The notes beneath the pieces are model-generated. The model did not search any database. It had not been told where the DNA came from and saw only the letters and a list, made by a program, of their open reading frames with translations. A stretch of DNA of 43,827 bases. Source: a bacterium. GTDB taxonomy: Bacteria > Lindowbacteria > 2-12-FULL-62-27. Location: the NCBI GenBank assembly GCA_016202645.1, contig JACQOF010000074.1:1-43827 (forward strand). The letters are read 5' to 3'. Shown in pieces: positions 1 through 43,827 of the stretch. Positions within the stretch are counted from its first letter, which is position 1. The number at the start of each line of letters is the position of its first letter. Both the position numbers and the translations under genes were made by a program.

Positions 1-2
1 GA

Positions 3-1412
3 CAGGGCTGGACGATGGTGGGGCCGAACAAATCCGTACCGGCGGGGTGGAATTTAAAGAGCACGAGCGGGGGTCTGTCGACTGCCCCGAAGGTATATGT
101 CTGGAACGACGTGACGGACGTCTATGACGAGTCGACCGGCGACGCCGTGCGCGGACTTGCCTACTGGGTCAAGGATGCAACGGGCGGCCGGGTGTTCGTG
201 CCGTCGGACGGGTTCGGGTCCGCGTCCGAGACCGTTCAAGTCCGTCTGAAAACCGGCTGGAACCAGATCGCCAGCGGCCAGTATTTCTTCGTGAGCTGGG
301 ACTCGAGCGTGGTCTTCGACACCTCAAGCCAAAATGACACGGCCCTTCCGGCGTCCGAGCGCCTGACCGCCGAGCAGGCCGGCGCGTCGAATGTCCTTCA
401 GAATAAAGTCTACTGGTACACGGGTTCCAACTACGTCTACGGCCCCGCGAGCGAGACGTTCAGTCTGACAACTCTGCAACTGAAACCGATGGTCGGATTC
501 TGGCTCAACGTCACGACGGCCTGCACGATGTACGTTTACCCAAATCCCGCGGCGGCCGAAACTCATGCCACGGAAATCCTGACGCAATCCGCGAAATACT
601 CGAGCCTGGCTGCCGGCTACAAGCAGACCGGCCAAACCGGCAATGAGCAGAACTGGGCCGTCCAGCTTGTGGCGTCTTCGGGCGGCGTGACCGACTGGCA
701 GAATTACGTCGGCGTGAAACCGACGCTCGCCGAGCGCCGCGCCGCCGGCGCCTTGGAGGCTCCGGGCCTGGCGTCGGGTTATCTCACATTGGCCGTTCGG
801 CCCTCTCTAGGATCTGTATCCAGCAACGCGCAACCAGCATCCAGCACCGACGCCTGGATGGCGGCCAGCTACGCCGACCCGCAGTCCCCGGGCCACGCAT
901 GGGACGTCGTCCTCTCGACGGACCTCGGCGCCGCAACCCTGACGTGGGACAACGTCGACAACCTGCCGTCTGCCTACGAGGCGTATCTGATCGGCGCCCC
1001 GGGCGGCGCCGTGAATTTGCGAAATTCCGCCTCTCTCCCTTTCTCCCTTTCTCCCTCTCTCCCTGTCTCCCTGACCCTGGCCATCGGCTCCCCCGAATTC
1101 GTCGCCCCCTTCATCGCCGCGCCGCTCTCGAAGGAAAATACCTTCATCTACCCCAACCCCGGCCCGGACGACGCGACCGGGAACATGACCTTCAAGTACA
1201 ACCTCCCATCCGCCGCGGACGTCAGCCTGAAAATTTTCGACATGGGCGGCAAGCTCGTAAAGGAAATGAAAGGCTCCGGCATCGCGGGGTCGAACACCCT
1301 CACGTGGGACACCACGAACAAGCACGGCCAGCGCCTTGGGTCGGGCGTGTACATCTACAAGCTCGAGTCTGGCGGGACGACGCTGGTGGACAAGCTTGCC
1401 ATCGTGCGCTGA
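3..1412 (+). CDS. Secreted surface protein with FlgD/T9SS-like C-terminal sorting domain (5' partial)
   Basis: The reading frame is open to the left edge: the codons just before the first ATG (position 15) read QGWT, matching DKWTM in the homologous protein at 11147-14677, so the true start lies outside the window. The visible part has repeated beta-rich modules with the GWN motif (KTGWNQIASG) and aromatic-rich stretches. The last 90 residues (from NTFIYPNPGP to VDKLAIVR) form an FlgD-Ig/T9SS type A-like domain with the typical YPNP start, the SGVYIYKLESG turn and a basic end. Such domains direct export and surface attachment in T9SS bacteria; no T9SS component is visible here. Two short-word arrays lie inside the coding sequence (815-848 and 1029-1078). 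The last ~270 bp and the downstream repeat are nearly the same as at 14400-14840, a sign of duplication. Function beyond surface exposure is unknown. Confidence 0.85.
   Translation, partial: QGWTMVGPNKSVPAGWNLKSTSGGLSTAPKVYVWNDVTDVYDESTGDAVRGLAYWVKDATGGRVFVPSDGFGSASETVQVRLKTGWNQIASGQYFFVSWDSSVVFDTSSQNDTALPASERLTAEQAGASNVLQNKVYWYTGSNYVYGPASETFSLTTLQLKPMVGFWLNVTTACTMYVYPNPAAAETHATEILTQSAKYSSLAAGYKQTGQTGNEQNWAVQLVASSGGVTDWQNYVGVKPTLAERRAAGALEAPGLASGYLTLAVRPSLGSVSSNAQPASSTDAWMAASYADPQSPGHAWDVVLSTDLGAATLTWDNVDNLPSAYEAYLIGAPGGAVNLRNSASLPFSLSPSLPVSLTLAIGSPEFVAPFIAAPLSKENTFIYPNPGPDDATGNMTFKYNLPSAADVSLKIFDMGGKLVKEMKGSGIAGSNTLTWDTTNKHGQRLGSGVYIYKLESGGTTLVDKLAIVR
815..848 (+). repeat. In-CDS word array, 7-bp period
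   Basis: Consecutive 7-mers ATCCAGC, AACGCGC, AACCAGC, ATCCAGC encode the linker SSNAQPASST. The homologous linker of the protein at 11147-14677 carries an unrelated 8-bp word array (14065-14102). Confidence 0.6.
1029..1078 (+). repeat. In-CDS CT-rich word array, 8-bp period
   Basis: 8-mers of the form CTCCCTnT (n = T, T, C, G) end in CTCCCTGA and encode alternating Leu/Ser/Pro residues just before the sorting domain. On the other strand the word is AAAGGGAG with variants AGAGGGAG and ACAGGGAG. A second copy with a different word order is at 14299-14341. Confidence 0.75.
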
Positions 1413-1640
1413 GAATCAGTTGACAATTTCTCATTGGTGCAATGACAGATTGGTGCGATGCTCGCGGGGCCTGATCAATGGTCATTTCATCATTGCACCA
1501 ATGAGGAACGGTCAACGGATTCAGAAGCGTGCTGAATCGGTTGAAAATTGTTCATTGGTGCAATGACAGATTGGTGCAATGCTCGCGAGGCCCTGATCAA
1601 TGGTCATTTCATCATTGCACCAATGAGGAATGGACAACGG
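1413..1640. repeat. Family A inverted repeat array (two units)
   Basis: Two ~115-bp units follow the stop codon directly. Each has a left arm with ATTGGTGCAATGA words, a short variable core (ctcgcggggcctga or similar) and a right arm carrying the inverted words (TCATTGCACCAATG). A second variable spacer (agaagcgtgctgaatc) separates units. Related copies are at 2035-2254, 5722-5946, 14678-14841 and 17771-17879. Confidence 0.85.
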
Positions 1641-1663
1641 AATAAGGAAAAGCATACTCGTAC

Positions 1664-2026
1664 ATGAAAGGCGATGATTTGTCAGACCGATTTGTAGAGT
1701 TTGGCGATGCGGTGCTGACAGTAGTAGAAGGTCTGCCGGAGACAAAAACGGGCCGGCATATTGGCGAACAGCTCATGCGGTCCGGCACGTCCTGCGGCGC
1801 GAATTACGAGGAGGGCCGTGGCGCGGAATCGCGCGGGGACTTTGTTCATAAGCTGGGAGTAACCCACAAGGAACTTCGAGAGAGCCGCTTTTGGTTGAGG
1901 CTTATCCTCAAGCGAAAAATAACGAGAAACGGCGCGGTGGATGTGCTGGAGGAATGCGAGGAATTGTGCGCCATCATCGGGAAAAGCATAGCAACAGCAA
2001 GAACGAGAAAGAGGAGTGATTTGTAA
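1664..2026 (+). CDS. Four-helix bundle protein (23S-IVP/Avd-like family)
   Basis: This 120-residue protein has the signature of the TIGR02436 four-helix bundle family: a GRHIGEQLMRSGTSCGANYE segment, the EEGRGAES acidic motif, then HKLGVTHKELRESRFWL. Family members include proteins encoded in 23S rRNA intervening sequences and, more distantly, Avd, the pentameric accessory protein of diversity-generating retroelements that binds the reverse transcriptase and nucleic acid. It is small and charged and has no signal peptide, so it is probably cytoplasmic. An AAGGAAAAG stretch lies ~13 nt before the ATG. The gene sits between two family A repeat arrays (1413-1640 and 2035-2254) and is an isolated cistron between surface-protein genes. 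A paralogue at 10507-10875 is flanked by a different array family. No reverse transcriptase or rRNA gene is nearby, so its molecular role here is not known. Confidence 0.9.
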   Translation: MKGDDLSDRFVEFGDAVLTVVEGLPETKTGRHIGEQLMRSGTSCGANYEEGRGAESRGDFVHKLGVTHKELRESRFWLRLILKRKITRNGAVDVLEECEELCAIIGKSIATARTRKRSDL

Positions 2027-2034
2027 CGAGTGTT

Positions 2035-2254
2035 GGGCAATGGTCATTTCATCATTGCACCAATGAGGAATGGTCAACGGATTCCCCGGCGTCGGTTGAA
2101 AATTGCCCGTTGGTGCAATGACAGATTGGTGCAATGGTCGGGAGGCCCTGAATAATGGTCATTTCATCATTGCACCAATGAGGAATGGTCAACGGATTCC
2201 CCGGCGTCGGTTGAAAATTGCCCGTTGGTGCAATGACAGATTGGTGCAATGGTC
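2035..2254. repeat. Family A inverted repeat array (two near-identical tandem units)
   Basis: The unit starting at 2041 recurs at 2156, a 115-bp period, with almost no difference. The spacers here read ccccggcgtcg and gtcgggaggccctga, unlike those of the copy at 1413-1640. Confidence 0.85.
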
Positions 2255-2265
2255 AAAAATAGCAC

Positions 2266-2388
2266 ATAGCCTGTTTCCCCGTTTCACGGGATAAATGGTT
2301 TACACGTTTCGCCTGTTTTTTGACATGGCCGCCGATCCGCGCGGCTCACGGGGCTTGATGGACGCCCCATAGATGGGTTGATGCAAAA
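2266..2388 (+). promoter_or_regulatory. Conserved 5' leader of S74 fibre gene, copy 1
   Basis: About 120 bp is alignable with 5953-6080, ahead of the paralogous gene. Shared parts are a CCCG-TTTCA-CGGG hairpin, ataaatggtttaca, a GC hairpin (here GCCGC/GCGGC), and GGGGC...GCCCC followed by atagatggg. The GC hairpin is built from partly different bases in the two copies. It does not match any riboswitch consensus I know; a structured mRNA leader is inferred. Confidence 0.45.
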
Positions 2389-2393
2389 TCGCT

Positions 2394-2467
2394 TTTGGCT
2401 GTTGGCTGTTTGCTGTTGGCTTACTTCTGTAGGCCATCAGCCAATAGCCAACAGCCATCAGCAAACC
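2394..2467. repeat. Family B word array, 7-bp period, inverted arms
   Basis: The left arm is TTGGCTG, TTGGCTG, TTTGCTG, TTGGCT; a 10-nt core (tacttctgta) follows; the right arm is CAGCCAA, TAGCCAA, CAGCCAT, CAGCAAA. It ends six bases before the Shine-Dalgarno GGGAGG of the gene at 2489. Confidence 0.8.
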
Positions 2468-2488
2468 AAATAGGGAGGAATACCCGCC

Positions 2489-5400
2489 ATGACCCGATTT
2501 CTGACCGGCGCTCTGCGCCTGATATTCGCTGTTCTTCTGTTCAGCCAATGGCCAATAGCCAACAGCCAATGGCAAACCAGAGCGGAAGCGGCCGAGCCCA
2601 ACAAATACATCTCCTTCCAAGGGCAACTGAGCGACTCGACCGGTGCGCGGATCAACGGGAATGTTTCCGCGACGTTCAAGCTCTGGAGCGTGCCGACGGG
2701 CGGGACGGCGCTGTGGACGGAGGCGCAGACCATGGCGGCGGACAACGGCGTGACGAGCGCGACCCTCGGATCGGTGACGGGGCTGACCCTGCCGTTTGAC
2801 ACGCAGTACTGGCTGGGCGTGACGGTCGGATCGGACGCGGAGATGAGCCCGCGGATCAGGCTGGCGGCGGCGCCGTACGCGTTTACGGCGTACAGCCTCA
2901 CGGACAGCGCGCTGGCGCGGGGGACGTTGAAGGTGGCGGGTGCGGCGACGTTTTCCGATTCATTGATCGTGTCGGACACTGTCTTGTTCGTGAACAAGCA
3001 GACGGGCCGAGTCGCCACCGGCACATCGTCTCCGACGACGGCTCAATTGCATGTGGAGGGCCAGATTTATCTCCGAAGCAATGGCGGCGCGCAGATGACG
3101 ATTCTGAACTTGGACGCAACGGCCGGTTCCGCCGGCGCGGCGAGGGTTACGCTGGTTCCGCAAAATGCGGCAACCCAGCAGGACATTTGGGGAATTGACG
3201 GAGCGATAAGTCTTCGCACGGGCGGCGTCCCGGGTGTGGTGAGCGCGAGTGAACGCATCCGCATTTCATCCGCCGGCGCGGTTGGCGTCGGAACCGCCGC
3301 CCCAACCGACAGTCTTCACGTCGGCGGCCGCATCCTGATGGACACGAACACCCAGACGGCCGCGTCGGACGGCGCGATCCGGTGGTCAGGATCGGATTTC
3401 GAGGGGCGAAAAGCCGGATCGTGGGTGTCGCTCACGTCGGTGGGGACAGTGTCGCCAAGTTCCCTCTCGTCGGCCATTACGTCCGACAGCATCGCGGCGG
3501 ACGCGGTGACGTCGGCCAAGATCCTGGACGGCACGATAGCGAATGCGGATCTGGCCTCCGGGAGCTTTCCGAGCGTCACGGGCGTCGGTACGCTTGGGAC
3601 ATTGACCGTCTCCGGTACATCCGCCTTTTCCGATTCGGTGGTCGTGTCAGACACGGTTTTGGTCGTCAACAAACAATCGGGCAAGGTCGGTGTCGGCACA
3701 GCGGGGCCGGCCGGCTCCCTCCATGTCAAAGGCTCCAATACGTTATGGACAAACCCGCATGTTGAGATCGAGCATACAACAAGTGGTTCGTCCAAGATCA
3801 TGCAATCGTCTTCTGGACTTCTATTTCGGAATTTCAATCCAACGGGCACGAATGTGGCGTTTGATTTCAGGGACCCCACGCTCGACCTGTCGACGCTGAC
3901 AATCCTTGCCAATCGCAACGTCGGTGTTGCAACGGGGGCTCCGGCAGATAGTCTGCACGTGAACGGTACGTTGCGGGTCGAGGACACGATGGTGGTCGGC
4001 GACACGTGGTTGGTGGTGGACAAGAGCGGCCGGGTGGGGGTTGGGACGACGAGTCCGGCATATCCCCTTCATGTGAGCGGCGGCAACAGCCAGGTCCGAT
4101 TTGGTTCAAGCAATGCGGACGAGGGCGGGTATCTCATCAGCACCACGAACAACCAGGCTCTCGTGACGGGCGGCGGTTCGTGGAATGGAACAAACTGGAT
4201 CGCCAAATCGACCGAGTTTGGGTATATGGGAACCCAGAACGGTTCTGTGGTTTTCCAAGGCAACGACGGCCTGACGCCGGGCTCGTCCTTTACCCCCAAG
4301 TCCCTCATGCGAGTTGACGTCAACGGCAACGTCGGCATCCGCACGAGCGCGGCAACCCCCGCCGACAGCCTGCAGGTGGCCGGCCGGATTCTGATGGACA
4401 CCGTGACCGGCACGGGCGGCGCAGATGGCGCGATTCGGTGGTCAGGATCGGATTTCGAGGGGCGCAAGGCCGGGTCGTGGGTGTCGCTCACGGCGGGCGG
4501 TATTGGGGGCGACTCTTGGACGATCAACCATGCCACGAACGTGATCTCCAGCGCCAATAGCGGTAAAGTCTCGCTCGGATCGCTGACCGTTTCCGGCGTC
4601 TCCAGCTTCTCCGACTCGCTCATCGTGTCGGACACGGTATTGGTGGTCAACAAACAGAGCGGCAACGTCGGCGTGGGGACGGCTTCGCCAGCGTTTCCGC
4701 TGTCGTTTCCCAACACGCTTGGCGACAAGATCGCGCTCTACGGCGCGTCGGGCAACAATTTCGGGCTGGGCGTCCAGAGTTTCCTCATGCAGATCCACAC
4801 CTCCGGCAGTAACGAGGACATCGGATTCGGCTACGGGCAGAGCGGAAGTTTCTCGGAAGTCATGCGCATCAAAGGCACGGGCAACGTCGGCATCGCGACG
4901 GCCGCTCCGGCCGACAGCCTCACCGTGAACGGGTCCCTCACGGCCGACTCGCCGACCCTGGTGGTTCATTCCGGCAACAACCGGATCGGCGTCCGCACGG
5001 ACAATCCGCGCGCGCCGGTGGAAATTAAAAACGGCGTGCTGGGCTGGCAGGATCATATCCTTTTGAGCGGCTCCAGCGCCGGCACCGCATACTGGATCGG
5101 GCGGAACGACGACGAGGACGGAACCGCCGAGCCGACGGACCGGCTGGCCTTCGGCACCGGTACCACGGCCGGGACAAACGCAGCCATGCATATCTCCTCC
5201 AACGGCAACATCTCCATCGGCGACACCCCCGCCCCCGAGAAACTGGCCGTATTTGGATCGATGATGGTCGATTCGCCGACATTTTACGTCGACGCGGTGA
5301 ACAATCGGGTCGGCATCGGCACCTCCGCGCCCGACACGACCTTTTCCGTCAACGGCGAAGCCTCCAAAGCCGGCGGCGGGACGTGGAACACGTTTTCCGA

Positions 5401-5710
5401 CGGGCGGCTCAAGGACATCAACGGTGAATTCACGGCGGGCGCGGAGGAACTCATGAAGCTCCGCCCCATCCGCTACCGCTACAAGCGGGACAATCCGGCG
5501 GGCATCCGCGAGCACGCCGAGCATGTCGGTTTGGTGGCGCAGGAAGTCCAGTCGGCGATCCCGGAAGCGGTCTACGCGAACAACCAGGGATACCTCATGC
5601 TCAAAAGCGATCCGATCATATGGGCGATGCTGAACGCGATCAAGCAGCAGCAGGCGGAGATCGCGACCCTTCGCGCGGAAATGGAAGTTCTGAGGGGAGC
5701 GGCGCGTTAG
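2489..5710 (+). CDS. Exported tail-fibre-like repeat protein with C-terminal S74 chaperone domain
   Basis: This is a 1073-residue protein. The start is fixed by GGGAGGAA at 2473-2480, 8 nt before the ATG. A signal peptide (hydrophobic LIFAVLLF, likely cleavage near AEA/AEP at residue ~34) precedes ISFQGQLSDSTG, a domain common at the N-terminus of such surface proteins. The body is made of recurring cassettes: VGVGTASP-like beta turns with DSLHVNG, VVSDTVLVVNKQSG, and WSGSDFEGRKAGSWVSL. The last ~110 residues (FSDGRLKDI..., VGLVAQEVQSAIPEAV, then a coiled coil) are a Peptidase_S74 intramolecular chaperone, which drives trimerisation of fibre proteins and often cleaves itself at the Ser of SD-x-RLK; that Ser and Lys are present. 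A trimeric cell-surface fibre is likely. Its closest relative is the next gene; they share near-identical blocks. The signal peptide contains family B repeat words (2542-2579). Confidence 0.88.
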   Translation: MTRFLTGALRLIFAVLLFSQWPIANSQWQTRAEAAEPNKYISFQGQLSDSTGARINGNVSATFKLWSVPTGGTALWTEAQTMAADNGVTSATLGSVTGLTLPFDTQYWLGVTVGSDAEMSPRIRLAAAPYAFTAYSLTDSALARGTLKVAGAATFSDSLIVSDTVLFVNKQTGRVATGTSSPTTAQLHVEGQIYLRSNGGAQMTILNLDATAGSAGAARVTLVPQNAATQQDIWGIDGAISLRTGGVPGVVSASERIRISSAGAVGVGTAAPTDSLHVGGRILMDTNTQTAASDGAIRWSGSDFEGRKAGSWVSLTSVGTVSPSSLSSAITSDSIAADAVTSAKILDGTIANADLASGSFPSVTGVGTLGTLTVSGTSAFSDSVVVSDTVLVVNKQSGKVGVGTAGPAGSLHVKGSNTLWTNPHVEIEHTTSGSSKIMQSSSGLLFRNFNPTGTNVAFDFRDPTLDLSTLTILANRNVGVATGAPADSLHVNGTLRVEDTMVVGDTWLVVDKSGRVGVGTTSPAYPLHVSGGNSQVRFGSSNADEGGYLISTTNNQALVTGGGSWNGTNWIAKSTEFGYMGTQNGSVVFQGNDGLTPGSSFTPKSLMRVDVNGNVGIRTSAATPADSLQVAGRILMDTVTGTGGADGAIRWSGSDFEGRKAGSWVSLTAGGIGGDSWTINHATNVISSANSGKVSLGSLTVSGVSSFSDSLIVSDTVLVVNKQSGNVGVGTASPAFPLSFPNTLGDKIALYGASGNNFGLGVQSFLMQIHTSGSNEDIGFGYGQSGSFSEVMRIKGTGNVGIATAAPADSLTVNGSLTADSPTLVVHSGNNRIGVRTDNPRAPVEIKNGVLGWQDHILLSGSSAGTAYWIGRNDDEDGTAEPTDRLAFGTGTTAGTNAAMHISSNGNISIGDTPAPEKLAVFGSMMVDSPTFYVDAVNNRVGIGTSAPDTTFSVNGEASKAGGGTWNTFSDGRLKDINGEFTAGAEELMKLRPIRYRYKRDNPAGIREHAEHVGLVAQEVQSAIPEAVYANNQGYLMLKSDPIIWAMLNAIKQQQAEIATLRAEMEVLRGAAR
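2542..2579 (+). repeat. Family B words inside the signal peptide coding sequence, copy 1
   Basis: CAGCCAA, TGGCCAA, TAGCCAA, CAGCCAA, TGGCAAA follow each other without gaps and encode QWPIANSQWQ at the end of the signal peptide. They are the same 7-mers as the right arm of the array 75 bp upstream. Confidence 0.8.
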
Positions 5711-5721
5711 ACAATAATTGA

Positions 5722-5946
5722 GCAATGGTCATTTCATCATTGCACCAATGAGGAAATGGTCAACGGATTCCGCGGCATCGGTTGAAAATTGTTCATTGGT
5801 GCAATGACAGATTGGTGCAATGGTCAGGAGGCTCTGATCAATGGTCATTTCATCATTGCACCAATGAGGAATGGTCAACGGATTCAGAAGCGGGTCGAAA
5901 CGGTTGAAAATTGCTCATTGGTGCAATGACAGATTGGTGCAATGGT
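5722..5946. repeat. Family A inverted repeat array (two units)
   Basis: Two units with a 116-bp period (5726 and 5842) begin 12 bp after the stop of the fibre gene. Spacers differ (cgcggcatcgg; agaagcgggtcgaaacgg; gtcaggaggctctga), while the hairpin arms are almost unchanged. Confidence 0.85.
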
Positions 5947-5952
5947 CAAGAA

Positions 5953-6080
5953 TAGCAAATGGCGTGTTTCCCCGTCTCACGGGATAAATGGTTTACAGGT
6001 TTCAGATGTTCTTTACCATGGCTGCGGCGATCCGCGGCTCACGGGGCATTGAAGGACGCCCCATAGATGGGTGGTTGAAA
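5953..6080 (+). promoter_or_regulatory. Conserved 5' leader of S74 fibre gene, copy 2
   Basis: It is homologous to 2266-2388: CCCG-TCTCA-CGGG hairpin, ataaatggtttaca, a GCGG-CGAT-CCGC hairpin, GGGGC...GCCCC, atagatggg. The 465-bp gap 5711-6175 therefore holds a repeat array, this leader and a word array, in that order, exactly as in the 2027-2488 gap. Confidence 0.45.
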
Positions 6081-6083
6081 TTC

Positions 6084-6158
6084 GCTATTGGCTGATTGGC
6101 TAATAGCTAACGGCTAATAGCTAACAGCAAACAGCTATTAGCCAACAGCAAATAAACC
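6084..6158. repeat. Family B word array, copy 2
   Basis: Words built on TTGGCTn and nAGCTAA, with CTATTGG, CTGATTGG, CTAATAGCTAA and, on the right, CTATTAG, CCAACAG, form an imperfect inverted array. It ends just before the Shine-Dalgarno GGGAGG of the gene at 6176. Confidence 0.75.
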
Positions 6159-6175
6159 AGGGAGGTCTTCCCGCC

Positions 6176-9100
6176 ATGACTCGATTCGCTGAAGGTATTT
6201 CCCGACTTGTTGTCGCTTTTCTCATGTTTGGCCTATGGCCAATAGCCAACAGCCAATGGCAAACAGTAGTGGAAGCGGCCGAGCCCAACAAATACATTTC
6301 GTTCCAAGGACAGCTGAGCGACTCGACCGGGGCGCGGATCAACGGGAATGTTTCCGCGACGTTCAAGCTCTGGAGCGTGCCGGCCGGCGGGACGGCGCTG
6401 TGGACGGAGGCGCAGACTCTGGCGGCGGACAACGGCATCACAAGCGCGACGCTCGGATCGGTGACGGGGCTGACGTTGCCGTTTGACACGCAGTACTGGC
6501 TGGGCGTCACGGTGGGAACGGACGCGGAGATGAGCCCGCGGATCAGGCTGGCGGCGTCGCCGTACGCGTTTACGGCGTACAGTCTGACGGACAGCGCGCT
6601 GGCGCGGGGGACGTTGACGGTGGCGGATACGGCGGTAATCAACGGATGGGTCGGCATCGGCACGGCGAGTCCCGCCGCCCGGTTGGACGTGGCGGGTGGT
6701 TCCTCCGTCGGCGGCGAAGCCGCCCTGATCGGGGGCCCGCTGGGGGTGGGGAAAGGCGGCGTCGTTGGCGGACGGCTGAGTTTGTTCAGCACCACAGGTC
6801 GCCAATTAACGCTGGAGATGTCCGATACCAATGACGCGGTTATCTCAAATAGCTTTGGCAAAATTCGGGTCACGCCGGTCACGGACTTCATCGTTTCGGA
6901 CACGCTGTTGGTCGTGAACAAGCAGAACGGCAGGGTCGGCATCGGCACGGCCAGTCCTGCTCAGAATCTGGATGTGGCCGGCACCGTGCAGGCCACGGCG
7001 TTTGTGGGGGATGGATCGGGACTAACGGGCCTATCGACGAGCGCCGCTCCGGACACGGACTGGACCGTCGACGGCTCGGGGAATGTGTACAGAACCACGG
7101 GAAACGTCGGCATCGGGACGGCGTCTCCGTCTGACAGCCTTCATGTGATGGGCAGGATACGAATGGATGGAGGGCCGGATGACCAGATGATTGACTTCAT
7201 CAAAAGCGGCACAATAGGGTCTTCAAGCAGTCCGGACACGTTTAGGATCCACGGCGCCGGTGGTATTCATCTCCGAACCTTTGGCAGTTCTTGGGCTGAC
7301 CGCATGAACATCACAAGCACTGGCAACGTCGGCATCGGGGATACGACACCGGGGGCCAAGTTGCGCGTCGCGGGCGATGTTTCTGTTTCTGATTCGCTGG
7401 TGGTGGGGGACACGCGGTTGGTTGTATTAAAGAGCGGCAACGTCGGCATCGGGACGGCGGCTTCAGCTTATCCATTGGACGTGCAGAACAGCGTCTCCGC
7501 CGGCGCCGCGTGGCCACAGCTTCGCCTCACGAACACTGCGGATTATATCTCAGGCGTTTCACTGGTCCGCAGCAGTGGAGCCGCCGGCGGCGAGTGGGTC
7601 GTTTCCCGGAGCAACAGCGCGGGCGCCGGAGGATCCCAGCCCGATGCATTTACGATTGGAGTGAACGGTGTCGGCAACTACCTCAGCATCACCACTGCCG
7701 GCAATGTCGGAGTAGGAACTCAGAGCCCGGCGAACATACTCTCCGTGGCGGGAAACTCGAATTTCGCAGGCAACGTCGGCATCGGGACGACGGCGCCCGG
7801 GGACAGTCTGCATGTCTCCGGCCGGATTCAAATGGACACGAACGCCGCGACAAGCGCGGCGGACGGCGCGATGCGGTGGTCGGGATCGGATTTCGAGGGG
7901 CGAAAAGGCGGATCGTGGGTGTCGCTCACGTCGGTTGGGACGGTGTCGCCAAGCTCCCTCTCGTCGGCCATTACGTCCGACAGCATCGCGGCGGACGCGG
8001 TGACGTCGGCCAAGATATTGGACGGCACAATCGCGAACGCGGATCTGGCCTCCGGGAGTTTTCCAAGCGTCACGAGCGTCGGCACGCTCGGCTCGCTGAC
8101 CGTCTCCGGCGTCTCCAGTTTTTCAGATTCCCTGATTGTGTCGGACACAGCGTTGGTGGTCAACAAGCAAAGCGGCAAAGTCGGCGTCGGGACCGCGAGT
8201 CCCAACATCGGCAGTTTCACCGGCGTGGAGATTTCGGCCCCCGCTGCCGGCTTGGCGCTGACGTCAACCGACGGCGGCGGCCGGCGGTTCATCATCGGAT
8301 CGACGACGGGCAACGCGGGGCTTTACGTCCGGGACGAAACCGCCGGGTCGTATCGGATGATGCTGGCCGACTCCGGGTCGCTCGGCATCGGAACGATCGG
8401 CCCGGACCGGATGCTGGACGTGCTCGACGCCGGCAACCCGCAGGTGCGTCTCACCCAGGCTGATGCGACGGCTTACGCGGACTTGCACATGAGGAGCACC
8501 GGCGATCTCGTGATAAACGTCGACGGCGTTGCGGATCAACTCGTCCTCGACAATGGCGGCAACGTCGGCATCGGGACGACGAGTCCGGGGGATAGTCTGC
8601 ACGTGAACGGAACATTACGCGTCGAGGACACGATGGTGGTGGGCGACACGTGGCTGGTTGTGGACAAGAGCGCCAAAGTCGGCGTCGGTACCGCGAGTCC
8701 TTCCGAGCAATTGCACGTCAAGGGGACGTCCCATAACAGGCTGAAGGTCGAGGGGGGGACCGGGAGTTCCGTCGGCATGAACATGGTTGAAGGCGCCAAC
8801 AGCTCGTTTGTCCAGGTCGAAAATGGAAACCGGATGGGATTCTATTCCGGCGATCAGACCACGGCCGACATGGTGCTGACCTATGGCGGCAACCTCGGGA
8901 TCGGTACAGGCACCCCGTCTGACAGTCTGCACGTGGTTGGCCGCGCGAGGATTTCCGACACGCTGACCGTCGGGGATTCCTACATCGTGGCAGGCCCGGC
9001 GGGCGTTGGCATCCGGAACCTGAGTCCCTCCGGCATCCTTGACATCAGAACTGGCAACGAGTACGAGCTTCGGTTTTCTGGAAATTTCATCGCCAACATC

Positions 9101-10369
9101 AACCATGCCAACGCCGGCACGCCCATGTTCGTGAGCACCAACGGCGCCCAGCTTTCGCTGGGCAGCAACACCGACGCCGAGCATCTCAACATCCTGAACG
9201 GCAACGTCGGCATCGGCACGACGGCTCCAGGGGATAGTCTGCACGTGAACGGTACGTTGCGGGTCGAGGATACGATGGTGGTCGGCGACACGTGGCTGGT
9301 GGTCGATAAAAACGGGAATGTCGGCGTCGGGACCACCACGCCGCTTGGCAATCTCACGGTCGCCAGTTCCGGCGCCACCCGCGAACTGATGGTTCTGCGC
9401 AGGAACGACTCGACCACAAAATGGTCCATCGGAAATATCACCTCCAACTTCAACCTCTACGGGTTTACAGGCGCCACCTCGGCCAGCACGGACCTCAAAC
9501 TGGCCGTGACGTCCGCCGGCAACGTCGGTATCGCGACGGCCGCTCCGGCCGACAGCCTCACCGTGAACGGATCCTTCACGGCCGACTCGCCGACTTTGGT
9601 GGTCCACTCGGGCAACGACCGCGTCGGCGTCCGCACGGACAATCCGCGCGCGCCAGTCGAAATTAAAAACGGCGTCTTGGGCTGGCAGGACCACGTTCTT
9701 TTGAGCGGGTCCAGCACCGGCACCGCATACTGGATCGGGCGGAACGACGACGAGGACGGAACCGCCGAGCCGACGGACCGGCTGGCCTTCGGCACCGGAA
9801 CGACCGCGGGAACGAACGCAGCCATGCACATCTCCTCCAACGGCAACATTTCCATCGGCGACACCCCCGCTCCCGAGAAACTGGCCGTGTTTGGATCGAT
9901 GATGGTCGATTCGCCGACATTTTACGTCGACGCGGTGAACAATCGGGTCGGCATCGGCACCTCCGCGCCCGACACGGACTTTTCCGTCAACGGCGAGGCC
10001 AGCAAATCCGGCGGAGGGACTTGGAACACGTTTTCAGACGTGCGCTTGAAGGACATCAAAGGGCAGTTTGCGGCGGGTTCGGAAGCGCTCATGAAGATCC
10101 ACCCGGTCCGGTACAGCTACAGGAAAGACAACGGCGCGGGCCTCCGGGATCATTCCGAAAAGGTTGGGCTCATCGCGCAGGAAGTCGCCGAAGCGATCCC
10201 GGACGCGGTCTACTCGAACAATCAGGGCTATCTCATGCTCAAAAGCGACCCGATCATCTGGGCGATGTTGAACGCGATCAAGGAACAGCAGGTCCGGATG
10301 GACGCGCAGTCGGTTGAAATCGAGGCGCTGAAGGAGGAGATCGGTGTCTTGAAGCGGGGGAATGAGTAG
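6176..10369 (+). CDS. Exported tail-fibre-like repeat protein with C-terminal S74 chaperone domain (long paralogue)
   Basis: This 1397-residue paralogue of the preceding gene has a GGGAGG Shine-Dalgarno 12 nt before the ATG. The order is: signal peptide with the same WPIANSQWQT segment, the ISFQGQLSDSTG domain, about a dozen VGIGTASP/DSLHVNG cassettes, and an S74 chaperone (FSDVRLKDIKG, VGLIAQEVAEAIPDAV) ending in a short coiled coil. The cassette NGTLRVEDTMVVGDTWLVVD occurs twice here (near 8610 and 9250) and once in the first paralogue (near 3963). The stretch from ~9520 to 10020 is almost identical to 4890-5390, whereas the central parts differ in number and content of cassettes, as expected from recombination between repeats. 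The S74 Ser and Lys are kept. A cell-surface or appendage fibre is the likely role; the ligand is unknown. Confidence 0.88.
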   Translation: MTRFAEGISRLVVAFLMFGLWPIANSQWQTVVEAAEPNKYISFQGQLSDSTGARINGNVSATFKLWSVPAGGTALWTEAQTLAADNGITSATLGSVTGLTLPFDTQYWLGVTVGTDAEMSPRIRLAASPYAFTAYSLTDSALARGTLTVADTAVINGWVGIGTASPAARLDVAGGSSVGGEAALIGGPLGVGKGGVVGGRLSLFSTTGRQLTLEMSDTNDAVISNSFGKIRVTPVTDFIVSDTLLVVNKQNGRVGIGTASPAQNLDVAGTVQATAFVGDGSGLTGLSTSAAPDTDWTVDGSGNVYRTTGNVGIGTASPSDSLHVMGRIRMDGGPDDQMIDFIKSGTIGSSSSPDTFRIHGAGGIHLRTFGSSWADRMNITSTGNVGIGDTTPGAKLRVAGDVSVSDSLVVGDTRLVVLKSGNVGIGTAASAYPLDVQNSVSAGAAWPQLRLTNTADYISGVSLVRSSGAAGGEWVVSRSNSAGAGGSQPDAFTIGVNGVGNYLSITTAGNVGVGTQSPANILSVAGNSNFAGNVGIGTTAPGDSLHVSGRIQMDTNAATSAADGAMRWSGSDFEGRKGGSWVSLTSVGTVSPSSLSSAITSDSIAADAVTSAKILDGTIANADLASGSFPSVTSVGTLGSLTVSGVSSFSDSLIVSDTALVVNKQSGKVGVGTASPNIGSFTGVEISAPAAGLALTSTDGGGRRFIIGSTTGNAGLYVRDETAGSYRMMLADSGSLGIGTIGPDRMLDVLDAGNPQVRLTQADATAYADLHMRSTGDLVINVDGVADQLVLDNGGNVGIGTTSPGDSLHVNGTLRVEDTMVVGDTWLVVDKSAKVGVGTASPSEQLHVKGTSHNRLKVEGGTGSSVGMNMVEGANSSFVQVENGNRMGFYSGDQTTADMVLTYGGNLGIGTGTPSDSLHVVGRARISDTLTVGDSYIVAGPAGVGIRNLSPSGILDIRTGNEYELRFSGNFIANINHANAGTPMFVSTNGAQLSLGSNTDAEHLNILNGNVGIGTTAPGDSLHVNGTLRVEDTMVVGDTWLVVDKNGNVGVGTTTPLGNLTVASSGATRELMVLRRNDSTTKWSIGNITSNFNLYGFTGATSASTDLKLAVTSAGNVGIATAAPADSLTVNGSFTADSPTLVVHSGNDRVGVRTDNPRAPVEIKNGVLGWQDHVLLSGSSTGTAYWIGRNDDEDGTAEPTDRLAFGTGTTAGTNAAMHISSNGNISIGDTPAPEKLAVFGSMMVDSPTFYVDAVNNRVGIGTSAPDTDFSVNGEASKSGGGTWNTFSDVRLKDIKGQFAAGSEALMKIHPVRYSYRKDNGAGLRDHSEKVGLIAQEVAEAIPDAVYSNNQGYLMLKSDPIIWAMLNAIKEQQVRMDAQSVEIEALKEEIGVLKRGNE
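6230..6264 (+). repeat. Family B words inside the signal peptide coding sequence, copy 2
   Basis: GGCCTATGGCCAA, TAGCCAA, CAGCCAA, TGGCAAA encode LWPIANSQWQ in the signal peptide of the long fibre protein. The words match those upstream of the gene and those in the first paralogue. Confidence 0.8.
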
Positions 10370-10378
10370 AGGAGATCG

Positions 10379-10490
10379 GAGAAAGCAGCAAAGAGCAAAG
10401 CGGCAATGGTCAATTATCAAAGAATGCAGACCCCAATGGGTCGGTTGAGACTTGATCGTTGTTGCTTTGATGCTTTGACAGTTTCTCAGA
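10379..10490. repeat. Family D word array, left copy
   Basis: The left arm has AGCAAAG words (gcagcaaagagcaaagc) then caatggtcaattatcaaag; the right arm is inverted (gttgttgctttgatgctttg). It lies between the fibre gene and the four-helix bundle gene. The same words recur after that gene. Confidence 0.8.
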
Positions 10491-10506
10491 AAGGCAGCCT
10501 TACACG

Positions 10507-10875
10507 ATGAAGGGTGACGATGTCTCTGATCGCATGGTGGCGTTCGGAGCGACTGTTCTGGATCTGGCGGAGGCTCTTCCCCAAACGCGGTCCGGACGGC
10601 ATGTGGCCGATCAGGTCATGCGGTCGGGAACGTCCTGCGGCGCGAACTTTGAGGAGGGGCGCGGCGCGGAATCACGAGCGGATTTTGTGCACAAGCTGTC
10701 GGTGACGCACAAGGAGCTTAAGGAAACCCGATACTGGCTTCGCGTGGTGGTGAAGAGAAAAATGTCAGACGGCGTCGCGGTCGAGCTTCTTGAGGAGTGC
10801 GAAGAACTCTGCGCGATTATTGGGAAGAGCATATCGACTGCCAAAGGCGGCCGTAAAGAATCGGTTGAGACTTGA
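10507..10875 (+). CDS. Four-helix bundle protein (23S-IVP/Avd-like family), second copy
   Basis: This 122-residue paralogue of the protein at 1664-2026 has GRHVADQVMRSGTSCGANFE, EEGRGAES and HKLSVTHKELKETRYWL, plus an ELLEECEELCAIIGKSI C-terminal helix. AAAGG lies ~11 nt before the ATG. The family folds as an antiparallel four-helix bundle and often forms oligomers; Avd of diversity-generating retroelements belongs to the wider group. The gene is flanked by two copies of the family D array. The right copy overlaps the end of the gene: the last residues (ESVET) and the stop codon are read from array sequence, so the array has become part of the protein. No reverse transcriptase, template repeat or rRNA is nearby. 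Function unknown; association with repeats is seen directly. Confidence 0.9.
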   Translation: MKGDDVSDRMVAFGATVLDLAEALPQTRSGRHVADQVMRSGTSCGANFEEGRGAESRADFVHKLSVTHKELKETRYWLRVVVKRKMSDGVAVELLEECEELCAIIGKSISTAKGGRKESVET

Positions 10876-11061
10876 CCGTTGTTGCTTTGTTGGTTTGAAA
10901 ATTGATCCGGAGGAAGTTTTCGGAGAAAGCGGCAAAGAGCAAAGCAGCAAAGAGCAAAGCAGCAAAGAGCAAAGCGGCAATGGTCAATGGTCAAAGAATG
11001 CCGAACACAAAGGGGTCCTTTGAAACTTGATCGTTGTTGCTTTGATGCTTTGTTGGTTTCA
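10859..11061. repeat. Family D word array, right copy
   Basis: It starts inside the four-helix bundle gene (gaatcggttgagacttga), continues with inverted words and then AGCAAAG, AGCAAAGC repeated three times, caatggtcaatggtcaaag, a core, and the inverted arm ttgttgctttgatgctttg. It duplicates the array at 10379-10490. Confidence 0.82.
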
Positions 11062-11146
11062 CCATGGATCCGACGGGGTGTCCACATAGATCTCCGGCGC
11101 GCCGCATGTGCGGGGCGCCTCGCAGAACAGAAGGACGAGGTGATGT

Positions 11147-14100
11147 ATGAAACGAATTAAACTCATGGCTCTTACGGCGCTGATTCTCGCGGGAATTGGC
11201 CTCATCGCCTATGCCCTTCTGACTTCGACCAACTACCAGTACACCGAAACCGTGCTGGTGACCGGGGGCGATACCGCCGCGTCGGTGAATTACCGGTATA
11301 CCGCCGGGCTGGGCCAGCCCGCGGCCTCGGATAGCGTCGCGAGCGCCAACTACGTGATGCGGCCGGGGTTTTATCACGAGATCACCGCCGCGCATACCGG
11401 GTCGATCTGGTATGTGAACGCGTCGACCGGGCACGACACCCTTGGAAACGGAACGTCCTCCAGTCCCTTCAAGACCATCCAGCGCGGCGTCAACTCCGCC
11501 GCGGCCGGCGAGACCGTTCAGATCGCGGCCGGGACCTACACCGAGACGACCATTCTCATCACGACGTCCAACATCGCGCTCGTCGGCGCCGATTCGCGCA
11601 CCACCATCATCGACCCGCCCGGCGCCAACACCGTCACGAATCTTTACGGGATCCTCGCGCAGAATGTGACAGGGCTCGTCCTCAAAAATCTCGGTGTGAC
11701 CGGCGCCTACACCGGCGTGCGGTTCGACAACGTCGACTTCTCTACCGTCACCGGCGACAGTTTCGGATCAAACAGCCGGCACGGCATCGAGCTGGTGAAC
11801 GGGTCCGACACGAACACCATCACCCAGTGCGACCTCAGCCACAACGTCGTCGGGTCCGGGTTCGGGATCGAAATCAACGGCAGCGCCTTCAACACCCTTT
11901 CAAACAGCATCCTCAACGCCAACGGGCAGTACGGCGTCTACACATCGAGCGGCAACGACAACACCGTCTCGGGAAACACGGTGAATTCCAACTCGAGCTA
12001 CGGAATGTTTCTCCTGAACAGCGCCCGGCTCATCGTCAAGAACAACACCGTCACCGGCGGCGCCTCGCAGGGCATCCGGCTGAACAATGGATCGAACTGC
12101 GTCTTCACCGGAAACACCGTGAACTCCAACCAATACGGCATCGTGATCGCCGGCCCAAGCGCGCGCGTGACGAACAACGTCATGTCGCAAAATTCCATCT
12201 ACGGCCTCTGGGTCATCAACGGCTCGAACCTCTACGCCGCGCAGAACACCATCACCGACAACACCCAATACCAGATTTCCTTCGACCCTCTCGGCCCGAC
12301 AAACTCCCTCGTCGAGAAGAACAACTTCAAGACTTCCACCACCAACCCCGACAGCATCGTCTACAACCGGTCCGACACCATCCAGACCGTGACCCGGAAC
12401 TGGTGGGGCACGACCGACGAGGCCGTCATCCGGACCAAAATCTTCGACACCGCCGCAAGTCTGAAAACCACATTCAAACCCTATCGCCTCGCCCAGGTCG
12501 ACACCGCCGCCGGCGCCGATACCGGCGCGCCGATGGAACCGCAGGCCGTCGCGGCGAACACGTCGATTGCAGGCGCCGTGCAGATCACGTGGACCAATCC
12601 GGCCTTCGACGAGGACACCGCAACCCAGACGGCCTTCGGCGGCGTCGACGTCTACCGCCTCGTCAACGTCCCCGACTCGGCCAACTGGGTCGGCCAGCTC
12701 CTCGTAAGCCTCACGGGGACCCCGACCTCCTACACCGACGCCGCCGTGAGCGTCGGAAACACCTACTATTACCGCCTGTCGTCGCACGACACCGCGACGC
12801 TCGTCAATTCCAGTTTTCTCACCGACACCGTCTCGGGTTCGCCCGTCTCCGGCAGCGCCGGCGATTCGGTCCTCGTCGACAGCGGCAGCCACCAGATCAT
12901 CTCCAACGGCGGAAACGCCACGCTGTCGATGGACGTGAAGGATTCGGCCTCCGGCACGCTCATCACGAGCGCGAGCGTCAGCGTCACCGCGGTTTTCAAC
13001 GGCGCCGCCGTCTCCGCGCTCGACACCACCCTCACCACCGACACCGCCGGCCGCGCGCGGGTCGTGCTGAAACTCTCGCAGGGCGAAGGCGTCTACGTCT
13101 TCACCGCGTCCCCGGCCCTGAGCGGCGGCCAGAAGGCGCGCTTCGTCGTCTACACCGACCGCCGGCCGGTACAGGCCGACAAGTGGACGATGTTCGCGCC
13201 GTTCAAGAAACCCGTCTCCGGCGTGAACGGCATCACCGTGAACGGGACCCCCGGCCCGGGAAGCGTCATCCTGTATTGGTACGACCCGGCGGCCACAGCG
13301 GTTACGACCTTCGGCCAGTACAAGTCCGTGAGCGGCCAGGCCAGCCCCAACAGTTCCACCGCCGGAACCTTCTCGGATTTTCAGTCCGGCCGCGCCTACT
13401 GGGCGAAATCCGTCGGCGCCGCCGTGACGATCGGCGCGGCGTCCGGCGCCTCCGACGTTCCCGAGACCGTGTACTATCAGGTCCACGTCAAGGAAGGCTG
13501 GAACATGGTCGGCAATCCATTTCCGTTTTTCATCGACTGGGAGCAGGACGTTTTTTTCGACACGAATCCTCTGGATACGGAAGCCCTGCAGTGCATCACG
13601 ACGGCGGCCGCCGAGACTGCCGGGGTTCTCACCAACAAAATCTACTGGCGGGACGAGAGCGTACTGAGCGGAAACGTCGGCTACCGCTACGGCCCATCGA
13701 CTGCCACGTCGACCGAGACCACCGTCCAGCTCAAACCCTGGGCGGGATTCTGGGTCTACCTGCCACCGGCCCCGGCGGTCTGCGACACCGGTTGTACGCT
13801 TCTCTTTTCCGGTTCCATCAAACGCATCCCGCAGACCGTGCCGATCCAACAGCAGGCGCCTTCTTATCTGACAGAAACGGAGAAAGGGAGAGCCGGCGAG
13901 CCGGAGAATTGGGTCATTCAGATCAAGGCAGTCGGGCAGAACGGCGCAAGGGATGATTACAACTTCGTCGGCGTCGCGCCCGGCGCGAAGGAAGGCTACG
14001 ACCGGCATGACGCCTACAAGGCGCCGCCGATTGGCGATTATGTGCAGGTTGGCGTCCGTCCTTTGAGTGTATCGGAGTATCGGAGTATCGGAGTATCGGA

Positions 14101-14677
14101 GAAACCCCAGAGTCCGTTGATGGCGGCGAGCTTGGTGCCGCCCGTCACGACGGTGGCCACGTGGGAGGTTGTTGTCGCGGCCAGTTCAGCCGGCGCGGCC
14201 ACGCTTTCGTGGGACGCCGCGGCTTTGCCGGGAGGCTATGGCGCATATCTCCTGGGCGGCCCCGCCGGTCCTGTTGATTTGCTGAAGTCCCAATCCCTGC
14301 CTCTCTCCCTTTCTCCCTCTCTCCCTTTCTCCCTGACCTTGACCCTGGCCGTCGGCACGCCCGAACACCTCGCGCCGTTCCTCGCCGCGCCGCTCTCGAA
14401 AGAAAACACGTTCATCTACCCGAACCCGGGTCCGGACGCGACGGGAAGCATGAGCTTCAAATACAACCTGCAGGGCGCCGCGGATGTCAGCCTGAAAATT
14501 TTCGACATGGGCGGCAAGCTTGTGAAGGAGATGAAAGGTTCGGGCATCGCCGGATCGAACACCCTCACGTGGGACACCACGAACAAGCACGGCCAGAGGC
14601 TCGGGTCGGGCGTCTACATCTACAAGCTCGAGTCGGGGGGGACGACGCTGGTGGACAAGCTTGCCATCGTGCGCTGA
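11147..14677 (+). CDS. Secreted right-handed beta-helix protein with T9SS-like sorting domain
   Basis: This is a 1176-residue protein with a signal peptide (MKRIKLMALTALILAGIGLI). A segment starting SIWYVNASTGHD and SPFKTIQRGV is typical of pectate-lyase-fold/DUF1565 beta-helix proteins, and is followed by many N-rich coils (NTVNSNSSYGM, NNGSNCVFTGNTVNS) of a parallel beta-helix to about residue 430. Then come a fibronectin type III-like module (ITWTNPAFDED...YYYRLSSHD), an invasin-like Ig module, the DKWTMFAPF/EGWNMVGNPFPF region shared with the protein at 3-1412, and the FlgD/T9SS-like sorting domain. A GAGGTGATGT Shine-Dalgarno-like stretch precedes the ATG. Beta-helix proteins often bind or cleave polysaccharides; no catalytic set could be named here. 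Two word arrays interrupt the C-terminal region (14065-14102, 14299-14341). Confidence 0.87.
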   Translation: MKRIKLMALTALILAGIGLIAYALLTSTNYQYTETVLVTGGDTAASVNYRYTAGLGQPAASDSVASANYVMRPGFYHEITAAHTGSIWYVNASTGHDTLGNGTSSSPFKTIQRGVNSAAAGETVQIAAGTYTETTILITTSNIALVGADSRTTIIDPPGANTVTNLYGILAQNVTGLVLKNLGVTGAYTGVRFDNVDFSTVTGDSFGSNSRHGIELVNGSDTNTITQCDLSHNVVGSGFGIEINGSAFNTLSNSILNANGQYGVYTSSGNDNTVSGNTVNSNSSYGMFLLNSARLIVKNNTVTGGASQGIRLNNGSNCVFTGNTVNSNQYGIVIAGPSARVTNNVMSQNSIYGLWVINGSNLYAAQNTITDNTQYQISFDPLGPTNSLVEKNNFKTSTTNPDSIVYNRSDTIQTVTRNWWGTTDEAVIRTKIFDTAASLKTTFKPYRLAQVDTAAGADTGAPMEPQAVAANTSIAGAVQITWTNPAFDEDTATQTAFGGVDVYRLVNVPDSANWVGQLLVSLTGTPTSYTDAAVSVGNTYYYRLSSHDTATLVNSSFLTDTVSGSPVSGSAGDSVLVDSGSHQIISNGGNATLSMDVKDSASGTLITSASVSVTAVFNGAAVSALDTTLTTDTAGRARVVLKLSQGEGVYVFTASPALSGGQKARFVVYTDRRPVQADKWTMFAPFKKPVSGVNGITVNGTPGPGSVILYWYDPAATAVTTFGQYKSVSGQASPNSSTAGTFSDFQSGRAYWAKSVGAAVTIGAASGASDVPETVYYQVHVKEGWNMVGNPFPFFIDWEQDVFFDTNPLDTEALQCITTAAAETAGVLTNKIYWRDESVLSGNVGYRYGPSTATSTETTVQLKPWAGFWVYLPPAPAVCDTGCTLLFSGSIKRIPQTVPIQQQAPSYLTETEKGRAGEPENWVIQIKAVGQNGARDDYNFVGVAPGAKEGYDRHDAYKAPPIGDYVQVGVRPLSVSEYRSIGVSEKPQSPLMAASLVPPVTTVATWEVVVAASSAGAATLSWDAAALPGGYGAYLLGGPAGPVDLLKSQSLPLSLSPSLPFSLTLTLAVGTPEHLAPFLAAPLSKENTFIYPNPGPDATGSMSFKYNLQGAADVSLKIFDMGGKLVKEMKGSGIAGSNTLTWDTTNKHGQRLGSGVYIYKLESGGTTLVDKLAIVR
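14065..14102 (+). repeat. In-CDS word array, 8-bp period (AGTATCGG)
   Basis: Four copies of AGTATCGG in a row encode SVSEYRSIGVSE. The equivalent linker of the homologous protein (815-848) has a different word, so the site is shared but the content is not. Confidence 0.75.
14299..14341 (+). repeat. In-CDS CT-rich word array, second copy
   Basis: 8-mers CTCCCTTT, CTCCCTCT, CTCCCTTT, CTCCCTGA encode the Leu/Ser/Pro linker before the sorting domain, at the same place as 1029-1078 but in another order and number. Confidence 0.75.
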
Positions 14678-14841
14678 GAATCGGTTGACAATTATTCATT
14701 GGTGCAATGACAAATTGGTGCAATGCTCGCGAGGCCTTGATCAATAGTCATTTCATCATTGCACCAATGAGGAATGGTCAACGGATTCAGAAGCGCGCCG
14801 AATCGGTTGAAAATTGCTCATTGGTGCAATGACAGATTCCC
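14678..14841. repeat. Family A inverted repeat array
   Basis: One and a half units directly follow the stop codon, as after the related gene ending at 1412. The second unit breaks off after gacagattcc. From 14842 to 14924 I see only a possible upstream region of the next gene. Confidence 0.82.
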
Positions 14842-14924
14842 CGGTTGTTCCGGATTTGCAGCCTCTCCGCCCTATCAACCCGCCTTCCTTTTTTGCCGAT
14901 AACCATCTATAGCTGTTGGAAATC

Positions 14925-16055
14925 ATGAGGATTGGGGATTTCACCCGGATGAAAGGAAAAATCTGGCCCTGGGCGGTCTTTGCCGGCGCAATGACCGCCC
15001 TTGCCGTATTGTTTGCGCCCGACCCGCCCCGGATGGGTTTCTATTCGGCGGCCGTCGAGCAGCAGCGCGCCCTCTCGGAGTTGGGCGCGGACTTGTACGC
15101 GCCGCACGATTACGAGGCCTACCGGCGGACGCTCGAGTCCGCCCGGTCGGAGCTGGCGGAGCAGTTCGCGCGGTTCTATTACTCGCGGGACTACCGGAAT
15201 TTCGACCGCCTAAGCCGCGAAGCGCTCGAGGCCGGCGGCTTGGCCGAGCGCGCCGCGTTTGACAATCGGCAGAGTTTGAAGCGCCAGGAAACGAACCGGA
15301 TCGCGTCGATCACCGCCGATATTTCGGATATCCGCGCGCGCGGGGCGCGGCTCGGCCTCAGCGCCAAAAGCCGCACCCGGCTCGTCCGCGCCGACGTGTT
15401 GATCCGGGAGGCCGATCAGATGGGCCGGAGCGGCAGGTGGCTTGACGTGCAGGATCGCGTCGAGGCGGCCGAGACCCTGGTGGGTGAAGTTTCGCAGGAC
15501 CAGTCCGAGCGGTCCGGCCGGTTCAGCCAGTCGGATCTCATCCAGCGGTGGGAAACGCACGTCCGGGAAACGATCGCGTGGTCCATCCAGCGGGATGCGG
15601 GCGTCATCATCGTCGACAAATCCAGAAACCAGTGCCTGCTCATCGACGCCGGCCGGGTGATCAAAACCTACGCGGCGGATTTCGGAACGAACGGCGTTTT
15701 CGACAAGAGCGTTCAGGGCGACCGGGCGACTCCCGAGGGGAAATACAAAATCACGAAGAAGAAGGGCGCCGGCCAGTCCAAATTCCACAAGGCGCTCCTG
15801 CTCAATTATCCCAACGATGAGGATCTCCGCGAATTCCGCCGAGCCCGCGCCCGGGGCCAGGTTTCCGCGAGGACCCGCCCGGGCGGCGCCATCGAAATCC
15901 ACGGCGAGGGCGGCCAGGACAAGAACTGGACCGAAGGCTGTGTGGCGCTCCGAAACAGCGACATGGACGATCTTTTCCGGCGCGTTGACGTCGGCACCCC
16001 GGTGACGATTGTCGGGAGATACATGGCGTTTGACCGCCTTGGAATGGGGCCTTAG
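14925..16055 (+). CDS. L,D-transpeptidase (YkuD domain), membrane-anchored
   Basis: The protein crosslinks or anchors at meso-diaminopimelate residues in the periplasm, by family knowledge. An N-terminal hydrophobic segment (WPWAVFAGAMTALAVLF) serves as signal anchor. A ~190-residue helical, charged region (LSELGADLYAPHDYEAYRRT...) that looks coiled follows, and then the YkuD domain (from GVIIVDKSRNQCLLIDAG): GDRATPEGKYKI, IHGEGG and the catalytic TEGCVALRN with Cys. The start could be TTG 14916, ATG 14925 or ATG 14949; 14925 has GGA at short spacing. It is followed 5 bp later by a second YkuD gene, so the two are probably co-transcribed with the lipoprotein gene after them. The helical region resembles peptidoglycan- or lipoprotein-associated spacers, but that is a guess. 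Confidence 0.9.
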   Translation: MRIGDFTRMKGKIWPWAVFAGAMTALAVLFAPDPPRMGFYSAAVEQQRALSELGADLYAPHDYEAYRRTLESARSELAEQFARFYYSRDYRNFDRLSREALEAGGLAERAAFDNRQSLKRQETNRIASITADISDIRARGARLGLSAKSRTRLVRADVLIREADQMGRSGRWLDVQDRVEAAETLVGEVSQDQSERSGRFSQSDLIQRWETHVRETIAWSIQRDAGVIIVDKSRNQCLLIDAGRVIKTYAADFGTNGVFDKSVQGDRATPEGKYKITKKKGAGQSKFHKALLLNYPNDEDLREFRRARARGQVSARTRPGGAIEIHGEGGQDKNWTEGCVALRNSDMDDLFRRVDVGTPVTIVGRYMAFDRLGMGP

Positions 16056-16060
16056 GGTTA

Positions 16061-16708
16061 ATGGACCAGATTTTCTGCCTTGTGCTTGGAACGAAGTGGT
16101 TCAAGCGCGCTATTTTCGTTCTCGTTGTTCTCCTGGCGTGTTTCAGCGCCGCTGAACGCTGGGATCCGCCGGTTTCACGGGCGGTTCCGAAATTGTCCGC
16201 ATTCGAGGAGCGCCGGCTGTCCGCGCGGACTGAACGGCTGGCCGCCGCCATCCGGCGGCTTGCGCCCAGCGGAAATTTCGTGGTGGTCGACACGGCGCGA
16301 AACCGGCTGTATTTGAAGAATGGTGAAAAAACACTGCTCGATGCGGTCTGTTCGACCGGAAACGGCAAAGTTCTCTTCGATCCCGACAAAAACCGCAGCT
16401 GGCAGTTCGACACGCCGCGCGGGTCCTTCCGGATTTTCAGGAAGGTCCACGAGCCCAAGTGGATCAAGCCCGACTGGGCGTTTCTCGAGGAGGGCGAGGA
16501 AATCCCCCATTCCGTCTCCGAGCGCGTCGAGGAGGAAATGCTCGGCAATTATGCCCTCCACATCGGCGACGGCTACCTCATCCACGGCACCCTCTACAGC
16601 CGCCTCCTCGGCCGGAGCGTCACCCACGGTTGTGTGCGCCTGGGCGACGCGGACCTCGAAAAAGTCTACCGGGCCTCCCCCATCGGCACCACCGTATTGA
16701 TTTATTGA
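16061..16708 (+). CDS. L,D-transpeptidase (YkuD domain), second copy
   Basis: A 215-residue protein with an N-terminal membrane segment (AIFVLVVLLACFSAAE) and a YkuD domain beginning FVVVDTARNRLYLKNG. Key motifs are DTPRGSFRIFRK, YLIHGTLYS and the catalytic SVTHGCVRLGDADLEKVY (Cys in HGC, upstream His in IHG). It acts on peptidoglycan stem peptides in the periplasm by family. The start is 5 bp after the stop of the first L,D-transpeptidase, with no clear Shine-Dalgarno, suggesting translational coupling. The two enzymes are diverged (different spacing between motifs), so they are probably not redundant. Confidence 0.9.
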   Translation: MDQIFCLVLGTKWFKRAIFVLVVLLACFSAAERWDPPVSRAVPKLSAFEERRLSARTERLAAAIRRLAPSGNFVVVDTARNRLYLKNGEKTLLDAVCSTGNGKVLFDPDKNRSWQFDTPRGSFRIFRKVHEPKWIKPDWAFLEEGEEIPHSVSERVEEEMLGNYALHIGDGYLIHGTLYSRLLGRSVTHGCVRLGDADLEKVYRASPIGTTVLIY

Positions 16709-16727
16709 CAATGAAAGAAAACATCTT

Positions 16728-16846
16728 CCACGAACGAGCACGAACAGACACGAACGGACACGAAGAATTAAGATCCAGGATTATGTTTGCTATGCGTTCG
16801 CATCACGTTTCGTGTTCGTTCGTGCTCGTTCGTGTCCGTTCGTGGC
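16728..16846. repeat. Family E word array, exact 10-bp period, inverted arms
   Basis: The left arm words are CACGAACGAG, CACGAACAGA, CACGAACGGA, CACGAAGAAT; the right arm read on the other strand gives CACGAACGGA, CACGAACGAG, CACGAACGAA. The first seven columns are fixed and the last three vary between A and G. The core (ttaagatccaggattatgtt and onward) is unique. Confidence 0.85.
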
Positions 16847-17466
16847 GAATGTTGGTTCTTGCGCTGAACATGGCGTTTTTCTCCGCCTGTGGCTTGCCGC
16901 CGCCCGCTCCGGTCCACCCGGCCGTGCTTGCCCATGAGCTCAAGTCCCGGGAACTGCCCCTCGCGCAGTCGTCCCAGCTCTATGCCGTGGCGGATCTCAT
17001 TAACCGGGAAATCCAGATCAAAATCCGCGGGGTGATCCTTCAGACGTTTCCCATCCGCGCCCTGAGAACCCACCGGCCCTGGGAATCTCCGGCCGCGTCT
17101 CTCACGCTTCGAAAAAAACGGCTCGCCTCTCCGCGCGATCGGACTGTCATCGAGCCTCCAAGAAAGAACGGCGACAGCGAATCGGTCGTCCGCGAGCGCG
17201 TGGAGGACAGCCTGGAAGCCGACGACATGCCGGACTGGTTTTTGATGCAGTTCAAGGAAGGCGCCCGCCTCCTGGTTCTGCCGGAACTTTCAGAAAGCGC
17301 CTCGCCTCGCCGGCGTCTCGTCAGGCTCTGGCGGCGGGGCCTCTTCGCCCTGAACCGGATCTTCTCGTCCGGGCCTGCCGTGACTCTGGTCCTTTCAGAA
17401 TCGGACGCCCGGGCGTTGTACTGGACCATTCAGCCGGACCAGAAAGTCATCGTCCTCGCGCCCTGA
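16822..17466 (+). CDS. Putative lipoprotein of unknown function downstream of L,D-transpeptidases
   Basis: The frame carries a lipoprotein-like signal: basic VRVRSWR, hydrophobic MLVLALNMAFF, then SAC with Cys followed by GLPPPAPVHP. The mature part (~200 residues) has QLYAVADLINREIQIKIRGV, a DMPDWFLMQFKEGARLLVLPE segment and a basic RRRLVRLWRRGL stretch; I do not recognise a family. The start is uncertain. ATG 16849 leaves no basic n-region. GTG 16822 supplies one but lies inside the family E array. ATG 16711, 2 nt after the previous stop, would run through the whole array. The position behind two L,D-transpeptidase genes suggests an envelope role. Confidence 0.55.
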   Translation: MLVRVRSWRMLVLALNMAFFSACGLPPPAPVHPAVLAHELKSRELPLAQSSQLYAVADLINREIQIKIRGVILQTFPIRALRTHRPWESPAASLTLRKKRLASPRDRTVIEPPRKNGDSESVVRERVEDSLEADDMPDWFLMQFKEGARLLVLPELSESASPRRRLVRLWRRGLFALNRIFSSGPAVTLVLSESDARALYWTIQPDQKVIVLAP

Positions 17467-17472
17467 ACCGTC

Positions 17473-17508
17473 TTGTAACTTTACTGTCTTCAGCGTAAAC
17501 TCCCCCCC
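17473..17508 (+). promoter_or_regulatory. Promoter directly abutting the start codon (leaderless type)
   Basis: TTGTAA (17473-17478), a 17-bp spacer, TAAACT (17496-17501), then seven C and the ATG at 17509. No Shine-Dalgarno can fit. The same layout occurs before 28402. Confidence 0.55.
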
Positions 17509-17754
17509 ATGTGGGATGACGTTGCCGTTTTGTCGGCTGTGGGCGCGGGGCTTCTGGCCTGCATCATCGCCCTGATCTTCGCGATGCGCGTGCCGGCGCC
17601 CGGCAAGCCCAAACGGTTCTGCCCGCTGTGCAAGAGCGAACTGGACGAGAAAGAGACCTTGAAGGGCCTCATCGTGGATACGAAGCCGCCCCAGAAAATT
17701 CTGATTCGCGGCTGTTCGAAATGCGCGCCGCCGGAGGAGGGCGGCAGTTGGTGA
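17509..17754 (+). CDS. Small membrane-anchored zinc-ribbon protein
   Basis: An 81-residue protein with one N-terminal membrane helix (VAVLSAVGAGLLACIIALIFAM) and a cytoplasmic or periplasmic tail carrying CPLC and, 36 residues later, CSKC: a CxxC pair typical of a zinc ribbon. It is probably read from a leaderless mRNA, because the promoter-like TAAACT ends 7 nt before the ATG. A family A array starts 16 bp after the stop. No named family recognised; the high GC codon use matches neighbours. Confidence 0.65.
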   Translation: MWDDVAVLSAVGAGLLACIIALIFAMRVPAPGKPKRFCPLCKSELDEKETLKGLIVDTKPPQKILIRGCSKCAPPEEGGSW

Positions 17755-17770
17755 GGGAGAATGTGGATGG

Positions 17771-17879
17771 CAATGGTTATTTCGAGATTGCACCAATGAT
17801 AAATGGTCAACGGATTCCACCGCATCGGTTGAAAATAGTTCATTGGTGCAATGACAGATTGGTGCAATGGTTGGAGATT
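17771..17879. repeat. Family A inverted repeat, diverged copy
   Basis: A single unit turned inside out: right-arm words first (gagattgcaccaatgat, aaatggtcaacgg), spacer attccaccgcatcgg, then the left arm (ttcattggtgcaatgaca). It is 43 bp from the surE start. It shows more substitutions than the copies in the first 15 kb. Confidence 0.75.
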
Positions 17880-17922
17880 GTCGACGACAGATTTCCCGGT
17901 TCTCCGGAAGGGGCTTGTTGAC

Positions 17923-18759
17923 ATGCGCGGCAACCATCGCCGTCCCGTGGGATTGTTTCCCGCGGCGCTTCGGCACAGAACGATCGTTCTCACCAACGAC
18001 GACGGGATTTTCGCGGAGGGCCTTCAGGCCATGCGTGCGTCGCTGGTCGAGCGCGGTCTGAACCCCGTCGTCGTCGCGCCCGACCGCGGCGCCAGCGGCG
18101 CGTCCCGGAGCCTGTCCCTCAACCGGCCGCTCACGCTCCGGGAAATCGCTCCGGACCAGTACACGGTCGACGGCACGCCGACGGATTGCGTCATGCTGGC
18201 GCTGTTCGAAGTCCTTCGGCGCCGCCGTCCACCGGCGATTCTTCTATCGGGCATCAACCACGGCCAGAACCTCGGGGACGACGTCACCTATTCCGGCACC
18301 TGCGCGGCCGCGGCCGAGGGTTGTATGGAACGCATTCCGAGCGTGGCGCTTTCCGCGCTTCCGTGCCAGGACGGCAGTTATCATTTCCGGGACCATGCCG
18401 ATTATTTCGCCGACCGTATCCTGCCGCGTATCCTGCGGCTCAAGGTGCCCCGCTACAGTTTTCTCAATCTGAATTTTCCGCCGGTCCCCGCCGGCGACTT
18501 CCGCGGGATTCGCATCGTGCCGATGGGCCGGTCCACCTACCAGAATCCCATCCTCCGCCAGCGGCACCCGGATCCCTATCACCGCAAGGACCGCCGGTGG
18601 GTCTATTGGATCGCCGGCGCGCCGAAGGCCGTCAAGCACGCCGGTACTGACATCGAAGCCATCCGGAAGGGCTATGTTTCCCTGAGCCCGGTCCGCTTGG
18701 AACTTAACCACCCGGAACTGCTGGCGCATTGCCGCCGCGCGTTCACGGGCATCCAATGA
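17923..18759 (+). CDS. surE: 5'/3'-nucleotidase SurE
   Basis: A 278-residue member of the SurE phosphatase family, which removes phosphate from nucleoside monophosphates (EC 3.1.3.5/3.1.3.6) in a metal-dependent way. Motifs: TNDDGIFAEG with the metal-binding Asp pair at residues 26-27, a GASRSLS loop, GTPTDCVMLAL, and SGINHGQNLGDDVTYSGTCA with the metal-binding Asn. It has an N-terminal extension of ~18 residues (MRGNHRRPVG...) before the usual beta strand IVLTNDDG. The ATG at 17923 is preceded by GGAAGGGG with good spacing; farther upstream in-frame codons come from the repeat. The stop overlaps the start of the radical SAM gene (ATGA), so the two are translationally coupled. Confidence 0.93.
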   Translation: MRGNHRRPVGLFPAALRHRTIVLTNDDGIFAEGLQAMRASLVERGLNPVVVAPDRGASGASRSLSLNRPLTLREIAPDQYTVDGTPTDCVMLALFEVLRRRRPPAILLSGINHGQNLGDDVTYSGTCAAAAEGCMERIPSVALSALPCQDGSYHFRDHADYFADRILPRILRLKVPRYSFLNLNFPPVPAGDFRGIRIVPMGRSTYQNPILRQRHPDPYHRKDRRWVYWIAGAPKAVKHAGTDIEAIRKGYVSLSPVRLELNHPELLAHCRRAFTGIQ

Positions 18760-19739
18760 AGTTAAATCCGAAATCCGAAATCCGAAATCCGAGATTTCAG
18801 TATCTCGTCGGCCCTGTCCTCTCCCGACGGCTCGGCAGATCCCTCGGCGTGGATCTGCTGAAGGGTGAATGCACCTTTCTGTGTCCATATTGCGAGGTGC
18901 GGGTGCGACATGTGGACCGCCTCGAGCTGTTTGAGTTTTCCGAAACGGACGCGCTCTACGCCGAGTACACGCGCTTCTGCGCGGAATACACGGACCAGCT
19001 CGATTCGGTGACCTTCTCCGGGACCGGCGAGCCGACTCTAATTTCCAATCTGGGAGACATCCTGCGTCAGTTCCGCAAGATCGGGCCGTACCCCCTGACG
19101 GTCATCACGAACGGGTCCCTGCTCTGGAATCCGCGGGTGCGGGAAAACCTGCGGGACGCCGATCTCGTCGTGCCGTCCCTGGACGCCGTCACTGAAAAGG
19201 CCTGGCGCCGCGTGAACCGCCCGCATCCGGATTTGACGCTCGAAAAGTATCTCGATGGAACCCGGCAGTTCTGCAAAGAACGCACCGGCCGCATCTGGCT
19301 TGAAGTCCTGCTCGTCCGCCGCGCCAACGACGGCCTGGAGGACATTGAGGCGCTGGGGCGGTTTCTCAAGACGATCCGCGTCGACCGGGTCCAGCTCGGC
19401 AGTGTCGACCGTCCCCCGGCGGCAAGCCGCGCCGCGCCTATTTCAGCCGCGGCTTTGCAAAACCGGGCGCGCCTGCTCAGGGAGATCAGCGGCCAAAGAG
19501 TGGACGTGATGTCCCGTTCGGCGCCCGCTCCGGAGAAAAAATCGCCGGCGGGGCGCGCGAGCCCGGACTTGTCCAAAAAAATCCTGAAGAGTGTCAGACT
19601 TCGGCCGCAGACCCCCGCGGAAATCCGGAGCCTCATGCGTCTTTCCCGCGGCGAAATGGACCGCGCGCTCCAGCCGCTCATCTCCCGCGGGGAAATCCGG
19701 GCGCGCCGGCACGGCCGTCGGACGTTTCTGCAGGGCTGA
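18756..19739 (+). CDS. Radical SAM protein of the COG0731 (wyosine-synthase-like) type
   Basis: A 327-residue radical SAM enzyme. The cluster-binding motif is C39-x3-C43-x2-C46 (ECTFLCPYC), followed by VTFSGTGEPTLISNLGDIL and TVITNGSLLWNP, the SAM-binding strands. The combination resembles the Fe-S oxidoreductase group related to tRNA wyosine synthases; the bacterial substrate is not known. The C-terminal ~60 residues (TPAEIRSLMRLSRGEMDRAL...) look like a winged helix. The ATG at 18756 overlaps the surE stop. Residues 4-15 (NPKSEIRNPRFQ) are encoded by a run of four identical 7-mers (family I), so the natural N-terminus appears to have been replaced or extended by repeat sequence. Confidence 0.85.
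   Translation: MKLNPKSEIRNPRFQYLVGPVLSRRLGRSLGVDLLKGECTFLCPYCEVRVRHVDRLELFEFSETDALYAEYTRFCAEYTDQLDSVTFSGTGEPTLISNLGDILRQFRKIGPYPLTVITNGSLLWNPRVRENLRDADLVVPSLDAVTEKAWRRVNRPHPDLTLEKYLDGTRQFCKERTGRIWLEVLLVRRANDGLEDIEALGRFLKTIRVDRVQLGSVDRPPAASRAAPISAAALQNRARLLREISGQRVDVMSRSAPAPEKKSPAGRASPDLSKKILKSVRLRPQTPAEIRSLMRLSRGEMDRALQPLISRGEIRARRHGRRTFLQG
18764..18799 (+). repeat. Family I array: four perfect AAATCCG 7-mers at a gene start
   Basis: Four AAATCCG repeats are followed by agatttcag, an inverted fragment. Because 7 is not a multiple of 3, the same word is read in three frames. It starts 8 bp after the first base of the radical SAM gene. Confidence 0.85.
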
Positions 19740-19752
19740 GGGTCCTCCGGTC

Positions 19753-20871
19753 ATGGGCGCGAACTGCACGATCGATTCGGCGTACATGAAGACCGGCATG
19801 AAGCTCGCCCGGCCGGCCGTGTCGGCCCGGGGCGACGTCGTGGCGCCGTCCGGCGCGGTCCTTACGACTCCGCTCATCAACGCCATCATGGACGCGAATA
19901 TCCTGTCGCTCTGCGTCGTTGATGATCCGGCCCTGAACCTCCCGCCGGAATCCCGACTGGACGACGATCTCCTGTCGGACGGGTCCGGTTCCTCCGCCGT
20001 CATCGCCACGCCGGACGCCTGGATCGGCGAATCCCGGAGGGTGATGACGGCGGTGATCCGTGAAAAGGAATTGGACCTGGGAACGGTGCGGGGTTTGGGG
20101 AATTACTGTTCAGACCGCGTCAAAACGGGTCCGATTTTTTCGGCGCTGATGATGAATGATCCCACCGCCAACTACATCCACCAGCACACCTTCAACTCGT
20201 CTCTCCTGAGCGTCGCGGTCGGCGAGGCCATGGGACTTCCCCCCGCGGAGGTGGCCGAACTTTTCGCCGCCGCCTTCCTCCACGACATCGGCATGCCCCA
20301 GGTGCCGGAACACATGTGGGTCCATCAGAAGGGCCTCACCAACATGTTCCGGGCGGAAATCGAAAAACACGTCGAGATGGGATACCGCACGATCGAGCGT
20401 CTTCACGGAGACACCAACCCATTGTGGGCGGCGGCCGCGCGGGACCACCACGAGCGGATGGACGGCAGCGGATATCCCGACAAAAAACCGGCGCAGAGAC
20501 TGCCGGTCCCGATCCGGATCATCTCGGTCTGCGACGCCTACGCCGCCATGATCGCCCCGCGGGCCTACCGCCCGCCCATCCCGCCGGACCGCGCCATGAA
20601 GGAGATCATCGCGCGGCAGAACCAGTTCGACCGCCAGATCATCGGCCGCCTCGTCCAGCGCGTCGGGATCTATCCGGTCGGCTGCCAGGTGAAACTTTCA
20701 GACGGCGTGACGGGCGCGGTGGTCGAAAACCACCCGGCTGATCCGCTCCATCCGGTCATCGAGGCTGTGAAATCAGGCCGGACGCAGAAAATCGATCTGG
20801 CGAAGGAGAAGGGCTTGGCGGTGGCGGAAATCATCGTGGAGGGCAAATCGCCCTCGGAGAACCTGCCGTGA
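19753..20871 (+). CDS. HD-GYP domain protein, probable cyclic-di-GMP phosphodiesterase
   Basis: A 372-residue protein. The N-terminal ~130 residues (MKLARPAVSARGDVVAPSGA...) resemble the DUF3391-like region often placed before HD-GYP. The catalytic domain has HTFNSSLLSVAVGEAMGL, FLHDIGMPQVP (HD metal site), a GYRTIERL helix, DHHERMDGSGYP (HHExxDGxGYP) and ISVCDAYAAMIAPRAYRPP. HD-GYP enzymes hydrolyse c-di-GMP to pGpG or GMP; the main metal ligands appear kept. The C-terminus (YPVGCQVKLSDGVTGAVVENHP) is the usual small beta extension. The ATG at 19753 lies 13 bp after the radical SAM stop, with GAGGGTCCT upstream; in-frame codons farther upstream lie within that gene. No signal peptide. Confidence 0.9.
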   Translation: MGANCTIDSAYMKTGMKLARPAVSARGDVVAPSGAVLTTPLINAIMDANILSLCVVDDPALNLPPESRLDDDLLSDGSGSSAVIATPDAWIGESRRVMTAVIREKELDLGTVRGLGNYCSDRVKTGPIFSALMMNDPTANYIHQHTFNSSLLSVAVGEAMGLPPAEVAELFAAAFLHDIGMPQVPEHMWVHQKGLTNMFRAEIEKHVEMGYRTIERLHGDTNPLWAAAARDHHERMDGSGYPDKKPAQRLPVPIRIISVCDAYAAMIAPRAYRPPIPPDRAMKEIIARQNQFDRQIIGRLVQRVGIYPVGCQVKLSDGVTGAVVENHPADPLHPVIEAVKSGRTQKIDLAKEKGLAVAEIIVEGKSPSENLP

Positions 20872-20889
20872 TGACGTCGTCGACCTTCT

Positions 20890-20975
20890 TATCCTCCCCC
20901 CCGGAGGGGGAGGCAGGGAGGGGGGGACAATTCTCAGTAACCCCCCATCCATCTTCCCCCTCAAGGGGGGAAGAG
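20890..20975. repeat. Family J G/C-run array
   Basis: Runs of C and G (tcctcccccccggaggggg, agggaggggggac, ttccccctcaaggggggaag) form inverted arms between the convergent HD-GYP and phosphoglycerate mutase genes. A second J array lies beyond the other end of the mutase gene. Confidence 0.75.
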
Positions 20976-20999
20976 GCGCGGATCAACGCACAGACATCA

Positions 21000-21638
21000 T
21001 TAGAGACTGAAGATTTTCTTTCCGGCTATTTGCTTGTCCTCAAACGTATATATGATCGGCGCGCCCGTCGCGAGGTTGAGTTCCAGGACCTGCTCCCGGG
21101 TCAGGCCGTCGAGGCGCATGACGATCGACCGCAGGCTGTTGCCGTGCGCGACAACCAGAATGTTCCGGCCGGCGTGGACGTCCGGGAGGATTGTTTGTTC
21201 GAAGTAGGGCAGGGTCCGCGCCGCCGTGTCCTTCAGGCTTTCGCTGATTCCGTCGGGGTTGAGGTCCGTCCGGTCCTTCGGCGGCGCCACGTCGTAGCTC
21301 CGCCGCCAGATGTGGACCTGCTCGTCCCCGTATTTCTTCGCGGTCTCGGCCTTGTTGAGTCCTTGCAGAGCCCCGTAATGCCGTTCGTTGAGCGCCGCGT
21401 CTTTCTCGACGGGAATACCGCTCTGGCCGATGGCATCGAGCACGATCCGGAGGGTCTCCTGTGCCCGCTGGAGGGCCGACGTGAACGCGCGGTCGAACCG
21501 GATGTCCGCGACGAATTTCGCGCCGTCCCGCGCCTCCTTCCGGCCGAGGTCCGTCAGCGGGATATCGACCCAGCCGGTGAACCGGTTCTCGAGGTTCCAC
21601 TGCGACTGGCCGTGGCGGATCAGAACAAGTTTCGACAT
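21000..21638 (-). CDS. gpmA: 2,3-bisphosphoglycerate-dependent phosphoglycerate mutase
   Basis: This 212-residue enzyme interconverts 3- and 2-phosphoglycerate in glycolysis and gluconeogenesis (EC 5.4.2.11). It has [12 protein letters not shown] with the phosphorylated His, [44 protein letters not shown] with the catalytic Glu, RRSYDVAPP, and [13 protein letters not shown] with the second His. Length is at the short end of the family, but the C-terminal helix [10 protein letters not shown] is present. The ATG at 21638 has only a weak TAGGGT upstream. The gene runs opposite to its neighbours and is bracketed by two family J arrays (20890-20975 and 21685-21721). Confidence 0.95.
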
Positions 21639-21684
21639 GCGGGTACCCTAGCAGGCATGGCTGGAATACGGCAAGAGAAGGAAA

Positions 21685-21721
21685 AGCCCCCCCTCCCAAC
21701 CTCCCCCTCCGGGGGGGAGGA
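21685..21721. repeat. Family J G/C-run array
   Basis: ccccccctcccaacctcccc followed by ctccgggggggagg, an inverted G/C-run pair in the divergent gap between gpmA and the gene at 21752. Confidence 0.7.
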
Positions 21722-21751
21722 TGAAATTAATATCGCTGAGGAAAGCAGAGG

Positions 21752-22822
21752 ATGATCGAGGAAGATCCGGCCGCGCTTCGCGCGCGGTTCATGAAGAAGG
21801 AAAAATTCATCAAGGACGTCATCTTTTCGGACAGCCGCCAGGGCTACCAGTTTTTCAGTTCCGTGAAGAAGGATTTCGAAAAGGAAAAAAACGTCATTTC
21901 CGTCAAGCTGTATTTTCTGTACAAACTCGGGCAGATTTTCGCCGCCGGCCGGGGCGGCGCCGGGATGGAGGACCTGCTCCAGATGGCGGCGTTCCTGCAG
22001 GCCACCGTCCTCAGTCAGATCGCGCTCCTGGACTCGCTTCGCGAGGCCAACCGGGAGGAAAGAATGCAGGCGTCGGACGGCACGACGAACATCAAGGCGG
22101 CCATCCAGGAATACATCCAGGCGAAGGCCCTGATGAAAAAGAAAATCGAGGACTTTATTCTCAAGCACCGCGCCGGCATCATCAAGACCCGGGCGGAAGC
22201 GGATGTCGCCTACATGAAAAAGAGCGGCCAGATCCCGGCGACGGCCGGGGAGGAGGAGCTTGCGGCCCTGCGGCGGCAGAAAGAGGCCGAACTTTTGTCC
22301 GACATCGTCTATCCGGAAGTCGCAAAACGGACGGAACGCCTGGAGGCGATCGTCAACCGCCTGGTGGCGTTCCGATCTCGCGTCGCGTCCGCGCCGCCGG
22401 GGAGCCTGAACGCATCAACCGTCGCGGCCGAGCAGAAGTCCCTCCTGGATGACTTCGTCCAGGCGGTTGCCGAGATCAAGGCCAATGCCCTGGAGGGCGC
22501 CGCGGCACAGGGCATCGGCATTTTCCGGGCGCCTCCCGCGCTGGAAATCCTGGACGGATTCCGCTCCAATCTGAACGAACAGCGCCTGCGCTCCGGGCAC
22601 ATTTTTCAGTTCCTCACTGAATTAAAAGCCGCCGGCGGCGTCTCCGGGCCGATGCACGACATCGAGGGCAGTTCCGTCGCGCAGGCCGCCTGCGACAAAA
22701 TCGAGGAACTGATGCGTGACGAGCGGAACGTCTACGTGGACGTCCGCAAGTGGGAACCCGCGCCCGGCCGGTTTTTCGATGAGATGTCCGGCGCGGTGAA
22801 GTTTCCCGAAGCCAACAGCTGA
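21752..22822 (+). CDS. Helical cytoplasmic protein of unknown function
   Basis: A 356-residue protein, almost wholly alpha-helical by composition, rich in Lys, Glu and Ala, with no signal peptide or membrane segment. Visible blocks: FIKDVIFSDSRQGYQFFSSV near the start, a heptad-like stretch IQAKALMKKKIEDFILKHRA, and a C-terminal region ending FDEMSGAVKFPEA. GAGGAAAG lies ~11 nt upstream of the ATG. I do not recognise the family. It precedes metH, separated by a family F array, so a shared transcript is possible but functional linkage is not shown. Confidence 0.75.
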   Translation: MIEEDPAALRARFMKKEKFIKDVIFSDSRQGYQFFSSVKKDFEKEKNVISVKLYFLYKLGQIFAAGRGGAGMEDLLQMAAFLQATVLSQIALLDSLREANREERMQASDGTTNIKAAIQEYIQAKALMKKKIEDFILKHRAGIIKTRAEADVAYMKKSGQIPATAGEEELAALRRQKEAELLSDIVYPEVAKRTERLEAIVNRLVAFRSRVASAPPGSLNASTVAAEQKSLLDDFVQAVAEIKANALEGAAAQGIGIFRAPPALEILDGFRSNLNEQRLRSGHIFQFLTELKAAGGVSGPMHDIEGSSVAQAACDKIEELMRDERNVYVDVRKWEPAPGRFFDEMSGAVKFPEANS

Positions 22823-22850
22823 GAAAAAACAGAGTCATGCAGAGGATTAA

Positions 22851-22973
22851 AACAATCACCACAGAGGACACAGAGTCCGAACACGGAGATCACAGAGGAA
22901 GCGGTTCGGGTTCTCATACCCCAGGCAATCTCTGTGTCCTCTGTGAACCGCCTCTGTGCCCTCTGTGGTGAAT
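22851..22973. repeat. Family F word array (CACAGAGnn), inverted arms
   Basis: The left edge is AACAATCACCACAGAG. Left-arm words are CACAGAGGA, CACAGAGT, CACGGAGAT, CACAGAGGA. The right arm read on the other strand gives CACAGAGGG, CACAGAGGC, CACAGAGGA. The array ends 12 bp before the metH start. A second F array is at 30822-30950 with the same left edge. Confidence 0.85.
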
Positions 22974-22984
22974 CTTTCCGCTTT

Positions 22985-25900
22985 ATGAAATCTTATTCCT
23001 CCATCGTCAAAACCCTCGGAGACATCCTCCGGGAAAAAATCATGGTCATCGACGGCGCCATGGGGACCGAGCTTCAGCGCCGGAACCTCACCGCCGCCGA
23101 TTTCGGCGGGCCGGACCTCGAGGGCTGTAACGAAAACCTGAACCTGACCCGCCCGGATGTCATTGCCGACATTCACAGGGGTTATTTCAAGGCGGGATCG
23201 GACATCGTCGAGACGAATTCCTTCGGATCGACGCCGCTGGTTCTCGCCGAATACGGACTCGCCGACAAAGCCTACGAGATCAGCAAACGGGCGGCCGAGA
23301 TCGCCGCCAAAGTCGCGTCGGACCTGTCGACGCCCGCCAAACCCCGGTTTGTCGCTGGGTCGATGGGGCCGACAACCAAGACCATCACGGTCACCGGCGG
23401 CGTGACGTTCGAACAGCTCATCGAGTCCTATTACGAACAGGCGCGCGGACTGATCGACGGCGGGGTTGATCTCCTCCTTCTCGAAACCACCCAGGACACC
23501 CGGAACCTCAAAGCCGCCGTTATCGGCATCCGGAAATATATGGACGCATCCGGCCTCGCGCGGCCCATCATGATCTCCGGCACCATCGAACCGATGGGTA
23601 CCATGCTTGCCGGGCAGGGCGTCGAGGCTTTGTACACGTCGATCGAGCATGCCATGCCCTTTACCGTTGGTCTGAACTGCGCGACCGGCCCGGAATTCAT
23701 GACGGACCACATCCGGTCGATGTCGGACATCGCCAGAACATTCGTGTCCTGCTACCCGAACGCCGGCCTGCCGGACGAGGAAGGCCGCTACAACGAAACG
23801 CCGGAGACTCTCGCGAGAAAACTCGATCGCTTCGCCGCCGACGGCTGGATCAACCTCGTCGGGGGATGCTGCGGCACGACGGCCGAACACATCGGCATGA
23901 TCGCGAAAATGACCGACGGCAAGAAACCCCGCCGGCCGAAATCCTACACCCGCACCCAGGTCTCCGGGATCGATTTTCTTCCCGTCACCGAGGACGTCCG
24001 TCCGGTACTCGTCGGCGAAGTCACGAACGTGCTCGGCAGCCGGAAATTCAAACAGCTGATCGCCGGGGGAAAATACGAGGAGGGCGCCGAGATGGGCCGG
24101 GACCAGGTTCGGGGCGGCGCGCAGATTCTGGACGTGTGCCTCCAGGACCCGGACCGGAATGAAATCGAGGATGTGAAGAAGTTTCTCGAGATCCTCATCA
24201 AGAAGATCAAGGTCCCCCTCATGATCGACTCGACCGACCACCGCGTGATGGAGGAAGGTCTGAAATTTTGCCAGGGCAAGGCCATCCTGAATTCCATCAA
24301 TCTGGAGGACGGAGAGGACCGATACCAGAAAGTCTGCCCGCTGGTCCGCAAGTACGGCGCCGCGGTCGTCGTCGGGTGCATCGACGAGGACAAGGCCCAG
24401 GGGATGGCGGTCACGGTGGAGCGGAAAGTCGCCATCGCCGGCCGGAGCTACAAACTTCTTACGGAAAAGTACGGCGTTCCGGGCGAGGACATCTTCTTCG
24501 ACGCGCTCGTCTTTCCGGCCGGTACCGGCGACAAAAATTACCGGGGCTCCGCGAAAGCGACGATCGAGGGCGTCGCGGCGATCAAGAAGGCGCTCCCGCT
24601 TGCCAAAACCATCCTCGGCGTCAGCAACGTCTCCTTTGGCCTGCCGCCCGCCGGCCGCGAGGTTTTGAACAGCGTGTTTCTCTATCTCGCGACGAAAGCG
24701 GGTCTCGACATGGCCATCGTCAATTCCAAGCGCGTCATGCGGTACGCGTCGATCTCCGACGCCGAAAAGAAACTTTGCGAAGATGTTCTCTACCGCGGCG
24801 CCGATGAGGACATCGCGGCGTTTGCGGCGTTCTACAAGGAAGCCAAACCGCGGGTGACGGTGGATGAGCTGAAGAAGCGCCCGCTGGAGGAGCGGCTCGG
24901 CCACTACATCATCGTCGGCACGAAGGAAGGCCTGATCCCGGACTTGGAGGAAGCCCTCCAGAAATATCCCGATCCCCTCGACATCATCAACGGCCCCCTC
25001 ATGGCCGGCATGGCGGAGGTTGGCCGGCTCTTCAACGCCAACGAGCTTATCGTCGCCGAGGTCCTCCAGTCCGCGGAGTCGATGAAGGCGGCGGTGTCGC
25101 ATTTGGAGCCGCACATGAAAAAATCGGCGGCCGGGGGCAAGGGGAAAGTCATCTTGGCGACAGTGAAAGGAGACGTCCACGACATCGGCAAGAACCTCGT
25201 CGAGATCATTCTCTCCAACAACGGCTATCAGGTCATTAACCTTGGCATCAAGTGCGCCCCGGAGACGCTGATCGCCGCCGCGCGGGAACACAAACCCGAC
25301 ATCATCGGCCTTTCGGGTCTTCTCGTGAAATCAGCCCAACAGATGGTGACCACCGCGCAGGACTTCAAGCAGGCCGGAATCGACGTGCCGCTCATGGTCG
25401 GGGGAGCGGCGCTGTCGAGAAATTTCACGCTGAAAAAAATAAGTCCGGCCTACGGCCGGCCCGCCGTCTACGCCCGGGAGGCGATGATCGGATTGGACTT
25501 GGCCAACCAGATCGTGAACCCCGCCCTCCGGGGGCCGCTGTACCAGCGTCTCGAGAAAGAGGTCAGTGAGGCATCCGCGGTTCAGGTGGAAACGCCGGAA
25601 CCGGCCGCCCGCGCTGCCATCCCCTCCCGCAGTCCAGAAATCGACCCGCTGGTTCCGATCCCGGCCCCCCCGGACCTGAAACGGCACGTTCTCATGGATT
25701 ACAATCTTGATGAGATTTTTCCGTACATCAATCCGCTGATGCTTTATAAAAAACATCTCGGGCTTAAATCTGTTGCTTCCTCCCCCCTTGAGGGGGAGGA
25801 CCGAGGAGGGGGGTCTGCCTTGTCTCCCCGCGAACGCGAGATCATCGACGTCGTCGAATCCCTGAAGTCCGACTGCGCCGCCGGCCTCATGCGCGCCCGC

Positions 25901-26485
25901 GCGGTGTTTCAGTTCTTTCCATGCCGCTCCGAAGGCGACAAAATCCATCTCTACGACCCGCCGGGAAAGAAGGTTGTCGAAACGTTCGACTTTCCCCGCC
26001 AGACGGTGCATCCCTTCCTGTGCCTTGCCGATTACGTCCGTCCGTCGGATTCCAGCGGCCTCGATTACCTGGCGCTCTTCATCACTACCTGCGGCGCCGG
26101 AATCCGGGACAACTCCGAAAAATGGAAAACCGAGGGCGCGTACCTCAAGAGTCACGCCCTGCAGGCCCTGGCCATCGAGTCGGCCGAGGCCTTCGCGGAG
26201 CATTTGCACCAGAAAATCCGCGCAATGTGGAACATCGGAGATCCGCCGGGAACGACCTTGAAGGATTTGCTGAAAACGAAGTACCGGGGCGTCCGCGTCA
26301 GTTTCGGCTACCCGGCCTGCCCCAACCTCGATGACCAGAAAAAATTGTTTGATCTGCTCAAGCCCGACGATATCGGCGTGCAGTTGACGGAAGGCTGCAT
26401 GATGGAGCCGGAGGCGTCGGTGTCGGCGCTGGTCTTCCACCACCCGCAGGCGAAATATTTCAGCGCGGAACGGCTCACCCCGTGA
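22985..26485 (+). CDS. metH: Cobalamin-dependent methionine synthase
   Basis: An 1166-residue enzyme transferring the methyl group of 5-methyltetrahydrofolate to homocysteine via methylcobalamin (EC 2.1.1.13). Order: homocysteine-binding domain with zinc Cys in GLNCATGP and GGCCGTT (near residues 231 and 294-295); pterin-binding domain (VGEVTNVLGSRKFKQLI, MIDSTDHRVMEEGL); cobalamin cap and binding domain with DVHDIGKNLVEIIL (near residue 729, the axial His); C-terminal SAM-dependent activation domain (RARAVFQFFPCRSEGDKIHLYD, TEGCMMEPEASVSA). The ATG at 22985 is preferred; earlier in-frame codons are repeat sequence. A family J repeat is inserted in frame between the cobalamin and activation domains (25780-25818, near residues 932-945). 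No cobalamin riboswitch was seen upstream. The 3' end overlaps the convergent reductase gene by 11 bp. Confidence 0.96.
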   Translation: MKSYSSIVKTLGDILREKIMVIDGAMGTELQRRNLTAADFGGPDLEGCNENLNLTRPDVIADIHRGYFKAGSDIVETNSFGSTPLVLAEYGLADKAYEISKRAAEIAAKVASDLSTPAKPRFVAGSMGPTTKTITVTGGVTFEQLIESYYEQARGLIDGGVDLLLLETTQDTRNLKAAVIGIRKYMDASGLARPIMISGTIEPMGTMLAGQGVEALYTSIEHAMPFTVGLNCATGPEFMTDHIRSMSDIARTFVSCYPNAGLPDEEGRYNETPETLARKLDRFAADGWINLVGGCCGTTAEHIGMIAKMTDGKKPRRPKSYTRTQVSGIDFLPVTEDVRPVLVGEVTNVLGSRKFKQLIAGGKYEEGAEMGRDQVRGGAQILDVCLQDPDRNEIEDVKKFLEILIKKIKVPLMIDSTDHRVMEEGLKFCQGKAILNSINLEDGEDRYQKVCPLVRKYGAAVVVGCIDEDKAQGMAVTVERKVAIAGRSYKLLTEKYGVPGEDIFFDALVFPAGTGDKNYRGSAKATIEGVAAIKKALPLAKTILGVSNVSFGLPPAGREVLNSVFLYLATKAGLDMAIVNSKRVMRYASISDAEKKLCEDVLYRGADEDIAAFAAFYKEAKPRVTVDELKKRPLEERLGHYIIVGTKEGLIPDLEEALQKYPDPLDIINGPLMAGMAEVGRLFNANELIVAEVLQSAESMKAAVSHLEPHMKKSAAGGKGKVILATVKGDVHDIGKNLVEIILSNNGYQVINLGIKCAPETLIAAAREHKPDIIGLSGLLVKSAQQMVTTAQDFKQAGIDVPLMVGGAALSRNFTLKKISPAYGRPAVYAREAMIGLDLANQIVNPALRGPLYQRLEKEVSEASAVQVETPEPAARAAIPSRSPEIDPLVPIPAPPDLKRHVLMDYNLDEIFPYINPLMLYKKHLGLKSVASSPLEGEDRGGGSALSPREREIIDVVESLKSDCAAGLMRARAVFQFFPCRSEGDKIHLYDPPGKKVVETFDFPRQTVHPFLCLADYVRPSDSSGLDYLALFITTCGAGIRDNSEKWKTEGAYLKSHALQALAIESAEAFAEHLHQKIRAMWNIGDPPGTTLKDLLKTKYRGVRVSFGYPACPNLDDQKKLFDLLKPDDIGVQLTEGCMMEPEASVSALVFHHPQAKYFSAERLTP
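25780..25818 (+). repeat. Family J element inside metH
   Basis: tcctccccccttgagggggag followed by gaccgaggaggggggt encodes SSPLEGEDRGGGS, an extra flexible linker in a normally repeat-free enzyme. The words match the J arrays around gpmA. Confidence 0.8.
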
Positions 26486-27269
26486 TGAATTCTCCGCCGT
26501 CGACGCCGAGGACGTTGCCGGTGGCCCAGCGGGTCTCGTCGAGGCACATCACGGCGATGAATTCGGCGACATCTTCGGTGGTGGTGGTGCGGTGGTGCGG
26601 GTTTTGCTGGATCGCCATCTCGATCATCTTGTCGTTGCCCGGGATTTTCGAGAGGGCCGGGGTCTGGGTGACGCCGGCGCGGATGGCGTTGCAGGTGATG
26701 CCGTACGGCGCAAGCTCGAGGGTGAGCTGACGGATGTGCGACTCAAGCGCCGCCTTCGCCGCCGACACCGCGCCGTAGGTTTTCCAGACCCGCGCGTCGC
26801 CCGCGCTTGTCATGCCCATGACGCGGCTGCCTTTTCCGAGAAGGCCGTGATGGACCAGATCCTGGGTCCAGTAGACGAGGCTGTGGGCCATGACGTCAAC
26901 GGTCATATCCATCTGTTTGCGGGCGATCGAGTCCTTGGGTTCGGCGGCGATGAAGGGTTTCAAGGTTCCGAACGCCAGGGAGTGGAGGAGCAGTTTAAGG
27001 GCGCCGGGATTTCTTTTCCGGATTTCGGCGACGACCTCGGCGCGTTTTTCGTCGTCCGCGGCGTTCACGTTGAAATACTGGGAGGAACTTCCAAACGACG
27101 CAATCTTCCCCTGGATTTCCTTCACATGATCCAGCCCCGCGGCCCGGTCGAAATGAACGCCGAATATCCCCATCCCCCGCCGCGCCAGCGCCAGCGCCAC
27201 CGCCTCGCCAAACCCGCTCGACGCCCCCAAGATCAGCCCCCACCTGCCGGAAAATATTTTTTCAGTCAT
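26475..27269 (-). CDS. fabL: Enoyl-[acyl-carrier-protein] reductase, FabL-like SDR
   Basis: This 264-residue short-chain dehydrogenase/reductase probably reduces enoyl-ACP in fatty-acid synthesis. It has the cofactor motif ILGASSGFGEAVALALA, an NVNAADDEKRAEV acidic loop, LLHSLAFG, and the catalytic Y-x6-K spacing (KTYGAVSAAKAALESHI). Y-x6-K is the spacing of enoyl-ACP reductases FabI/FabL rather than the Y-x3-K of ordinary SDRs. The C-terminus has GVTQTPALSKIPG and the GNVLGVDGGEFI end. The start at 27269 has GAAAGGGT upstream on its strand; residues farther upstream are palindromic-repeat sequence. The assignment as FabL rather than another enoyl reductase is inferred from motif resemblance. 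Confidence 0.85.
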   Translation of the reverse strand: MTEKIFSGRWGLILGASSGFGEAVALALARRGMGIFGVHFDRAAGLDHVKEIQGKIASFGSSSQYFNVNAADDEKRAEVVAEIRKRNPGALKLLLHSLAFGTLKPFIAAEPKDSIARKQMDMTVDVMAHSLVYWTQDLVHHGLLGKGSRVMGMTSAGDARVWKTYGAVSAAKAALESHIRQLTLELAPYGITCNAIRAGVTQTPALSKIPGNDKMIEMAIQQNPHHRTTTTEDVAEFIAVMCLDETRWATGNVLGVDGGEFITG

Positions 27270-27300
27270 CAGACCCTTTCGTAGCGATTCGGTTCCCGCC

Positions 27301-27399
27301 GTCATTCCCGCGAAAGCGGGAATCCAGTCTGCTTTGCGATTGGTCGGGATGCCCGCTGGAGTTTACCCCGTGCTGGATTCCCGCTTTCGCGGGAATGAC
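27301..27399. repeat. Long palindromic repeat (dRS3-like ends)
   Basis: A 27-bp perfect inverted repeat: GTCATTCCCGCGAAAGCGGG begins the left arm (27301-27327) and the mirror copy is at 27373-27399. The arms themselves contain ATTCCC-N8-GGGAAT, the form of the Neisseria dRS3 repeat. The core starts with gctttgcgattggtc, shared with the element at 31295. Confidence 0.88.
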
Positions 27400-27450
27400 A
27401 GACACTGGACGGGCATGACAACCTGAATAGCTACACCCCCACCCCTTCTA

Positions 27451-27491
27451 CAATATCAATTGACAATTGACAATCGCCAATTGAGAATGCC
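27451..27491. repeat. Family G word array, 7-bp period
   Basis: CAATTGA, CAATTGA, CAATCGC, CAATTGA, GAATGCC in tandem just upstream of the gene at 27517. It may place AT-rich promoter-like sequence before that gene. Confidence 0.7.
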
Positions 27492-27516
27492 GCAAACAAT
27501 CACTTGGAGGTGACGT

Positions 27517-28023
27517 ATGGCGTCTGAACACGAAGAAATCGATCCGATCAAAAGCAACCCCGACAGCCACAAGGCCATCGGCGTTGCGCTCATGATTCTG
27601 GTTTTGGTGGGTCTCTCCTATGCCCTCACCCGGAACGGCGCGTTGGCCGGCGCTCTCGGCAGTCAGACCCTGGACCTCATCACGCCGGACTTCCGGCATG
27701 TCTCGGCCGAGTATGATCCGAAACACACGCCGAAAATCGACTGCCCCGACACCGTCAAAGCCGGCGAGTGGTTCGACGTCACCGTCACCATCGGCGCGGG
27801 CGCCATTCATCCGTCCCTGGTCGAGCATCATGTGCGGTGGATCGCGATTTACAAGGACGACGTGGAGCTCTCCCGGGTCTACCTGCATCCGGTCCAGAGC
27901 TATCCGAGGGTCACCTTCACGATCGCGCTGGAGGATTCCTGCGATCTCATCGCGATGGAAGAACCAACGCACGCGGCTCCGCGCAAGTCGTCAAAACGAA
28001 TTACGGTCGTGAAGCCAAACTAG
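27517..28023 (+). CDS. Membrane-anchored superoxide-reductase-like (desulfoferrodoxin) domain protein lacking the Cys ligand
   Basis: A 168-residue protein with one membrane helix near the N-terminus (IGVALMILVLVGLSYAL, residues ~21-37) followed by a SORL fold: PKHTPKI (His70, with Lys69), the AGEWFDVTVTIG strand, HPSLVEHHVRWIAIY (His98, His104/105), VTFTIALEDS and AMEEPTHAAP. In superoxide reductase the iron is held by four His and one Cys in a CNxHG motif. Here that place reads EPTH, so the axial Cys ligand is missing while the His residues are kept. It may bind a metal without superoxide reductase activity. GGAGGTGA stands 5 nt before the ATG. The gene is flanked by two 7-bp word arrays (families G and H). 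Confidence 0.78.
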   Translation: MASEHEEIDPIKSNPDSHKAIGVALMILVLVGLSYALTRNGALAGALGSQTLDLITPDFRHVSAEYDPKHTPKIDCPDTVKAGEWFDVTVTIGAGAIHPSLVEHHVRWIAIYKDDVELSRVYLHPVQSYPRVTFTIALEDSCDLIAMEEPTHAAPRKSSKRITVVKPN

Positions 28024-28047
28024 GGAAAGAGAAACCGCCAGAGAAGG

Positions 28048-28080
28048 CTCAATATTGAGTCTTGACTGTTGAGTATTGCG
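28048..28080. repeat. Family H word array, exact 7-bp period
   Basis: Read on the minus strand the words are CAATACT, CAACAGT, CAAGACT, CAATATT: CAAnAnT with only columns 4 and 6 changing. Confidence 0.75.
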
Positions 28081-28128
28081 CCTTCCCAATGTAGCCTCCC
28101 CTTACACTAGAAAGGAGGTGGTCCATTC

Positions 28129-28170
28129 TTGAGTATAAAAACCCAGACCAGTGAGGTGCCTGAACGTTAG
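28129..28170 (+). CDS. Possible 13-residue leader peptide
   Basis: TTG start 10 nt after GGAGG of an unusually complete Shine-Dalgarno sequence; the peptide would read MSIKTQTSEVPER. The stop TAG sits in the loop-side of a hairpin (GCCT/AGGC). The strong ribosome binding site suggests translation; a start at TTG is an assumption. Confidence 0.3.
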   Translation: MSIKTQTSEVPER

Positions 28171-28285
28171 GCTTGCTCGACTTGCTCGAGCCACTTGTGT
28201 TTCTGGCGAGCCTGTAGGGCTGTCGGGATGAAGAACCCGCCGTGCGAGCGGCGGCTGCCTGACGGAAACCCACCAGGTCACCGAT

Positions 28286-28350
28286 CCCGGAAGTTCTCCG
28301 GCTGGTCCCCGGAGACGGCCGTTCAGGCCGAAAACTTCCGGGTTTTTTTT
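28286..28350 (+). terminator. Branched intrinsic terminator
   Basis: CCCGGAAGTT (28286-28295) pairs with AACTTCCGGG (28333-28342) and is followed by T8. Inside it are CTCCGG/CCGGAG and CGGCC/GGCCG hairpins. Confidence 0.8.
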
Positions 28351-28366
28351 GTGCCAGGGCGGGGTC

Positions 28367-28401
28367 TTGCCCATTCGCCTTTCGAGTTCTAAAATTCCCC
28401 C
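28367..28401 (+). promoter_or_regulatory. Promoter directly abutting the start codon (leaderless type)
   Basis: TTGCCC (28367-28372), a 17-bp spacer, TAAAAT (28390-28395), then six bases (tccccc) and the ATG at 28402. There is no Shine-Dalgarno. Confidence 0.6.
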
Positions 28402-29604
28402 ATGATCTATCATGCCATCATCATCGGCGCCGGCGTTGTGGGCTGCGCCGTCGCGCGGGCGCTGGCGGCGCGCCGGTCGGCGTGGAAAATTCTGGTGCTC
28501 GAAAAAGAGCCGGACGTGGCCATGCACACGAGCGGGCGGAACTCCGGGGTCATCCATTCCGGATTTAATTCGGCGCCCGGAAGCCTCAAGGCCAGATTCT
28601 GCGTGGAGGGGAGCCGCCGTCTGCGCGCCTACGCGGTCGAGCATGGCGTGGCGATGCAGGAAGTCGGCACGGTTGTGGTGGCGCTGGACAGCGGGGATGA
28701 ATCGGTCCTGCGGGACTTGGAACAACGCGGCCGGGAAAACGGCGTGCCGGGCATTTGCCTGATCGACCGGGACCGGCTCCGGCAGATCGAGCCGCACGCG
28801 CTTGGCGTTTCGGCCCTGCATTCGCCGGCGGGCGCGATCGTGGACAGCGCCGGCATCGTTCATGCTTTGGCGGCGGACGCGCGGGACGCGGGCGTGGAAT
28901 TCGGGTTCTTCAAACGCGTCCGGAAAATCTCCAGAAAAAACGGACACTTCCGGGTCTCGACCGACACGGACCGCCACGAGGGCGTCCGGATCATCAACTG
29001 CGCCGGACTCTATTCCGACAAAATCGCGCGGAGCCTCGGCGCCTGCCGGGACTACGCCATTTTTCCGTTCCGGGGAGACTACTTTCAGCTGTCCCCGTCC
29101 CGGTCGACTCTGGTCCGGTCGATGATCTACCCGGCGCCCAACCTCAAATATCCGTTTCTCGGAATTCACTTCACGCGGAAAGTCACCGGCGAAGTTCTCG
29201 CCGGCCCGAACGCGGTCCTGGCCGCGGGCCGAGAATCCTATGAGATGACCCAGGTCCATCTCGGAGAGACGATGTCGATGGCTCTCGACCCCCGGTTCTG
29301 GAAACTGGTGGTCGGCCGGGAATTCCGGACGATGGCATGGGAGCAGATCCAAACGACCTTCTTCAAAAAAGCCTTCGTGTCGCGCGCCCGCCGGATCATC
29401 CCGGACCTGCGGGCGGAAGATTTCTCCCGCGGGCAGAGTGGCATCCGCGCCCAGCTGGTGGACCGGTCCGGGCATTTGGTGGAGGATCTGGTCATCGAAC
29501 GGCAGGACCGGGCGATCCACGTCCTGAATGCCGTGTCGCCGGGACTGACGTGTTCCCTGCCGTTTGCGGACCATGTCGTCGACGAACTTCTGAAACAAGA
29601 ATAA
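28402..29604 (+). CDS. lhgO: L-2-hydroxyglutarate oxidase / dehydrogenase
   Basis: A 400-residue FAD-dependent oxidoreductase of the DAO family that oxidises L-2-hydroxyglutarate to 2-oxoglutarate, usually passing electrons to the quinone pool. Evidence: AIIIGAGVVGCAVARALA dinucleotide fold, LVLEKEPDVAMHTSGRNSGV with the SGRNSGVIHSG motif typical of LhgO, GTVVVAL, IVDSAGIVHALA, INCAGLYSDKIA, FRGDYFQL, YPAPNLKYPFLGIHFTR, GPNAVLA, and the C-terminal SPGLTCSLPFADHVVDEL. Length agrees with the family. A sharp promoter-like TTGCCC-17-TAAAAT ends 6 nt before the ATG, so a leaderless mRNA is likely. It stands alone between the structured RNA and a palindromic repeat. Confidence 0.93.
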   Translation: MIYHAIIIGAGVVGCAVARALAARRSAWKILVLEKEPDVAMHTSGRNSGVIHSGFNSAPGSLKARFCVEGSRRLRAYAVEHGVAMQEVGTVVVALDSGDESVLRDLEQRGRENGVPGICLIDRDRLRQIEPHALGVSALHSPAGAIVDSAGIVHALAADARDAGVEFGFFKRVRKISRKNGHFRVSTDTDRHEGVRIINCAGLYSDKIARSLGACRDYAIFPFRGDYFQLSPSRSTLVRSMIYPAPNLKYPFLGIHFTRKVTGEVLAGPNAVLAAGRESYEMTQVHLGETMSMALDPRFWKLVVGREFRTMAWEQIQTTFFKKAFVSRARRIIPDLRAEDFSRGQSGIRAQLVDRSGHLVEDLVIERQDRAIHVLNAVSPGLTCSLPFADHVVDELLKQE

Positions 29605-29678
29605 AGCTGTACAAATGGCCTGCCATGAGGTAGAGTCGGCCGGCTTGAATAGCTTCGGGTACAGGTATTGGAATTGCC

Positions 29679-29736
29679 GTCATTCACGCGAAAGCGGGAA
29701 TCCAGAATCTGGGTCCCCGCTTTCGCGGGGATGACA
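29679..29736. repeat. Palindromic repeat, short version
   Basis: GTCATTCACGCGAAAGCGGG to the mirror CCCGCTTTCGCGGGGATGAC with a short core. It lies 54 bp before the truncated rho-like gene. Confidence 0.85.
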
Positions 29737-29789
29737 GATGTAGAGAGATTTCTAGCCCACTACCCTAACCGGAAAGGTTACCTCAGCTC

Positions 29790-30821
29790 TTGATGAACGA
29801 ATCCAGACACGGCCCTCGCCGTGCCCAATTTCAGGGGAATATGCGCAGGAAATCTGTGGACGCCGGAGCGGGTTCCGGCCGGAGGGATGGTCGTCCGTAC
29901 CGGCAGGGGCCGCGGCAGGCGGCGCCGGCGCCCGTCGTCTCCGCCCAACTGGCGGAACTTCGCAGGGCATTCGAACAACTGACCCCCACGCACCCGGACC
30001 AGCGTCTCCGGCTGGAGACGAAGCCGCAGGAGAAGCTCGGCCGGTGGATGGACCTGATCACGCCGATCGGCAAGGGCCAGCGGTGCCTCATCGTGGCGCC
30101 GCCCAAGACCGGAAAGACCACGCTCCTGAAAACCGTTTCCAAGGCCCTCACCATCAATCATCCCGACGTCATTCAGCTGGTCCTGCTCGTGGACGAGCGG
30201 CCCGAAGAGGTCACCGATTTTCAGAGGTCGGTCCAGGCCAAGGTCGTGGCGTCGTCCTCGGACAAGAGCACCGAAAATCACGTCGAAAAAACCCGCGGTG
30301 TGATCGAGGAAGCCATACGGCTGACCCTCGACGGAAAAGATGTTCTCGTCCTCCTCGACTCCATCACGCGCCTCGCGCGCGCCTTTAACCTTGAAACCAA
30401 TTCCAACTCGAAAACCCTCTCCGGCGGACTCGGCGCCGGCGCCATGCAGGAACCCCGGCAGTGTTTCGGCGCGGCGCGGACCATCGAGCTCGGCGGAAGC
30501 CTCACCGTGGTGGCGACGGCGCTGGTCGACACGGGCTCCCGGATGGATGACGTGATTTTTCAGGAATTCAAAGGCACCGGCAACATGGAGTTGGTCCTCT
30601 CGAGGGACCTCTCGGAAAAACGGATGTTTCCGGCGATCCAGATCAACGAGTCGGGCACACGGAAGGAAGAACTCCTCTACCCCAAAAAACAATACCCGGC
30701 CGTGGTGTCCCTCCGGCAGATCGTCGCCAGCCTTTCACCGGAGGACGCTTTCCGGATGCTCGACAAGGTCCTGGGGGATTTCGAGACGAACGAGGATCTG
30801 CTGAGTCAGCTCAAACCCTAA
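29790..30821 (+). CDS. rho: Rho-type ATPase lacking the N-terminal RNA-binding domains
   Basis: A 343-residue protein whose residues ~58-343 match the motor part of transcription termination factor Rho: FEQLTPTHPDQRLRLE, PIGKGQRCLIVAPPKTGKTT (Walker A, ~103-111), LLVDERPEEVTDFQRSV, VLLDSITRLARAFN (Walker B), GGLGAGAMQEPRQCFGAART, and FKGTGNMELVLSRDLSEKR (R-loop region). The N-terminal domain and the cold-shock-like primary RNA-binding domain (about the first 130 residues in E. coli Rho) are absent. In their place are ~50 Arg/Gly/Gln-rich residues. An in-frame TAA at 29766 rules out a longer frame. The start is TTG 29790 or ATG 29793. It could be a second, specialised Rho, a truncated one, or a case where the basic tail replaces the RNA-binding domain. 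The reading frame is otherwise intact, so it is not an obvious pseudogene. Confidence 0.85.
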   Translation: MMNESRHGPRRAQFQGNMRRKSVDAGAGSGRRDGRPYRQGPRQAAPAPVVSAQLAELRRAFEQLTPTHPDQRLRLETKPQEKLGRWMDLITPIGKGQRCLIVAPPKTGKTTLLKTVSKALTINHPDVIQLVLLVDERPEEVTDFQRSVQAKVVASSSDKSTENHVEKTRGVIEEAIRLTLDGKDVLVLLDSITRLARAFNLETNSNSKTLSGGLGAGAMQEPRQCFGAARTIELGGSLTVVATALVDTGSRMDDVIFQEFKGTGNMELVLSRDLSEKRMFPAIQINESGTRKEELLYPKKQYPAVVSLRQIVASLSPEDAFRMLDKVLGDFETNEDLLSQLKP

Positions 30822-30950
30822 ACAATCACCACAGAGTACACGGAGCCTCTTCACTGAGGTCACAGAGTTTTTTTAAGTTTAACGAATCTGAATGCCGTAA
30901 AGGAGCCCCTCCGTGATCTCTGTGAACAACTCTGTGTCCTCTGTGGTGGG
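30822..30950. repeat. Family F word array, second copy
   Basis: It starts at the last base of the rho-like stop with AACAATCACCACAGAG, exactly the left edge of the copy at 22851. Words include CACAGAGTA, CACGGAGCC, CACTGAGGT and, inverted, CACAGAGGA, CACAGAGTT, CACAGAGAT, CACGGAG. The core has a run of T. Confidence 0.85.
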
Positions 30951-30974
30951 AATTTGACCTTCCTCTCTGTCCTG

Positions 30975-31256
30975 CTAGATGTCGCCGCCCGCGATGGACG
31001 CCACGATCTCGACGTGATCCCCGTTTGACAGCGGGGTATCGAGGTCCTGGAGGTACCGGACGTCCTCCTCGTTGATACAGATGAGAAAATGGTGGTTGAT
31101 CGTCCCGTCCCCGCTGAGGATGAGGCCCTTCATCCCGGGATATTTCCGGTCGATCGCCTCGATGAGCTGACGCACATTTTTGGCCCCGACTTTCACGTCG
31201 GTCCGGTTCCCCGTGAGCTTCAAAAGCATCGTTGGAATCTTGACACTTACGGCCAC
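30975..31256 (-). CDS. MoaD/ThiS-family ubiquitin-like small protein
   Basis: A 93-residue beta-grasp protein (VSVKIPTMLLKLTGNRTDVK, VRQLIEAIDRKYPGMK, INEEDVRYLQ, LSNGDHVEIVASIAGGDI). Members of the family carry sulfur as a C-terminal Gly-Gly thiocarboxylate for molybdopterin, thiamine or cysteine synthesis. Here the Gly-Gly is followed by Asp-Ile, so two residues would have to be removed before activation, as is known for some CysO/QbsE-type carriers. The GTG at 31256 is chosen because GGGAGG lies 9 nt upstream; an earlier GTG (31265) would overlap that site. No moaE, thiF or cysM partner is adjacent. Confidence 0.82.
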   Translation of the reverse strand: MAVSVKIPTMLLKLTGNRTDVKVGAKNVRQLIEAIDRKYPGMKGLILSGDGTINHHFLICINEEDVRYLQDLDTPLSNGDHVEIVASIAGGDI

Positions 31257-31294
31257 CGCCCGCACCTCCCTGAGAAATCAGCCGCCCCGGATCC

Positions 31295-31366
31295 GTCATT
31301 CCCGCGAAAGCGGGAATCTAGATTGCTTTGCGATTAGTCTGGATTCCCGCTTTCGCGGGAATGACG
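31295..31366. repeat. Long palindromic repeat (dRS3-like ends)
   Basis: Arms GTCATTCCCGCGAAAGCGGG and mirror, core with gctttgcgattagtc as in the element at 27301. It separates the MoaD-like gene from the end of the NHL gene. Confidence 0.88.
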
Positions 31367-31376
31367 CGATTTGACT

Positions 31377-33599
31377 TTACCACGAATCATAGTATTTAAC
31401 GATCCGCCGGCCAACTCCGAATCGCAGCAGGACGTCCCTTACCCCGCGCAGTCGCGCCTCGCCCATGGAGCGGGCCGCGCCCCAACGCGTCAACAGGCAC
31501 ATCTTCGGTTTCGTCACCGCCGCCGCGCCCTCCGCGGATCCGAACACCGCGTAGACGCTGAAATGGCCGACCTTGCCCTTGACCTGGTTCGTGTCCACAT
31601 TCACGGCGACCGTGTCGAGCTTGGTCCACTCGGTGTCCGCGTCGCCCATCCAGAAGACCCACACGCCGGTTTCCGGGATGTCGGTGCCGTCCACCACGCC
31701 GTCGTTGTCGGCGTCGGGGTAGGTGAAGGTCAGGGTCACCGACTCGGCGAAGCTGGCCGGCGCGGTGTCGAAACTCAGGGTCTGGAACATGACGCCCTTG
31801 GCGTTGTCCAGGCCGTCCGGGCTTTTGTCCTTGGGATTTTTTTCGTGGTCCTTCACGGTCAACACGGCGTCCGTGTCCAGTACAGATGAGGGAATGTCGA
31901 TCTCAATCTTGGACTTCACGTTGATCTTAGCCTTGTGGCCCTTCTCGACTTTTTCCTTCTTCTCATGGTCATCGCCCTCGCTCTCCTCGATGTCTGGCTT
32001 CGACCGGTTGATCGTCACCCGCACCGGAAGCGAATACGTCGTGTCGCAGTCGGCGGAAAAGGCCGCCGCGCGGACCCAGACCGTGTCGCCGTCCGACCAG
32101 CCGTCGGCGGTTGAGTTCCATTTCAGAAGATAGGGACGCGCCGGCAGGTCCGCGCCCAGCACGGCCCATGTCGTGGCCGGTTCCTTGCGGTACTGAAATT
32201 GAATCGTGACGCCTTTCCCGGACCCCGCCAGATGCGCGATCACGCTCACGGCGTTCCCCGATACCGCCTGCCCCGTCCGCGGGACGGTGATCCAGGGCAC
32301 GGGGCATTTGTTCTCAACCGCGGCGATGCGATATTTCAGAAGACGGGAATTGTAGCAGTCCGAAATGTAGAGATGGCCGTCCGGATCGAAATCGATCCGC
32401 TGGGCGCCGGAAAGACTGACGGCGCTTACGGCAAAATCGAGGGAGGCGGTCGAGTCGGTCTGGCCGAACACCACGTCCGCGAGGGTGTCTTCCGCGAGGG
32501 GCCGCCGGTAATAGAGGACGCGCGTGTTGCCCCAGTCGGCCATGTAGAGGTTCGCGTAGGCGTCGACCCCGAGCGAACAGGGCTTGCGGATGCCGGCCGT
32601 GAGACCGCCGACGTTTTCGGTTTCGGACGAAAAATTCGGCTGGCCGATCACGGCATCCGCGATGCCGTCCTCGTCCAGGGGCGAGTTGAAGATCAGCCCG
32701 CGGCTGTTGTTCCAGTCCGTCACGTAGAGATTGCCCGAAGGGTCGAGCCTCACCCGGTAAGGCTGGTCGAAGGAAGAAGACGTCACGACCCCGCCCGGAT
32801 CGGCGTCGCCGTCCGTGAAGTTGGTCTGGCCGATGACGCGGTCGGCGGCGGCGTCGCTGTTCAGGGGGTCGAAATAAATCAGTACCCGGTGGTTGCCAAG
32901 GTCCGCGACGTAGACATTTCCCTGGGCGTCCACCCCCACGCTGACGGGATTTCGCAGGGACGACGCGCTCCGGCCGCCGAGATTGAGCGTGCTCGACGTG
33001 AAGCTCCCGGCCTGGCCGAGGACCGAATCAGCCACGAGGTCCGTGCCGATCGGATCCCTGTAAATCAGCACCCGGTGGTTTGCGTAATCGGCCACGTAGA
33101 GGTTGCCCCACGCGTCAACGCAGAGATCCGCGGGCCCGCTTAAACTCGACGCCGTCGGGCCGCCGCCTTTGTTGGACGTCCCGGCGTCGAACGCGCCCTG
33201 CCCGATCACCGTGTCGGCCGCCTGGCCGTTTGTGAGATTGTCGGCACCGCTGAAAACCATCACCCGGTGGTATTCCTGGTCCGCGACAAAAAGATAATGC
33301 GCTTCCCCTCGAACCAGATGCGCCGCCCCCATCGGATACCCGATCCGCCCCCGGCCCGGCCCCGTGTCGGCGTTCGTGTCAAAATTCGACTGCCCCAGCA
33401 CCCAATCCGCCGTGATGTCCGAAGGCTGTCCGAAAAAAGACGGCGCCCCGTAGTGGGGCGCGGCAAGCGCGGGCGCCGCGAGAGTCGCCCCGCCTCCCGG
33501 AGGCGTCCAGTCGACGGCCTGGTCGATCCCGGCGGCATGGGCCGGAGATACCCCGGCAAGTAGACCAAGAAACAAGATGAGGATGTTCGTCCGATTCAC
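31377..33599 (-). CDS. Exported NHL-repeat beta-propeller protein with degenerate C-terminal sorting-like tail
   Basis: A 740-residue protein with a signal peptide (ILILFLGLLAGVSPAHA, cleavage near AHA/A). Residues ~60-400 hold NHL-type blades of the pattern GNVYVADLGNHRVLIY (at least five), forming an extracellular beta-propeller. An Ig-like segment (SGNAVSVIAHLAGSGKGVTI) and an acidic, calcium-style DADNDGVVDGTDIPETGV part follow. The last ~45 residues (CLLTRWGA...RDVLLRFGVGRRIVKYYDSW) keep the spacing of the CFIATAAYGS-type C-terminal tail (Cys, LR.xRD.L, GR, V..YY) but the core motif is changed and the end is cut short, 10 bp from a palindromic repeat. Start GTG. An adhesion or binding role is likely; partner unknown. 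Confidence 0.83.
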   Translation of the reverse strand: MNRTNILILFLGLLAGVSPAHAAGIDQAVDWTPPGGGATLAAPALAAPHYGAPSFFGQPSDITADWVLGQSNFDTNADTGPGRGRIGYPMGAAHLVRGEAHYLFVADQEYHRVMVFSGADNLTNGQAADTVIGQGAFDAGTSNKGGGPTASSLSGPADLCVDAWGNLYVADYANHRVLIYRDPIGTDLVADSVLGQAGSFTSSTLNLGGRSASSLRNPVSVGVDAQGNVYVADLGNHRVLIYFDPLNSDAAADRVIGQTNFTDGDADPGGVVTSSSFDQPYRVRLDPSGNLYVTDWNNSRGLIFNSPLDEDGIADAVIGQPNFSSETENVGGLTAGIRKPCSLGVDAYANLYMADWGNTRVLYYRRPLAEDTLADVVFGQTDSTASLDFAVSAVSLSGAQRIDFDPDGHLYISDCYNSRLLKYRIAAVENKCPVPWITVPRTGQAVSGNAVSVIAHLAGSGKGVTIQFQYRKEPATTWAVLGADLPARPYLLKWNSTADGWSDGDTVWVRAAAFSADCDTTYSLPVRVTINRSKPDIEESEGDDHEKKEKVEKGHKAKINVKSKIEIDIPSSVLDTDAVLTVKDHEKNPKDKSPDGLDNAKGVMFQTLSFDTAPASFAESVTLTFTYPDADNDGVVDGTDIPETGVWVFWMGDADTEWTKLDTVAVNVDTNQVKGKVGHFSVYAVFGSAEGAAAVTKPKMCLLTRWGAARSMGEARLRGVRDVLLRFGVGRRIVKYYDSW

Positions 33600-33665
33600 G
33601 GCATATGCCCCGCTTTTAAGGAGGTTGTCTCAATCAGTTAATTCTATGGCACACACCCGCCGCTG

Positions 33666-34535
33666 TCAATTGCCCGCGATGCGGTCCGGGACTTCCCTGT
33701 CCGCCCCCCTCGCAGATTGAAGGAAATCCCGTCCTGGGATTTCCTGAGTCTGGAGCTTCTGGGACTGGACATCCCTGTCCGCCCCCGACTTCAGTTGAAT
33801 GACAGCCACCGTGACGTTGTCTTTGACCTTGCGGACTTCGGCTTCGTCCAGTAGGGCCCGGACCGCGTAATCTGCCGCTGAATTCGAATCCAGAATGGAA
33901 AAAATGTCTCCGGCGCTCAGGACGTCGAAAAGCCCGTCGCTCGCCAGCAAAACGTACCGGTCGCCGGATTCGATGCGCCGCGACCGGATGTGAGGCCGCG
34001 CGGTCAGGCCCGCCCGGCGCATCGTTCCGTCGCCGAAACTTCGCGTCGGAATGATCCCCTTGTTCCCCACAAAAAAATATGGATCCGCCACCCGCCCTCC
34101 CGCGGCCAGAATCCGCGCGCGTTCGTTGGGGTCCGTCAGCCGGTGCAGGGCGCTTAACGTCTCGGCCGCGCCGCCGACCGCCAGGCAGGGCGAGTCCCCG
34201 CAGTTGGCAACCGTCAGGAGGTCCCCGGCGACAAACGCGCAAACCGCGGTGGCTCCGGCGTCCTCGGCCTGGCAGGCCAATTCCATTTTTCCGAAGGCCA
34301 GCATAAATGCGTCCTCGGCCGAAAGGCCCCGCGCGACGTCGCCCAGAAATAACGCCGGAAGTTCGGAGACCACCCGGTCCGCCACGGCAACCCCGCCGTG
34401 GCCGTCCACCACCGCCGCAAACAGGCCGAGGCCCTCCCGCGGCAGGATCACATGCCGGTCCTCCATCTGCAGTCGCCCGCCTATTCTCTGATCGCTGTGG
34501 TGTCCCGCAATCCGTCCAAGCCATCCGTCCGTCAT
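33666..34535 (-). CDS. PP2C-type serine/threonine phosphatase
   Basis: A 289-residue metal-dependent protein phosphatase. Motifs in order: GRLQMEDRHVI, FAAVVDGHGG (metal Asp), GATAVCAFVAGDLLTVANCGDS, a FVGNKGIIPTRSFGD stretch, YVLLASDGLFDVLS and VKDNVTVAVIQL with the last metal Asp. It removes phosphate from Ser/Thr and is a natural counterpart of the two Ser/Thr kinases at 40922 and 43393, although it is not adjacent to them. The ~38 residues after the catalytic domain are encoded by repeat-like sequence (direct repeats CCCTGTCCGCCCCC and a 10-bp hairpin). No signal peptide, so cytoplasmic. TAGGATGGGG lies upstream of the ATG. Confidence 0.92.
   Translation of the reverse strand: MTDGWLGRIAGHHSDQRIGGRLQMEDRHVILPREGLGLFAAVVDGHGGVAVADRVVSELPALFLGDVARGLSAEDAFMLAFGKMELACQAEDAGATAVCAFVAGDLLTVANCGDSPCLAVGGAAETLSALHRLTDPNERARILAAGGRVADPYFFVGNKGIIPTRSFGDGTMRRAGLTARPHIRSRRIESGDRYVLLASDGLFDVLSAGDIFSILDSNSAADYAVRALLDEAEVRKVKDNVTVAVIQLKSGADRDVQSQKLQTQEIPGRDFLQSARGADREVPDRIAGN
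33691..33790 (-). repeat. Repeat-like sequence in the PP2C C-terminal tail
   Basis: CCCTGTCCGCCCCC occurs at 33695 and again at 33773, flanking the perfect hairpin AGGAAATCCC-gtcct-GGGATTTCCT (33721-33745). It lies inside the coding sequence. Confidence 0.6.
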
Positions 34536-34557
34536 GCCCCCATCCTAGCTGTCCAAT

Positions 34558-34612
34558 CCCTCCACCTCAACCCGAGGTTTGACTTAGCCGTCACCCCCGC
34601 GAAAGCGGGGTC
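34558..34612. repeat. Composite: TTTGACTTA repeat plus half palindrome
   Basis: CCACCTCAACCCG followed by aggtttgacttagcc is repeated at 40814-40846 with few changes. GTCACCCCCGCGAAAGCGGG, a half copy of the palindromic repeats, follows immediately. Confidence 0.6.
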
Positions 34613-34696
34613 CGGTCGCCGTATCCGAGCGGTGGTGGAGATGCGGGGTAGGTTCCCGAGATAAAGTCAATTTTGAATCCACACTGCAAAATTGTC

Positions 34697-34732
34697 TTGA
34701 CGCTTCGGATAAGGGCGTGGTAGCTTTGATAC
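34697..34732 (+). promoter_or_regulatory. Promoter close to the start codon
   Basis: TTGACG (34697), an 18-bp spacer, TAGCTT (34721-34726), six bases, then ATG at 34733. There is no Shine-Dalgarno between them, so a leaderless transcript is possible. Confidence 0.45.
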
Positions 34733-36007
34733 ATGGCTGGGGAAATCTACGTGCACCGGGAAATCGAAAGGTCGTTGCGGACGCTCTTCCGGCAGTTTCC
34801 CGCCATGGCCCTGACCGGGCCCAGACAGGCCGGCAAGACCACCCTTCTGAAAAATGTCTTTGGAAAAAATTTCCGCTTCGTCTCCTTCGACGATCCCCTC
34901 ACCAGGGAGAAAGCTCTTTCCGACCCCGTCCTGTTTCTGGAAAACATCCCGGAACCGGTGGTATTCGATGAGATCCAATACGTGCCGGAACTGCTGTCCT
35001 ACATCAAAATCCTCATCGACAAAAATCGGAGCCGCCGTGGGCGGTTTATCTTTACCGGCTCCCAGCAGTTTCATTTGATCAAAAATCTTGGTGACACCCT
35101 GGCCGGCCGAGTCTGCCTGCTGAATCTTCTGCCGTTTAGCCTGGTCGAACTGGAGCGTGCGCCGCCCGTCCGGTCGCTCCGGCCATCCATGGCCTCCCGT
35201 GACACTTCCCCCGTCCGTGTGGGCCGCGAAAAAACGCCGCCGCTCGATTCCTTTGTGTCGGCGTGTCTGCGTGGTTCATTCCCTGAAATCTGCATGCGAC
35301 CGCGCATGGATGCGGCCGCATGGTACGGCTCCTATCTGCAGACCTATCTGGAACGGGATGTCAGGACCGTCTACAACATCGGAAACCTGCGAGATTTCCA
35401 ACAGTTTGTCCGACTTCTGGCTGCCCGGTGCGCCCAAGTCCTGACTCTCTCCCACCTGTCAAACGATCTGGGCGTCTCCGTGAACACCGTGAAAAATTGG
35501 TTGTCCGTTCTTGAAGCCGGCCATCTGGTCTATTTGCTGAATCCTTATTACCGCAACCTCGGCAAGCGAATCACCAGAAGCCCCAAAGTCTACTTTCTAG
35601 ACTGCGGCCTTGTCTGCTACTTGACCGGTATCAGGGATCGAAGAACACTTCTCAATGGTCCCATGGGCGGTCCGCTGTTCGAAAATTTCGTCGTTCAGGA
35701 AACCGTCAAGGCTTTTTTCAATCATGCCAAACGTCCCAGCCTGTATTATGTCCGAACGCACAATGATCTCGAAGTTGACCTCCTCATCGAGAGCGGCCTT
35801 AAGGTCTTCCCCGTCGAACTAAAAATGACCCGGTCACCGTCCCCCCGCATGGGCGCCTCCATCCTCCGCTTCCGAGGCGTCTTCTCAAAACTCGATATCA
35901 TGCCCGGCCGCCTCGTGTCTTTGAGCGACGAGAACGGAATCCTGCGGAAAAACGTATCCCTGCAGTCCATGGATCATTATCTGGCATGGGTGAAAAAGAA
36001 CTTTTGA
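34733..36007 (+). CDS. AAA_14 ATPase with C-terminal DUF4143 domain
   Basis: A 424-residue protein of the widespread prokaryotic AAA_14/DUF4143 family. Walker A: ALTGPRQAGKTTLL; Walker B-like: VVFDEIQYVPELL; sensor: RFIFTGSQQF. The middle has a winged-helix part (LSHLSNDLGVSVNTVKNWLSVLEAG), then DUF4143 with RSPKVYFLDCGLVCYLTGI, GPLFENFVVQETVK, YYVRTHNDLEVDLLIESG and FPVELK, a PD-(D/E)xK-like nuclease arrangement (D..E.K). The biological role of the family is unsettled. A low-complexity stretch of ~30 residues (RSLRPSMASRDTSPVRVGREK) interrupts the ATPase part and may be an insertion. It is isolated, with its own promoter and a hairpin after the stop, and often behaves as a mobile single gene. 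Confidence 0.9.
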   Translation: MAGEIYVHREIERSLRTLFRQFPAMALTGPRQAGKTTLLKNVFGKNFRFVSFDDPLTREKALSDPVLFLENIPEPVVFDEIQYVPELLSYIKILIDKNRSRRGRFIFTGSQQFHLIKNLGDTLAGRVCLLNLLPFSLVELERAPPVRSLRPSMASRDTSPVRVGREKTPPLDSFVSACLRGSFPEICMRPRMDAAAWYGSYLQTYLERDVRTVYNIGNLRDFQQFVRLLAARCAQVLTLSHLSNDLGVSVNTVKNWLSVLEAGHLVYLLNPYYRNLGKRITRSPKVYFLDCGLVCYLTGIRDRRTLLNGPMGGPLFENFVVQETVKAFFNHAKRPSLYYVRTHNDLEVDLLIESGLKVFPVELKMTRSPSPRMGASILRFRGVFSKLDIMPGRLVSLSDENGILRKNVSLQSMDHYLAWVKKNF

Positions 36008-36029
36008 GTCGAGCGACCCCATTTCCCGC

Positions 36030-36051
36030 AGCCGACCCTTGAAGGTCGGCT
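36030..36051 (+). terminator. Hairpin after the ATPase gene (no U-tract)
   Basis: AGCCGACC and GGTCGGCT pair over 8 bp around cttgaa, 23 bp after the stop. No run of T follows, so it may be a stabilising hairpin rather than an intrinsic terminator. Confidence 0.45.
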
Positions 36052-36063
36052 ACGGCTGGGGTT

Positions 36064-36177
36064 GTGAGCTCGATTCCAGCGGATGCGTTCGCCAAAAAAC
36101 TGGAGAAACAGTGGGCGGAACGAATCCGCCGGCTCACCGGCGCGTCGCCCGCCGCCGGCGGGAAGGGCGTACTCTGA
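36064..36177 (+). other. Short open frame of doubtful status in the 36008-36234 gap
   Basis: A GTG-started 37-residue frame reads SSIPADAFAKKLEKQWAERI and ends in a Gly-rich tail. Composition is protein-like but there is no Shine-Dalgarno; it may be a gene remnant. The rest of the gap (to 36234) shows nothing else recognisable apart from the ribosome site of the next gene. Confidence 0.25.
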
Positions 36178-36234
36178 CCGGAAGTTCTGAACAAGTTGAT
36201 GGACAAATGGGCATGGCCGACGTAGGATGACAGG

Positions 36235-36981
36235 GTGTCCGATGCAGATGCACAGGTGTGGCATCTCTCCACCCATGAGGGGCAGGCAGGGCCGTATACG
36301 CAGACGGAACTGAGGGCGTTTCTGTCCGAAGGCAGGATTTCCCCAGAGTACTATGTCTGGCGTGAGGGGTTCGCCGAATGGCGGCAAATCAAGGATACCG
36401 ACGTGGTTTCTGTTTCTGCTCCCGCGCCTTCGGTTCCACCTGAATCTCAACCGTCCATTTTATCCCTTAAAATGTGTTCAACATGTGGTCTGGAAAATGA
36501 CGAATCCGCGGAAAACTGCACCCGTTGTGGATCGAAGCTTGCAGGCCGCCGCTCGGCTGGAAAGTCACATTCAGGAATTGATGAGTCTATATCCTTCGGC
36601 CGAAAAAAATCGGCGGATCCGCTCCCAACCCCAACCCAGGTCACCCGGCGGCCGGGAATCATCACTGCGCTTTCCATCCTGCTGATCGGGTCTGGCTTTG
36701 TGGTGGGTGTGGGGGTATTCACCGACGCGGGATCCCAGGAGATTTTGAAATCCGCCGGGGAGGGGTTCCTCTGGTGGCTCAAGGTGTATGCGTTGTTTAT
36801 GCTGATCTGCGGCGTGGGCCTGTGGTGTATGAAGCAATGGGCGGGCATTTCCTATATTCTCTTTCGTGTGGCTGACTGGATTGTGTGTTTTGTGGGGGGT
36901 GTCAACATCGGCGCGCTTTCGACTATCCTGGGCCTTGTTGTGATCTGGGCTGTCGTCAAGCACCTGCCGGATATGGACTGA
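36235..36981 (+). CDS. GYF_2-domain, zinc-ribbon membrane protein
   Basis: A 248-residue protein. The N-terminal ~50 residues form a GYF_2/DUF4339 domain (GPYTQTELRAFLSEGRISPEYYVWREGFAEW), thought to bind proline-rich peptides. A linker and a double CxxC zinc ribbon (CSTCGLENDESAENCTRCGSK) follow, and then three or four hydrophobic segments (IITALSILLIGSGFVVGVGVF, VYALFMLICGVGLWCM and a C-terminal pair). The GTG start has AGGATGA 5 nt upstream. Its TGA overlaps the ATG of the next gene (TGATG). With three GYF_2 proteins in a row, this looks like a local membrane protein set. Function unknown. Confidence 0.82.
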   Translation: MSDADAQVWHLSTHEGQAGPYTQTELRAFLSEGRISPEYYVWREGFAEWRQIKDTDVVSVSAPAPSVPPESQPSILSLKMCSTCGLENDESAENCTRCGSKLAGRRSAGKSHSGIDESISFGRKKSADPLPTPTQVTRRPGIITALSILLIGSGFVVGVGVFTDAGSQEILKSAGEGFLWWLKVYALFMLICGVGLWCMKQWAGISYILFRVADWIVCFVGGVNIGALSTILGLVVIWAVVKHLPDMD

Positions 36982-38048
36982 TGAGCGAAGATCGACGGTG
37001 GTATATCCACACGTCCAAAGGTCAGGAAGGGCCATTCACTCCGGCGGAGATACGAATCCGGCGGTCAACCGGCTATATGGGAGATGACGATCAAGTATGG
37101 CGTGATGGATTCAGGGACTGGCGGCGTCTGGGGGATACGCCGGAGGCGATGGTTCGTTCGGTTCCGCCGGTTCAACCGCCGGGTTCCCCACAGCCCATGC
37201 TCCTGGGCGTCATACCGGAAACCGACAAACTGCGTCCTGTGGCGGTCATTCAGCCCGGCTCTCTATCCGTGCGCCACCAATCCCTTTTTGAACATGATCT
37301 TTTTCTTCTCCGGCAGAAATATCTCTCCATCTCGGAGAAATACGACGTAACCGATCGGTCGGGCCGAATCATTCTTTTCGTCCAAAGACCGCGATATATC
37401 TTCCGAAACATCCTGGTGGGCGCCTTGGCCGCTGTTTTATTCGGCGTTGTTTTTGTCGCATCCCTGATGCCGTTAAAATCGGATTTCGTGAAGGCCAATC
37501 CCGTCGTTGCGCCCGCGGCTGTCTTTGCCCTGGCGGTTTTTTTATCCTGTCTGTGCGCTTTTTCTGTGTGGTACAAGCTGGCGCCCCGTCGGCATGTCCG
37601 GTTCACCGTTGCCGCTGGCCAGGGTCCGGAGGAATGCGTGCTGGAGGTTTTGGAGGATTCCGTTTTTCAATTTCCGACCGTCACCTACTCCGTCCTCGAC
37701 GCCGACGGCCGGCGGATTGGCCTGTTCCGGAAAAATGTTCTGGTTTCCCTCGTTCGAGCCAGTTGGGATTGCCTGACGCCGGCCGGAATTCCGCTGTTCA
37801 ACGCCATGGAAGACTCCATCATTCTGTCTCTGCTTCGCAGGCTGATTGGCCCTTTCTTCGGCATTTTGAGAACCAACTTCATCTTGTTTCGAGGAGACGG
37901 GGAGGACGACGTTGTCGGGAAATTCAACCGCACGTTTACCCTGCTCGACCGCTACGTTCTCGATCTATCCGCCGATTCCAAGCGCACCCTCGACAGACGG
38001 CTGCTCCTGGCGATGGGCGTCATGCTCGACACGGGCGAGCGCCGCTGA
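36981..38048 (+). CDS. GYF_2-domain fused to a scramblase/LURP-one-like domain
   Basis: A 355-residue protein. The GYF_2 domain (YIHTSKGQEGPFTPAEIRIR...VWRDGFRDWRRLGD) is followed by a linker and a tubby-like/scramblase fold: LRQKYLSISEKYDVTDRSGR, two membrane segments (NILVGALAAVLFGVVFVASL; VVAPAAVFALAVFLSCLCAF) inserted in the domain, then YSVLDADGRRIGLFRKN and the strongly conserved end NRTFTLLDRYVLDLSADSKR with LDRRLLLAMGVMLDTGERR. That ending is typical of bacterial phospholipid scramblase-related proteins. ATG 36981 overlaps the preceding stop by one base. A membrane or lipid role is inferred; lipid transfer activity has not been shown for such bacterial proteins in general. Confidence 0.8.
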   Translation: MSEDRRWYIHTSKGQEGPFTPAEIRIRRSTGYMGDDDQVWRDGFRDWRRLGDTPEAMVRSVPPVQPPGSPQPMLLGVIPETDKLRPVAVIQPGSLSVRHQSLFEHDLFLLRQKYLSISEKYDVTDRSGRIILFVQRPRYIFRNILVGALAAVLFGVVFVASLMPLKSDFVKANPVVAPAAVFALAVFLSCLCAFSVWYKLAPRRHVRFTVAAGQGPEECVLEVLEDSVFQFPTVTYSVLDADGRRIGLFRKNVLVSLVRASWDCLTPAGIPLFNAMEDSIILSLLRRLIGPFFGILRTNFILFRGDGEDDVVGKFNRTFTLLDRYVLDLSADSKRTLDRRLLLAMGVMLDTGERR

Positions 38049-38086
38049 CGGCCGGCGGTGGGACATCCGTTCGTTTTGAAAAAGGG

Positions 38087-38665
38087 ATGTCTTATTGTCC
38101 GCCTCTGACCCTGTTTCTGATCGCTGTCAATGTGTTCGTGTATTTCTGGGAAATTTCGGCCGGCGCCCTTCAGGATGAGGCTTCGATCATCCGCTCCGGG
38201 GCGCTCTACCGGGACCTTGTTATGTCCGGAGAGGTCTGGCGGCTGGTCAGCGCCATGTTCCTGCACGCCTCGCAGGAGCATCTCTTCGCAAACTGCGCCC
38301 TGTTCTACATCGTCGGCATGGCCTCGGAACACGCCTTTGGCCTCCGCCAGGCATTTCAGATATACGGCGTCAGCGGGCTGGCCGGTTCTGTGTTGAGTGT
38401 GATTTTTTCGGCCGGGCCGGCCGTCGGTGCTTCCGGCGCCATTTTCGGCGTGATGGCGTCTGTCATTGTTTTTTTTCATCTGCATAAAAATTCAATTTAT
38501 GTGGAAGACCATCGAATCGGATTTGTGCTGGCCATTCTGGCCGGATATGAAATCGTCTCCGGGGTTTTCGTTCCTTTTGTGGACAATTTTGCCCATCTCG
38601 GTGGGTTCGTGGGGGGAGCCTGGGCTGCCAGATATTGTCGGCCCATCCTGTTTGATGCGGATTGA
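38087..38665 (+). CDS. Rhomboid family intramembrane serine protease
   Basis: A 192-residue protein with about six hydrophobic segments. It keeps the rhomboid hallmarks: HASQEHLFANCALFYIVG (the H..N oxyanion region), GASGAIFGVMA with the catalytic Ser, and AHLGGFVGGAWAA with the catalytic His. It would cleave membrane proteins within the bilayer. No clear Shine-Dalgarno; the chosen ATG is 39 bp after the scramblase-like gene, whose transcript it probably shares. With the GYF membrane proteins upstream, one of them may be a substrate, which is only a guess. Confidence 0.88.
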   Translation: MSYCPPLTLFLIAVNVFVYFWEISAGALQDEASIIRSGALYRDLVMSGEVWRLVSAMFLHASQEHLFANCALFYIVGMASEHAFGLRQAFQIYGVSGLAGSVLSVIFSAGPAVGASGAIFGVMASVIVFFHLHKNSIYVEDHRIGFVLAILAGYEIVSGVFVPFVDNFAHLGGFVGGAWAARYCRPILFDAD

Positions 38666-38678
38666 GAAAGTCCGGGTT

Positions 38679-39647
38679 TTATTTCAGGACGAATGAATCC
38701 AGAAATTTTTTCCCGGATTCATGGCCCGCCGCCGCGGTCATGCGGCCTCCGAACATAAGCACATAGACCATGTCCTTGACCACATACGCGCGAAACCGCC
38801 CATGGAGGTCCACGCCTCGATAATTTCCCTTGTATCTGATCTCGACGCCGGTGTGGGTTTGATCATACTGAATCCACGTCGTCTCCAATGCCGTGCCCTT
38901 GATATTTTCTAATCCGCCTTCGATGGCCCCTTCAAGCAGCACTTTGTCGTCTTTTCGGAGTTTTCGGGCCGCGATGTCTTTGGGAATCCGAAAATGGAAT
39001 GCTATAAATACTTCGATCGGGCTCACCACATCAAATTTGGCCAGCATCAAATAGACGCCGGGGATTCCGAAGAGCTGCCCGCCGGGTTCCGCAACGTGAT
39101 AGGGCATCTGAATCTTTCCGATTTCGGTCGGTACAATTTCAACTTTGTCCGTCCGGTGGGAATGACTTCCAGGATAACGGACGGAATACTTACCCGACTC
39201 GGAAGTGAACGATATGATTTTCTCCCAGTCGTCCATCTGAGGATATATCAAACCCAGGATCAGGAGGATGAAGGCAAAGAATACAAAAAATTTAATCAGG
39301 AACGATCTGTCGGCTGTATCCGCGGTCCGTGTCGGACGATTCTTGCGCGGTTCGGGAAAGAATGATTTCTCCGACACCGGCCGCCGGGTATCGCTTCGCG
39401 GCTCCGGGTTTTCCAGGCGAAGCGTCAGAGTTGACGCCGGAGGATTTATGATCGGCGGGTTGGGCGCATCGTCTCCGGATAATTCCGTCGTATCGCCGAG
39501 TTTCCGCCATTCATCCTGTCCATCCCGCCGGACATACCAATCGCTCGTGATGCGGCCTTCCTGCCGCCAATTTCGAAGTTCCTCAACGGTGTAGGGTCCA
39601 TCCGCTCCCTGATCCGTGTAGAGGTACCAAGAACGGGGCGGGGTCAT
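38679..39647 (-). CDS. GYF_2-domain membrane protein with PsbP-like extracytoplasmic domain
   Basis: A 322-residue protein: GYF_2 domain (WYLYTDQGADGPYTVEELRN...WYVRRDGQDEWRKLGD), a disordered basic/proline linker, one membrane helix (SFLIKFFVFFAFILLILGLIY), then a ~180-residue domain starting FTSESGKYSVRYPG and ending GHESGKKFLDSFVLK. The latter has the pattern of PsbP/MOG1-like domains (FSV.YP start, F..SF end). Convergent with the rhomboid gene, 13 bp apart, and in line with the small zinc-finger gene at 39657. Function unknown. Confidence 0.78.
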   Translation of the reverse strand: MTPPRSWYLYTDQGADGPYTVEELRNWRQEGRITSDWYVRRDGQDEWRKLGDTTELSGDDAPNPPIINPPASTLTLRLENPEPRSDTRRPVSEKSFFPEPRKNRPTRTADTADRSFLIKFFVFFAFILLILGLIYPQMDDWEKIISFTSESGKYSVRYPGSHSHRTDKVEIVPTEIGKIQMPYHVAEPGGQLFGIPGVYLMLAKFDVVSPIEVFIAFHFRIPKDIAARKLRKDDKVLLEGAIEGGLENIKGTALETTWIQYDQTHTGVEIRYKGNYRGVDLHGRFRAYVVKDMVYVLMFGGRMTAAAGHESGKKFLDSFVLK

Positions 39648-39656
39648 GAGGCCGGA

Positions 39657-39896
39657 TTATCGGGTACGTGCGGCCGGCATTCCACGTTCTGCGAGAATCT
39701 CTCTTTGTCGGCGTTTACTGACTTTCCCTCCCTCCCCGCAATATCGACAGGGCAAATTGCCAAACCCGTGTAATGGAATATAACCGCGGCCCTGACAGGC
39801 CGGACACTTTTGATCCGTAATCCAATTTTCCGAGACGTACTGCCAACCGAAGAAGCATAGGGCGCCCGCGATCGCGAGAAGAATGAGAGCTCTCAT
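39657..39896 (-). CDS. Small membrane-anchored CxxCxGxG zinc-finger protein
   Basis: A 79-residue protein with an N-terminal helix (ALILLAIAGALCFFGWQYV) and two CxxC units: CPACQGRGYI and CRYCGEGGKV, the DnaJ zinc-finger style. The rest is basic (KRRQREILAERG). It is 10 bp upstream of the GYF gene at 38679 in the same direction, so they are probably co-transcribed. No clear Shine-Dalgarno. Confidence 0.7.
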   Translation of the reverse strand: MRALILLAIAGALCFFGWQYVSENWITDQKCPACQGRGYIPLHGFGNLPCRYCGEGGKVSKRRQREILAERGMPAARTR

Positions 39897-39933
39897 GGGC
39901 CAGATTCTTCGACCATTTCAAAGAATCCGAACG

Positions 39934-40608
39934 CTATTGGCGGCAAGGAGGTAAAAATCTGGCATCACCGGTCTGGGCATAGAGCATCATTTGGGCGGAC
40001 CACTGACGCGTACCAGGCGCTGTGGTGGAGTAATAAGGAGCCGGAGGAACGGCGAACCGCGGTGTATTAAACTTTTGAAGTGGTGAGAGAGCCTTGGAGA
40101 ACGACGGCTGTGGGGTTGGTGTCATTGTTTGTACGGCCGCCATCCGCGCATTTGTGGCGGCATAAAACGCCTGAGCGAAGGCGACGGGTGACTCGTCCAG
40201 GCATGTTTGGAGACCCACAGGCGCCATTTGAACGCACACCAAAAGGAGGGCCAGCCATACGAAGATGGGAATCCGGGCGAGTGTCCATCCCATACGGGCC
40301 GGGACAGTTTCTCTCTTTATGGAAGGGCTTCGGCTCGCTCCGGAAGCCGCCCCCACTGTTTTTTCCCATTCCCGGAATACAAGTCCGCACCGCATACAAC
40401 CCCAATCATCGGCGCTGAGTGTTTTACAATACGGGCATTTGCCCAATGTCTTGGGAATTTCGAGAAGATATTTGTCCGACCAGGGATCCGCAATAGGATG
40501 AAATGGAAATACGCGGAATACCCTGGGATGTCGAACCGGAATAATCCTGTGGAATGCCGTTCGCCATTCACCCCCAACCTTCCATGGGGAATACCCGCTT
40601 CGATCCAC
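39934..40608 (-). CDS. Zinc-ribbon single-pass membrane protein, unknown function
   Basis: The frame of 224 residues has a reliable core: CPYCKTLSADDWGCMRCGLVF (double CxxC zinc ribbon), a basic linker, one membrane helix (IPIFVWLALLLVCVQMAP) and a Pro/Ala/Tyr-rich extracytoplasmic tail. The first ~50 residues are less convincing, and no start with a Shine-Dalgarno was found; ATG 40608 is the only ATG before the ribbon. Same orientation as the GYF and zinc-finger genes that follow, so probably one transcription unit. Confidence 0.55.
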   Translation of the reverse strand: MDRSGYSPWKVGGEWRTAFHRIIPVRHPRVFRVFPFHPIADPWSDKYLLEIPKTLGKCPYCKTLSADDWGCMRCGLVFREWEKTVGAASGASRSPSIKRETVPARMGWTLARIPIFVWLALLLVCVQMAPVGLQTCLDESPVAFAQAFYAATNARMAAVQTMTPTPQPSFSKALSPLQKFNTPRFAVPPAPYYSTTAPGTRQWSAQMMLYAQTGDARFLPPCRQ

Positions 40609-40813
40609 CCCTCCACCTCCTGTTGTGGAGTGTCCACCGCCGGCTGGAAGAAGTCAAGTGTTCCGAAGCCGCCGGTCACCGGCATCGGGAGTCTATTTCA
40701 GGCCGAGTCTTTTTCTTCTTTGAGGGAAATGGGCGGGAAAGCTTTTCGGGTGATGGATTCCTCGGTGATGACGACTTCCTTTGCCCTCACGTTTCGGCCG
40801 GCTTAAAAATTGC

Positions 40814-40861
40814 TGTCCACCTCAACCCGGGATTTGACTTATGCCCGGGTCGTGATAGACT
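40814..40861 (+). promoter_or_regulatory. Repeated TTTGACTTA element with promoter for the kinase gene
   Basis: TTGACT (40834-40839), a 16-bp spacer and TAGACT (40856-40861) with an extended TG just before form a good promoter. The -35 part is inside a ~30-bp repeat shared with 34558. In the rest of the gap 40609-40921 I see no other feature. Confidence 0.5.
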
Positions 40862-40921
40862 GCCGCGGTTTGAGTGGGGGGTGTGGGCGCAACTATAACG
40901 CTGCATGCTGGAGTGCCCATC

Positions 40922-43378
40922 GTGGCTGAAAAAGGCAGGAAGAACGGCAAGGATCGCAAGACGGTTTCTCCGTCGTCATCGCTCACGCCCCGCGAGGTGG
41001 CGTTGCTCCTGCACACCCTCCAGCCGTCCGAGGCGCAATTCGTGAAACTCTGTGAACAAAATGATGTCGCGAAACCCGCCGACGCGGCGGAAGTCCTCGC
41101 GCCTCTGGCCCCCGGCGCGCCGCGCGAGCATGTCGGAACTCTCATGCTCAAGGCCGGCAAGATCTCACAGCTCGAACTCAATGTTCTCATGAGCCAGAGC
41201 ATCGCGCCCCCGGCGCCCGCCGAGATCGGGGCCGCCTCGGCCCAGACCGTGATCTCACGGGATCCGGCACCGCCGCCGCCCGCGCCCTCCACGAGCGGAT
41301 CTCCGACACTCGCGATGCCGACGCCCCAGCCGGTCACAGGCTCTGTGCCGCCTCCTCCCGCGCCGCCTCCATCTTCATCCTCATCCGCCGGAGGCGCCGG
41401 GACATACTTCGGCAAATACCGCATCCTCTCGGAACTCGCGCGCGGCGGCATGGGCATCGTCTACACCGCCAAACAGGAGGAACTCGACCGGGTTGTCTGC
41501 CTGAAAGTGCTTCTGTCCGGGGAAATGTCGACGAAGGACCAGATCGAGCGGTTTTTCCAGGAGGCGCAGAGCGCGGCCAAATTGTCGCATCCGAACATCG
41601 TGCCGATTTTCGACATGGGCGAAGTGAACGGGCAATACTACTTCACGATGGAACACATCCAGGGCCGGAGTCTCGACGGCGTGATCGCCGCCCGCCCGAT
41701 GGATTCGGCGGTGACGGCCCTGGTGACGCTGAACGTCGCCAAGGGTCTTCAGTTCGCGCACGAAAACGGGGTGATCCACCGGGACATCAAACCTTCAAAT
41801 GTATTGATCAAAACCAACGTCACCAGCGGCAAGCTGACCCCGGAAGACTGGGACCGCGCGGAGATCAAGGTGGTCGATTTCGGACTCGCCCGGCAGGTGC
41901 AGAAGCAGACGGAACGCCTGACTGTTTCCCGCTCGATCATGGGCACTCCCTTCTACATGAGCCCGGAACAGGCCCGGGGGGAAGTGGAGAAGGTTGACGC
42001 GCGCAGTGACGTCTATTCGCTGGGCGCCGTCATGTACGAAATGCTGACGGGCGCCCCGCCGATGGGGGATCTGCCGCTCAATGAAATTCTGCGCAGGGCT
42101 GGCGATGAGGGAGAAACTGTGACGTCGCCGTCGACGGTCCAGAAATCAGCCGATCCGGTCCTGGAAATCATTTGCCTGAAGGCAATGCGGAAGAACCCGA
42201 AGCACCGGTACGCGTCGGCGGGGGCGCTGGCCGATGACCTGGAACGTTATTTAAAAGGCGAAAAAATTCTGGCGAAACCGCCGGGCCTGCTCGAGGTATG
42301 GGACTGGCGCAGTCCCAAAGCATGGGCGGTCGCCGCGGGGATTCTTCTGGCGCTGTCGGGCGCGGTGTGGGGCGTGATGAATTACACGGCCCTCGGCCCG
42401 CCGAAGGAAATATCGTGGCTGGAGGCGAATAAATATATGGGAAAATACGTGGTGGTGGAAATGCCGGTTGTGAAGACATTCAAAGGGCAGGAGAGTTTTT
42501 CGATGGCGCCCAAACCCGGAGACAAAACGGCTTTTGAGGCCGTCATTGAATCCAAGGATTTCGGGGCATTCCCTGAAGGGTATGACAGGATGTACTGGAT
42601 GAATCTCGTCAAATTAAAAGGAAGAATTGTGAAAGACAAGGAAAGACCGGTGATGTTTCTGAAAGGAGCGGATCAAGTGGAGATCGTTCGAAAGCTCCGC
42701 GGGAAAGAACGGGGTGCGTGGGCCGCCACCCAGTTGTCCCAATACACCCCTTCCCGCGATAACTTGATCCAATGGAAGGACGCCGTCAATCATCTGGACG
42801 AGGTTCGAACGGTTGAGGGAGTCATCGAGGACGCCGGCAAGACGGATGTCGCCGTTTTTTTTGAATTCAAGCGTAGAGACAAAACCGCCTTCAAGACGGT
42901 TTGTTTTGAAGCGGCCTGGGAGCTGTTCCCGCCCGGATTTGAAAGTTTGTACGCGGGGAAGAAAGTCTGGGTGGCCGGAAAAATCGTCTCCTTCCGCGGC
43001 CAGCCGTGCATGTACCTGGGTGCCCCCAGCCAGATCAAAATCATCGGGGAAGGCGCGGTGTCGGAGGATTTCAGCCCGACGAACAAGAATCGCATATCCT
43101 ATAAGGACGCCTTGAAATTCATCGATCAGGTCAGAACGGTGGAGGGCAGCGTGGAACGCGTGACCCGGGCCGAGCGGGTGACGTACATGGATTTCAAGGC
43201 CGGCAGCAAAACGGATTTCCGCGTCGTCATCTTCGCGGCGTCCTACGGGAATTTCCCGGAAGGGTTTGACCAATTGTACCAAAACAAAAAAATATGGGTG
43301 GTCGGCCCCATCGAGTCCTATCAGGGCCGGCCGCAGGTCCTCGTGAATAATCCTTCGCAGATCAAAATCATAGAATAG
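40922..43378 (+). CDS. Membrane Ser/Thr protein kinase with three extracytoplasmic OB-like repeats
   Basis: An 818-residue protein. Residues ~1-80 form a small domain (LTPREVALLLHTLQPSEAQF, KLCEQNDVAKPADAAEVL) also found in the next gene; a Pro/Ser-rich linker follows. The Hanks-type kinase domain (~160-430) has LARGGMGIVY, VCLKVL, HRDIKPSNVLI (catalytic Asp), VVDFGLARQ, GTPFYMSPEQARGE and DVYSLGAVMYEMLTG. One membrane helix at ~468-488 leads to three ~90-residue repeats (W.EA..Y.GKYVVVEMPV; KDAVNHLDEVRTVEGVI; KDALKFIDQVRTVEGSV), each ending with a Gly/Arg turn and a QIKII-like strand, the look of OB folds. GTG 40922 is chosen because the paralogue starts at the same place and GGAG lies upstream; an earlier GTG 40874 is less likely. 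It probably senses something outside the membrane. Confidence 0.88.
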   Translation: MAEKGRKNGKDRKTVSPSSSLTPREVALLLHTLQPSEAQFVKLCEQNDVAKPADAAEVLAPLAPGAPREHVGTLMLKAGKISQLELNVLMSQSIAPPAPAEIGAASAQTVISRDPAPPPPAPSTSGSPTLAMPTPQPVTGSVPPPPAPPPSSSSSAGGAGTYFGKYRILSELARGGMGIVYTAKQEELDRVVCLKVLLSGEMSTKDQIERFFQEAQSAAKLSHPNIVPIFDMGEVNGQYYFTMEHIQGRSLDGVIAARPMDSAVTALVTLNVAKGLQFAHENGVIHRDIKPSNVLIKTNVTSGKLTPEDWDRAEIKVVDFGLARQVQKQTERLTVSRSIMGTPFYMSPEQARGEVEKVDARSDVYSLGAVMYEMLTGAPPMGDLPLNEILRRAGDEGETVTSPSTVQKSADPVLEIICLKAMRKNPKHRYASAGALADDLERYLKGEKILAKPPGLLEVWDWRSPKAWAVAAGILLALSGAVWGVMNYTALGPPKEISWLEANKYMGKYVVVEMPVVKTFKGQESFSMAPKPGDKTAFEAVIESKDFGAFPEGYDRMYWMNLVKLKGRIVKDKERPVMFLKGADQVEIVRKLRGKERGAWAATQLSQYTPSRDNLIQWKDAVNHLDEVRTVEGVIEDAGKTDVAVFFEFKRRDKTAFKTVCFEAAWELFPPGFESLYAGKKVWVAGKIVSFRGQPCMYLGAPSQIKIIGEGAVSEDFSPTNKNRISYKDALKFIDQVRTVEGSVERVTRAERVTYMDFKAGSKTDFRVVIFAASYGNFPEGFDQLYQNKKIWVVGPIESYQGRPQVLVNNPSQIKIIE

Positions 43379-43392
43379 CCCGGATCTGACGA

Positions 43393-43827
43393 ATGGCCCC
43401 GCGCGGCAAAAAAAACGGCAACTCCGCATCTCAATCGGCCGTGCTGACCGACCGGGAAGTGGGACTGCTACTTCAGACATTAAAACCTGACGAAACTCAG
43501 TTTGTGAAGTTGTGCGAGCAGAACGACGTCGCCAAGCCGTCCGAGGTGGCCGAGGTTTTGGCGGCGATCCCGCCCGGCGCGCCGCGCGATCATGTCGGGT
43601 CCCTTCTCCTCAAGGCCGGGAAAATCTCGCAACTCGAATATAATGTCCTACTCGGCCAGAGCATGGCGCCGCCCCCGCCCGCGCCCTCCACGAGCGGATC
43701 TCCGACTGTGGCGATGCCAGCGCCCCAGCCCGTCACAGGCTCGGCGCCCCCTCCGCCCGGCCCGCCTTCCGCGTCATCCTCCCCCCTTGTGACCGAAGGG
43801 AATCCCCGGGGTACCCGACCGGAGGGC
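43393..43827 (+). CDS. Second Ser/Thr kinase paralogue, N-terminal part only
   Basis: The frame starts ATGGCCCCG and runs off the window. It repeats the N-terminal domain of the previous gene (LTDREVGLLLQTLKPDETQF, KLCEQNDVAKPSEVAEVL, APRDHVGSLLLKAGKISQLE) and the Pro/Ser linker (PPPAPSTSGSPTVAMPAPQP). The kinase domain expected next lies beyond the edge. It begins 14 bp after the first kinase stop, so it is a tandem duplicate, probably co-transcribed. Near the edge the linker sequence turns into G/C-run words (43783-43825) instead of the Ser/Gly stretch seen in the paralogue. Confidence 0.75.
   Translation, partial: MAPRGKKNGNSASQSAVLTDREVGLLLQTLKPDETQFVKLCEQNDVAKPSEVAEVLAAIPPGAPRDHVGSLLLKAGKISQLEYNVLLGQSMAPPPPAPSTSGSPTVAMPAPQPVTGSAPPPPGPPSASSSPLVTEGNPRGTRPEG
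43783..43825 (+). repeat. Family J-like element in the kinase linker, cut by the window end
   Basis: cctccccccttgtgaccgaa followed by gggaatccccggggtacc and ggaggg resembles the G/C-run elements around gpmA and in metH. Too close to the edge to see the second arm fully. Confidence 0.5.

Follow-up and report, generated by a model that had tools for sequence, protein, structure and literature searches.

Word arrays and genes of the analysed window

The window, i.e., the whole stretch of 43,827 nucleotides that was analysed, carries two genes of the four-helix bundle protein (FHBP) family (PF05635/TIGR02436), a family also named S23p, IVP or "23S rRNA-intervening sequence protein". Both genes score above the curated cut-offs (33.8 bits for PF05635 and 24 bits for TIGR02436), and both sit between inverted arrays of short words. 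The features of the window are listed below, with a strand given for the genes only.

1030-1073: CTCCCTTT/CTCCCTCT 8-mer array (CTCCCT-NT family), in frame in ORF 15-1412; word as in the arms of the FHBP gene of contig C35 (L002/L194)
1413-1641: pair of ~122-bp units, each made up of two mutually inverted CAATG-type arrays (CAATG/CATTGCAC family, units of 115-122 bp) and together forming the arm region upstream of FHBP gene 1664-2026
1664-2026, + strand: FHBP / 23S rRNA-intervening sequence protein gene (PF05635, 50 bits; TIGR02436, 77 bits)
2039-2254: pair of ~115-bp units built of CAATG words, forming the arm region downstream of FHBP gene 1664-2026
2391-2462: element of GCCAANN 7-mers, with its left arm at 2391-2421 and its right arm, inverted, at 2433-2462
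2544-2569: GCCAANN array, within the part of ORF 2489-5710 that encodes the N-terminal signal region
5719-5948: CAATG-type ~115-122-bp units, gene-less
6099-6152: GCYAANN 7-mer array (GCCAANN family), upstream of ORF 6176-10369
6229-6256: GCCAANN array, N-terminal region of ORF 6176-10369
10380-10478: inverted mini-element with GCAAAG words, directly upstream of the second FHBP gene
10507-10875, + strand: second FHBP gene (PF05635, 61 bits; TIGR02436, 82 bits)
10926-11052: inverted mini-element with GCAAAG words, downstream of the second FHBP gene
14069-14101: GTATCGGA x4 array, inside ORF 11147-14677; family of the GTATCGG elements dispersed in the same genome
14294-14334: CTCCCTTT 8-mer array (CTCCCT-NT family), placed in frame within ORF 11147-14677, at its C-terminal domain linker; the homologous linker of a related genome has other words
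About 14678-14840: CAATG-type inverted units (read by eye)
16729-16844: class II element of CACGAAC-NNN 10-mers, arms 16729-16764 and 16809-16844 inverted
17760-17875: CAATG-type inverted unit (read by eye)
18764-18795: AAATCCG 7-mer array, at the start of ORF 18729-19739; core word as in the arms of the FHBP gene of contig C125 (L004)
22857-22970: class II element of CACAGAG 9-mers, with the right arm inverted and no gene
27457-27488: CAATTGA 7-mer array, upstream of desulfoferrodoxin-like gene 27517-28023
30826-30950: class II element of CACAGAG words, with the right arm inverted and no gene (read by eye)

A periodicity scan of the window revealed 14 arrays with periods of 7-10 and scores of at least 11, nine of which reached at least 14, and TRF returned the same arrays. 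Across 25 simulations of the window under an order-3 Markov model, the mean number of arrays was 0.48 (maximum 2) at a score of at least 11, and 0.0 (maximum 0) at a score of at least 14. The original prediction of at least ten array families proved slightly generous, as nine clear ones are present, and the CCAGCAA array at 820-846, for instance, is weak (TRF score 33). The families are indeed mutually unrelated, each with its own word of fixed and variable columns. The predicted layout of left arm, core and inverted right arm holds for most intergenic arrays. Several arrays are embedded in open reading frames without breaking the frame.

Association of arrays with FHBP and GxxExxY genes

FHBP genes are linked to arrays whose arms are inverted and which have one word per locus. 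We surveyed about 100 random genomes, which yielded 137 FHBP genes; this sample leans to high-scoring matches. At least one flanking array was found for 114 of the 137 genes (83%) as compared with 30 of 179 controls (17%), and no array was found beside the remaining 17% of the FHBP genes. Arrays on both flanks accompanied 63/137 FHBP genes and only 4/179 controls (Fisher 7e-23), and 58 of these 63 two-sided loci had an equal period on the left and on the right. Inverted matching arms were present at 66% of the 137 loci when each locus was compared with itself, while the cross-locus and control values were 2% and 1%. Nearly every FHBP gene has its own word. The period of the arms is mostly 7 or 8 bp (period 7 in 128/177 arms), and their length peaks at 4.5 units (44/147 arms). 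Class I elements consist of an FHBP gene, the only gene that they encode, between inverted arrays of 7-9-bp words, usually four to five per arm. FHBP genes are present in about a third of the random genomes sampled. A G-rich polarity of the arms (137 vs. 25) was dropped, as array-free upstream flanks were equally skewed (25 vs. 3).

Both the period and the word track the protein. The array period clusters on the FHBP tree, with 20 changes as compared with a mean of 26.4 and a minimum of 22 among shuffles (0/2000). Moreover, words become less similar as FHBP distance grows (Mantel, 0/999). Below a distance of 0.8 substitutions per site about 30% of words are similar, against a baseline of about 0.6%.

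Class II elements have a GxxExxY (PF13366) gene flanked on both sides by arrays of 8-10-bp words, which are inverted relative to each other and as a rule hold about three words per arm; the CACAGAG and CACGAAC words of the window belong to this class. Inverted arms were found at 75% of 48 GxxExxY loci and at none of the controls. The cross-locus background is higher here (18% for the 48 loci) because class II words are less diverse than those of class I. None of 45 GxxExxY arms has period 7. GxxExxY genes occur in about a fifth of the random genomes sampled. The PF13366 protein is a member of the PD-(D/E)XK superfamily; FHBP is not known to have a catalytic site.

Arrays with the same words elsewhere in the genome

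Gene-less arrays of the window use the words of FHBP elements located elsewhere in the same genome, as observed in a 677-kb sample of the assembly, which is 82% complete. The FHBP gene of contig C35 has the own word AGGGAGAA. All eight inverted AGGGAG elements sampled, including the one that bears FHBP, consist of 4+4 units. These elements have two distinct ends, and the order of the variable columns tends to recur at each end across elements, indicating that the elements took over much of this variation from a parent element. In the 82% complete assembly, no FHBP partner was found for the GCCAA, GTATCGG and GGTAACC words, and none of the FHBP genes examined matched the AAATCC arrays of genome G001. 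In the partner search, GCCAA arrays occurred in the window's genome and in G202 only, and the FHBP matches near two of them are the window's own FHBP gene.

Insertion, dispersal and in-frame placement

The arrays belong to insertion elements, as demonstrated by filled and empty sites, dispersed copies and in-frame linker inserts. Filled/empty pairs were found in relatives at L155/L152 (flanks 94.5 and 92.4% identical), L315/L317 and L313/L319, and in-frame inserts of a DUF6079 gene are missing from ten relatives. Among the filled/empty pairs are those of Anabaena sp. 90 and Dolichospermum UHCC 0315A (flanks 98.3 and 99.2% identical, with another repeat at the empty site), and of Picosynechococcus PCC 7003 and 7002 (89-91%). 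No target-site duplication was seen at the L152/L155 and L317/L315 junctions read, clean pairs being few. Genome G055 contains four copies of about 440 bp with different left flanks and a common left edge. The segment common to L048 and L061 was dropped as a proof of mobility, as it may reflect a duplication of a CRISPR flank.

The in-frame inserts were found at protein linkers, and other elements lie exactly between stop and start codons within operons (cas, atp, carAB, moxR). Orthologues L338 and L344 (support 100/98) have different words in one linker; repeated insertion into a hot spot could also place different words at one site. In ABRG5-3, an array without FHBP was observed where a relative carries an FHBP element. 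Some cyanobacterial plasmids contain very long arrays.

Variation of the words

The original prediction held that the variable columns of several families fit A-to-N changes, as those made by diversity-generating retroelements (DGRs). In 171 FHBP-linked arrays the changes were not adenine-specific: the non-consensus rate was 10.0% for A and 7.7% for the other bases (about 1.3 times higher for A), and A>G changes (95) were almost matched by G>A changes (81). In the window's genome, the variable column of AGGGAG-AN looks A-directed (A 47, G 20, T 4, C 1), and that of AAATCC-N contains no A (G 12, T 9, C 4). Nor did the search for reverse transcriptases support the idea. Both RVT_1 genes detected are off the window's contig and are not of the DGR type, one encoding a group II intron maturase (TIGR04416, 385 bits) and the other a HEAT-fused reverse transcriptase; thus, no DGR reverse transcriptase was found in the 82% complete genome. 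Similarly, the Avd model NF033474 gave no more than 22 bits (cut-off 80), its scores of 20-22 bits being those of L001 and L002, and it did not hit the FHBP genes of the window, which matched TIGR02436 instead.

What stands of the predicted process that writes variable words at gene borders is that insertion does occur there and that the arms change faster than the genes in some pairs of copies. Between L048 and L061, the arms differ at 11/79 sites and the gene at 2/380, and between L130 and L131 the arms show four substitutions and one 7-base gap as compared with 0/351 in the gene. In one further pair the arms are only about two-fold faster.

Discussion

With a probability of about 0.6, the arrays are the ends (arms) and the gene-less derivatives of small insertion elements whose words are bound by FHBP and which spread with FHBP. 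The binding, the action in trans and the mechanism of moving are what we infer as most likely. FHBP, whose sequence relatives of solved structure (2gsc and 2rld, five chains in each entry) are described as pentameric, would bind the fixed bases of successive words and then pair both arms. This would allow host replication or repair to copy the element, together with gene-less copies of the same word, into new locations, with a single-stranded hairpin as the probable route and perhaps with a catalytic partner. Insertions would survive where they fall into the gap from a stop to a start codon or keep the frame at a protein linker, and the word would drift along with the protein.

A bolder version can be entertained only tentatively. 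FHBP in class I and GxxExxY in class II might read, and perhaps rewrite, genome-wide sets of words, as mobile elements free of a transposase. The length and spacing of the words would be set by the protein, and all arrays of one word in a genome would change in concert, such that each genome's own word would come to stand at orthologous sites.

It is rather unlikely that the arms are RNA sites, such that FHBP binds the words in transcripts, the elements are processing or translation switches in operons, and mobility is incidental. The precise stop-to-start placement inside operons would fit this, as would the 23S rRNA intervening sequence (IVS) of Coxiella, where an S23p ORF is preceded immediately by GACAGAT heptamers in strain-variable number and excision is by RNase III (PMC4990558). 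However, many arrays lie inside coding frames or have one arm only, and the variable columns of the two arms of AGGGAG elements are not complementary to each other. Additionally, no rRNA was found at any of 20 FHBP loci scanned, which rules out the rRNA IVS as the only setting of FHBP elements, and the FHBP genes of the window lie between protein genes.

We consider it improbable that the arrays came first, as fragile or slippage-prone sites at which FHBP or GxxExxY genes landed later, even though gene-less arrays outnumber gene-bearing ones in the window's genome and the ABRG5-3 array would be such a site. This order of events leaves unexplained both the tracking of the protein tree by period and word and the different periods of two unrelated protein families, and does not account for relatives that lack both the gene and the arrays at the insertion site. 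Ordinary replication slippage, with the arrays as local microsatellite-like repeats without any tie to a protein, is very improbable and, as the sole cause, is ruled out: the heptad gap between the recent copies L130 and L131 and the long plasmid arrays would agree with it, but it is contradicted by the same-word inverted arms on both sides of the gene (66% vs. 1-2%), by the fixed 4+4 units of every sampled AGGGAG element, and by the dispersal of few words genome-wide along with the protein link. Finally, a DGR that writes A-to-N changes into the words by its reverse transcriptase and Avd is hardly credible and was rejected on reverse transcriptase type, Avd score and substitution spectrum, in spite of the distant relationship of FHBP to Avd, the A-directed look of the AGGGAG-AN columns and the faster arms of two copy pairs.

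Intergenic tandem words of 7-10 bp have been known in bacteria for decades, their cause being unexplained, and to our knowledge neither FHBP (S23p/IVP) nor GxxExxY has an established function. Their link gives the repeats and both families a testable role, and ties an old class of repeats, carried by small elements across many bacteria, to specific proteins. It also accounts for puzzling in-frame inserts and operon interruptions, including those of CRISPR operons. A partnership of protein clade, word length and word, readable from sequence, is predicted.

Each of several known systems shares a part of this picture. DGRs share it through Avd, a distant homologue of FHBP, but here no DGR reverse transcriptase and no adenine-specific change were found. 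Palindromic elements of Rickettsia are likewise inserted in frame in protein-coding genes, but they are single palindromes and not word arrays, and we know of no partner protein for them. Tandem heptamers between genes, with several words per genome, are known in cyanobacteria as STRR, and those of Beggiatoaceae are similar; both are like the arrays described here but were reported without a partner protein. The paper on the TAACTGA repeat of Beggiatoaceae (PMC4679880) does not mention four-helix, S23 or intervening-sequence proteins in its text. Our literature searches found no paper that links tandem words to FHBP or GxxExxY.

REPIN-RAYT systems consist of short inverted repeats dispersed in a genome and a partner gene that has these repeats on its flanks, as here. 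However, their partner is the TnpA-REP/Y1 HUH nuclease instead of FHBP or GxxExxY, and their ends are one palindromic REP instead of tandem 7-10-bp words. The 23S rRNA IVSs of Leptospira and Coxiella resemble the elements described here in that a PF05635 ORF lies inside an inserted segment between complementary ends, as it does between inverted arms at 66% of the 137 FHBP loci. In contrast to IVSs, which lie in 23S rRNA, these elements occupy sites between protein genes or are inserted into such genes in frame, both of their arms are arrays of element-specific words, and gene-less copies with the same words are dispersed in the genome.

FHBP Genes Lie Between Inverted Word Arrays

The word arrays are real: 14 of period 7–10 occur in the window, compared with 0.48 on average when the sequence was simulated with an order-3 Markov model. 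The original prediction spoke of at least ten families; their words are indeed separate, but they number about nine. The arrangement of left arm, core and inverted right arm holds for most intergenic arrays of the window, but others are located in frame within genes. Five PF05635-family matches, corresponding to a four-helix bundle protein (FHBP), were found above the cut-off in the own genome, a bin of 2.9 Mb in 146 contigs, of which the window is all of contig C48. The three FHBP loci outside the window (L001, L002 and L004) are each located between inverted arrays, with a word unique to each.

Features of the window and of the other FHBP loci of the own genome
Window 1664-2026: FHBP gene (PF05635 '23S rRNA-intervening sequence protein', TIGR02436), flanked by word arrays
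Window 10507-10875: FHBP gene (same families), flanked by word arrays
L001 arms: AGGGA-type heptads
L002 arms: AGGGAG octads
L004 arms: AAATCC heptads
Window 27295-27400, 29681-29740 and 31295-31365: palindromic repeat CGTCATTCCCGCGAAAGCGGGAATCCAG ... CTGGATTCCCGC..GGGAATGAC, also in the L004 FHBP element (1333-1410) and in locus L182
Window 20890-20975 and 21688-21722: C/G-run repeats CCTCCCCCNCCGGAGGGGGAGG, bordering a single gene on either side

The palindromic repeat is dispersed and nested within a word-array element, and represents a separate repeat family. Two giant S74-peptidase ORFs share a SQWPIANSQWQ-like peptide in their signal regions (2489-2580 and 6176-6270 of the window), encoded in both by GCCAA words.

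The linkage extends to other genomes, with PF05635 found at E ≤ 1e-10 in 107 of the 310 sampled. With arrays called at a score of at least 10 and within 300 bp of the gene, 83% of 137 FHBP loci had an array on at least one side and 46% on both, compared with 17% and 2% of control windows from the same loci (Fisher tests), in a sample of draft genomes biased toward high-scoring FHBPs. The upstream flank matched the reverse-complemented downstream flank in 66% of loci (cross-locus flanks, 2%; control windows, 1%), and the period was the same on both sides in 58 of the 63 loci with two arrays. The commonest period was 7, followed by 8 and 9, and arm length peaked at 4.5 units. Nearly all words differed from locus to locus; one row of the automated word table is spurious, as a long N run downstream of L109 was scored as a period-6 array.

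Both period and word track the protein. On the FHBP tree (121 columns, many forks unresolved), the period required 20 changes, whereas 2000 shuffles gave a mean of 26.4 and never fewer than 22. Words became less alike with FHBP distance (Mantel 0/999); below 0.8 substitutions per site, about 30% of pairs had a similar word, against a baseline of about 0.6%. Words are shared across genomes by L043 and L062 (AGCTNTA) and by L026 and L128 (ATTTT-G), and the several FHBPs of genome G041 have one word each (TGGTTCC, CGTAGGT, GGCNTTA, GTNGTAT and ATTTTAG).

FHBP Elements Are Inserted and Dispersed

Two genes of Desulfoferrobacter suflitae (L155) have an FHBP element, about 0.5 kb in length, immediately between them; the element is absent from Desulforhabdus sp. 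TSK (L152), where the flanks are 94.5% and 92.4% identical. Picosynechococcus PCC 7003 has cas10-[FHBP]-cmr3 with AGGAGATA words, and PCC 7002 has cas10-cmr3 without the element (flanks 89-91%). Anabaena sp. 90 carries an FHBP with a long ACAGGTG/ACAGGGA array between cas6 and cas4, where Dolichospermum UHCC 0315A has no FHBP (flanks 98.3% and 99.2% identical); the latter is not a bare empty site, because an unrelated palindromic repeat occupies it. In-frame array inserts in the DUF6079 gene of L141 and L088 are absent from ten relatives, in which no FHBP was found near this gene within the stretch compared. Four FHBP elements of genome G055 (about 440 bp, 96-99% identical) have one common left edge, with unrelated sequence beyond it.

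In cyanobacterial plasmids and in other genomes, FHBP elements recur within CRISPR operons (cas6-cas4, cas10-cmr3 and cas1-cas4; L313, L314, L315 and L078/L110). In Pseudanabaena sp. ABRG5-3 (L318, 1285-1320), a single gene-free array of about four AATTACG words occupies a site at which a relative has an FHBP element with AAAGCTA words. Genome G010 (L137, L138 and L352-L356) contains many pairs of oppositely oriented FHBP-like fragments separated by 100-200 bp; these are large palindromes with part of an FHBP gene in each half, and their dispersed copies are 73-96% identical.

Gene-Less Copies Carry the Words of FHBP Elements

Gene-less window arrays share the words of two FHBP loci elsewhere in the own genome: CTCCCTTT at 1030 and 14294 (L002), and AAATCCG at 18764 (L004). 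Sampling 677 kb of this genome gave 61 arrays (score at least 14), which fall into a few words. All 8 inverted AGGGAG elements, the FHBP-bearing one included, have exactly 4+4 words and two distinct inner ends, and, as read by eye, the order of variable columns tends to persist at each end (A-G-A-A next to 'AGTC', G-A-x-x next to 'AGG'). Therefore, much of this variation is inherited from a parent element; at variable columns, the two arms do not complement each other.

The C-terminal domain holding the 14294 array has homologues in the own genome and two genomes of the same family. Its linker carries CTCCCTTT in six own-genome copies and AAAATCC/T in six copies of the related genome G001; of the remaining copies, some have other words and some are array-free. 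The G001 loci examined yielded no FHBP partner with AAATCC words. L338 (own genome) and L344 (G001) are orthologues by the tree (100/98), and their words differ. In the DUF6079 gene, L141 and L088 have different words in the same linkers, each matching its own FHBP arms, and different-word FHBP elements occupy the same gene junctions in different genomes (atpA-atpD region, carA-carB and moxR-DUF58). Different words at one site may reflect either repeated re-entry or word replacement.

GxxExxY Genes Form a Second Class

The GxxExxY protein (PF13366/TIGR04256) belongs to the PD-(D/E)XK superfamily; PF13366 was found in 50 of 231 genomes, with two in the own genome. Arrays accompanied 62% of 48 loci (control, 12%), and inverted matching arms were present at 75% of the 48 (cross-locus, 18%; control, 0). 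Their period is 8-10 with few exceptions; period 7 occurred in 0 of 45 GxxExxY arms, compared with 128 of 177 FHBP arms. CACAGAG and CACGAAC arrays were traced to GxxExxY genes between or beside them in three genomes (G206, G069 and G271). By word and period, the window elements with these words, which have no adjoining gene, are therefore assigned to this class II as gene-less members.

Proposed Adenine-Directed Diversification Is Not Supported

The arrays had been proposed as a candidate diversifying system, with changes directed to adenine as in a diversity-generating retroelement (DGR). This was not borne out: non-consensus bases made up 10.0% of A columns vs. 7.7% of other columns (odds ratio 1.3), A>G changes numbered 95 vs. 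81 G>A, and the variable position of AAATCC-N was without any A. Neither a DGR-type reverse transcriptase (RT) nor Avd was found in the own genome, which is 82% complete. Locus L008 (G000:C106:112484-112867) has a 557-aa RT-like protein fused to HEAT repeats, with weak matches to RVT_1 and several RT models.

Arms had diverged faster than the core in two pairs: differences between L048 and L061 numbered 11/79 in arms vs. 2/380 in the core, and between L130 and L131 the arms showed 4/115 and a 7-base gap, with 0/351 in the core. For L130/L351, the arms exceeded the core only about twofold. Both L048 and L061 (G262) are pseudogenes of FHBP, with an in-frame stop and AGGCT heptads, and directly adjoin CRISPR arrays that have one repeat in common.

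Proposed Working of the Elements

We infer that, most likely, an FHBP ring would bind 4-5 successive words, pair both arms and let the host machinery copy the element. A nuclease-superfamily protein is present in class II and absent from class I, the FHBP elements. The entries of two FHBP relatives, 2gsc and 2rld, each contain five chains, and work cited by PMC4990558 describes the protein as a homopentamer.

What the first reader, a model, noticed from the sequence alone, without database searches (positions are those of the whole stretch)
1413..2254. Avd-like four-helix-bundle gene boxed between family A arrays
The 1664-2026 gene is flanked on both sides by the same 115-bp array family. The protein belongs to the group that contains the DGR accessory protein Avd and the 23S intervening-sequence proteins. 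A repeat-bounded cistron with such a protein is a possible minimal mobile or diversifying unit.
Basis: partly seen in the sequence, partly recalled or inferred. Interest (0 to 1): 0.8.

Follow-up and report, generated by a model that had tools for sequence, protein, structure and literature searches.

The report
Gene boxed by matching heptamer arrays
A common bacterial protein of unknown function turns out to sit between mirror-image arrays of very short DNA repeats, each protein type with its own repeat sequence, and the package moves as a block, which gives the puzzling seven-base repeats found across bacterial genomes a likely owner.

Summary
The 1664-2026 gene (23S_rRNA_IVP, TIGR02436) lies between arrays of the same repeat family. 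It is not a local oddity. All five full-length IVP genes of this genome are bracketed by inverted arrays of 7-8-nt repeats, each gene with a different repeat. Of 237 evaluable IVP loci, 217 have such arrays on at least one side and 163 on both; control genes 160 and 30 of 587. The repeat sequence follows the protein: IVPs alike across phyla share heptamers, unlike IVPs in one genome do not. Solo arrays elsewhere match resident IVPs (21 of 80; 1.7 expected). Strict arrays: 7 in sampled IVP-bearing genomes, 0 in IVP-free ones. The block is present or absent at otherwise matching sites on plasmids and in Bacteroides, with ORF-deleted derivatives. IVPs are under purifying selection.

Best reading: a minimal mobile element whose one protein, by its relatives a pentamer ring, recognises the heptamers; moving machinery is borrowed. 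Recognition and mechanism are inferred. Diversification is not supported. I found no paper linking the two; a 2018 survey calls heptamers the commonest intergenic repeat, without a clue to function.

The parts
1664..2026 (+). IVP gene 1 (TIGR02436 / PF05635 four-helix bundle, 120 aa)
1413..1471 (+). family A arm R (first hairpin unit R-L = 1413-1522)
   Evidence: the repeat finder D2; hairpin
1476..1522 (+). family A arm L
   Evidence: the repeat finder D3
1534..1592 (+). family A arm R (second unit)
   Evidence: the repeat finder D2
1598..1644 (+). family A arm L, next to the gene start
   Evidence: the repeat finder D3
2038..2084 (+). family A arm L, just after the stop codon
   Evidence: the repeat finder D3
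2089..2147 (+). family A arm R
   Evidence: the repeat finder D2
2153..2199 (+). family A arm L
   Evidence: the repeat finder D3
2204..2262 (+). family A arm R, outer end of block
   Evidence: the repeat finder D2
5719..5948 (+). solo family A array (L R L R, no gene)
14678..14838 (+). solo family A array (R L R)
17772..17874 (+). solo family A array
10507..10875 (+). IVP gene 2, stop codon inside its own downstream array
10378..10489 (+). family B array (AAAGCAGC/AAAGAGC) upstream of IVP 2
   Evidence: (L003)
10858..11060 (+). family B arrays downstream of IVP 2
1030..1072 (+). solo octamer array inside a coding gene; same repeat (GGGAGAAA) as the IVP on contig C35
14300..14334 (+). solo octamer array inside the paralogous gene; matches the C35 IVP repeat
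   Evidence: cos 0.60
18764..18792 (+). solo heptamer array AAATCCG, close to the AAATCCT repeat of the IVP on contig C125
   Evidence: cos 0.27, below the 0.3 used for counting

Best explanation
The block is one member of a very widespread, compact mobile element: a single gene for an IVP four-helix-bundle protein between two inverted arrays of a 7-8-nt repeat (typically 4 to 5.5 units per arm). Shown here: the arrays, their inverted arrangement, their near-universal association with IVP genes, the match between protein type and repeat sequence across phyla, solo arrays that match resident IVPs, and whole-block presence or absence with ORF-deleted derivatives. Inferred: the IVP, a pentameric ring in its solved relatives, recognises its own repeat (perhaps one unit per subunit) on DNA or RNA, marks or bends the array ends, and lets host or third-party enzymes copy or move the block and, at times, the array alone. 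The element carries no enzyme of known type. What performs the strand transfer is unknown.
For: Own genome: 5 of 5 full-length IVP genes bracketed, five different repeats. Survey: 217 of 237 loci with arrays on >=1 side and 163 on both, against 160 and 30 of 587 control ORFs of the same loci; flank autocorrelation peaks at lags 7, 14, 21. In 142 of 163 both-sided loci the same repeat is inverted on the other side, in 17 direct; random other loci 2%. First set alone: inverted match score >=30 in 56 of 76 loci vs 28 of 550 controls. Cognate pairing: different-phylum pairs with protein similarity >=0.7 share the repeat in 8 of 10, 0.6-0.7 in 38% of 76, <0.3 in 1% or less; at >=0.5 observed 0.099 vs GC-matched null 0.016 (0 of 400 permutations); same-genome unlike paralogs 0.009 (235 pairs). 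15 of 23 pairs with synonymous sites at or near saturation still share the repeat, background 1.6%. Solo arrays: 21 of 80 match a sampled IVP of the same genome, 1.7 expected; strict arrays 0 in 295,826 b of 20 IVP-free genomes, 7 in 282,937 b of IVP-bearing ones. Mobility: six plasmid records at ~97% identity lack the block (1973 vs 2401 nt); reciprocal filled/empty sites on Nostoc plasmids; in Bacteroides the block sits at one joint in G066, one gene away with the same heptamer in G114, a different IVP with a different heptamer occupies the first joint in G131, and two genomes keep both arrays with the ORF deleted. dN/dS median 0.11.
Against: No binding, expression or movement was measured. 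Target-site duplication is clean at one site only (GTAAT, L160); TTCTA at a second may be the element's own end, a third is imperfect (TAATG/TTATG), others show none. Matching repeats could partly reflect co-inheritance of a linked unit. 20 of 237 loci show no array by this test. One very similar pair (L102/L123) shares no repeat. The scan for specificity residues was not decisive (positive Z up to 4.4, negative to -4.5). The unit count near five depends on thresholds and has a long tail. Family A in the window is more complex than the usual heptamer arm. No syntenic copy of this block was found in the two same-family genomes.
Confidence: 0.72

Rival explanations
1. The IVP is a sequence-specific global or auto-regulator; arrays are its operators, placed around its own gene for autoregulation and spread over the genome as a regulon. 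It is a regulator that also duplicates, not a mobile element in its own right.
For: Cognate protein-repeat pairing and conserved repeats at saturated divergence fit a regulator as well. In Geobacter, pairs of 4-5 tandem hepta- or octanucleotides on opposite strands were called predicted global regulator binding sites (PMC2700814, passages).
Against: Whole-block presence/absence and ORF-deleted derivatives, insertion inside unrelated operons (nrdB/nrdA, cas6/cas4), solo arrays inside coding sequence (window 1030-1072) and many different systems per genome.
Confidence: 0.15
2. Free-standing version of the 23S rRNA intervening sequence that acts as RNA: the arms pair in the transcript, RNase III or similar cuts, and the IVP binds the stem; spread is by an RNA route. 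(Overlaps with the best explanation; differs in the nucleic acid used.)
For: Same gene and inverted ends as 23S IVS; the Coxiella IVS is excised by RNase III and has GACAGAT heptamers before its ORF (PMC4990558, abstract and passages). Arms are complementary and fold.
Against: No rRNA on this window or on 11 further loci checked (10 of the 20 with a low inverted score, plus L103); 7 of 13 genomes with full-length IVPs have no RVT_1, so a resident reverse transcriptase is not required.
Confidence: 0.2
3. A diversity-generating or Avd-type retroelement accessory unit.
For: Fold similarity to Avd; this genome does hold RVT_1 genes on other contigs.
Against: RVT_1 not on this contig and absent from 7 of 13 genomes with full-length IVPs; genes under purifying selection; the Avd match is weak beside the IVP matches.
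Confidence: 0.03
4. Arrays are ordinary slippage microsatellites of intergenic DNA with no tie to the gene.
For: Heptamer repeats are common in intergenic DNA of many prokaryotes (PMC6344855, passages).
Against: Control genes 30 of 587 both-sided vs 163 of 237; inverted rather than direct; cognate pairing; none in sampled IVP-free genomes.
Confidence: 0.02

Closest known systems
23S rRNA intervening sequences with an S23p/IVP ORF (Coxiella, Leptospira)
   Same: Same protein family, ~430-nt size class, inverted ends around one ORF, short tandem heptamers in the Coxiella case (PMC4990558).
   Different: These lie in intergenic DNA and operons, not in rRNA; IVPs of different type have different repeats; solo arrays are scattered in the genome; the protein is under purifying selection, while the Coxiella ORF is described as undergoing reductive evolution.
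REP/BIME sequences with RAYT (Y1) transposases (recalled)
   Same: A gene bracketed by short repeats that also occur alone in the genome, with gene type and repeat type matched.
   Different: IVP is not a Y1 transposase and has no known catalytic site; repeats are 7-8-nt tandem arrays, not REP palindromes. Y1 genes in the same genomes are bracketed by such arrays in only 1 of 18.
MITEs and inverted-repeat transposons (recalled)
   Same: Inverted ends, block presence/absence, internal-deletion derivatives (L306, L307).
   Different: No transposase in the element; ends are tandem arrays whose sequence follows the IVP type; target duplication not established.
Diversity-generating retroelements / Avd
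   Same: Four-helix bundle, five chains in solved structures.
   Different: No RT at the locus; sequence family differs.
Heptamer arrays reported alone: GGGAATC in Xanthomonas/Nostoc (PMC4692102), TAACTGA in Beggiatoaceae and cyanobacteria (PMC4679880), STRR (recalled)
   Same: Same repeat length, intergenic, tandem.
   Different: Those papers name no IVP partner; text searches for helix bundle, S23 and intervening gave 0 in both.

Membership tests
IVP / four helix bundle protein (TIGR02436, PF05635) | profile score over curated cut-off | tested here: met
   77.1 vs 24 bits and 50 vs 33.8 bits
IVP / four helix bundle protein (TIGR02436, PF05635) | four-helix bundle matching the solved IVP structures | tested here: met
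   2rld_E E 1.2e-5, TM 0.78
IVP / four helix bundle protein (TIGR02436, PF05635) | homopentamer | not testable with these tools
   single-chain model only; solved relatives 2rld and 2gsc each have five chains
23S rRNA intervening sequence | lies inside an rRNA gene | tested here: not met
   no Rfam match in the whole window
23S rRNA intervening sequence | inverted ends around an IVP ORF | tested here: met
Diversity-generating retroelement | adjacent reverse transcriptase | tested here: not met
   RVT_1 only on contigs C77 and C106, none on C48
Diversity-generating retroelement | template and variable repeat pair with adenine-specific changes | not tested
   no dedicated search made; one search was not designed for it
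REP-RAYT | Y1 transposase inside the repeat-bracketed unit | tested here: not met
   the gene of the block is the IVP; listed Y1 hits of the genome lie on other contigs
Inverted-repeat DNA transposon | transposase gene in the element | tested here: not met
Inverted-repeat DNA transposon | fixed-length target-site duplication | tested here: inconclusive
   one clean 5-nt case (GTAAT), one ambiguous, one imperfect, others none
Discrete mobile block | presence/absence of the whole block at matched sites | tested here: met
   for relatives on plasmids and in Bacteroides; for the window copy itself no syntenic genome was found

The most novel reading that the evidence does not exclude
IVPs are a large, unrecognised family of sequence-reading rings: each pentamer reads its own 7-nt word, about one per subunit, and more than a hundred natural words exist. 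With inverted arrays of that word they form a new class of minimal mobile element that uses borrowed enzymes, and these elements are a main source of the tandem heptamers seen in intergenic DNA across bacteria.
Probability: 0.45. Interest if true: 0.95.

Novelty: categorically new. Interest (0 to 1): 0.88.

Why it matters
A survey of 7006 prokaryotic genomes found tandem heptamers to be the most abundant short tandem repeats in intergenic regions and stated that there was no clear clue to their function (PMC6344855, passages). IVPs are a common family without a known function. If the pairing holds, both puzzles have one answer that can be tested with one gel: does an IVP bind its own heptamer and not another's? 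It would also explain why IVP genes turn up in 23S rRNA, in cas loci (18 cases in PMC3936711, passages; cas6-IVP-cas4 here) and in other operons: as insertions, not as parts of those systems. A family with many natural 7-nt specificities could be of use as a nucleic-acid reader.

Tried and rejected
Rejected: (1) IVP copies without inverted arrays being 23S IVS: 11 loci, 10 of them among the 20 with inverted score below 30 and one above (L103), hold no rRNA. (2) RT-driven spread: RVT_1 in 6 of 13 full-IVP genomes and 7 of 24 IVP-free ones (my Fisher line used 6 of 24 by mistake). (3) Y1 transposases as bearers of the arrays: flanks 1 of 18 both-sided, 8 of 18 on at least one side; 20 fetched, 2 at contig ends. 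Y1 is present in 13 of 13 full-IVP genomes vs 11 of 24 IVP-free (p 0.0009, post hoc, four genomes with only suffix-type or odd IVP hits set aside): a lead only. (4) A 5-nt TSD as a general rule: withdrawn. (5) Specificity residues: positions 72, 68, 53, 16 top the list, but negative scores are as large. (6) Phage records: no IVP match. (7) Chromosomal TSD in Bacteroides: intergenic DNA too diverged; one of the 20 stretches read (L316) was the wrong place. (8) Sites L161, L163, L164, L179 and L181 gave no clean junction. (9) An early count that only one Bacteroides genome holds a block at this joint was corrected.

Rows dropped: one search used 76 of 80 loci (short flanks); one search dropped 28 duplicate and 3 partial IVPs, and 6 of 243 for short flanks; one search used the 216 of 237 with a usable repeat core; could not score 5 of 28 distinct pairs.

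Full report
What is there. The gene at 1664-2026 encodes a 120-aa IVP protein (TIGR02436 E 1.1e-21; PF05635 E 3.9e-13). It lies in R L R L - gene - L R L R, where R and L are near reverse complements built from CAATGnnn octamers. Units fold as hairpins. The same arrays occur without a gene at 5719-5948, 14678-14838 and 17772-17874, and on contigs C123 and C4. The second IVP gene of the window, 10507-10875, is 66% identical in protein but is bracketed by another repeat, AAAGCAGC/AAAGAGC.

Own genome. A profile search finds five full-length IVP genes and one longer protein that matches only in part (L006). All five full-length genes have inverted short-period arrays on both sides, with five different units: CAATGnnn, AAAGCAGC, AGGGATT, GGGAGAAA and AAATCCT. 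L006 has none by eye.

Survey. I gathered IVP loci without regard to repeats: 80 from a scan of named genomes with the window-type protein, relatives and one phylum, 28 genomes behind those loci and cyanobacterial plasmids. In the first 76 evaluable loci, inverted matches between the two flanks reach score 30 in 56, against 28 of 550 control ORFs on the same contigs; direct matches are less enriched (10 of 76 vs 32 of 550). In the full set of 237 evaluable loci, lag-7/8 arrays lie within 250 nt on at least one side in 217 and on both in 163; controls 160 and 30 of 587. Autocorrelation in the flanks is 0.390, 0.363 and 0.346 at lags 7, 14 and 21 against about 0.26-0.30 at other lags. The unit is 7 nt in 300 of 329 arms and 8 nt in 29; arms lie close to the ORF (median 27 nt to the start, 11.5 nt from the stop). 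At score 10 or more, 331 of 474 sides have an arm and 0 of 474 shuffled sides do; the median is 4.7 units. In 142 of 163 both-sided loci the same unit is inverted on the other side; in 17 it is direct.

Protein and repeat go together. 198 loci gave a consensus heptamer, 147 distinct. Along the protein tree, clades keep patterns such as GNNNAGG, AATTANN, AGTTGNN and AGTCAAA (my reading). Between genomes of different phyla, the mean 6-mer cosine rises from 0.007 (protein similarity <0.2) to 0.394 (>=0.7, 10 pairs); for similarity >=0.5 it is 0.099 against a GC-stratified null of 0.016, s.d. 0.004, 0 of 400 permutations as high. Unlike paralogs in one genome do not share repeats (0.009, 235 pairs). 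Examples: Acidobacteria L090 and Thiohalocapsa L086 both GAAGTTT; KSB1 L156, Bacteroides L118 and Pirellulaceae L106 AATTACG. An exception at very high similarity is L102/L123 (0.99, cosine 0). Linked DNA would match by descent alone, so I looked at pairs whose synonymous sites are at or near saturation (dS above 1.8 or not estimable): 15 of 23 scorable still share the repeat; background 1.6%. That argues for constraint on the repeat. It does not prove binding.

Solo arrays. In 88 stretches (1.16 Mb) I found 80 arrays more than 700 nt from an IVP gene; 21 match a sampled IVP of the same genome, 1.7 expected with GC-matched IVPs of other genomes. In the window, arrays at 1030-1072 and 14300-14334 carry the unit of the IVP on contig C35, and 18764-18792 is close to that of contig C125. 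Several arrays have no known partner (GGCTATT type at 2385, 2541, 6096 and 6225; GTATCGGA at 14058); the assembly is 82% complete. In single-contig stretches, strict arrays number 0 in 295,826 bases of 20 IVP-free genomes and 7 in 282,937 bases of IVP-bearing ones.

Movement. On plasmids of about 97% identity, Trichormus pC has the block between two genes and six records (H44-H49) lack it: 2401 vs 1973 nt (two of the six read at base level). Two paralogous Nostoc plasmid operons carry blocks with different heptamers at different joints, so each shows the other's empty site. Other sites: Calothrix, Aulosira, Nostoc MS1. L169 holds an array with a truncated IVP and L171 arrays without an ORF at sites where relatives have the full block. 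In Bacteroides, 60 genomes match the flanking genes in whole or part. At this joint G066 has a full block with GATTTAT arrays; G131 has another IVP (66% DNA identity) with a different repeat, TCAGATT type; two more (L306, L307) keep both GATTTAT arrays with most of the ORF deleted; G114 has a 71% identical block with the same GATTTAT arrays one gene away and nothing at this joint. I read 20 of the other stretches, one of them the wrong place; most have no block. Junctions: one clean 5-nt duplication, GTAAT; TTCTA at a second site could be the element's end because L179 ends alike; TAATG/TTATG at a third is imperfect; others show none. I therefore claim block insertion or loss, not a transposition chemistry.

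Protein. The AF2 model has four helices at pLDDT 93.9 and matches 2rld, then 2gsc, both with five chains, then Avd and the DGR complex at weak E-values. Over 216 proteins the polar residues E73, Q36, E50, N47, S43 and R39 are 88-100% conserved, close to the motif that PMC3936711 gives as GxxRxxxSxxxNxxE (passages). dN/dS is 0.11 in the median of 30 pairs, so the protein does something. RVT_1 is absent from 7 of 13 full-IVP genomes.

Mechanism. Most likely the IVP ring holds array repeats, about one unit per subunit, at both ends of its own gene and at solo arrays, and moving or copying is done by enzymes it does not encode. The ring-unit match (4.7 units, five subunits) is suggestive only. Whether the bound form is dsDNA, ssDNA or RNA is open.

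Literature. Ten paper searches in an open-access library found no paper that links IVPs to heptamer arrays. I read passages, not whole papers: PMC4990558 (with part of the abstract; Coxiella IVS, GACAGAT heptamers), PMC4679880 (TAACTGA; it speculates that a repeat-binding protein might be the mobile element), PMC4692102 (GGGAATC), PMC6344855, PMC2700814, PMC3936711, PMC10053308 (notes that PF05635 resembles Avd) and PMC11270868. Subscription papers are mostly missing, so absence from print is not proven. REP-RAYT, STRR and MITE comparisons are recalled.

Verdict. 'Mobile' is supported for relatives of this block; 'diversifying' is not.

Noticed in passing
L042, L052 (genome G010): 19 IVP-like matches in one genome, many as head-to-head pairs of short genes on either side of an AAAAAGTTCC hairpin and without heptamers by eye: a different arrangement of the same family.
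   Followed up: no
window 2385-2462, 2541-2588, 6096-6152, 6225-6260: Heptamer arrays of GGCTATT/GGCTGTT type with no IVP of that type found in this assembly; 2391-2462 is an inverted pair without a gene.
   Followed up: partly
window 1413, 14678 and contig C123:21656: Family A arrays start directly after the stop codon of paralogous genes with the same C-terminal end, so some copies may have spread by gene duplication.
   Followed up: partly
window 1030-1072 and 14300-14334: Octamer arrays inside the coding frame of two paralogous genes.
   Followed up: partly
L384 (Anabaena sp. 90 pANA02), L180 (Pseudanabaena galeata pPg_01): IVP elements between cas6 and cas4, with different repeats in the two plasmids; likely insertions rather than cas genes.
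   Followed up: partly
L161 (Nostoc edaphicum pNe_5): IVP block between nrdB and nrdA in the opposite orientation.
   Followed up: partly
L312, L314, L318 (Bacteroides): A different palindromic repeat (around TAGGCACGGATTA...TAATCCGTGCCT) sits at the same intergenic site as the IVP block of B. oleiciplenus.
   Followed up: no
relatives of G000 (41 genomes): Y1_Tnp found in 13 of 13 full-IVP genomes and 11 of 24 IVP-free ones; could mean a shared mobiliser or just repeat-rich genomes.
   Followed up: partly
L180 1400-1500: An unusually long array, about 12 perfect AGCTAAA units, upstream of the IVP.
   Followed up: no
L178 1156-1720: An IVP gene split by a further insertion on a Nostoc plasmid, while its outer arrays remain.
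   Followed up: no

Follow-up and report, generated by a model that had tools for sequence, protein, structure and literature searches.

Dispersed heptamer-word arrays as a likely source of signal-peptide sequence in a Candidatus Lindowbacteria relative

The window, the whole 43,827-nt stretch of DNA analysed here, corresponds to contig C48 in a draft genome of 2.9 Mb (146 contigs, 82% complete) of an uncultured Candidatus Lindowbacteria relative. It contains two paralogous genes for predicted fibre-like secreted proteins, both with a C-terminal Peptidase_S74 domain (PF13884, 1.5e-11 and 2.2e-10), two four-helix-bundle genes and several arrays of short repeated words (Table 1). Near-identical units of 115–122 bp (CAATGGTCATTTCATCATTGCACCAATGAGG...) lie at 1413–1641 and 2039–2254, around the first four-helix-bundle gene, and at 5719–5948 between the S74 genes. 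The leaders of the two S74 genes (2250–2389 and 5965–6085) have in common a stretch with inverted repeats (CACGGGGC...GGACGCCCCATAGATGGG) that lacks an Rfam match, and an Rfam scan of the whole window returned no RNA matches.

Table 1. Genes and word arrays in the window (positions counted from its first letter).
Feature	Position	Strand	Remarks
Octamer array (CTCTCCCTTTCTCCC) in linker before FlgD/Por_Secre tail of secreted protein	1025..1078	+	
Word array (CAATGGTCATTTCATCATTGCACCAATG...) left of first four-helix-bundle gene	1413..1641	.	
Four-helix-bundle gene (PF05635, 23S_rRNA_IVP), upstream of paralogue 1	1664..2026	+	
Matching word array right of first four-helix-bundle gene	2039..2254	.	
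Upstream palindromic heptamer-word array before Shine–Dalgarno of S74 paralogue 1	2397..2466	+	sequence, RNA fold
Shine–Dalgarno GGGAGG	about 2472..2477	+	read in sequence
S74 (chaperone of endosialidase) fibre-like secreted protein 1	2489..5710	+	1073 aa; predicted
Export signal region, paralogue 1	2489..2596	+	about 26–35 aa, read from translation
Coding heptamer-word array, paralogue 1	2543..2575 (34-nt stretch 2542–2575)	+	AGCCAATGGCCAATAGCCAACAGCCAATGGCAAAC, translated SQWPIANSQWQT; insertion in 11-sequence alignment
Upstream palindromic array (hairpin), S74 paralogue 2	6087..6153	+	words AGCTAAY/AGCAAAY
S74 fibre-like secreted protein 2	6176..10369	+	1397 aa; predicted
Coding heptamer-word array, paralogue 2	6230..6264	+	translation LWPIANSQWQT
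Second four-helix-bundle gene (PF05635)	10507..10875	+	GCAAAGA/TTGCTTTG words either side
Octamer array at homologous linker site of beta-helix protein 11147–14677	14294..14337	+	

The array before paralogue 1 is an imperfect hairpin of 7-nt words with arms GGCTGTTGGCTGTTTGCTGTTGGCT and GGCCATCAGCCAATAGCCAACAGCC, and the surrounding region (2390–2600) is predicted to fold as a local hairpin (z −5.8). The coding array starts 77 bp past it, within the gene that opens at the ATG at 2489. Its words, in order AGCCAAT GGCCAAT AGCCAAC AGCCAAT GGCAAAC, translate to SQWPIANSQWQT within the signal MTRFLTGALRLIFAVLLFSQWPIANSQWQTRAEAAEP, and GCAAACCA terminates the coding array and the upstream arm alike. 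The 7-mers common to the two arrays include CAGCCAA, TAGCCAA, AGCCAAT, AGCCAAC and GCAAACC. A sequence-only reading of this DNA had named three words as common to both; CAGCCAA and TAGCCAA indeed occur on both sides, and TGGCCAA occurs in the coding copy only. Its broader claim, that the array upstream of the Shine–Dalgarno shares words with the coding stretch, is borne out by a best ungapped match of 20, where the best of 2000 dinucleotide shuffles scored 14 or 16, depending on the side shuffled. With one mismatch allowed, the two-word pattern RGCCAAYRGCCAAY matches the window 16 times, where 0.36 matches would be expected by chance, and every match falls at the start of one or other S74 gene.

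By inspection, the N terminus of paralogue 1 has the traits of a Sec signal: R residues, a hydrophobic LIFAVLLF stretch and a cleavage site that the −3,−1 rule places at ANS/Q or AEA/A. Both paralogues also pass as signal peptides with a crude rule-based caller. QWPIANSQWQ, the segment put forward as part of the signal peptide, sits inside the predicted N-terminal export signal of both, where it falls at the h/c border or in the c-region rather than in the hydrophobic core.

The start of paralogue 2 is built in the same way, with an upstream hairpin and a coding array. Identity between the paralogues is 31/34 in the coding array and 279/300 in the mature part, compared with 31/53 in the n/h region and 51/75, with gaps, in the upstream array; the coding copy has thus been kept like protein sequence and the non-coding hairpin has not. 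This pattern suggests that the hairpin turns over, and that the coding copy has either been held or been homogenised in step with the mature part. In both S74 genes, two junctions able to read TAG in frame read TGG. Among non-coding arrays, T/AGC junctions outnumber T/GGC junctions by 96 to 36 (11 to 1 in the strict form). Stop avoidance as a reading of the TGG junctions is suggestive only, with two junctions per gene and TGG-type junctions occurring in non-coding arrays too.

These words belong to a family dispersed over the genome. Genome-wide, the word pattern has 262 matches, against 42 for a reversed control pattern, and about 25 AGCCAAY-word arrays are scattered over the genome, mostly palindromic, with inverted arms, and mostly between genes. 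Two of them (on contigs C71 and C77) adjoin an apparent Shine–Dalgarno.

Fibre homologues for comparison came from two sister genera, Candidatus Lindowbacteria RIFCSPLOWO2_12_FULL_62_27 and nzgw232. In an 11-sequence alignment, the SQWPIANSQW block stands out as an insertion: it is absent from all nine sister-genus homologues, so that the conservation in distant array-free homologues by which the sequence-only reading would have been refuted did not appear. The comparison behind this insertion is with homologues of other genera. Some array-free sister signal peptides are equally long in the alignment, which makes length by itself weak proof. Length changes in steps of 7 or 21 bp, which the sequence-only reading had suggested as a signature, were not seen; the length difference to the homologues of other genera is roughly 4–16 residues. 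In a fibre homologue of Candidatus Lindowbacteria 62_27 (L055, on G001:C17), this position is taken by an array of other words, TTCGCTT TCCACTT TGCACTT TTCACTT, translated FAFHFALFT; these CTTTNCA words provide an independent case in a fibre homologue. In a Caldithrix sp. fibre homologue, the signal-peptide region contains about five TGTATTT-like words, a weaker case because the array is T-rich. Among the 19 homologue signal peptides scanned, no further array rose above threshold.

CTTTNCA arrays occur in two genomes, where most code for signal peptides of other secreted proteins, mainly of the kelch family (LLILALSTFLFPLFTPSEAQAAN in an example from the same genome as the window). A census of in-ORF arrays over 2.0 Mb (0.77 Mb of G000 and 1.2 Mb of G001) yielded 40 of period 7, 24 of period 8, none of period 5 and 7 each of periods 10 and 11; some of these sit in spurious wrong-strand ORFs, and the cases used here have Pfam or PDB support or show a clear signal peptide ahead of a recognisable protein. 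Arrays of period 7 or 8 were found in 6/142 crudely called signal peptides versus 4/803 other N-termini (P 0.0013), small counts whose edges are soft given the crude caller. For period 7, the controls gave 0/343 interior segments and 0.00 per codon shuffle. Signal peptides coded by arrays belong to S74 fibre, kelch, TPR, fn3/F5-8C and OMPP1-like proteins, a trypsin/PDZ protease and a 3951-aa protein, from the same genome or a sister genus, and several of these families use 7–8-nt words unlike AGCCAAY. At the start of a TPR protein (L259 8129–8281; G000:C65 21829–21981), both arms of a GGGAGAAA palindrome are read in one frame, one arm giving charged residues and the other a hydrophobic stretch.

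Arrays are also found outside export signals. In the linker ...VNLRQSSSLV-[array]-LTLAVGLPEYLAPF... that precedes the FlgD/Por_Secre tail, seven homologues, two of them in the window, have arrays at one site with CTTTCTCC, AATCCAA or CTTTTCA words, and three homologues are array-free there. Relative to solved structures, GlmM (L259:17623–19332), a cytosolic enzyme, has in-frame array insertions in at least two places (about 6 and 11 residues), and in-frame array insertions are present in LeuB (15 residues), PepA (8 residues) and aconitase (6 residues). The process is thus not confined to export, and signal peptides are one site among those that tolerate it. Several ORFs contain, in frame, words of yet another vocabulary, CGATACTC/GAGTATCG (window 14062–14107; G000:C125 21727, C102 5350 and C103 9153).

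Word arrays also frame the four-helix-bundle genes. Using at least 10 reverse-complement 8-mers common to both 330-bp flanks as the criterion, inverted word arrays flank 24/38 PF05635 loci versus 7/290 control genes (Fisher P 1e-20), the loci being drawn from many genomes and the control genes from G000 and G001 only. The second PF05635 gene of the window has a low score by this measure, though its flanking words are visible by eye. The words vary by copy (GGGAGAAA, CCTAAAT, GGGATTA, CAATGGT, ACAGAAG). On contig C35, the array beside a PF05635 gene itself codes for the signal peptide of the neighbouring fn3/F5-8C protein. In this case (L087/L135; G000:C35 8894–9355), the signal peptide reads MNLFRRPGLTFSLSPFLPLSLTFCLSFLPFSLSPFLPLQKAHA and, as we read it, the PF05635 stop overlaps the ATG (ATGA). 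At another locus (L128; G001:C6 152600–154300), a PF05635 gene lies between two copies of one kelch signal-peptide array, the first of which runs into a short, apparently broken ORF. Neither PF05635 gene of the window is in a 23S rRNA; both stand between protein genes in a window that has no Rfam RNA. None of the five PF05635 genes above the cut-off in the same genome has AGCCAAY flanks, so the link of the window's own array to PF05635 is by analogy only; related AGCTATT words flank a PF05635 gene in another genome (L141).

Taken together, these observations make it likely, in our judgement, that QWPIANSQWQ is a copy of a dispersed array that entered an ancestral S74 gene and was kept, as one instance of a process that recurs with other vocabularies. 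About five words from one arm of a palindromic array of AGCCAAY/AGCTAAY heptamers would have been copied or inserted in frame near the start of the ancestral fibre gene before the S74 duplication, and would then have been carried through it. The strand that entered would have been open in frame, with TAG-prone junctions reading TGG, and would have supplied residues for the h/c border that include a possible A-N-S cleavage site; the copy may have been kept because signal peptides tolerate such sequence. By the same process, arrays of other words would repeatedly have entered signal peptides, the linkers ahead of secretion tails and loops of enzymes in this lineage. The sequence-only reading that a non-coding repeat was built into an export signal is supported to this extent: the words form a dispersed, mostly non-coding family and the block is an insertion relative to sister homologues. 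That the array came first and the coding sequence later, and that selection keeps the coding copy, we infer from these comparisons.

The hairpins invite a different view, in which the coding array and the upstream left arm close over the Shine–Dalgarno and start codon in the mRNA as a translational switch, and the protein reading is incidental. The gene-start regions of both paralogues fold better than shuffles, and in the minimum-energy fold of paralogue 2 the outer left arm does pair with the coding array and encloses both elements. In paralogue 1, however, the upstream arms pair together and the coding array takes no part; the upstream arrays have diverged (51/75), the coding copies remain alike (31/34) and matching changes are absent, and other signal-peptide arrays, such as that of L055, have no upstream arm of the same words. 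With the fold in paralogue 2 only and no compensating change, an RNA switch through coding/upstream pairing was rejected, and the switch reading as a whole is improbable. Convergence deserves a little more credit, though it too is unlikely: local slippage within a simple hydrophobic signal sequence would give period-7 DNA, and the likeness to the dispersed arrays would be a by-product. The arrays are short and imperfect, and in situ slippage ordinarily generates tandem copies. Yet the coding array is built of words that this genome also uses in its dispersed arrays, down to an ending in common with the upstream arm, and SQWPIANSQWQ is not strongly hydrophobic; period-7 arrays are absent from codon shuffles and interior controls, and word arrays are present in enzyme loops and linkers too.

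The direction could also be reversed, with the upstream hairpin and the dispersed arrays copied out from the coding copy. In each paralogue one gene start holds both copies, so position leaves direction unfixed, but the words form over 20 further arrays elsewhere, mostly palindromic, and the sister homologues are without a coding copy; we consider this order of events very improbable. An assembly or binning artefact might be suspected in a draft metagenome genome that is 82% complete and in 146 contigs. The same pattern appears, however, in independent genomes (G001, which is MFPR01, and Caldithrix MESS01), and the inserts are in frame within conserved enzymes, leaving this explanation scarcely credible.

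The reading of QWPIANSQWQ as a kept array copy can be extended, more doubtfully, to a role for the four-helix-bundle genes. Inverted arrays often flank PF05635 genes and the C35 array codes for a neighbour's signal peptide, which hints that elements with a PF05635 gene spread the arrays, or that the arrays are the solo ends of such elements. Arrays spread in this way might be a recurring raw material for export signals, and it is conceivable, though we would not expect it, that many signal peptides of the lineage were made so. The pyrimidine-rich strand would give the hydrophobic stretch and the partner arm the charged residues, making a palindrome near a start codon a ready-made signal peptide.

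The birth of a signal peptide is rarely visible in sequence. Here the likely donor DNA, its products (export signals, linkers and enzyme loops) and array-free relatives are found together in one bacterial family. Two questions can therefore be tested directly: whether functional pieces of protein come from repeat DNA, and whether the element that spreads the arrays includes PF05635 genes, which have mainly been known from intervening sequences in rRNA. Junk-like DNA thus seems to have been repeatedly turned into protein sequence in this bacterium.

The closest precedents include the Rickettsia palindromic elements (RPE), Yersinia RU-2 and the TAACTGA heptamers. RPEs, reportedly described by Ogata et al. 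in 2000, a study cited in PMC2759123, form families of roughly 100–150 bp with one consensus each. Like them, the repeats described here are small, palindromic and dispersed, with copies between genes and inside genes of ordinary function, at insertion-tolerant places, where they are in-frame insertions relative to homologues and leave the reading frame intact. Unlike RPEs, the unit here is an array of 7–8-nt words with many vocabularies and a variable copy number. The enterobacterial RU-1 and RU-2 small mobile sequences are MITE-like units of 127–168 bp (PMC2759123) and in this differ from the word arrays. TAACTGA direct repeats, as far as the accessible part of the report goes, lie mostly close upstream of start codons and in some cases in ORFs at protein edges, with one orientation limited by stop codons (PMC4679880). 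They resemble our arrays as heptamers near starts and in ORFs; they differ, in that same part of the report, in having one conserved word and no predicted hairpin, signal-peptide cases or four-helix-bundle link (PMC4679880). The accessible text on Geobacter metallireducens describes elements of four heptanucleotide repeats (GGACCGG) at 49 places between and within genes, which differ in being read as regulatory, with one word per class and no mention there of export signals (PMC2700814). The 23S rRNA intervening sequence with its S23/IVP gene also places a PF05635 gene within inverted repeats (PMC4990558), whereas the PF05635 genes of the window adjoin genes for secreted proteins and have copy-specific word arrays as ends. 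The open-access literature covered here contained nothing relevant on Lindowbacteria repeats or on word arrays around four-helix-bundle genes. Small mobile in-gene repeats thus have precedents, as do heptamers inside ORFs and close to their starts (PMC4679880) and heptanucleotide elements within genes (PMC2700814). As far as the open-access literature shows, what is new is that many vocabularies are used, that the arrays recur in signal peptides and at a single linker site, and that they are associated with PF05635 genes.

Follow-up and report, generated by a model that had tools for sequence, protein, structure and literature searches.

For the IVP/S23 four-helix-bundle proteins, a family present in many phyla, we know of no described function. 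Its genes occur in the 23S rRNA IVS of Leptospira and Coxiella (S23p/IVP ORF), where inverted repeats enclose the ORF; the Coxiella IVS measures 428 nt, has 28-bp terminal inverted repeats and is excised by RNase III (PMC4990558). It is also established that a gene can be paired with a repeat, as in the RAYT/REPIN systems (REPtrons), in which a single gene lies between palindromic repeats of its own flavour, each protein has its own repeat, and non-autonomous copies are dispersed (PMC3116915). Heptanucleotide repeats, such as the cyanobacterial STRR, the TAACTGA of Beggiatoaceae and the G-rich heptamers of Xanthomonas and Nostoc, have been recorded in abundance from many genomes, with no accepted cause (PMC4679880, PMC4692102).

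Here we describe a gene of the IVP family, gene D, in a window of 43,827 nucleotides (the whole stretch of Lindowbacteria DNA analysed, contig C48). Units of this kind are like the IVS in their protein family, in the inverted repeats that enclose the ORF and in their size (about 450 nt against 428 nt) but, unlike the IVS, they lie outside rRNA, behind protein genes, and have word-array arms and solo arrays. With the REPtron they share the single gene between palindromic repeats of its own flavour, the dispersed non-autonomous copies and the specific repeat for each protein; by contrast, they have no Y1 transposase, their arms are iterated words of 7-8 nt where REP is one conserved palindrome, and their product is a helical-bundle protein with no known enzymatic activity. 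In period and look, the arms are as the heptanucleotide repeats. Avd of the diversity-generating retroelements (DGR) is likewise a four-helix bundle, and multi-chain Avd structures are among the matches of the gene D model, but no RT, TR or VR adjoins gene D. By its protein the gene D unit falls within the IVP family, yet it is neither an IVS nor a DGR nor a REPtron. The protein family, the heptamer repeats and the RAYT/REPIN pairing were known already; the linkage of PF05635 genes to word or heptamer arrays appears to be new, as we found no paper connecting them in open full text, and a term search of PMC4679880 and PMC4692102 gave no mention of the PF05635 family.

Gene D, its paralogue and their arrays

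A previous sequence-only reading of this DNA had pointed to an Avd-like gene boxed by an array, called D, whose words form the C-terminus of the protein. The features of the locus are as follows:

10379-10487, + strand: left D palindrome (RNA fold z -5.4)
10382-10413, + strand: left D word arm (AAAGCAGC AAAGAGC AAAGCGGC AATGGTCAA)
10414-10441, then 10442-10478, + strand: loop, then mirror arm of the left D palindrome
10507-10875, + strand: gene D, four-helix-bundle / 23S rRNA IVP protein gene (PF05635, TIGR02436, AlphaFold)
10857-10896, + strand: D mirror arm, from which the five final ESVET codons and the stop are read
10926-10998, + strand: right D word arm, expanded, with period 15 = GCAAAGA + GCAAAGCA
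11017-11060, + strand: right D mirror arm (array D sequence matches, GGTTGARACTTGAYCGTTGTTGCTTTG)

Gene D starts with ATG and encodes 122 aa. The product belongs to the family by both profiles used, PF05635 (61.2 bits, cut-off 33.8) and TIGR02436 (82.3 bits, cut-off 24), and its AlphaFold model (pLDDT 93) has the fold of 2RLD (S23 family, Bacteroides; Z 17.7) and 2GSC (Xanthomonas; Z 16.1), which are the closest PDB entries; Avd chains come next, their Z values (13.6-14.0) being close to what ordinary helical bundles give. 2RLD and 2GSC are pentamers in solution, and five chains are present in each of the two crystal units; Avd binds nucleic acids. Of the proposed likeness to Avd, at most the resemblance in fold was retained. 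No reverse transcriptase lies beside gene D, and the RT matches of the genome are on contigs C77 and C106. No rRNA or any other Rfam match was found in the window, so that gene D is not inside a 23S rRNA gene. The gene is present in one copy only in its genome, and its upstream neighbour is a Peptidase_S74 ORF.

As had been claimed, array D lies on both sides of the gene: the sequence at 10376-10490 recurs at 10956-11060 (88%, E 1e-30) and at 10861-10898 (92%). Genome-wide array counts were obtained from sequence searches, and the search with 10376-10490 gave no array D elsewhere in the genome. The motif GGTTGARACTTGAYCGTTGTTGCTTTG occurs at 10443, 10863 and 11018 (expected 0), and CAAAGAGCAAAGC at 10389, 10933, 10948 and 10963 (expected 0.67). 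The left palindrome begins 9 nt past the stop of ORF 6176-10369, and the right side (10926-11060) is a further palindrome with additional word copies, in whose word arm TRF reported 3.7 copies of period 15 (10926-10980). The end of the gene is indeed read from the array, the last codons GAA TCG GTT GAG ACT TGA (10858-10875), that is ESVET and the stop, being within the TCGGTTGAGACTTGA segment; in the AlphaFold model this array-coded end is a low-confidence tail (pLDDT <50 at residues 120-122) external to the bundle.

Rather than simple direct arrays, the flanks of gene D form imperfect palindromes, the two mirrored arms being built of the same words. The left copy (10376-10490) is a strong RNA hairpin (z -5.4, 0/200 shuffles), and in the RNA fold of 10376-11062 the left and right arms are nested around the gene (z -7.3). 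Local alignment of the upstream flank to the reverse-complemented downstream flank (the inverted-flank score) gave 32 for gene D (p 0.005; the 99% level of the null in the window is 26). By flank score and nested fold, inverted repeats enclose the ORF.

The paralogous gene A and the arrays of its type are distributed along the window as follows:

1413-1660, + strand: array A upstream of gene A, from the first base after the stop of ORF 15-1412
1664-2026, + strand: gene A, paralogous four-helix-bundle gene (PF05635 50 bits; 66% identical to D)
2038-2257, + strand: array A downstream of gene A (sequence search, TRF)
5719-5951, + strand: solo array A, 8 nt past the stop of ORF 2489-5710
14681-14838, + strand: solo array A, 3 nt past the stop of ORF 11147-14677
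17771-17869, + strand: solo array A, more diverged copy (sequence search)

The two paralogues carry different flanking vocabularies, in agreement with the sequence-only reading: TTGGTGCAATGA in the array of gene A and GCAAAGA/GCAAAGCA in that of gene D. The inverted-flank score of gene A, 53, was matched by 0/2319 null positions in the window. Copies of array A devoid of the gene are found at 5719, 14681 and 17771, and also on contigs C123 and C4. Arrays of the two types start 0-9 nt past a stop codon at 1413, 5719, 10379 and 14681.

Further word arrays were observed in the window. The solo inverted array at 16730-16850 is made of 9-10 nt words (ACGAACGGACACGAAG) in the style of the GxxExxY genes described below, and no PF13366-like gene lies between its arms. 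Four AAATCCG heptamers at 18764-18792, directly past the stop of ORF 17851-18759, encode the start of the next ORF (NPKSEIRNP). Two sorting-domain proteins contain in-frame CCTCTCTCCCTTTCTC words (1030-1072 and 14300-14334), which match the arms of the IVP locus L002 on contig C35. Heptamer palindromes of GCTAATAGC/GCTGTTGGC stand immediately upstream of two Peptidase_S74 proteins (2391-2466 and 6098-6154), and their words are also coded near the N-termini of both (PIANSQW). The octamer GTATCGGA is repeated four times, exactly, at 14069-14101 in the coding sequence of ORF 11147-14677.

Word arrays in the family and their inheritance

Word arrays were present on both sides of 6/6 family members of this genome, each with a different word: GGGATTA, GGGAGAAA, GCAAAGA/GCAAAGCA (D), AAATCCT, TTGGTGCAATGA (A) and, in the sixth (L006, G000:C73), a long protein under the PF05635 cut-off, weaker GATCCGAC-like words. 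The L006 protein has an IVP domain plus a Cys4 motif resembling a topoisomerase zinc finger. Most family members of the other two Lindowbacteria genomes analysed, one of which is Candidatus Lindowbacteria RIFCSPLOWO2_12_FULL_62_27 (locus L042 = L038), are also surrounded by word arrays.

The arrangement is general. Of 80 named relatives, 77 had enough flank, and these represent about 20 phyla. Their median inverted-flank score was 29; random positions within these loci gave 12, as did mismatched loci, and 43/77 loci were above the 99% control level. In 60 Cyanobacteriales genomes the IVP loci had a median of 25.5, with 50% at a score of at least 26; ParE toxin genes of the same genomes had a median of 12, and 0/30 reached that score. 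The arms are iterated words of 7 nt, sometimes 8 nt: the pooled flank autocorrelation peaks at lags 7, 14, 21 and 28 (0.41 vs 0.26 at lag 7), tandem flanks amount to 69% vs 3.6%, and the period, which could be classified in 97 loci, was 7 in 84 of them, 8 in 12 and 9 in one. Mostly 4-6 words form an arm, the full range being 3-18. Words forming the C-terminus are a general trait too, because the stop is inside or near the downstream arm in most of 49 loci (within the arm in 20, and at most 15 nt from its start in 14 more). The array starts from -24 to +20 nt from the upstream stop in 34/63 loci with a co-directional ORF, a count that has no matched null and serves as a lead.

The choice between periods 7 and 8 clusters weakly on the protein tree (9 changes vs 12.4 shuffled), and we rejected it as a protein-determined trait. 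On Nostocales plasmids, three four-helix-bundle genes within conjugation operons (L122, L123, L125) have short arms only, and these copies may be domesticated. Spread by phages found no support in IMG/VR, where a pattern search gave no relatives and the D words are absent.

The sequence-only reading had supposed that each protein is paired with its own repeat, and had let this depend on the array type being non-random with respect to the protein clade. It is non-random: arm similarity grows with protein identity (Mantel rho 0.236, with 0/2000 permutations as high), a conservative value because the best inverted match is at times another nested repeat, as in L083. Each protein is therefore inherited with its own repeat. 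Arms are shared by 66% of the pairs with at least 80% protein identity and by about 1% of those under 60%; between phyla, they are shared by 8/24 pairs at 70% identity or more, vs 10/1022 under 60% (permutation 20/2000). The supposed pairing was thus borne out as co-inheritance, but the link is gone below roughly 60-70% identity. The clearest case is the AATATCGAACAAGGAAT arm common to Brocadia and Desulfobacteria, which recurs in variant form in Nitrospira and Fuerstiella. In these cross-phylum pairs the homologous stretch of DNA starts about 50 nt upstream of the tblastn match (itself starting at residue 1-6) and extends 30-60 nt past its end; since the homology stops at the arms, an arm-gene-arm unit of about 450 bp is delimited. 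The two arms change in concert, because they are more alike within a locus (0.60) than between loci at 60-70% protein identity (0.28). The dN/dS values, 0.03-0.13, indicate that the protein is maintained by purifying selection. As in RAYT/REPIN, protein-specific palindromic repeats surround the gene. There is good support both for the unit as such and for a pairing by descent.

Similar arrangements were found in other families. In the same 60 Cyanobacteriales genomes, 70% of the GxxExxY genes (PF13366) were enclosed at a score of at least 26 (21/30, against 0/30 for ParE), no less often than the IVP genes, and the inverted arrays of these nuclease-superfamily genes (L140-L169) consist of 8-10 nt words, e.g. 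AACCACAAAGACACAAAGAACACAAAG. Stand-alone DUF559 (PF04480) genes (L276-L305) tend to sit between CCCCTAACCCCCC- or CCCCTAACCCCCCTTnnnnAAGGGGGG-type palindromes, with a median score of 20, while the Lindowbacteria Y1 transposase (RAYT-like) genes L311, L312, L316 and L317 adjoin the word repeats GGGGTCAGACC and GCCGTCAG. These cases suggest that repeat-protein pairs form a larger group, in which RAYT/REPIN is the case described so far (PMC3116915).

Probable movement of the unit and possible explanations

Co-transfer, copies and one presence/absence site indicate that the unit is likely mobile. The site is the ctaD-ctaE spacer: in one genome (G049) the whole unit stands immediately past the ctaD stop, and in another (G080) it is absent, with both flanks 94-95% identical to the first; other relatives have solo heptamer arrays of other words, or about 20 nt only. 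The homologous site was thus found filled in one genome. Lindowbacterium G001 carries the L034 unit twice, the second copy being damaged but having the same arms, at a distance of 1.2 kb. In Planktothrix agardhii plasmids the arrays change in length by whole words, differing by 7 and 21 nt between strains in nearly identical surroundings; no empty site was seen there, only the change in array length. In the loci inspected we detected no target-site duplication that the unit itself would have caused. In G054, the identical IVP units L237 and L238 lie inside an IS4-like MITE (TIR TAGGGCTGTTTCATTC), and the 12-bp duplication belongs to this enclosing MITE and not to the IVP unit. Remnants of RAYT genes enclose IVP units in Scytonema and Fischerella (L099, L100, L103, L087), three of which share the right junction before TGGCATCC, with differing left junctions. 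Other elements may therefore do the moving.

Slightly on the favourable side of even, we suggest that the locus is a compact mobile repeat-protein unit, made of a word arm, a four-helix-bundle gene and a mirrored word arm. Its arms, in which a word of 7-8 nt is repeated in inverted arrays, usually 4-6 times per arm, would serve as cis ends; the protein would recognise the words of its own arms, folded as hairpins or single-stranded, and this binding would license the copying or insertion of the arms, gene included or not, preferably directly past stop codons. Copying could proceed via host replication/repair, or by a Y1 transposase in trans, and solo arrays would be copies without the gene. 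The binding of words by the protein, the ratio of one word per subunit and the copying route are inferred. Several points count against a mobile unit: catalytic residues are not known in the protein, no duplication could be assigned to the unit, gene D is single-copy, and the presence/absence site is filled in one genome only.

If a ring of identical subunits meets a row of identical words, the words might be read in the manner of TRAP. On the other hand, the range of words per arm leaves a strict rule of one word per subunit unsupported and, because word counts vary and the period of 7 or 8 is weakly tied to the protein tree, we hold this step low, as not very probable. The widest form of the proposal, which as a whole we regard as unlikely, would make the units a widespread mobile class. 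Its protein, without enzymatic activity, would form a ring and recognise its own 7-nt words at about one per subunit, as TRAP does with repeated RNA triplets; this reading would drive the multiplication and spread of mirrored arrays, the class would be a main source of bacterial heptanucleotide repeats, and parallel classes would exist for the GxxExxY nucleases (8-10 nt words) and possibly DUF559.

Alternatively, the arms could be REPIN-like hairpins moved in trans by Y1 (RAYT), the four-helix-bundle gene being a passenger or an accessory. The ten Y1_Tnp genes of this genome, the word repeats beside several Lindowbacteria Y1 genes, the cyanobacterial units in RAYT remnants and the established RAYT/REPIN pairing (PMC3116915) are all in favour. 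We consider it rather unlikely, in view of several observations: 0/10 Y1 genes are on the contig of the window (no PF01797 match on C48), the words at the inspected Y1 genes (GGGGTCAGACC, GCCGTCAG) are unlike arrays A and D, and the arms track the IVP clade. Moreover, so strong an association, and dN/dS <0.13, would not be expected for a passenger gene.

The arms might also act at the RNA level: like those of the 23S rRNA IVS, they would pair in read-through transcripts into a stem for RNase III and be retained for RNA processing and harmlessness, movement being incidental. Although the terminal repeats and RNase III excision of the Coxiella IVS (PMC4990558), the array starts near the upstream stop (34/63 loci) and the hairpin of the window (z -5.4) are consistent with this, processing alone leaves unexplained the 7-nt word, its iteration, the solo arrays and the concerted change in both arms, and we judge it improbable.

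Even less probable is that the heptamer arrays arise by slippage anywhere between genes, that the genes sit in or insert into pre-existing arrays, and that the arms match as halves of one palindrome. The wide occurrence of heptanucleotide repeats among genomes (PMC4679880, PMC4692102) and the frequent solo arrays here are as slippage would predict; it would not predict that ParE genes of the same genomes reach the threshold in 0/30 cases, that GxxExxY has its own longer word rhythm, or that the arms of one clade are common to several phyla in unrelated surroundings and, in the Brocadia/Desulfobacteria group, are conserved at many independent insertion sites. Finally, a DGR-like retroelement, with the protein partnering a reverse transcriptase, is suggested by the similarity to the Avd fold and can be dismissed as highly improbable, since the RT matches are on other contigs, no RT was found in any unit inspected and no template/variable repeat pair was seen.

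Through the linkage of the IVP genes to word arrays, an old protein family with no described function is connected to the seven-base repeats for which bacterial genomes have so far offered no explanation. If each protein of a compact mobile unit pairs with its own word array, the function of the protein and the origin of the heptamers would both be testable, by binding and by mobility. If this is true, the REPtron idea would reach proteins other than transposases.
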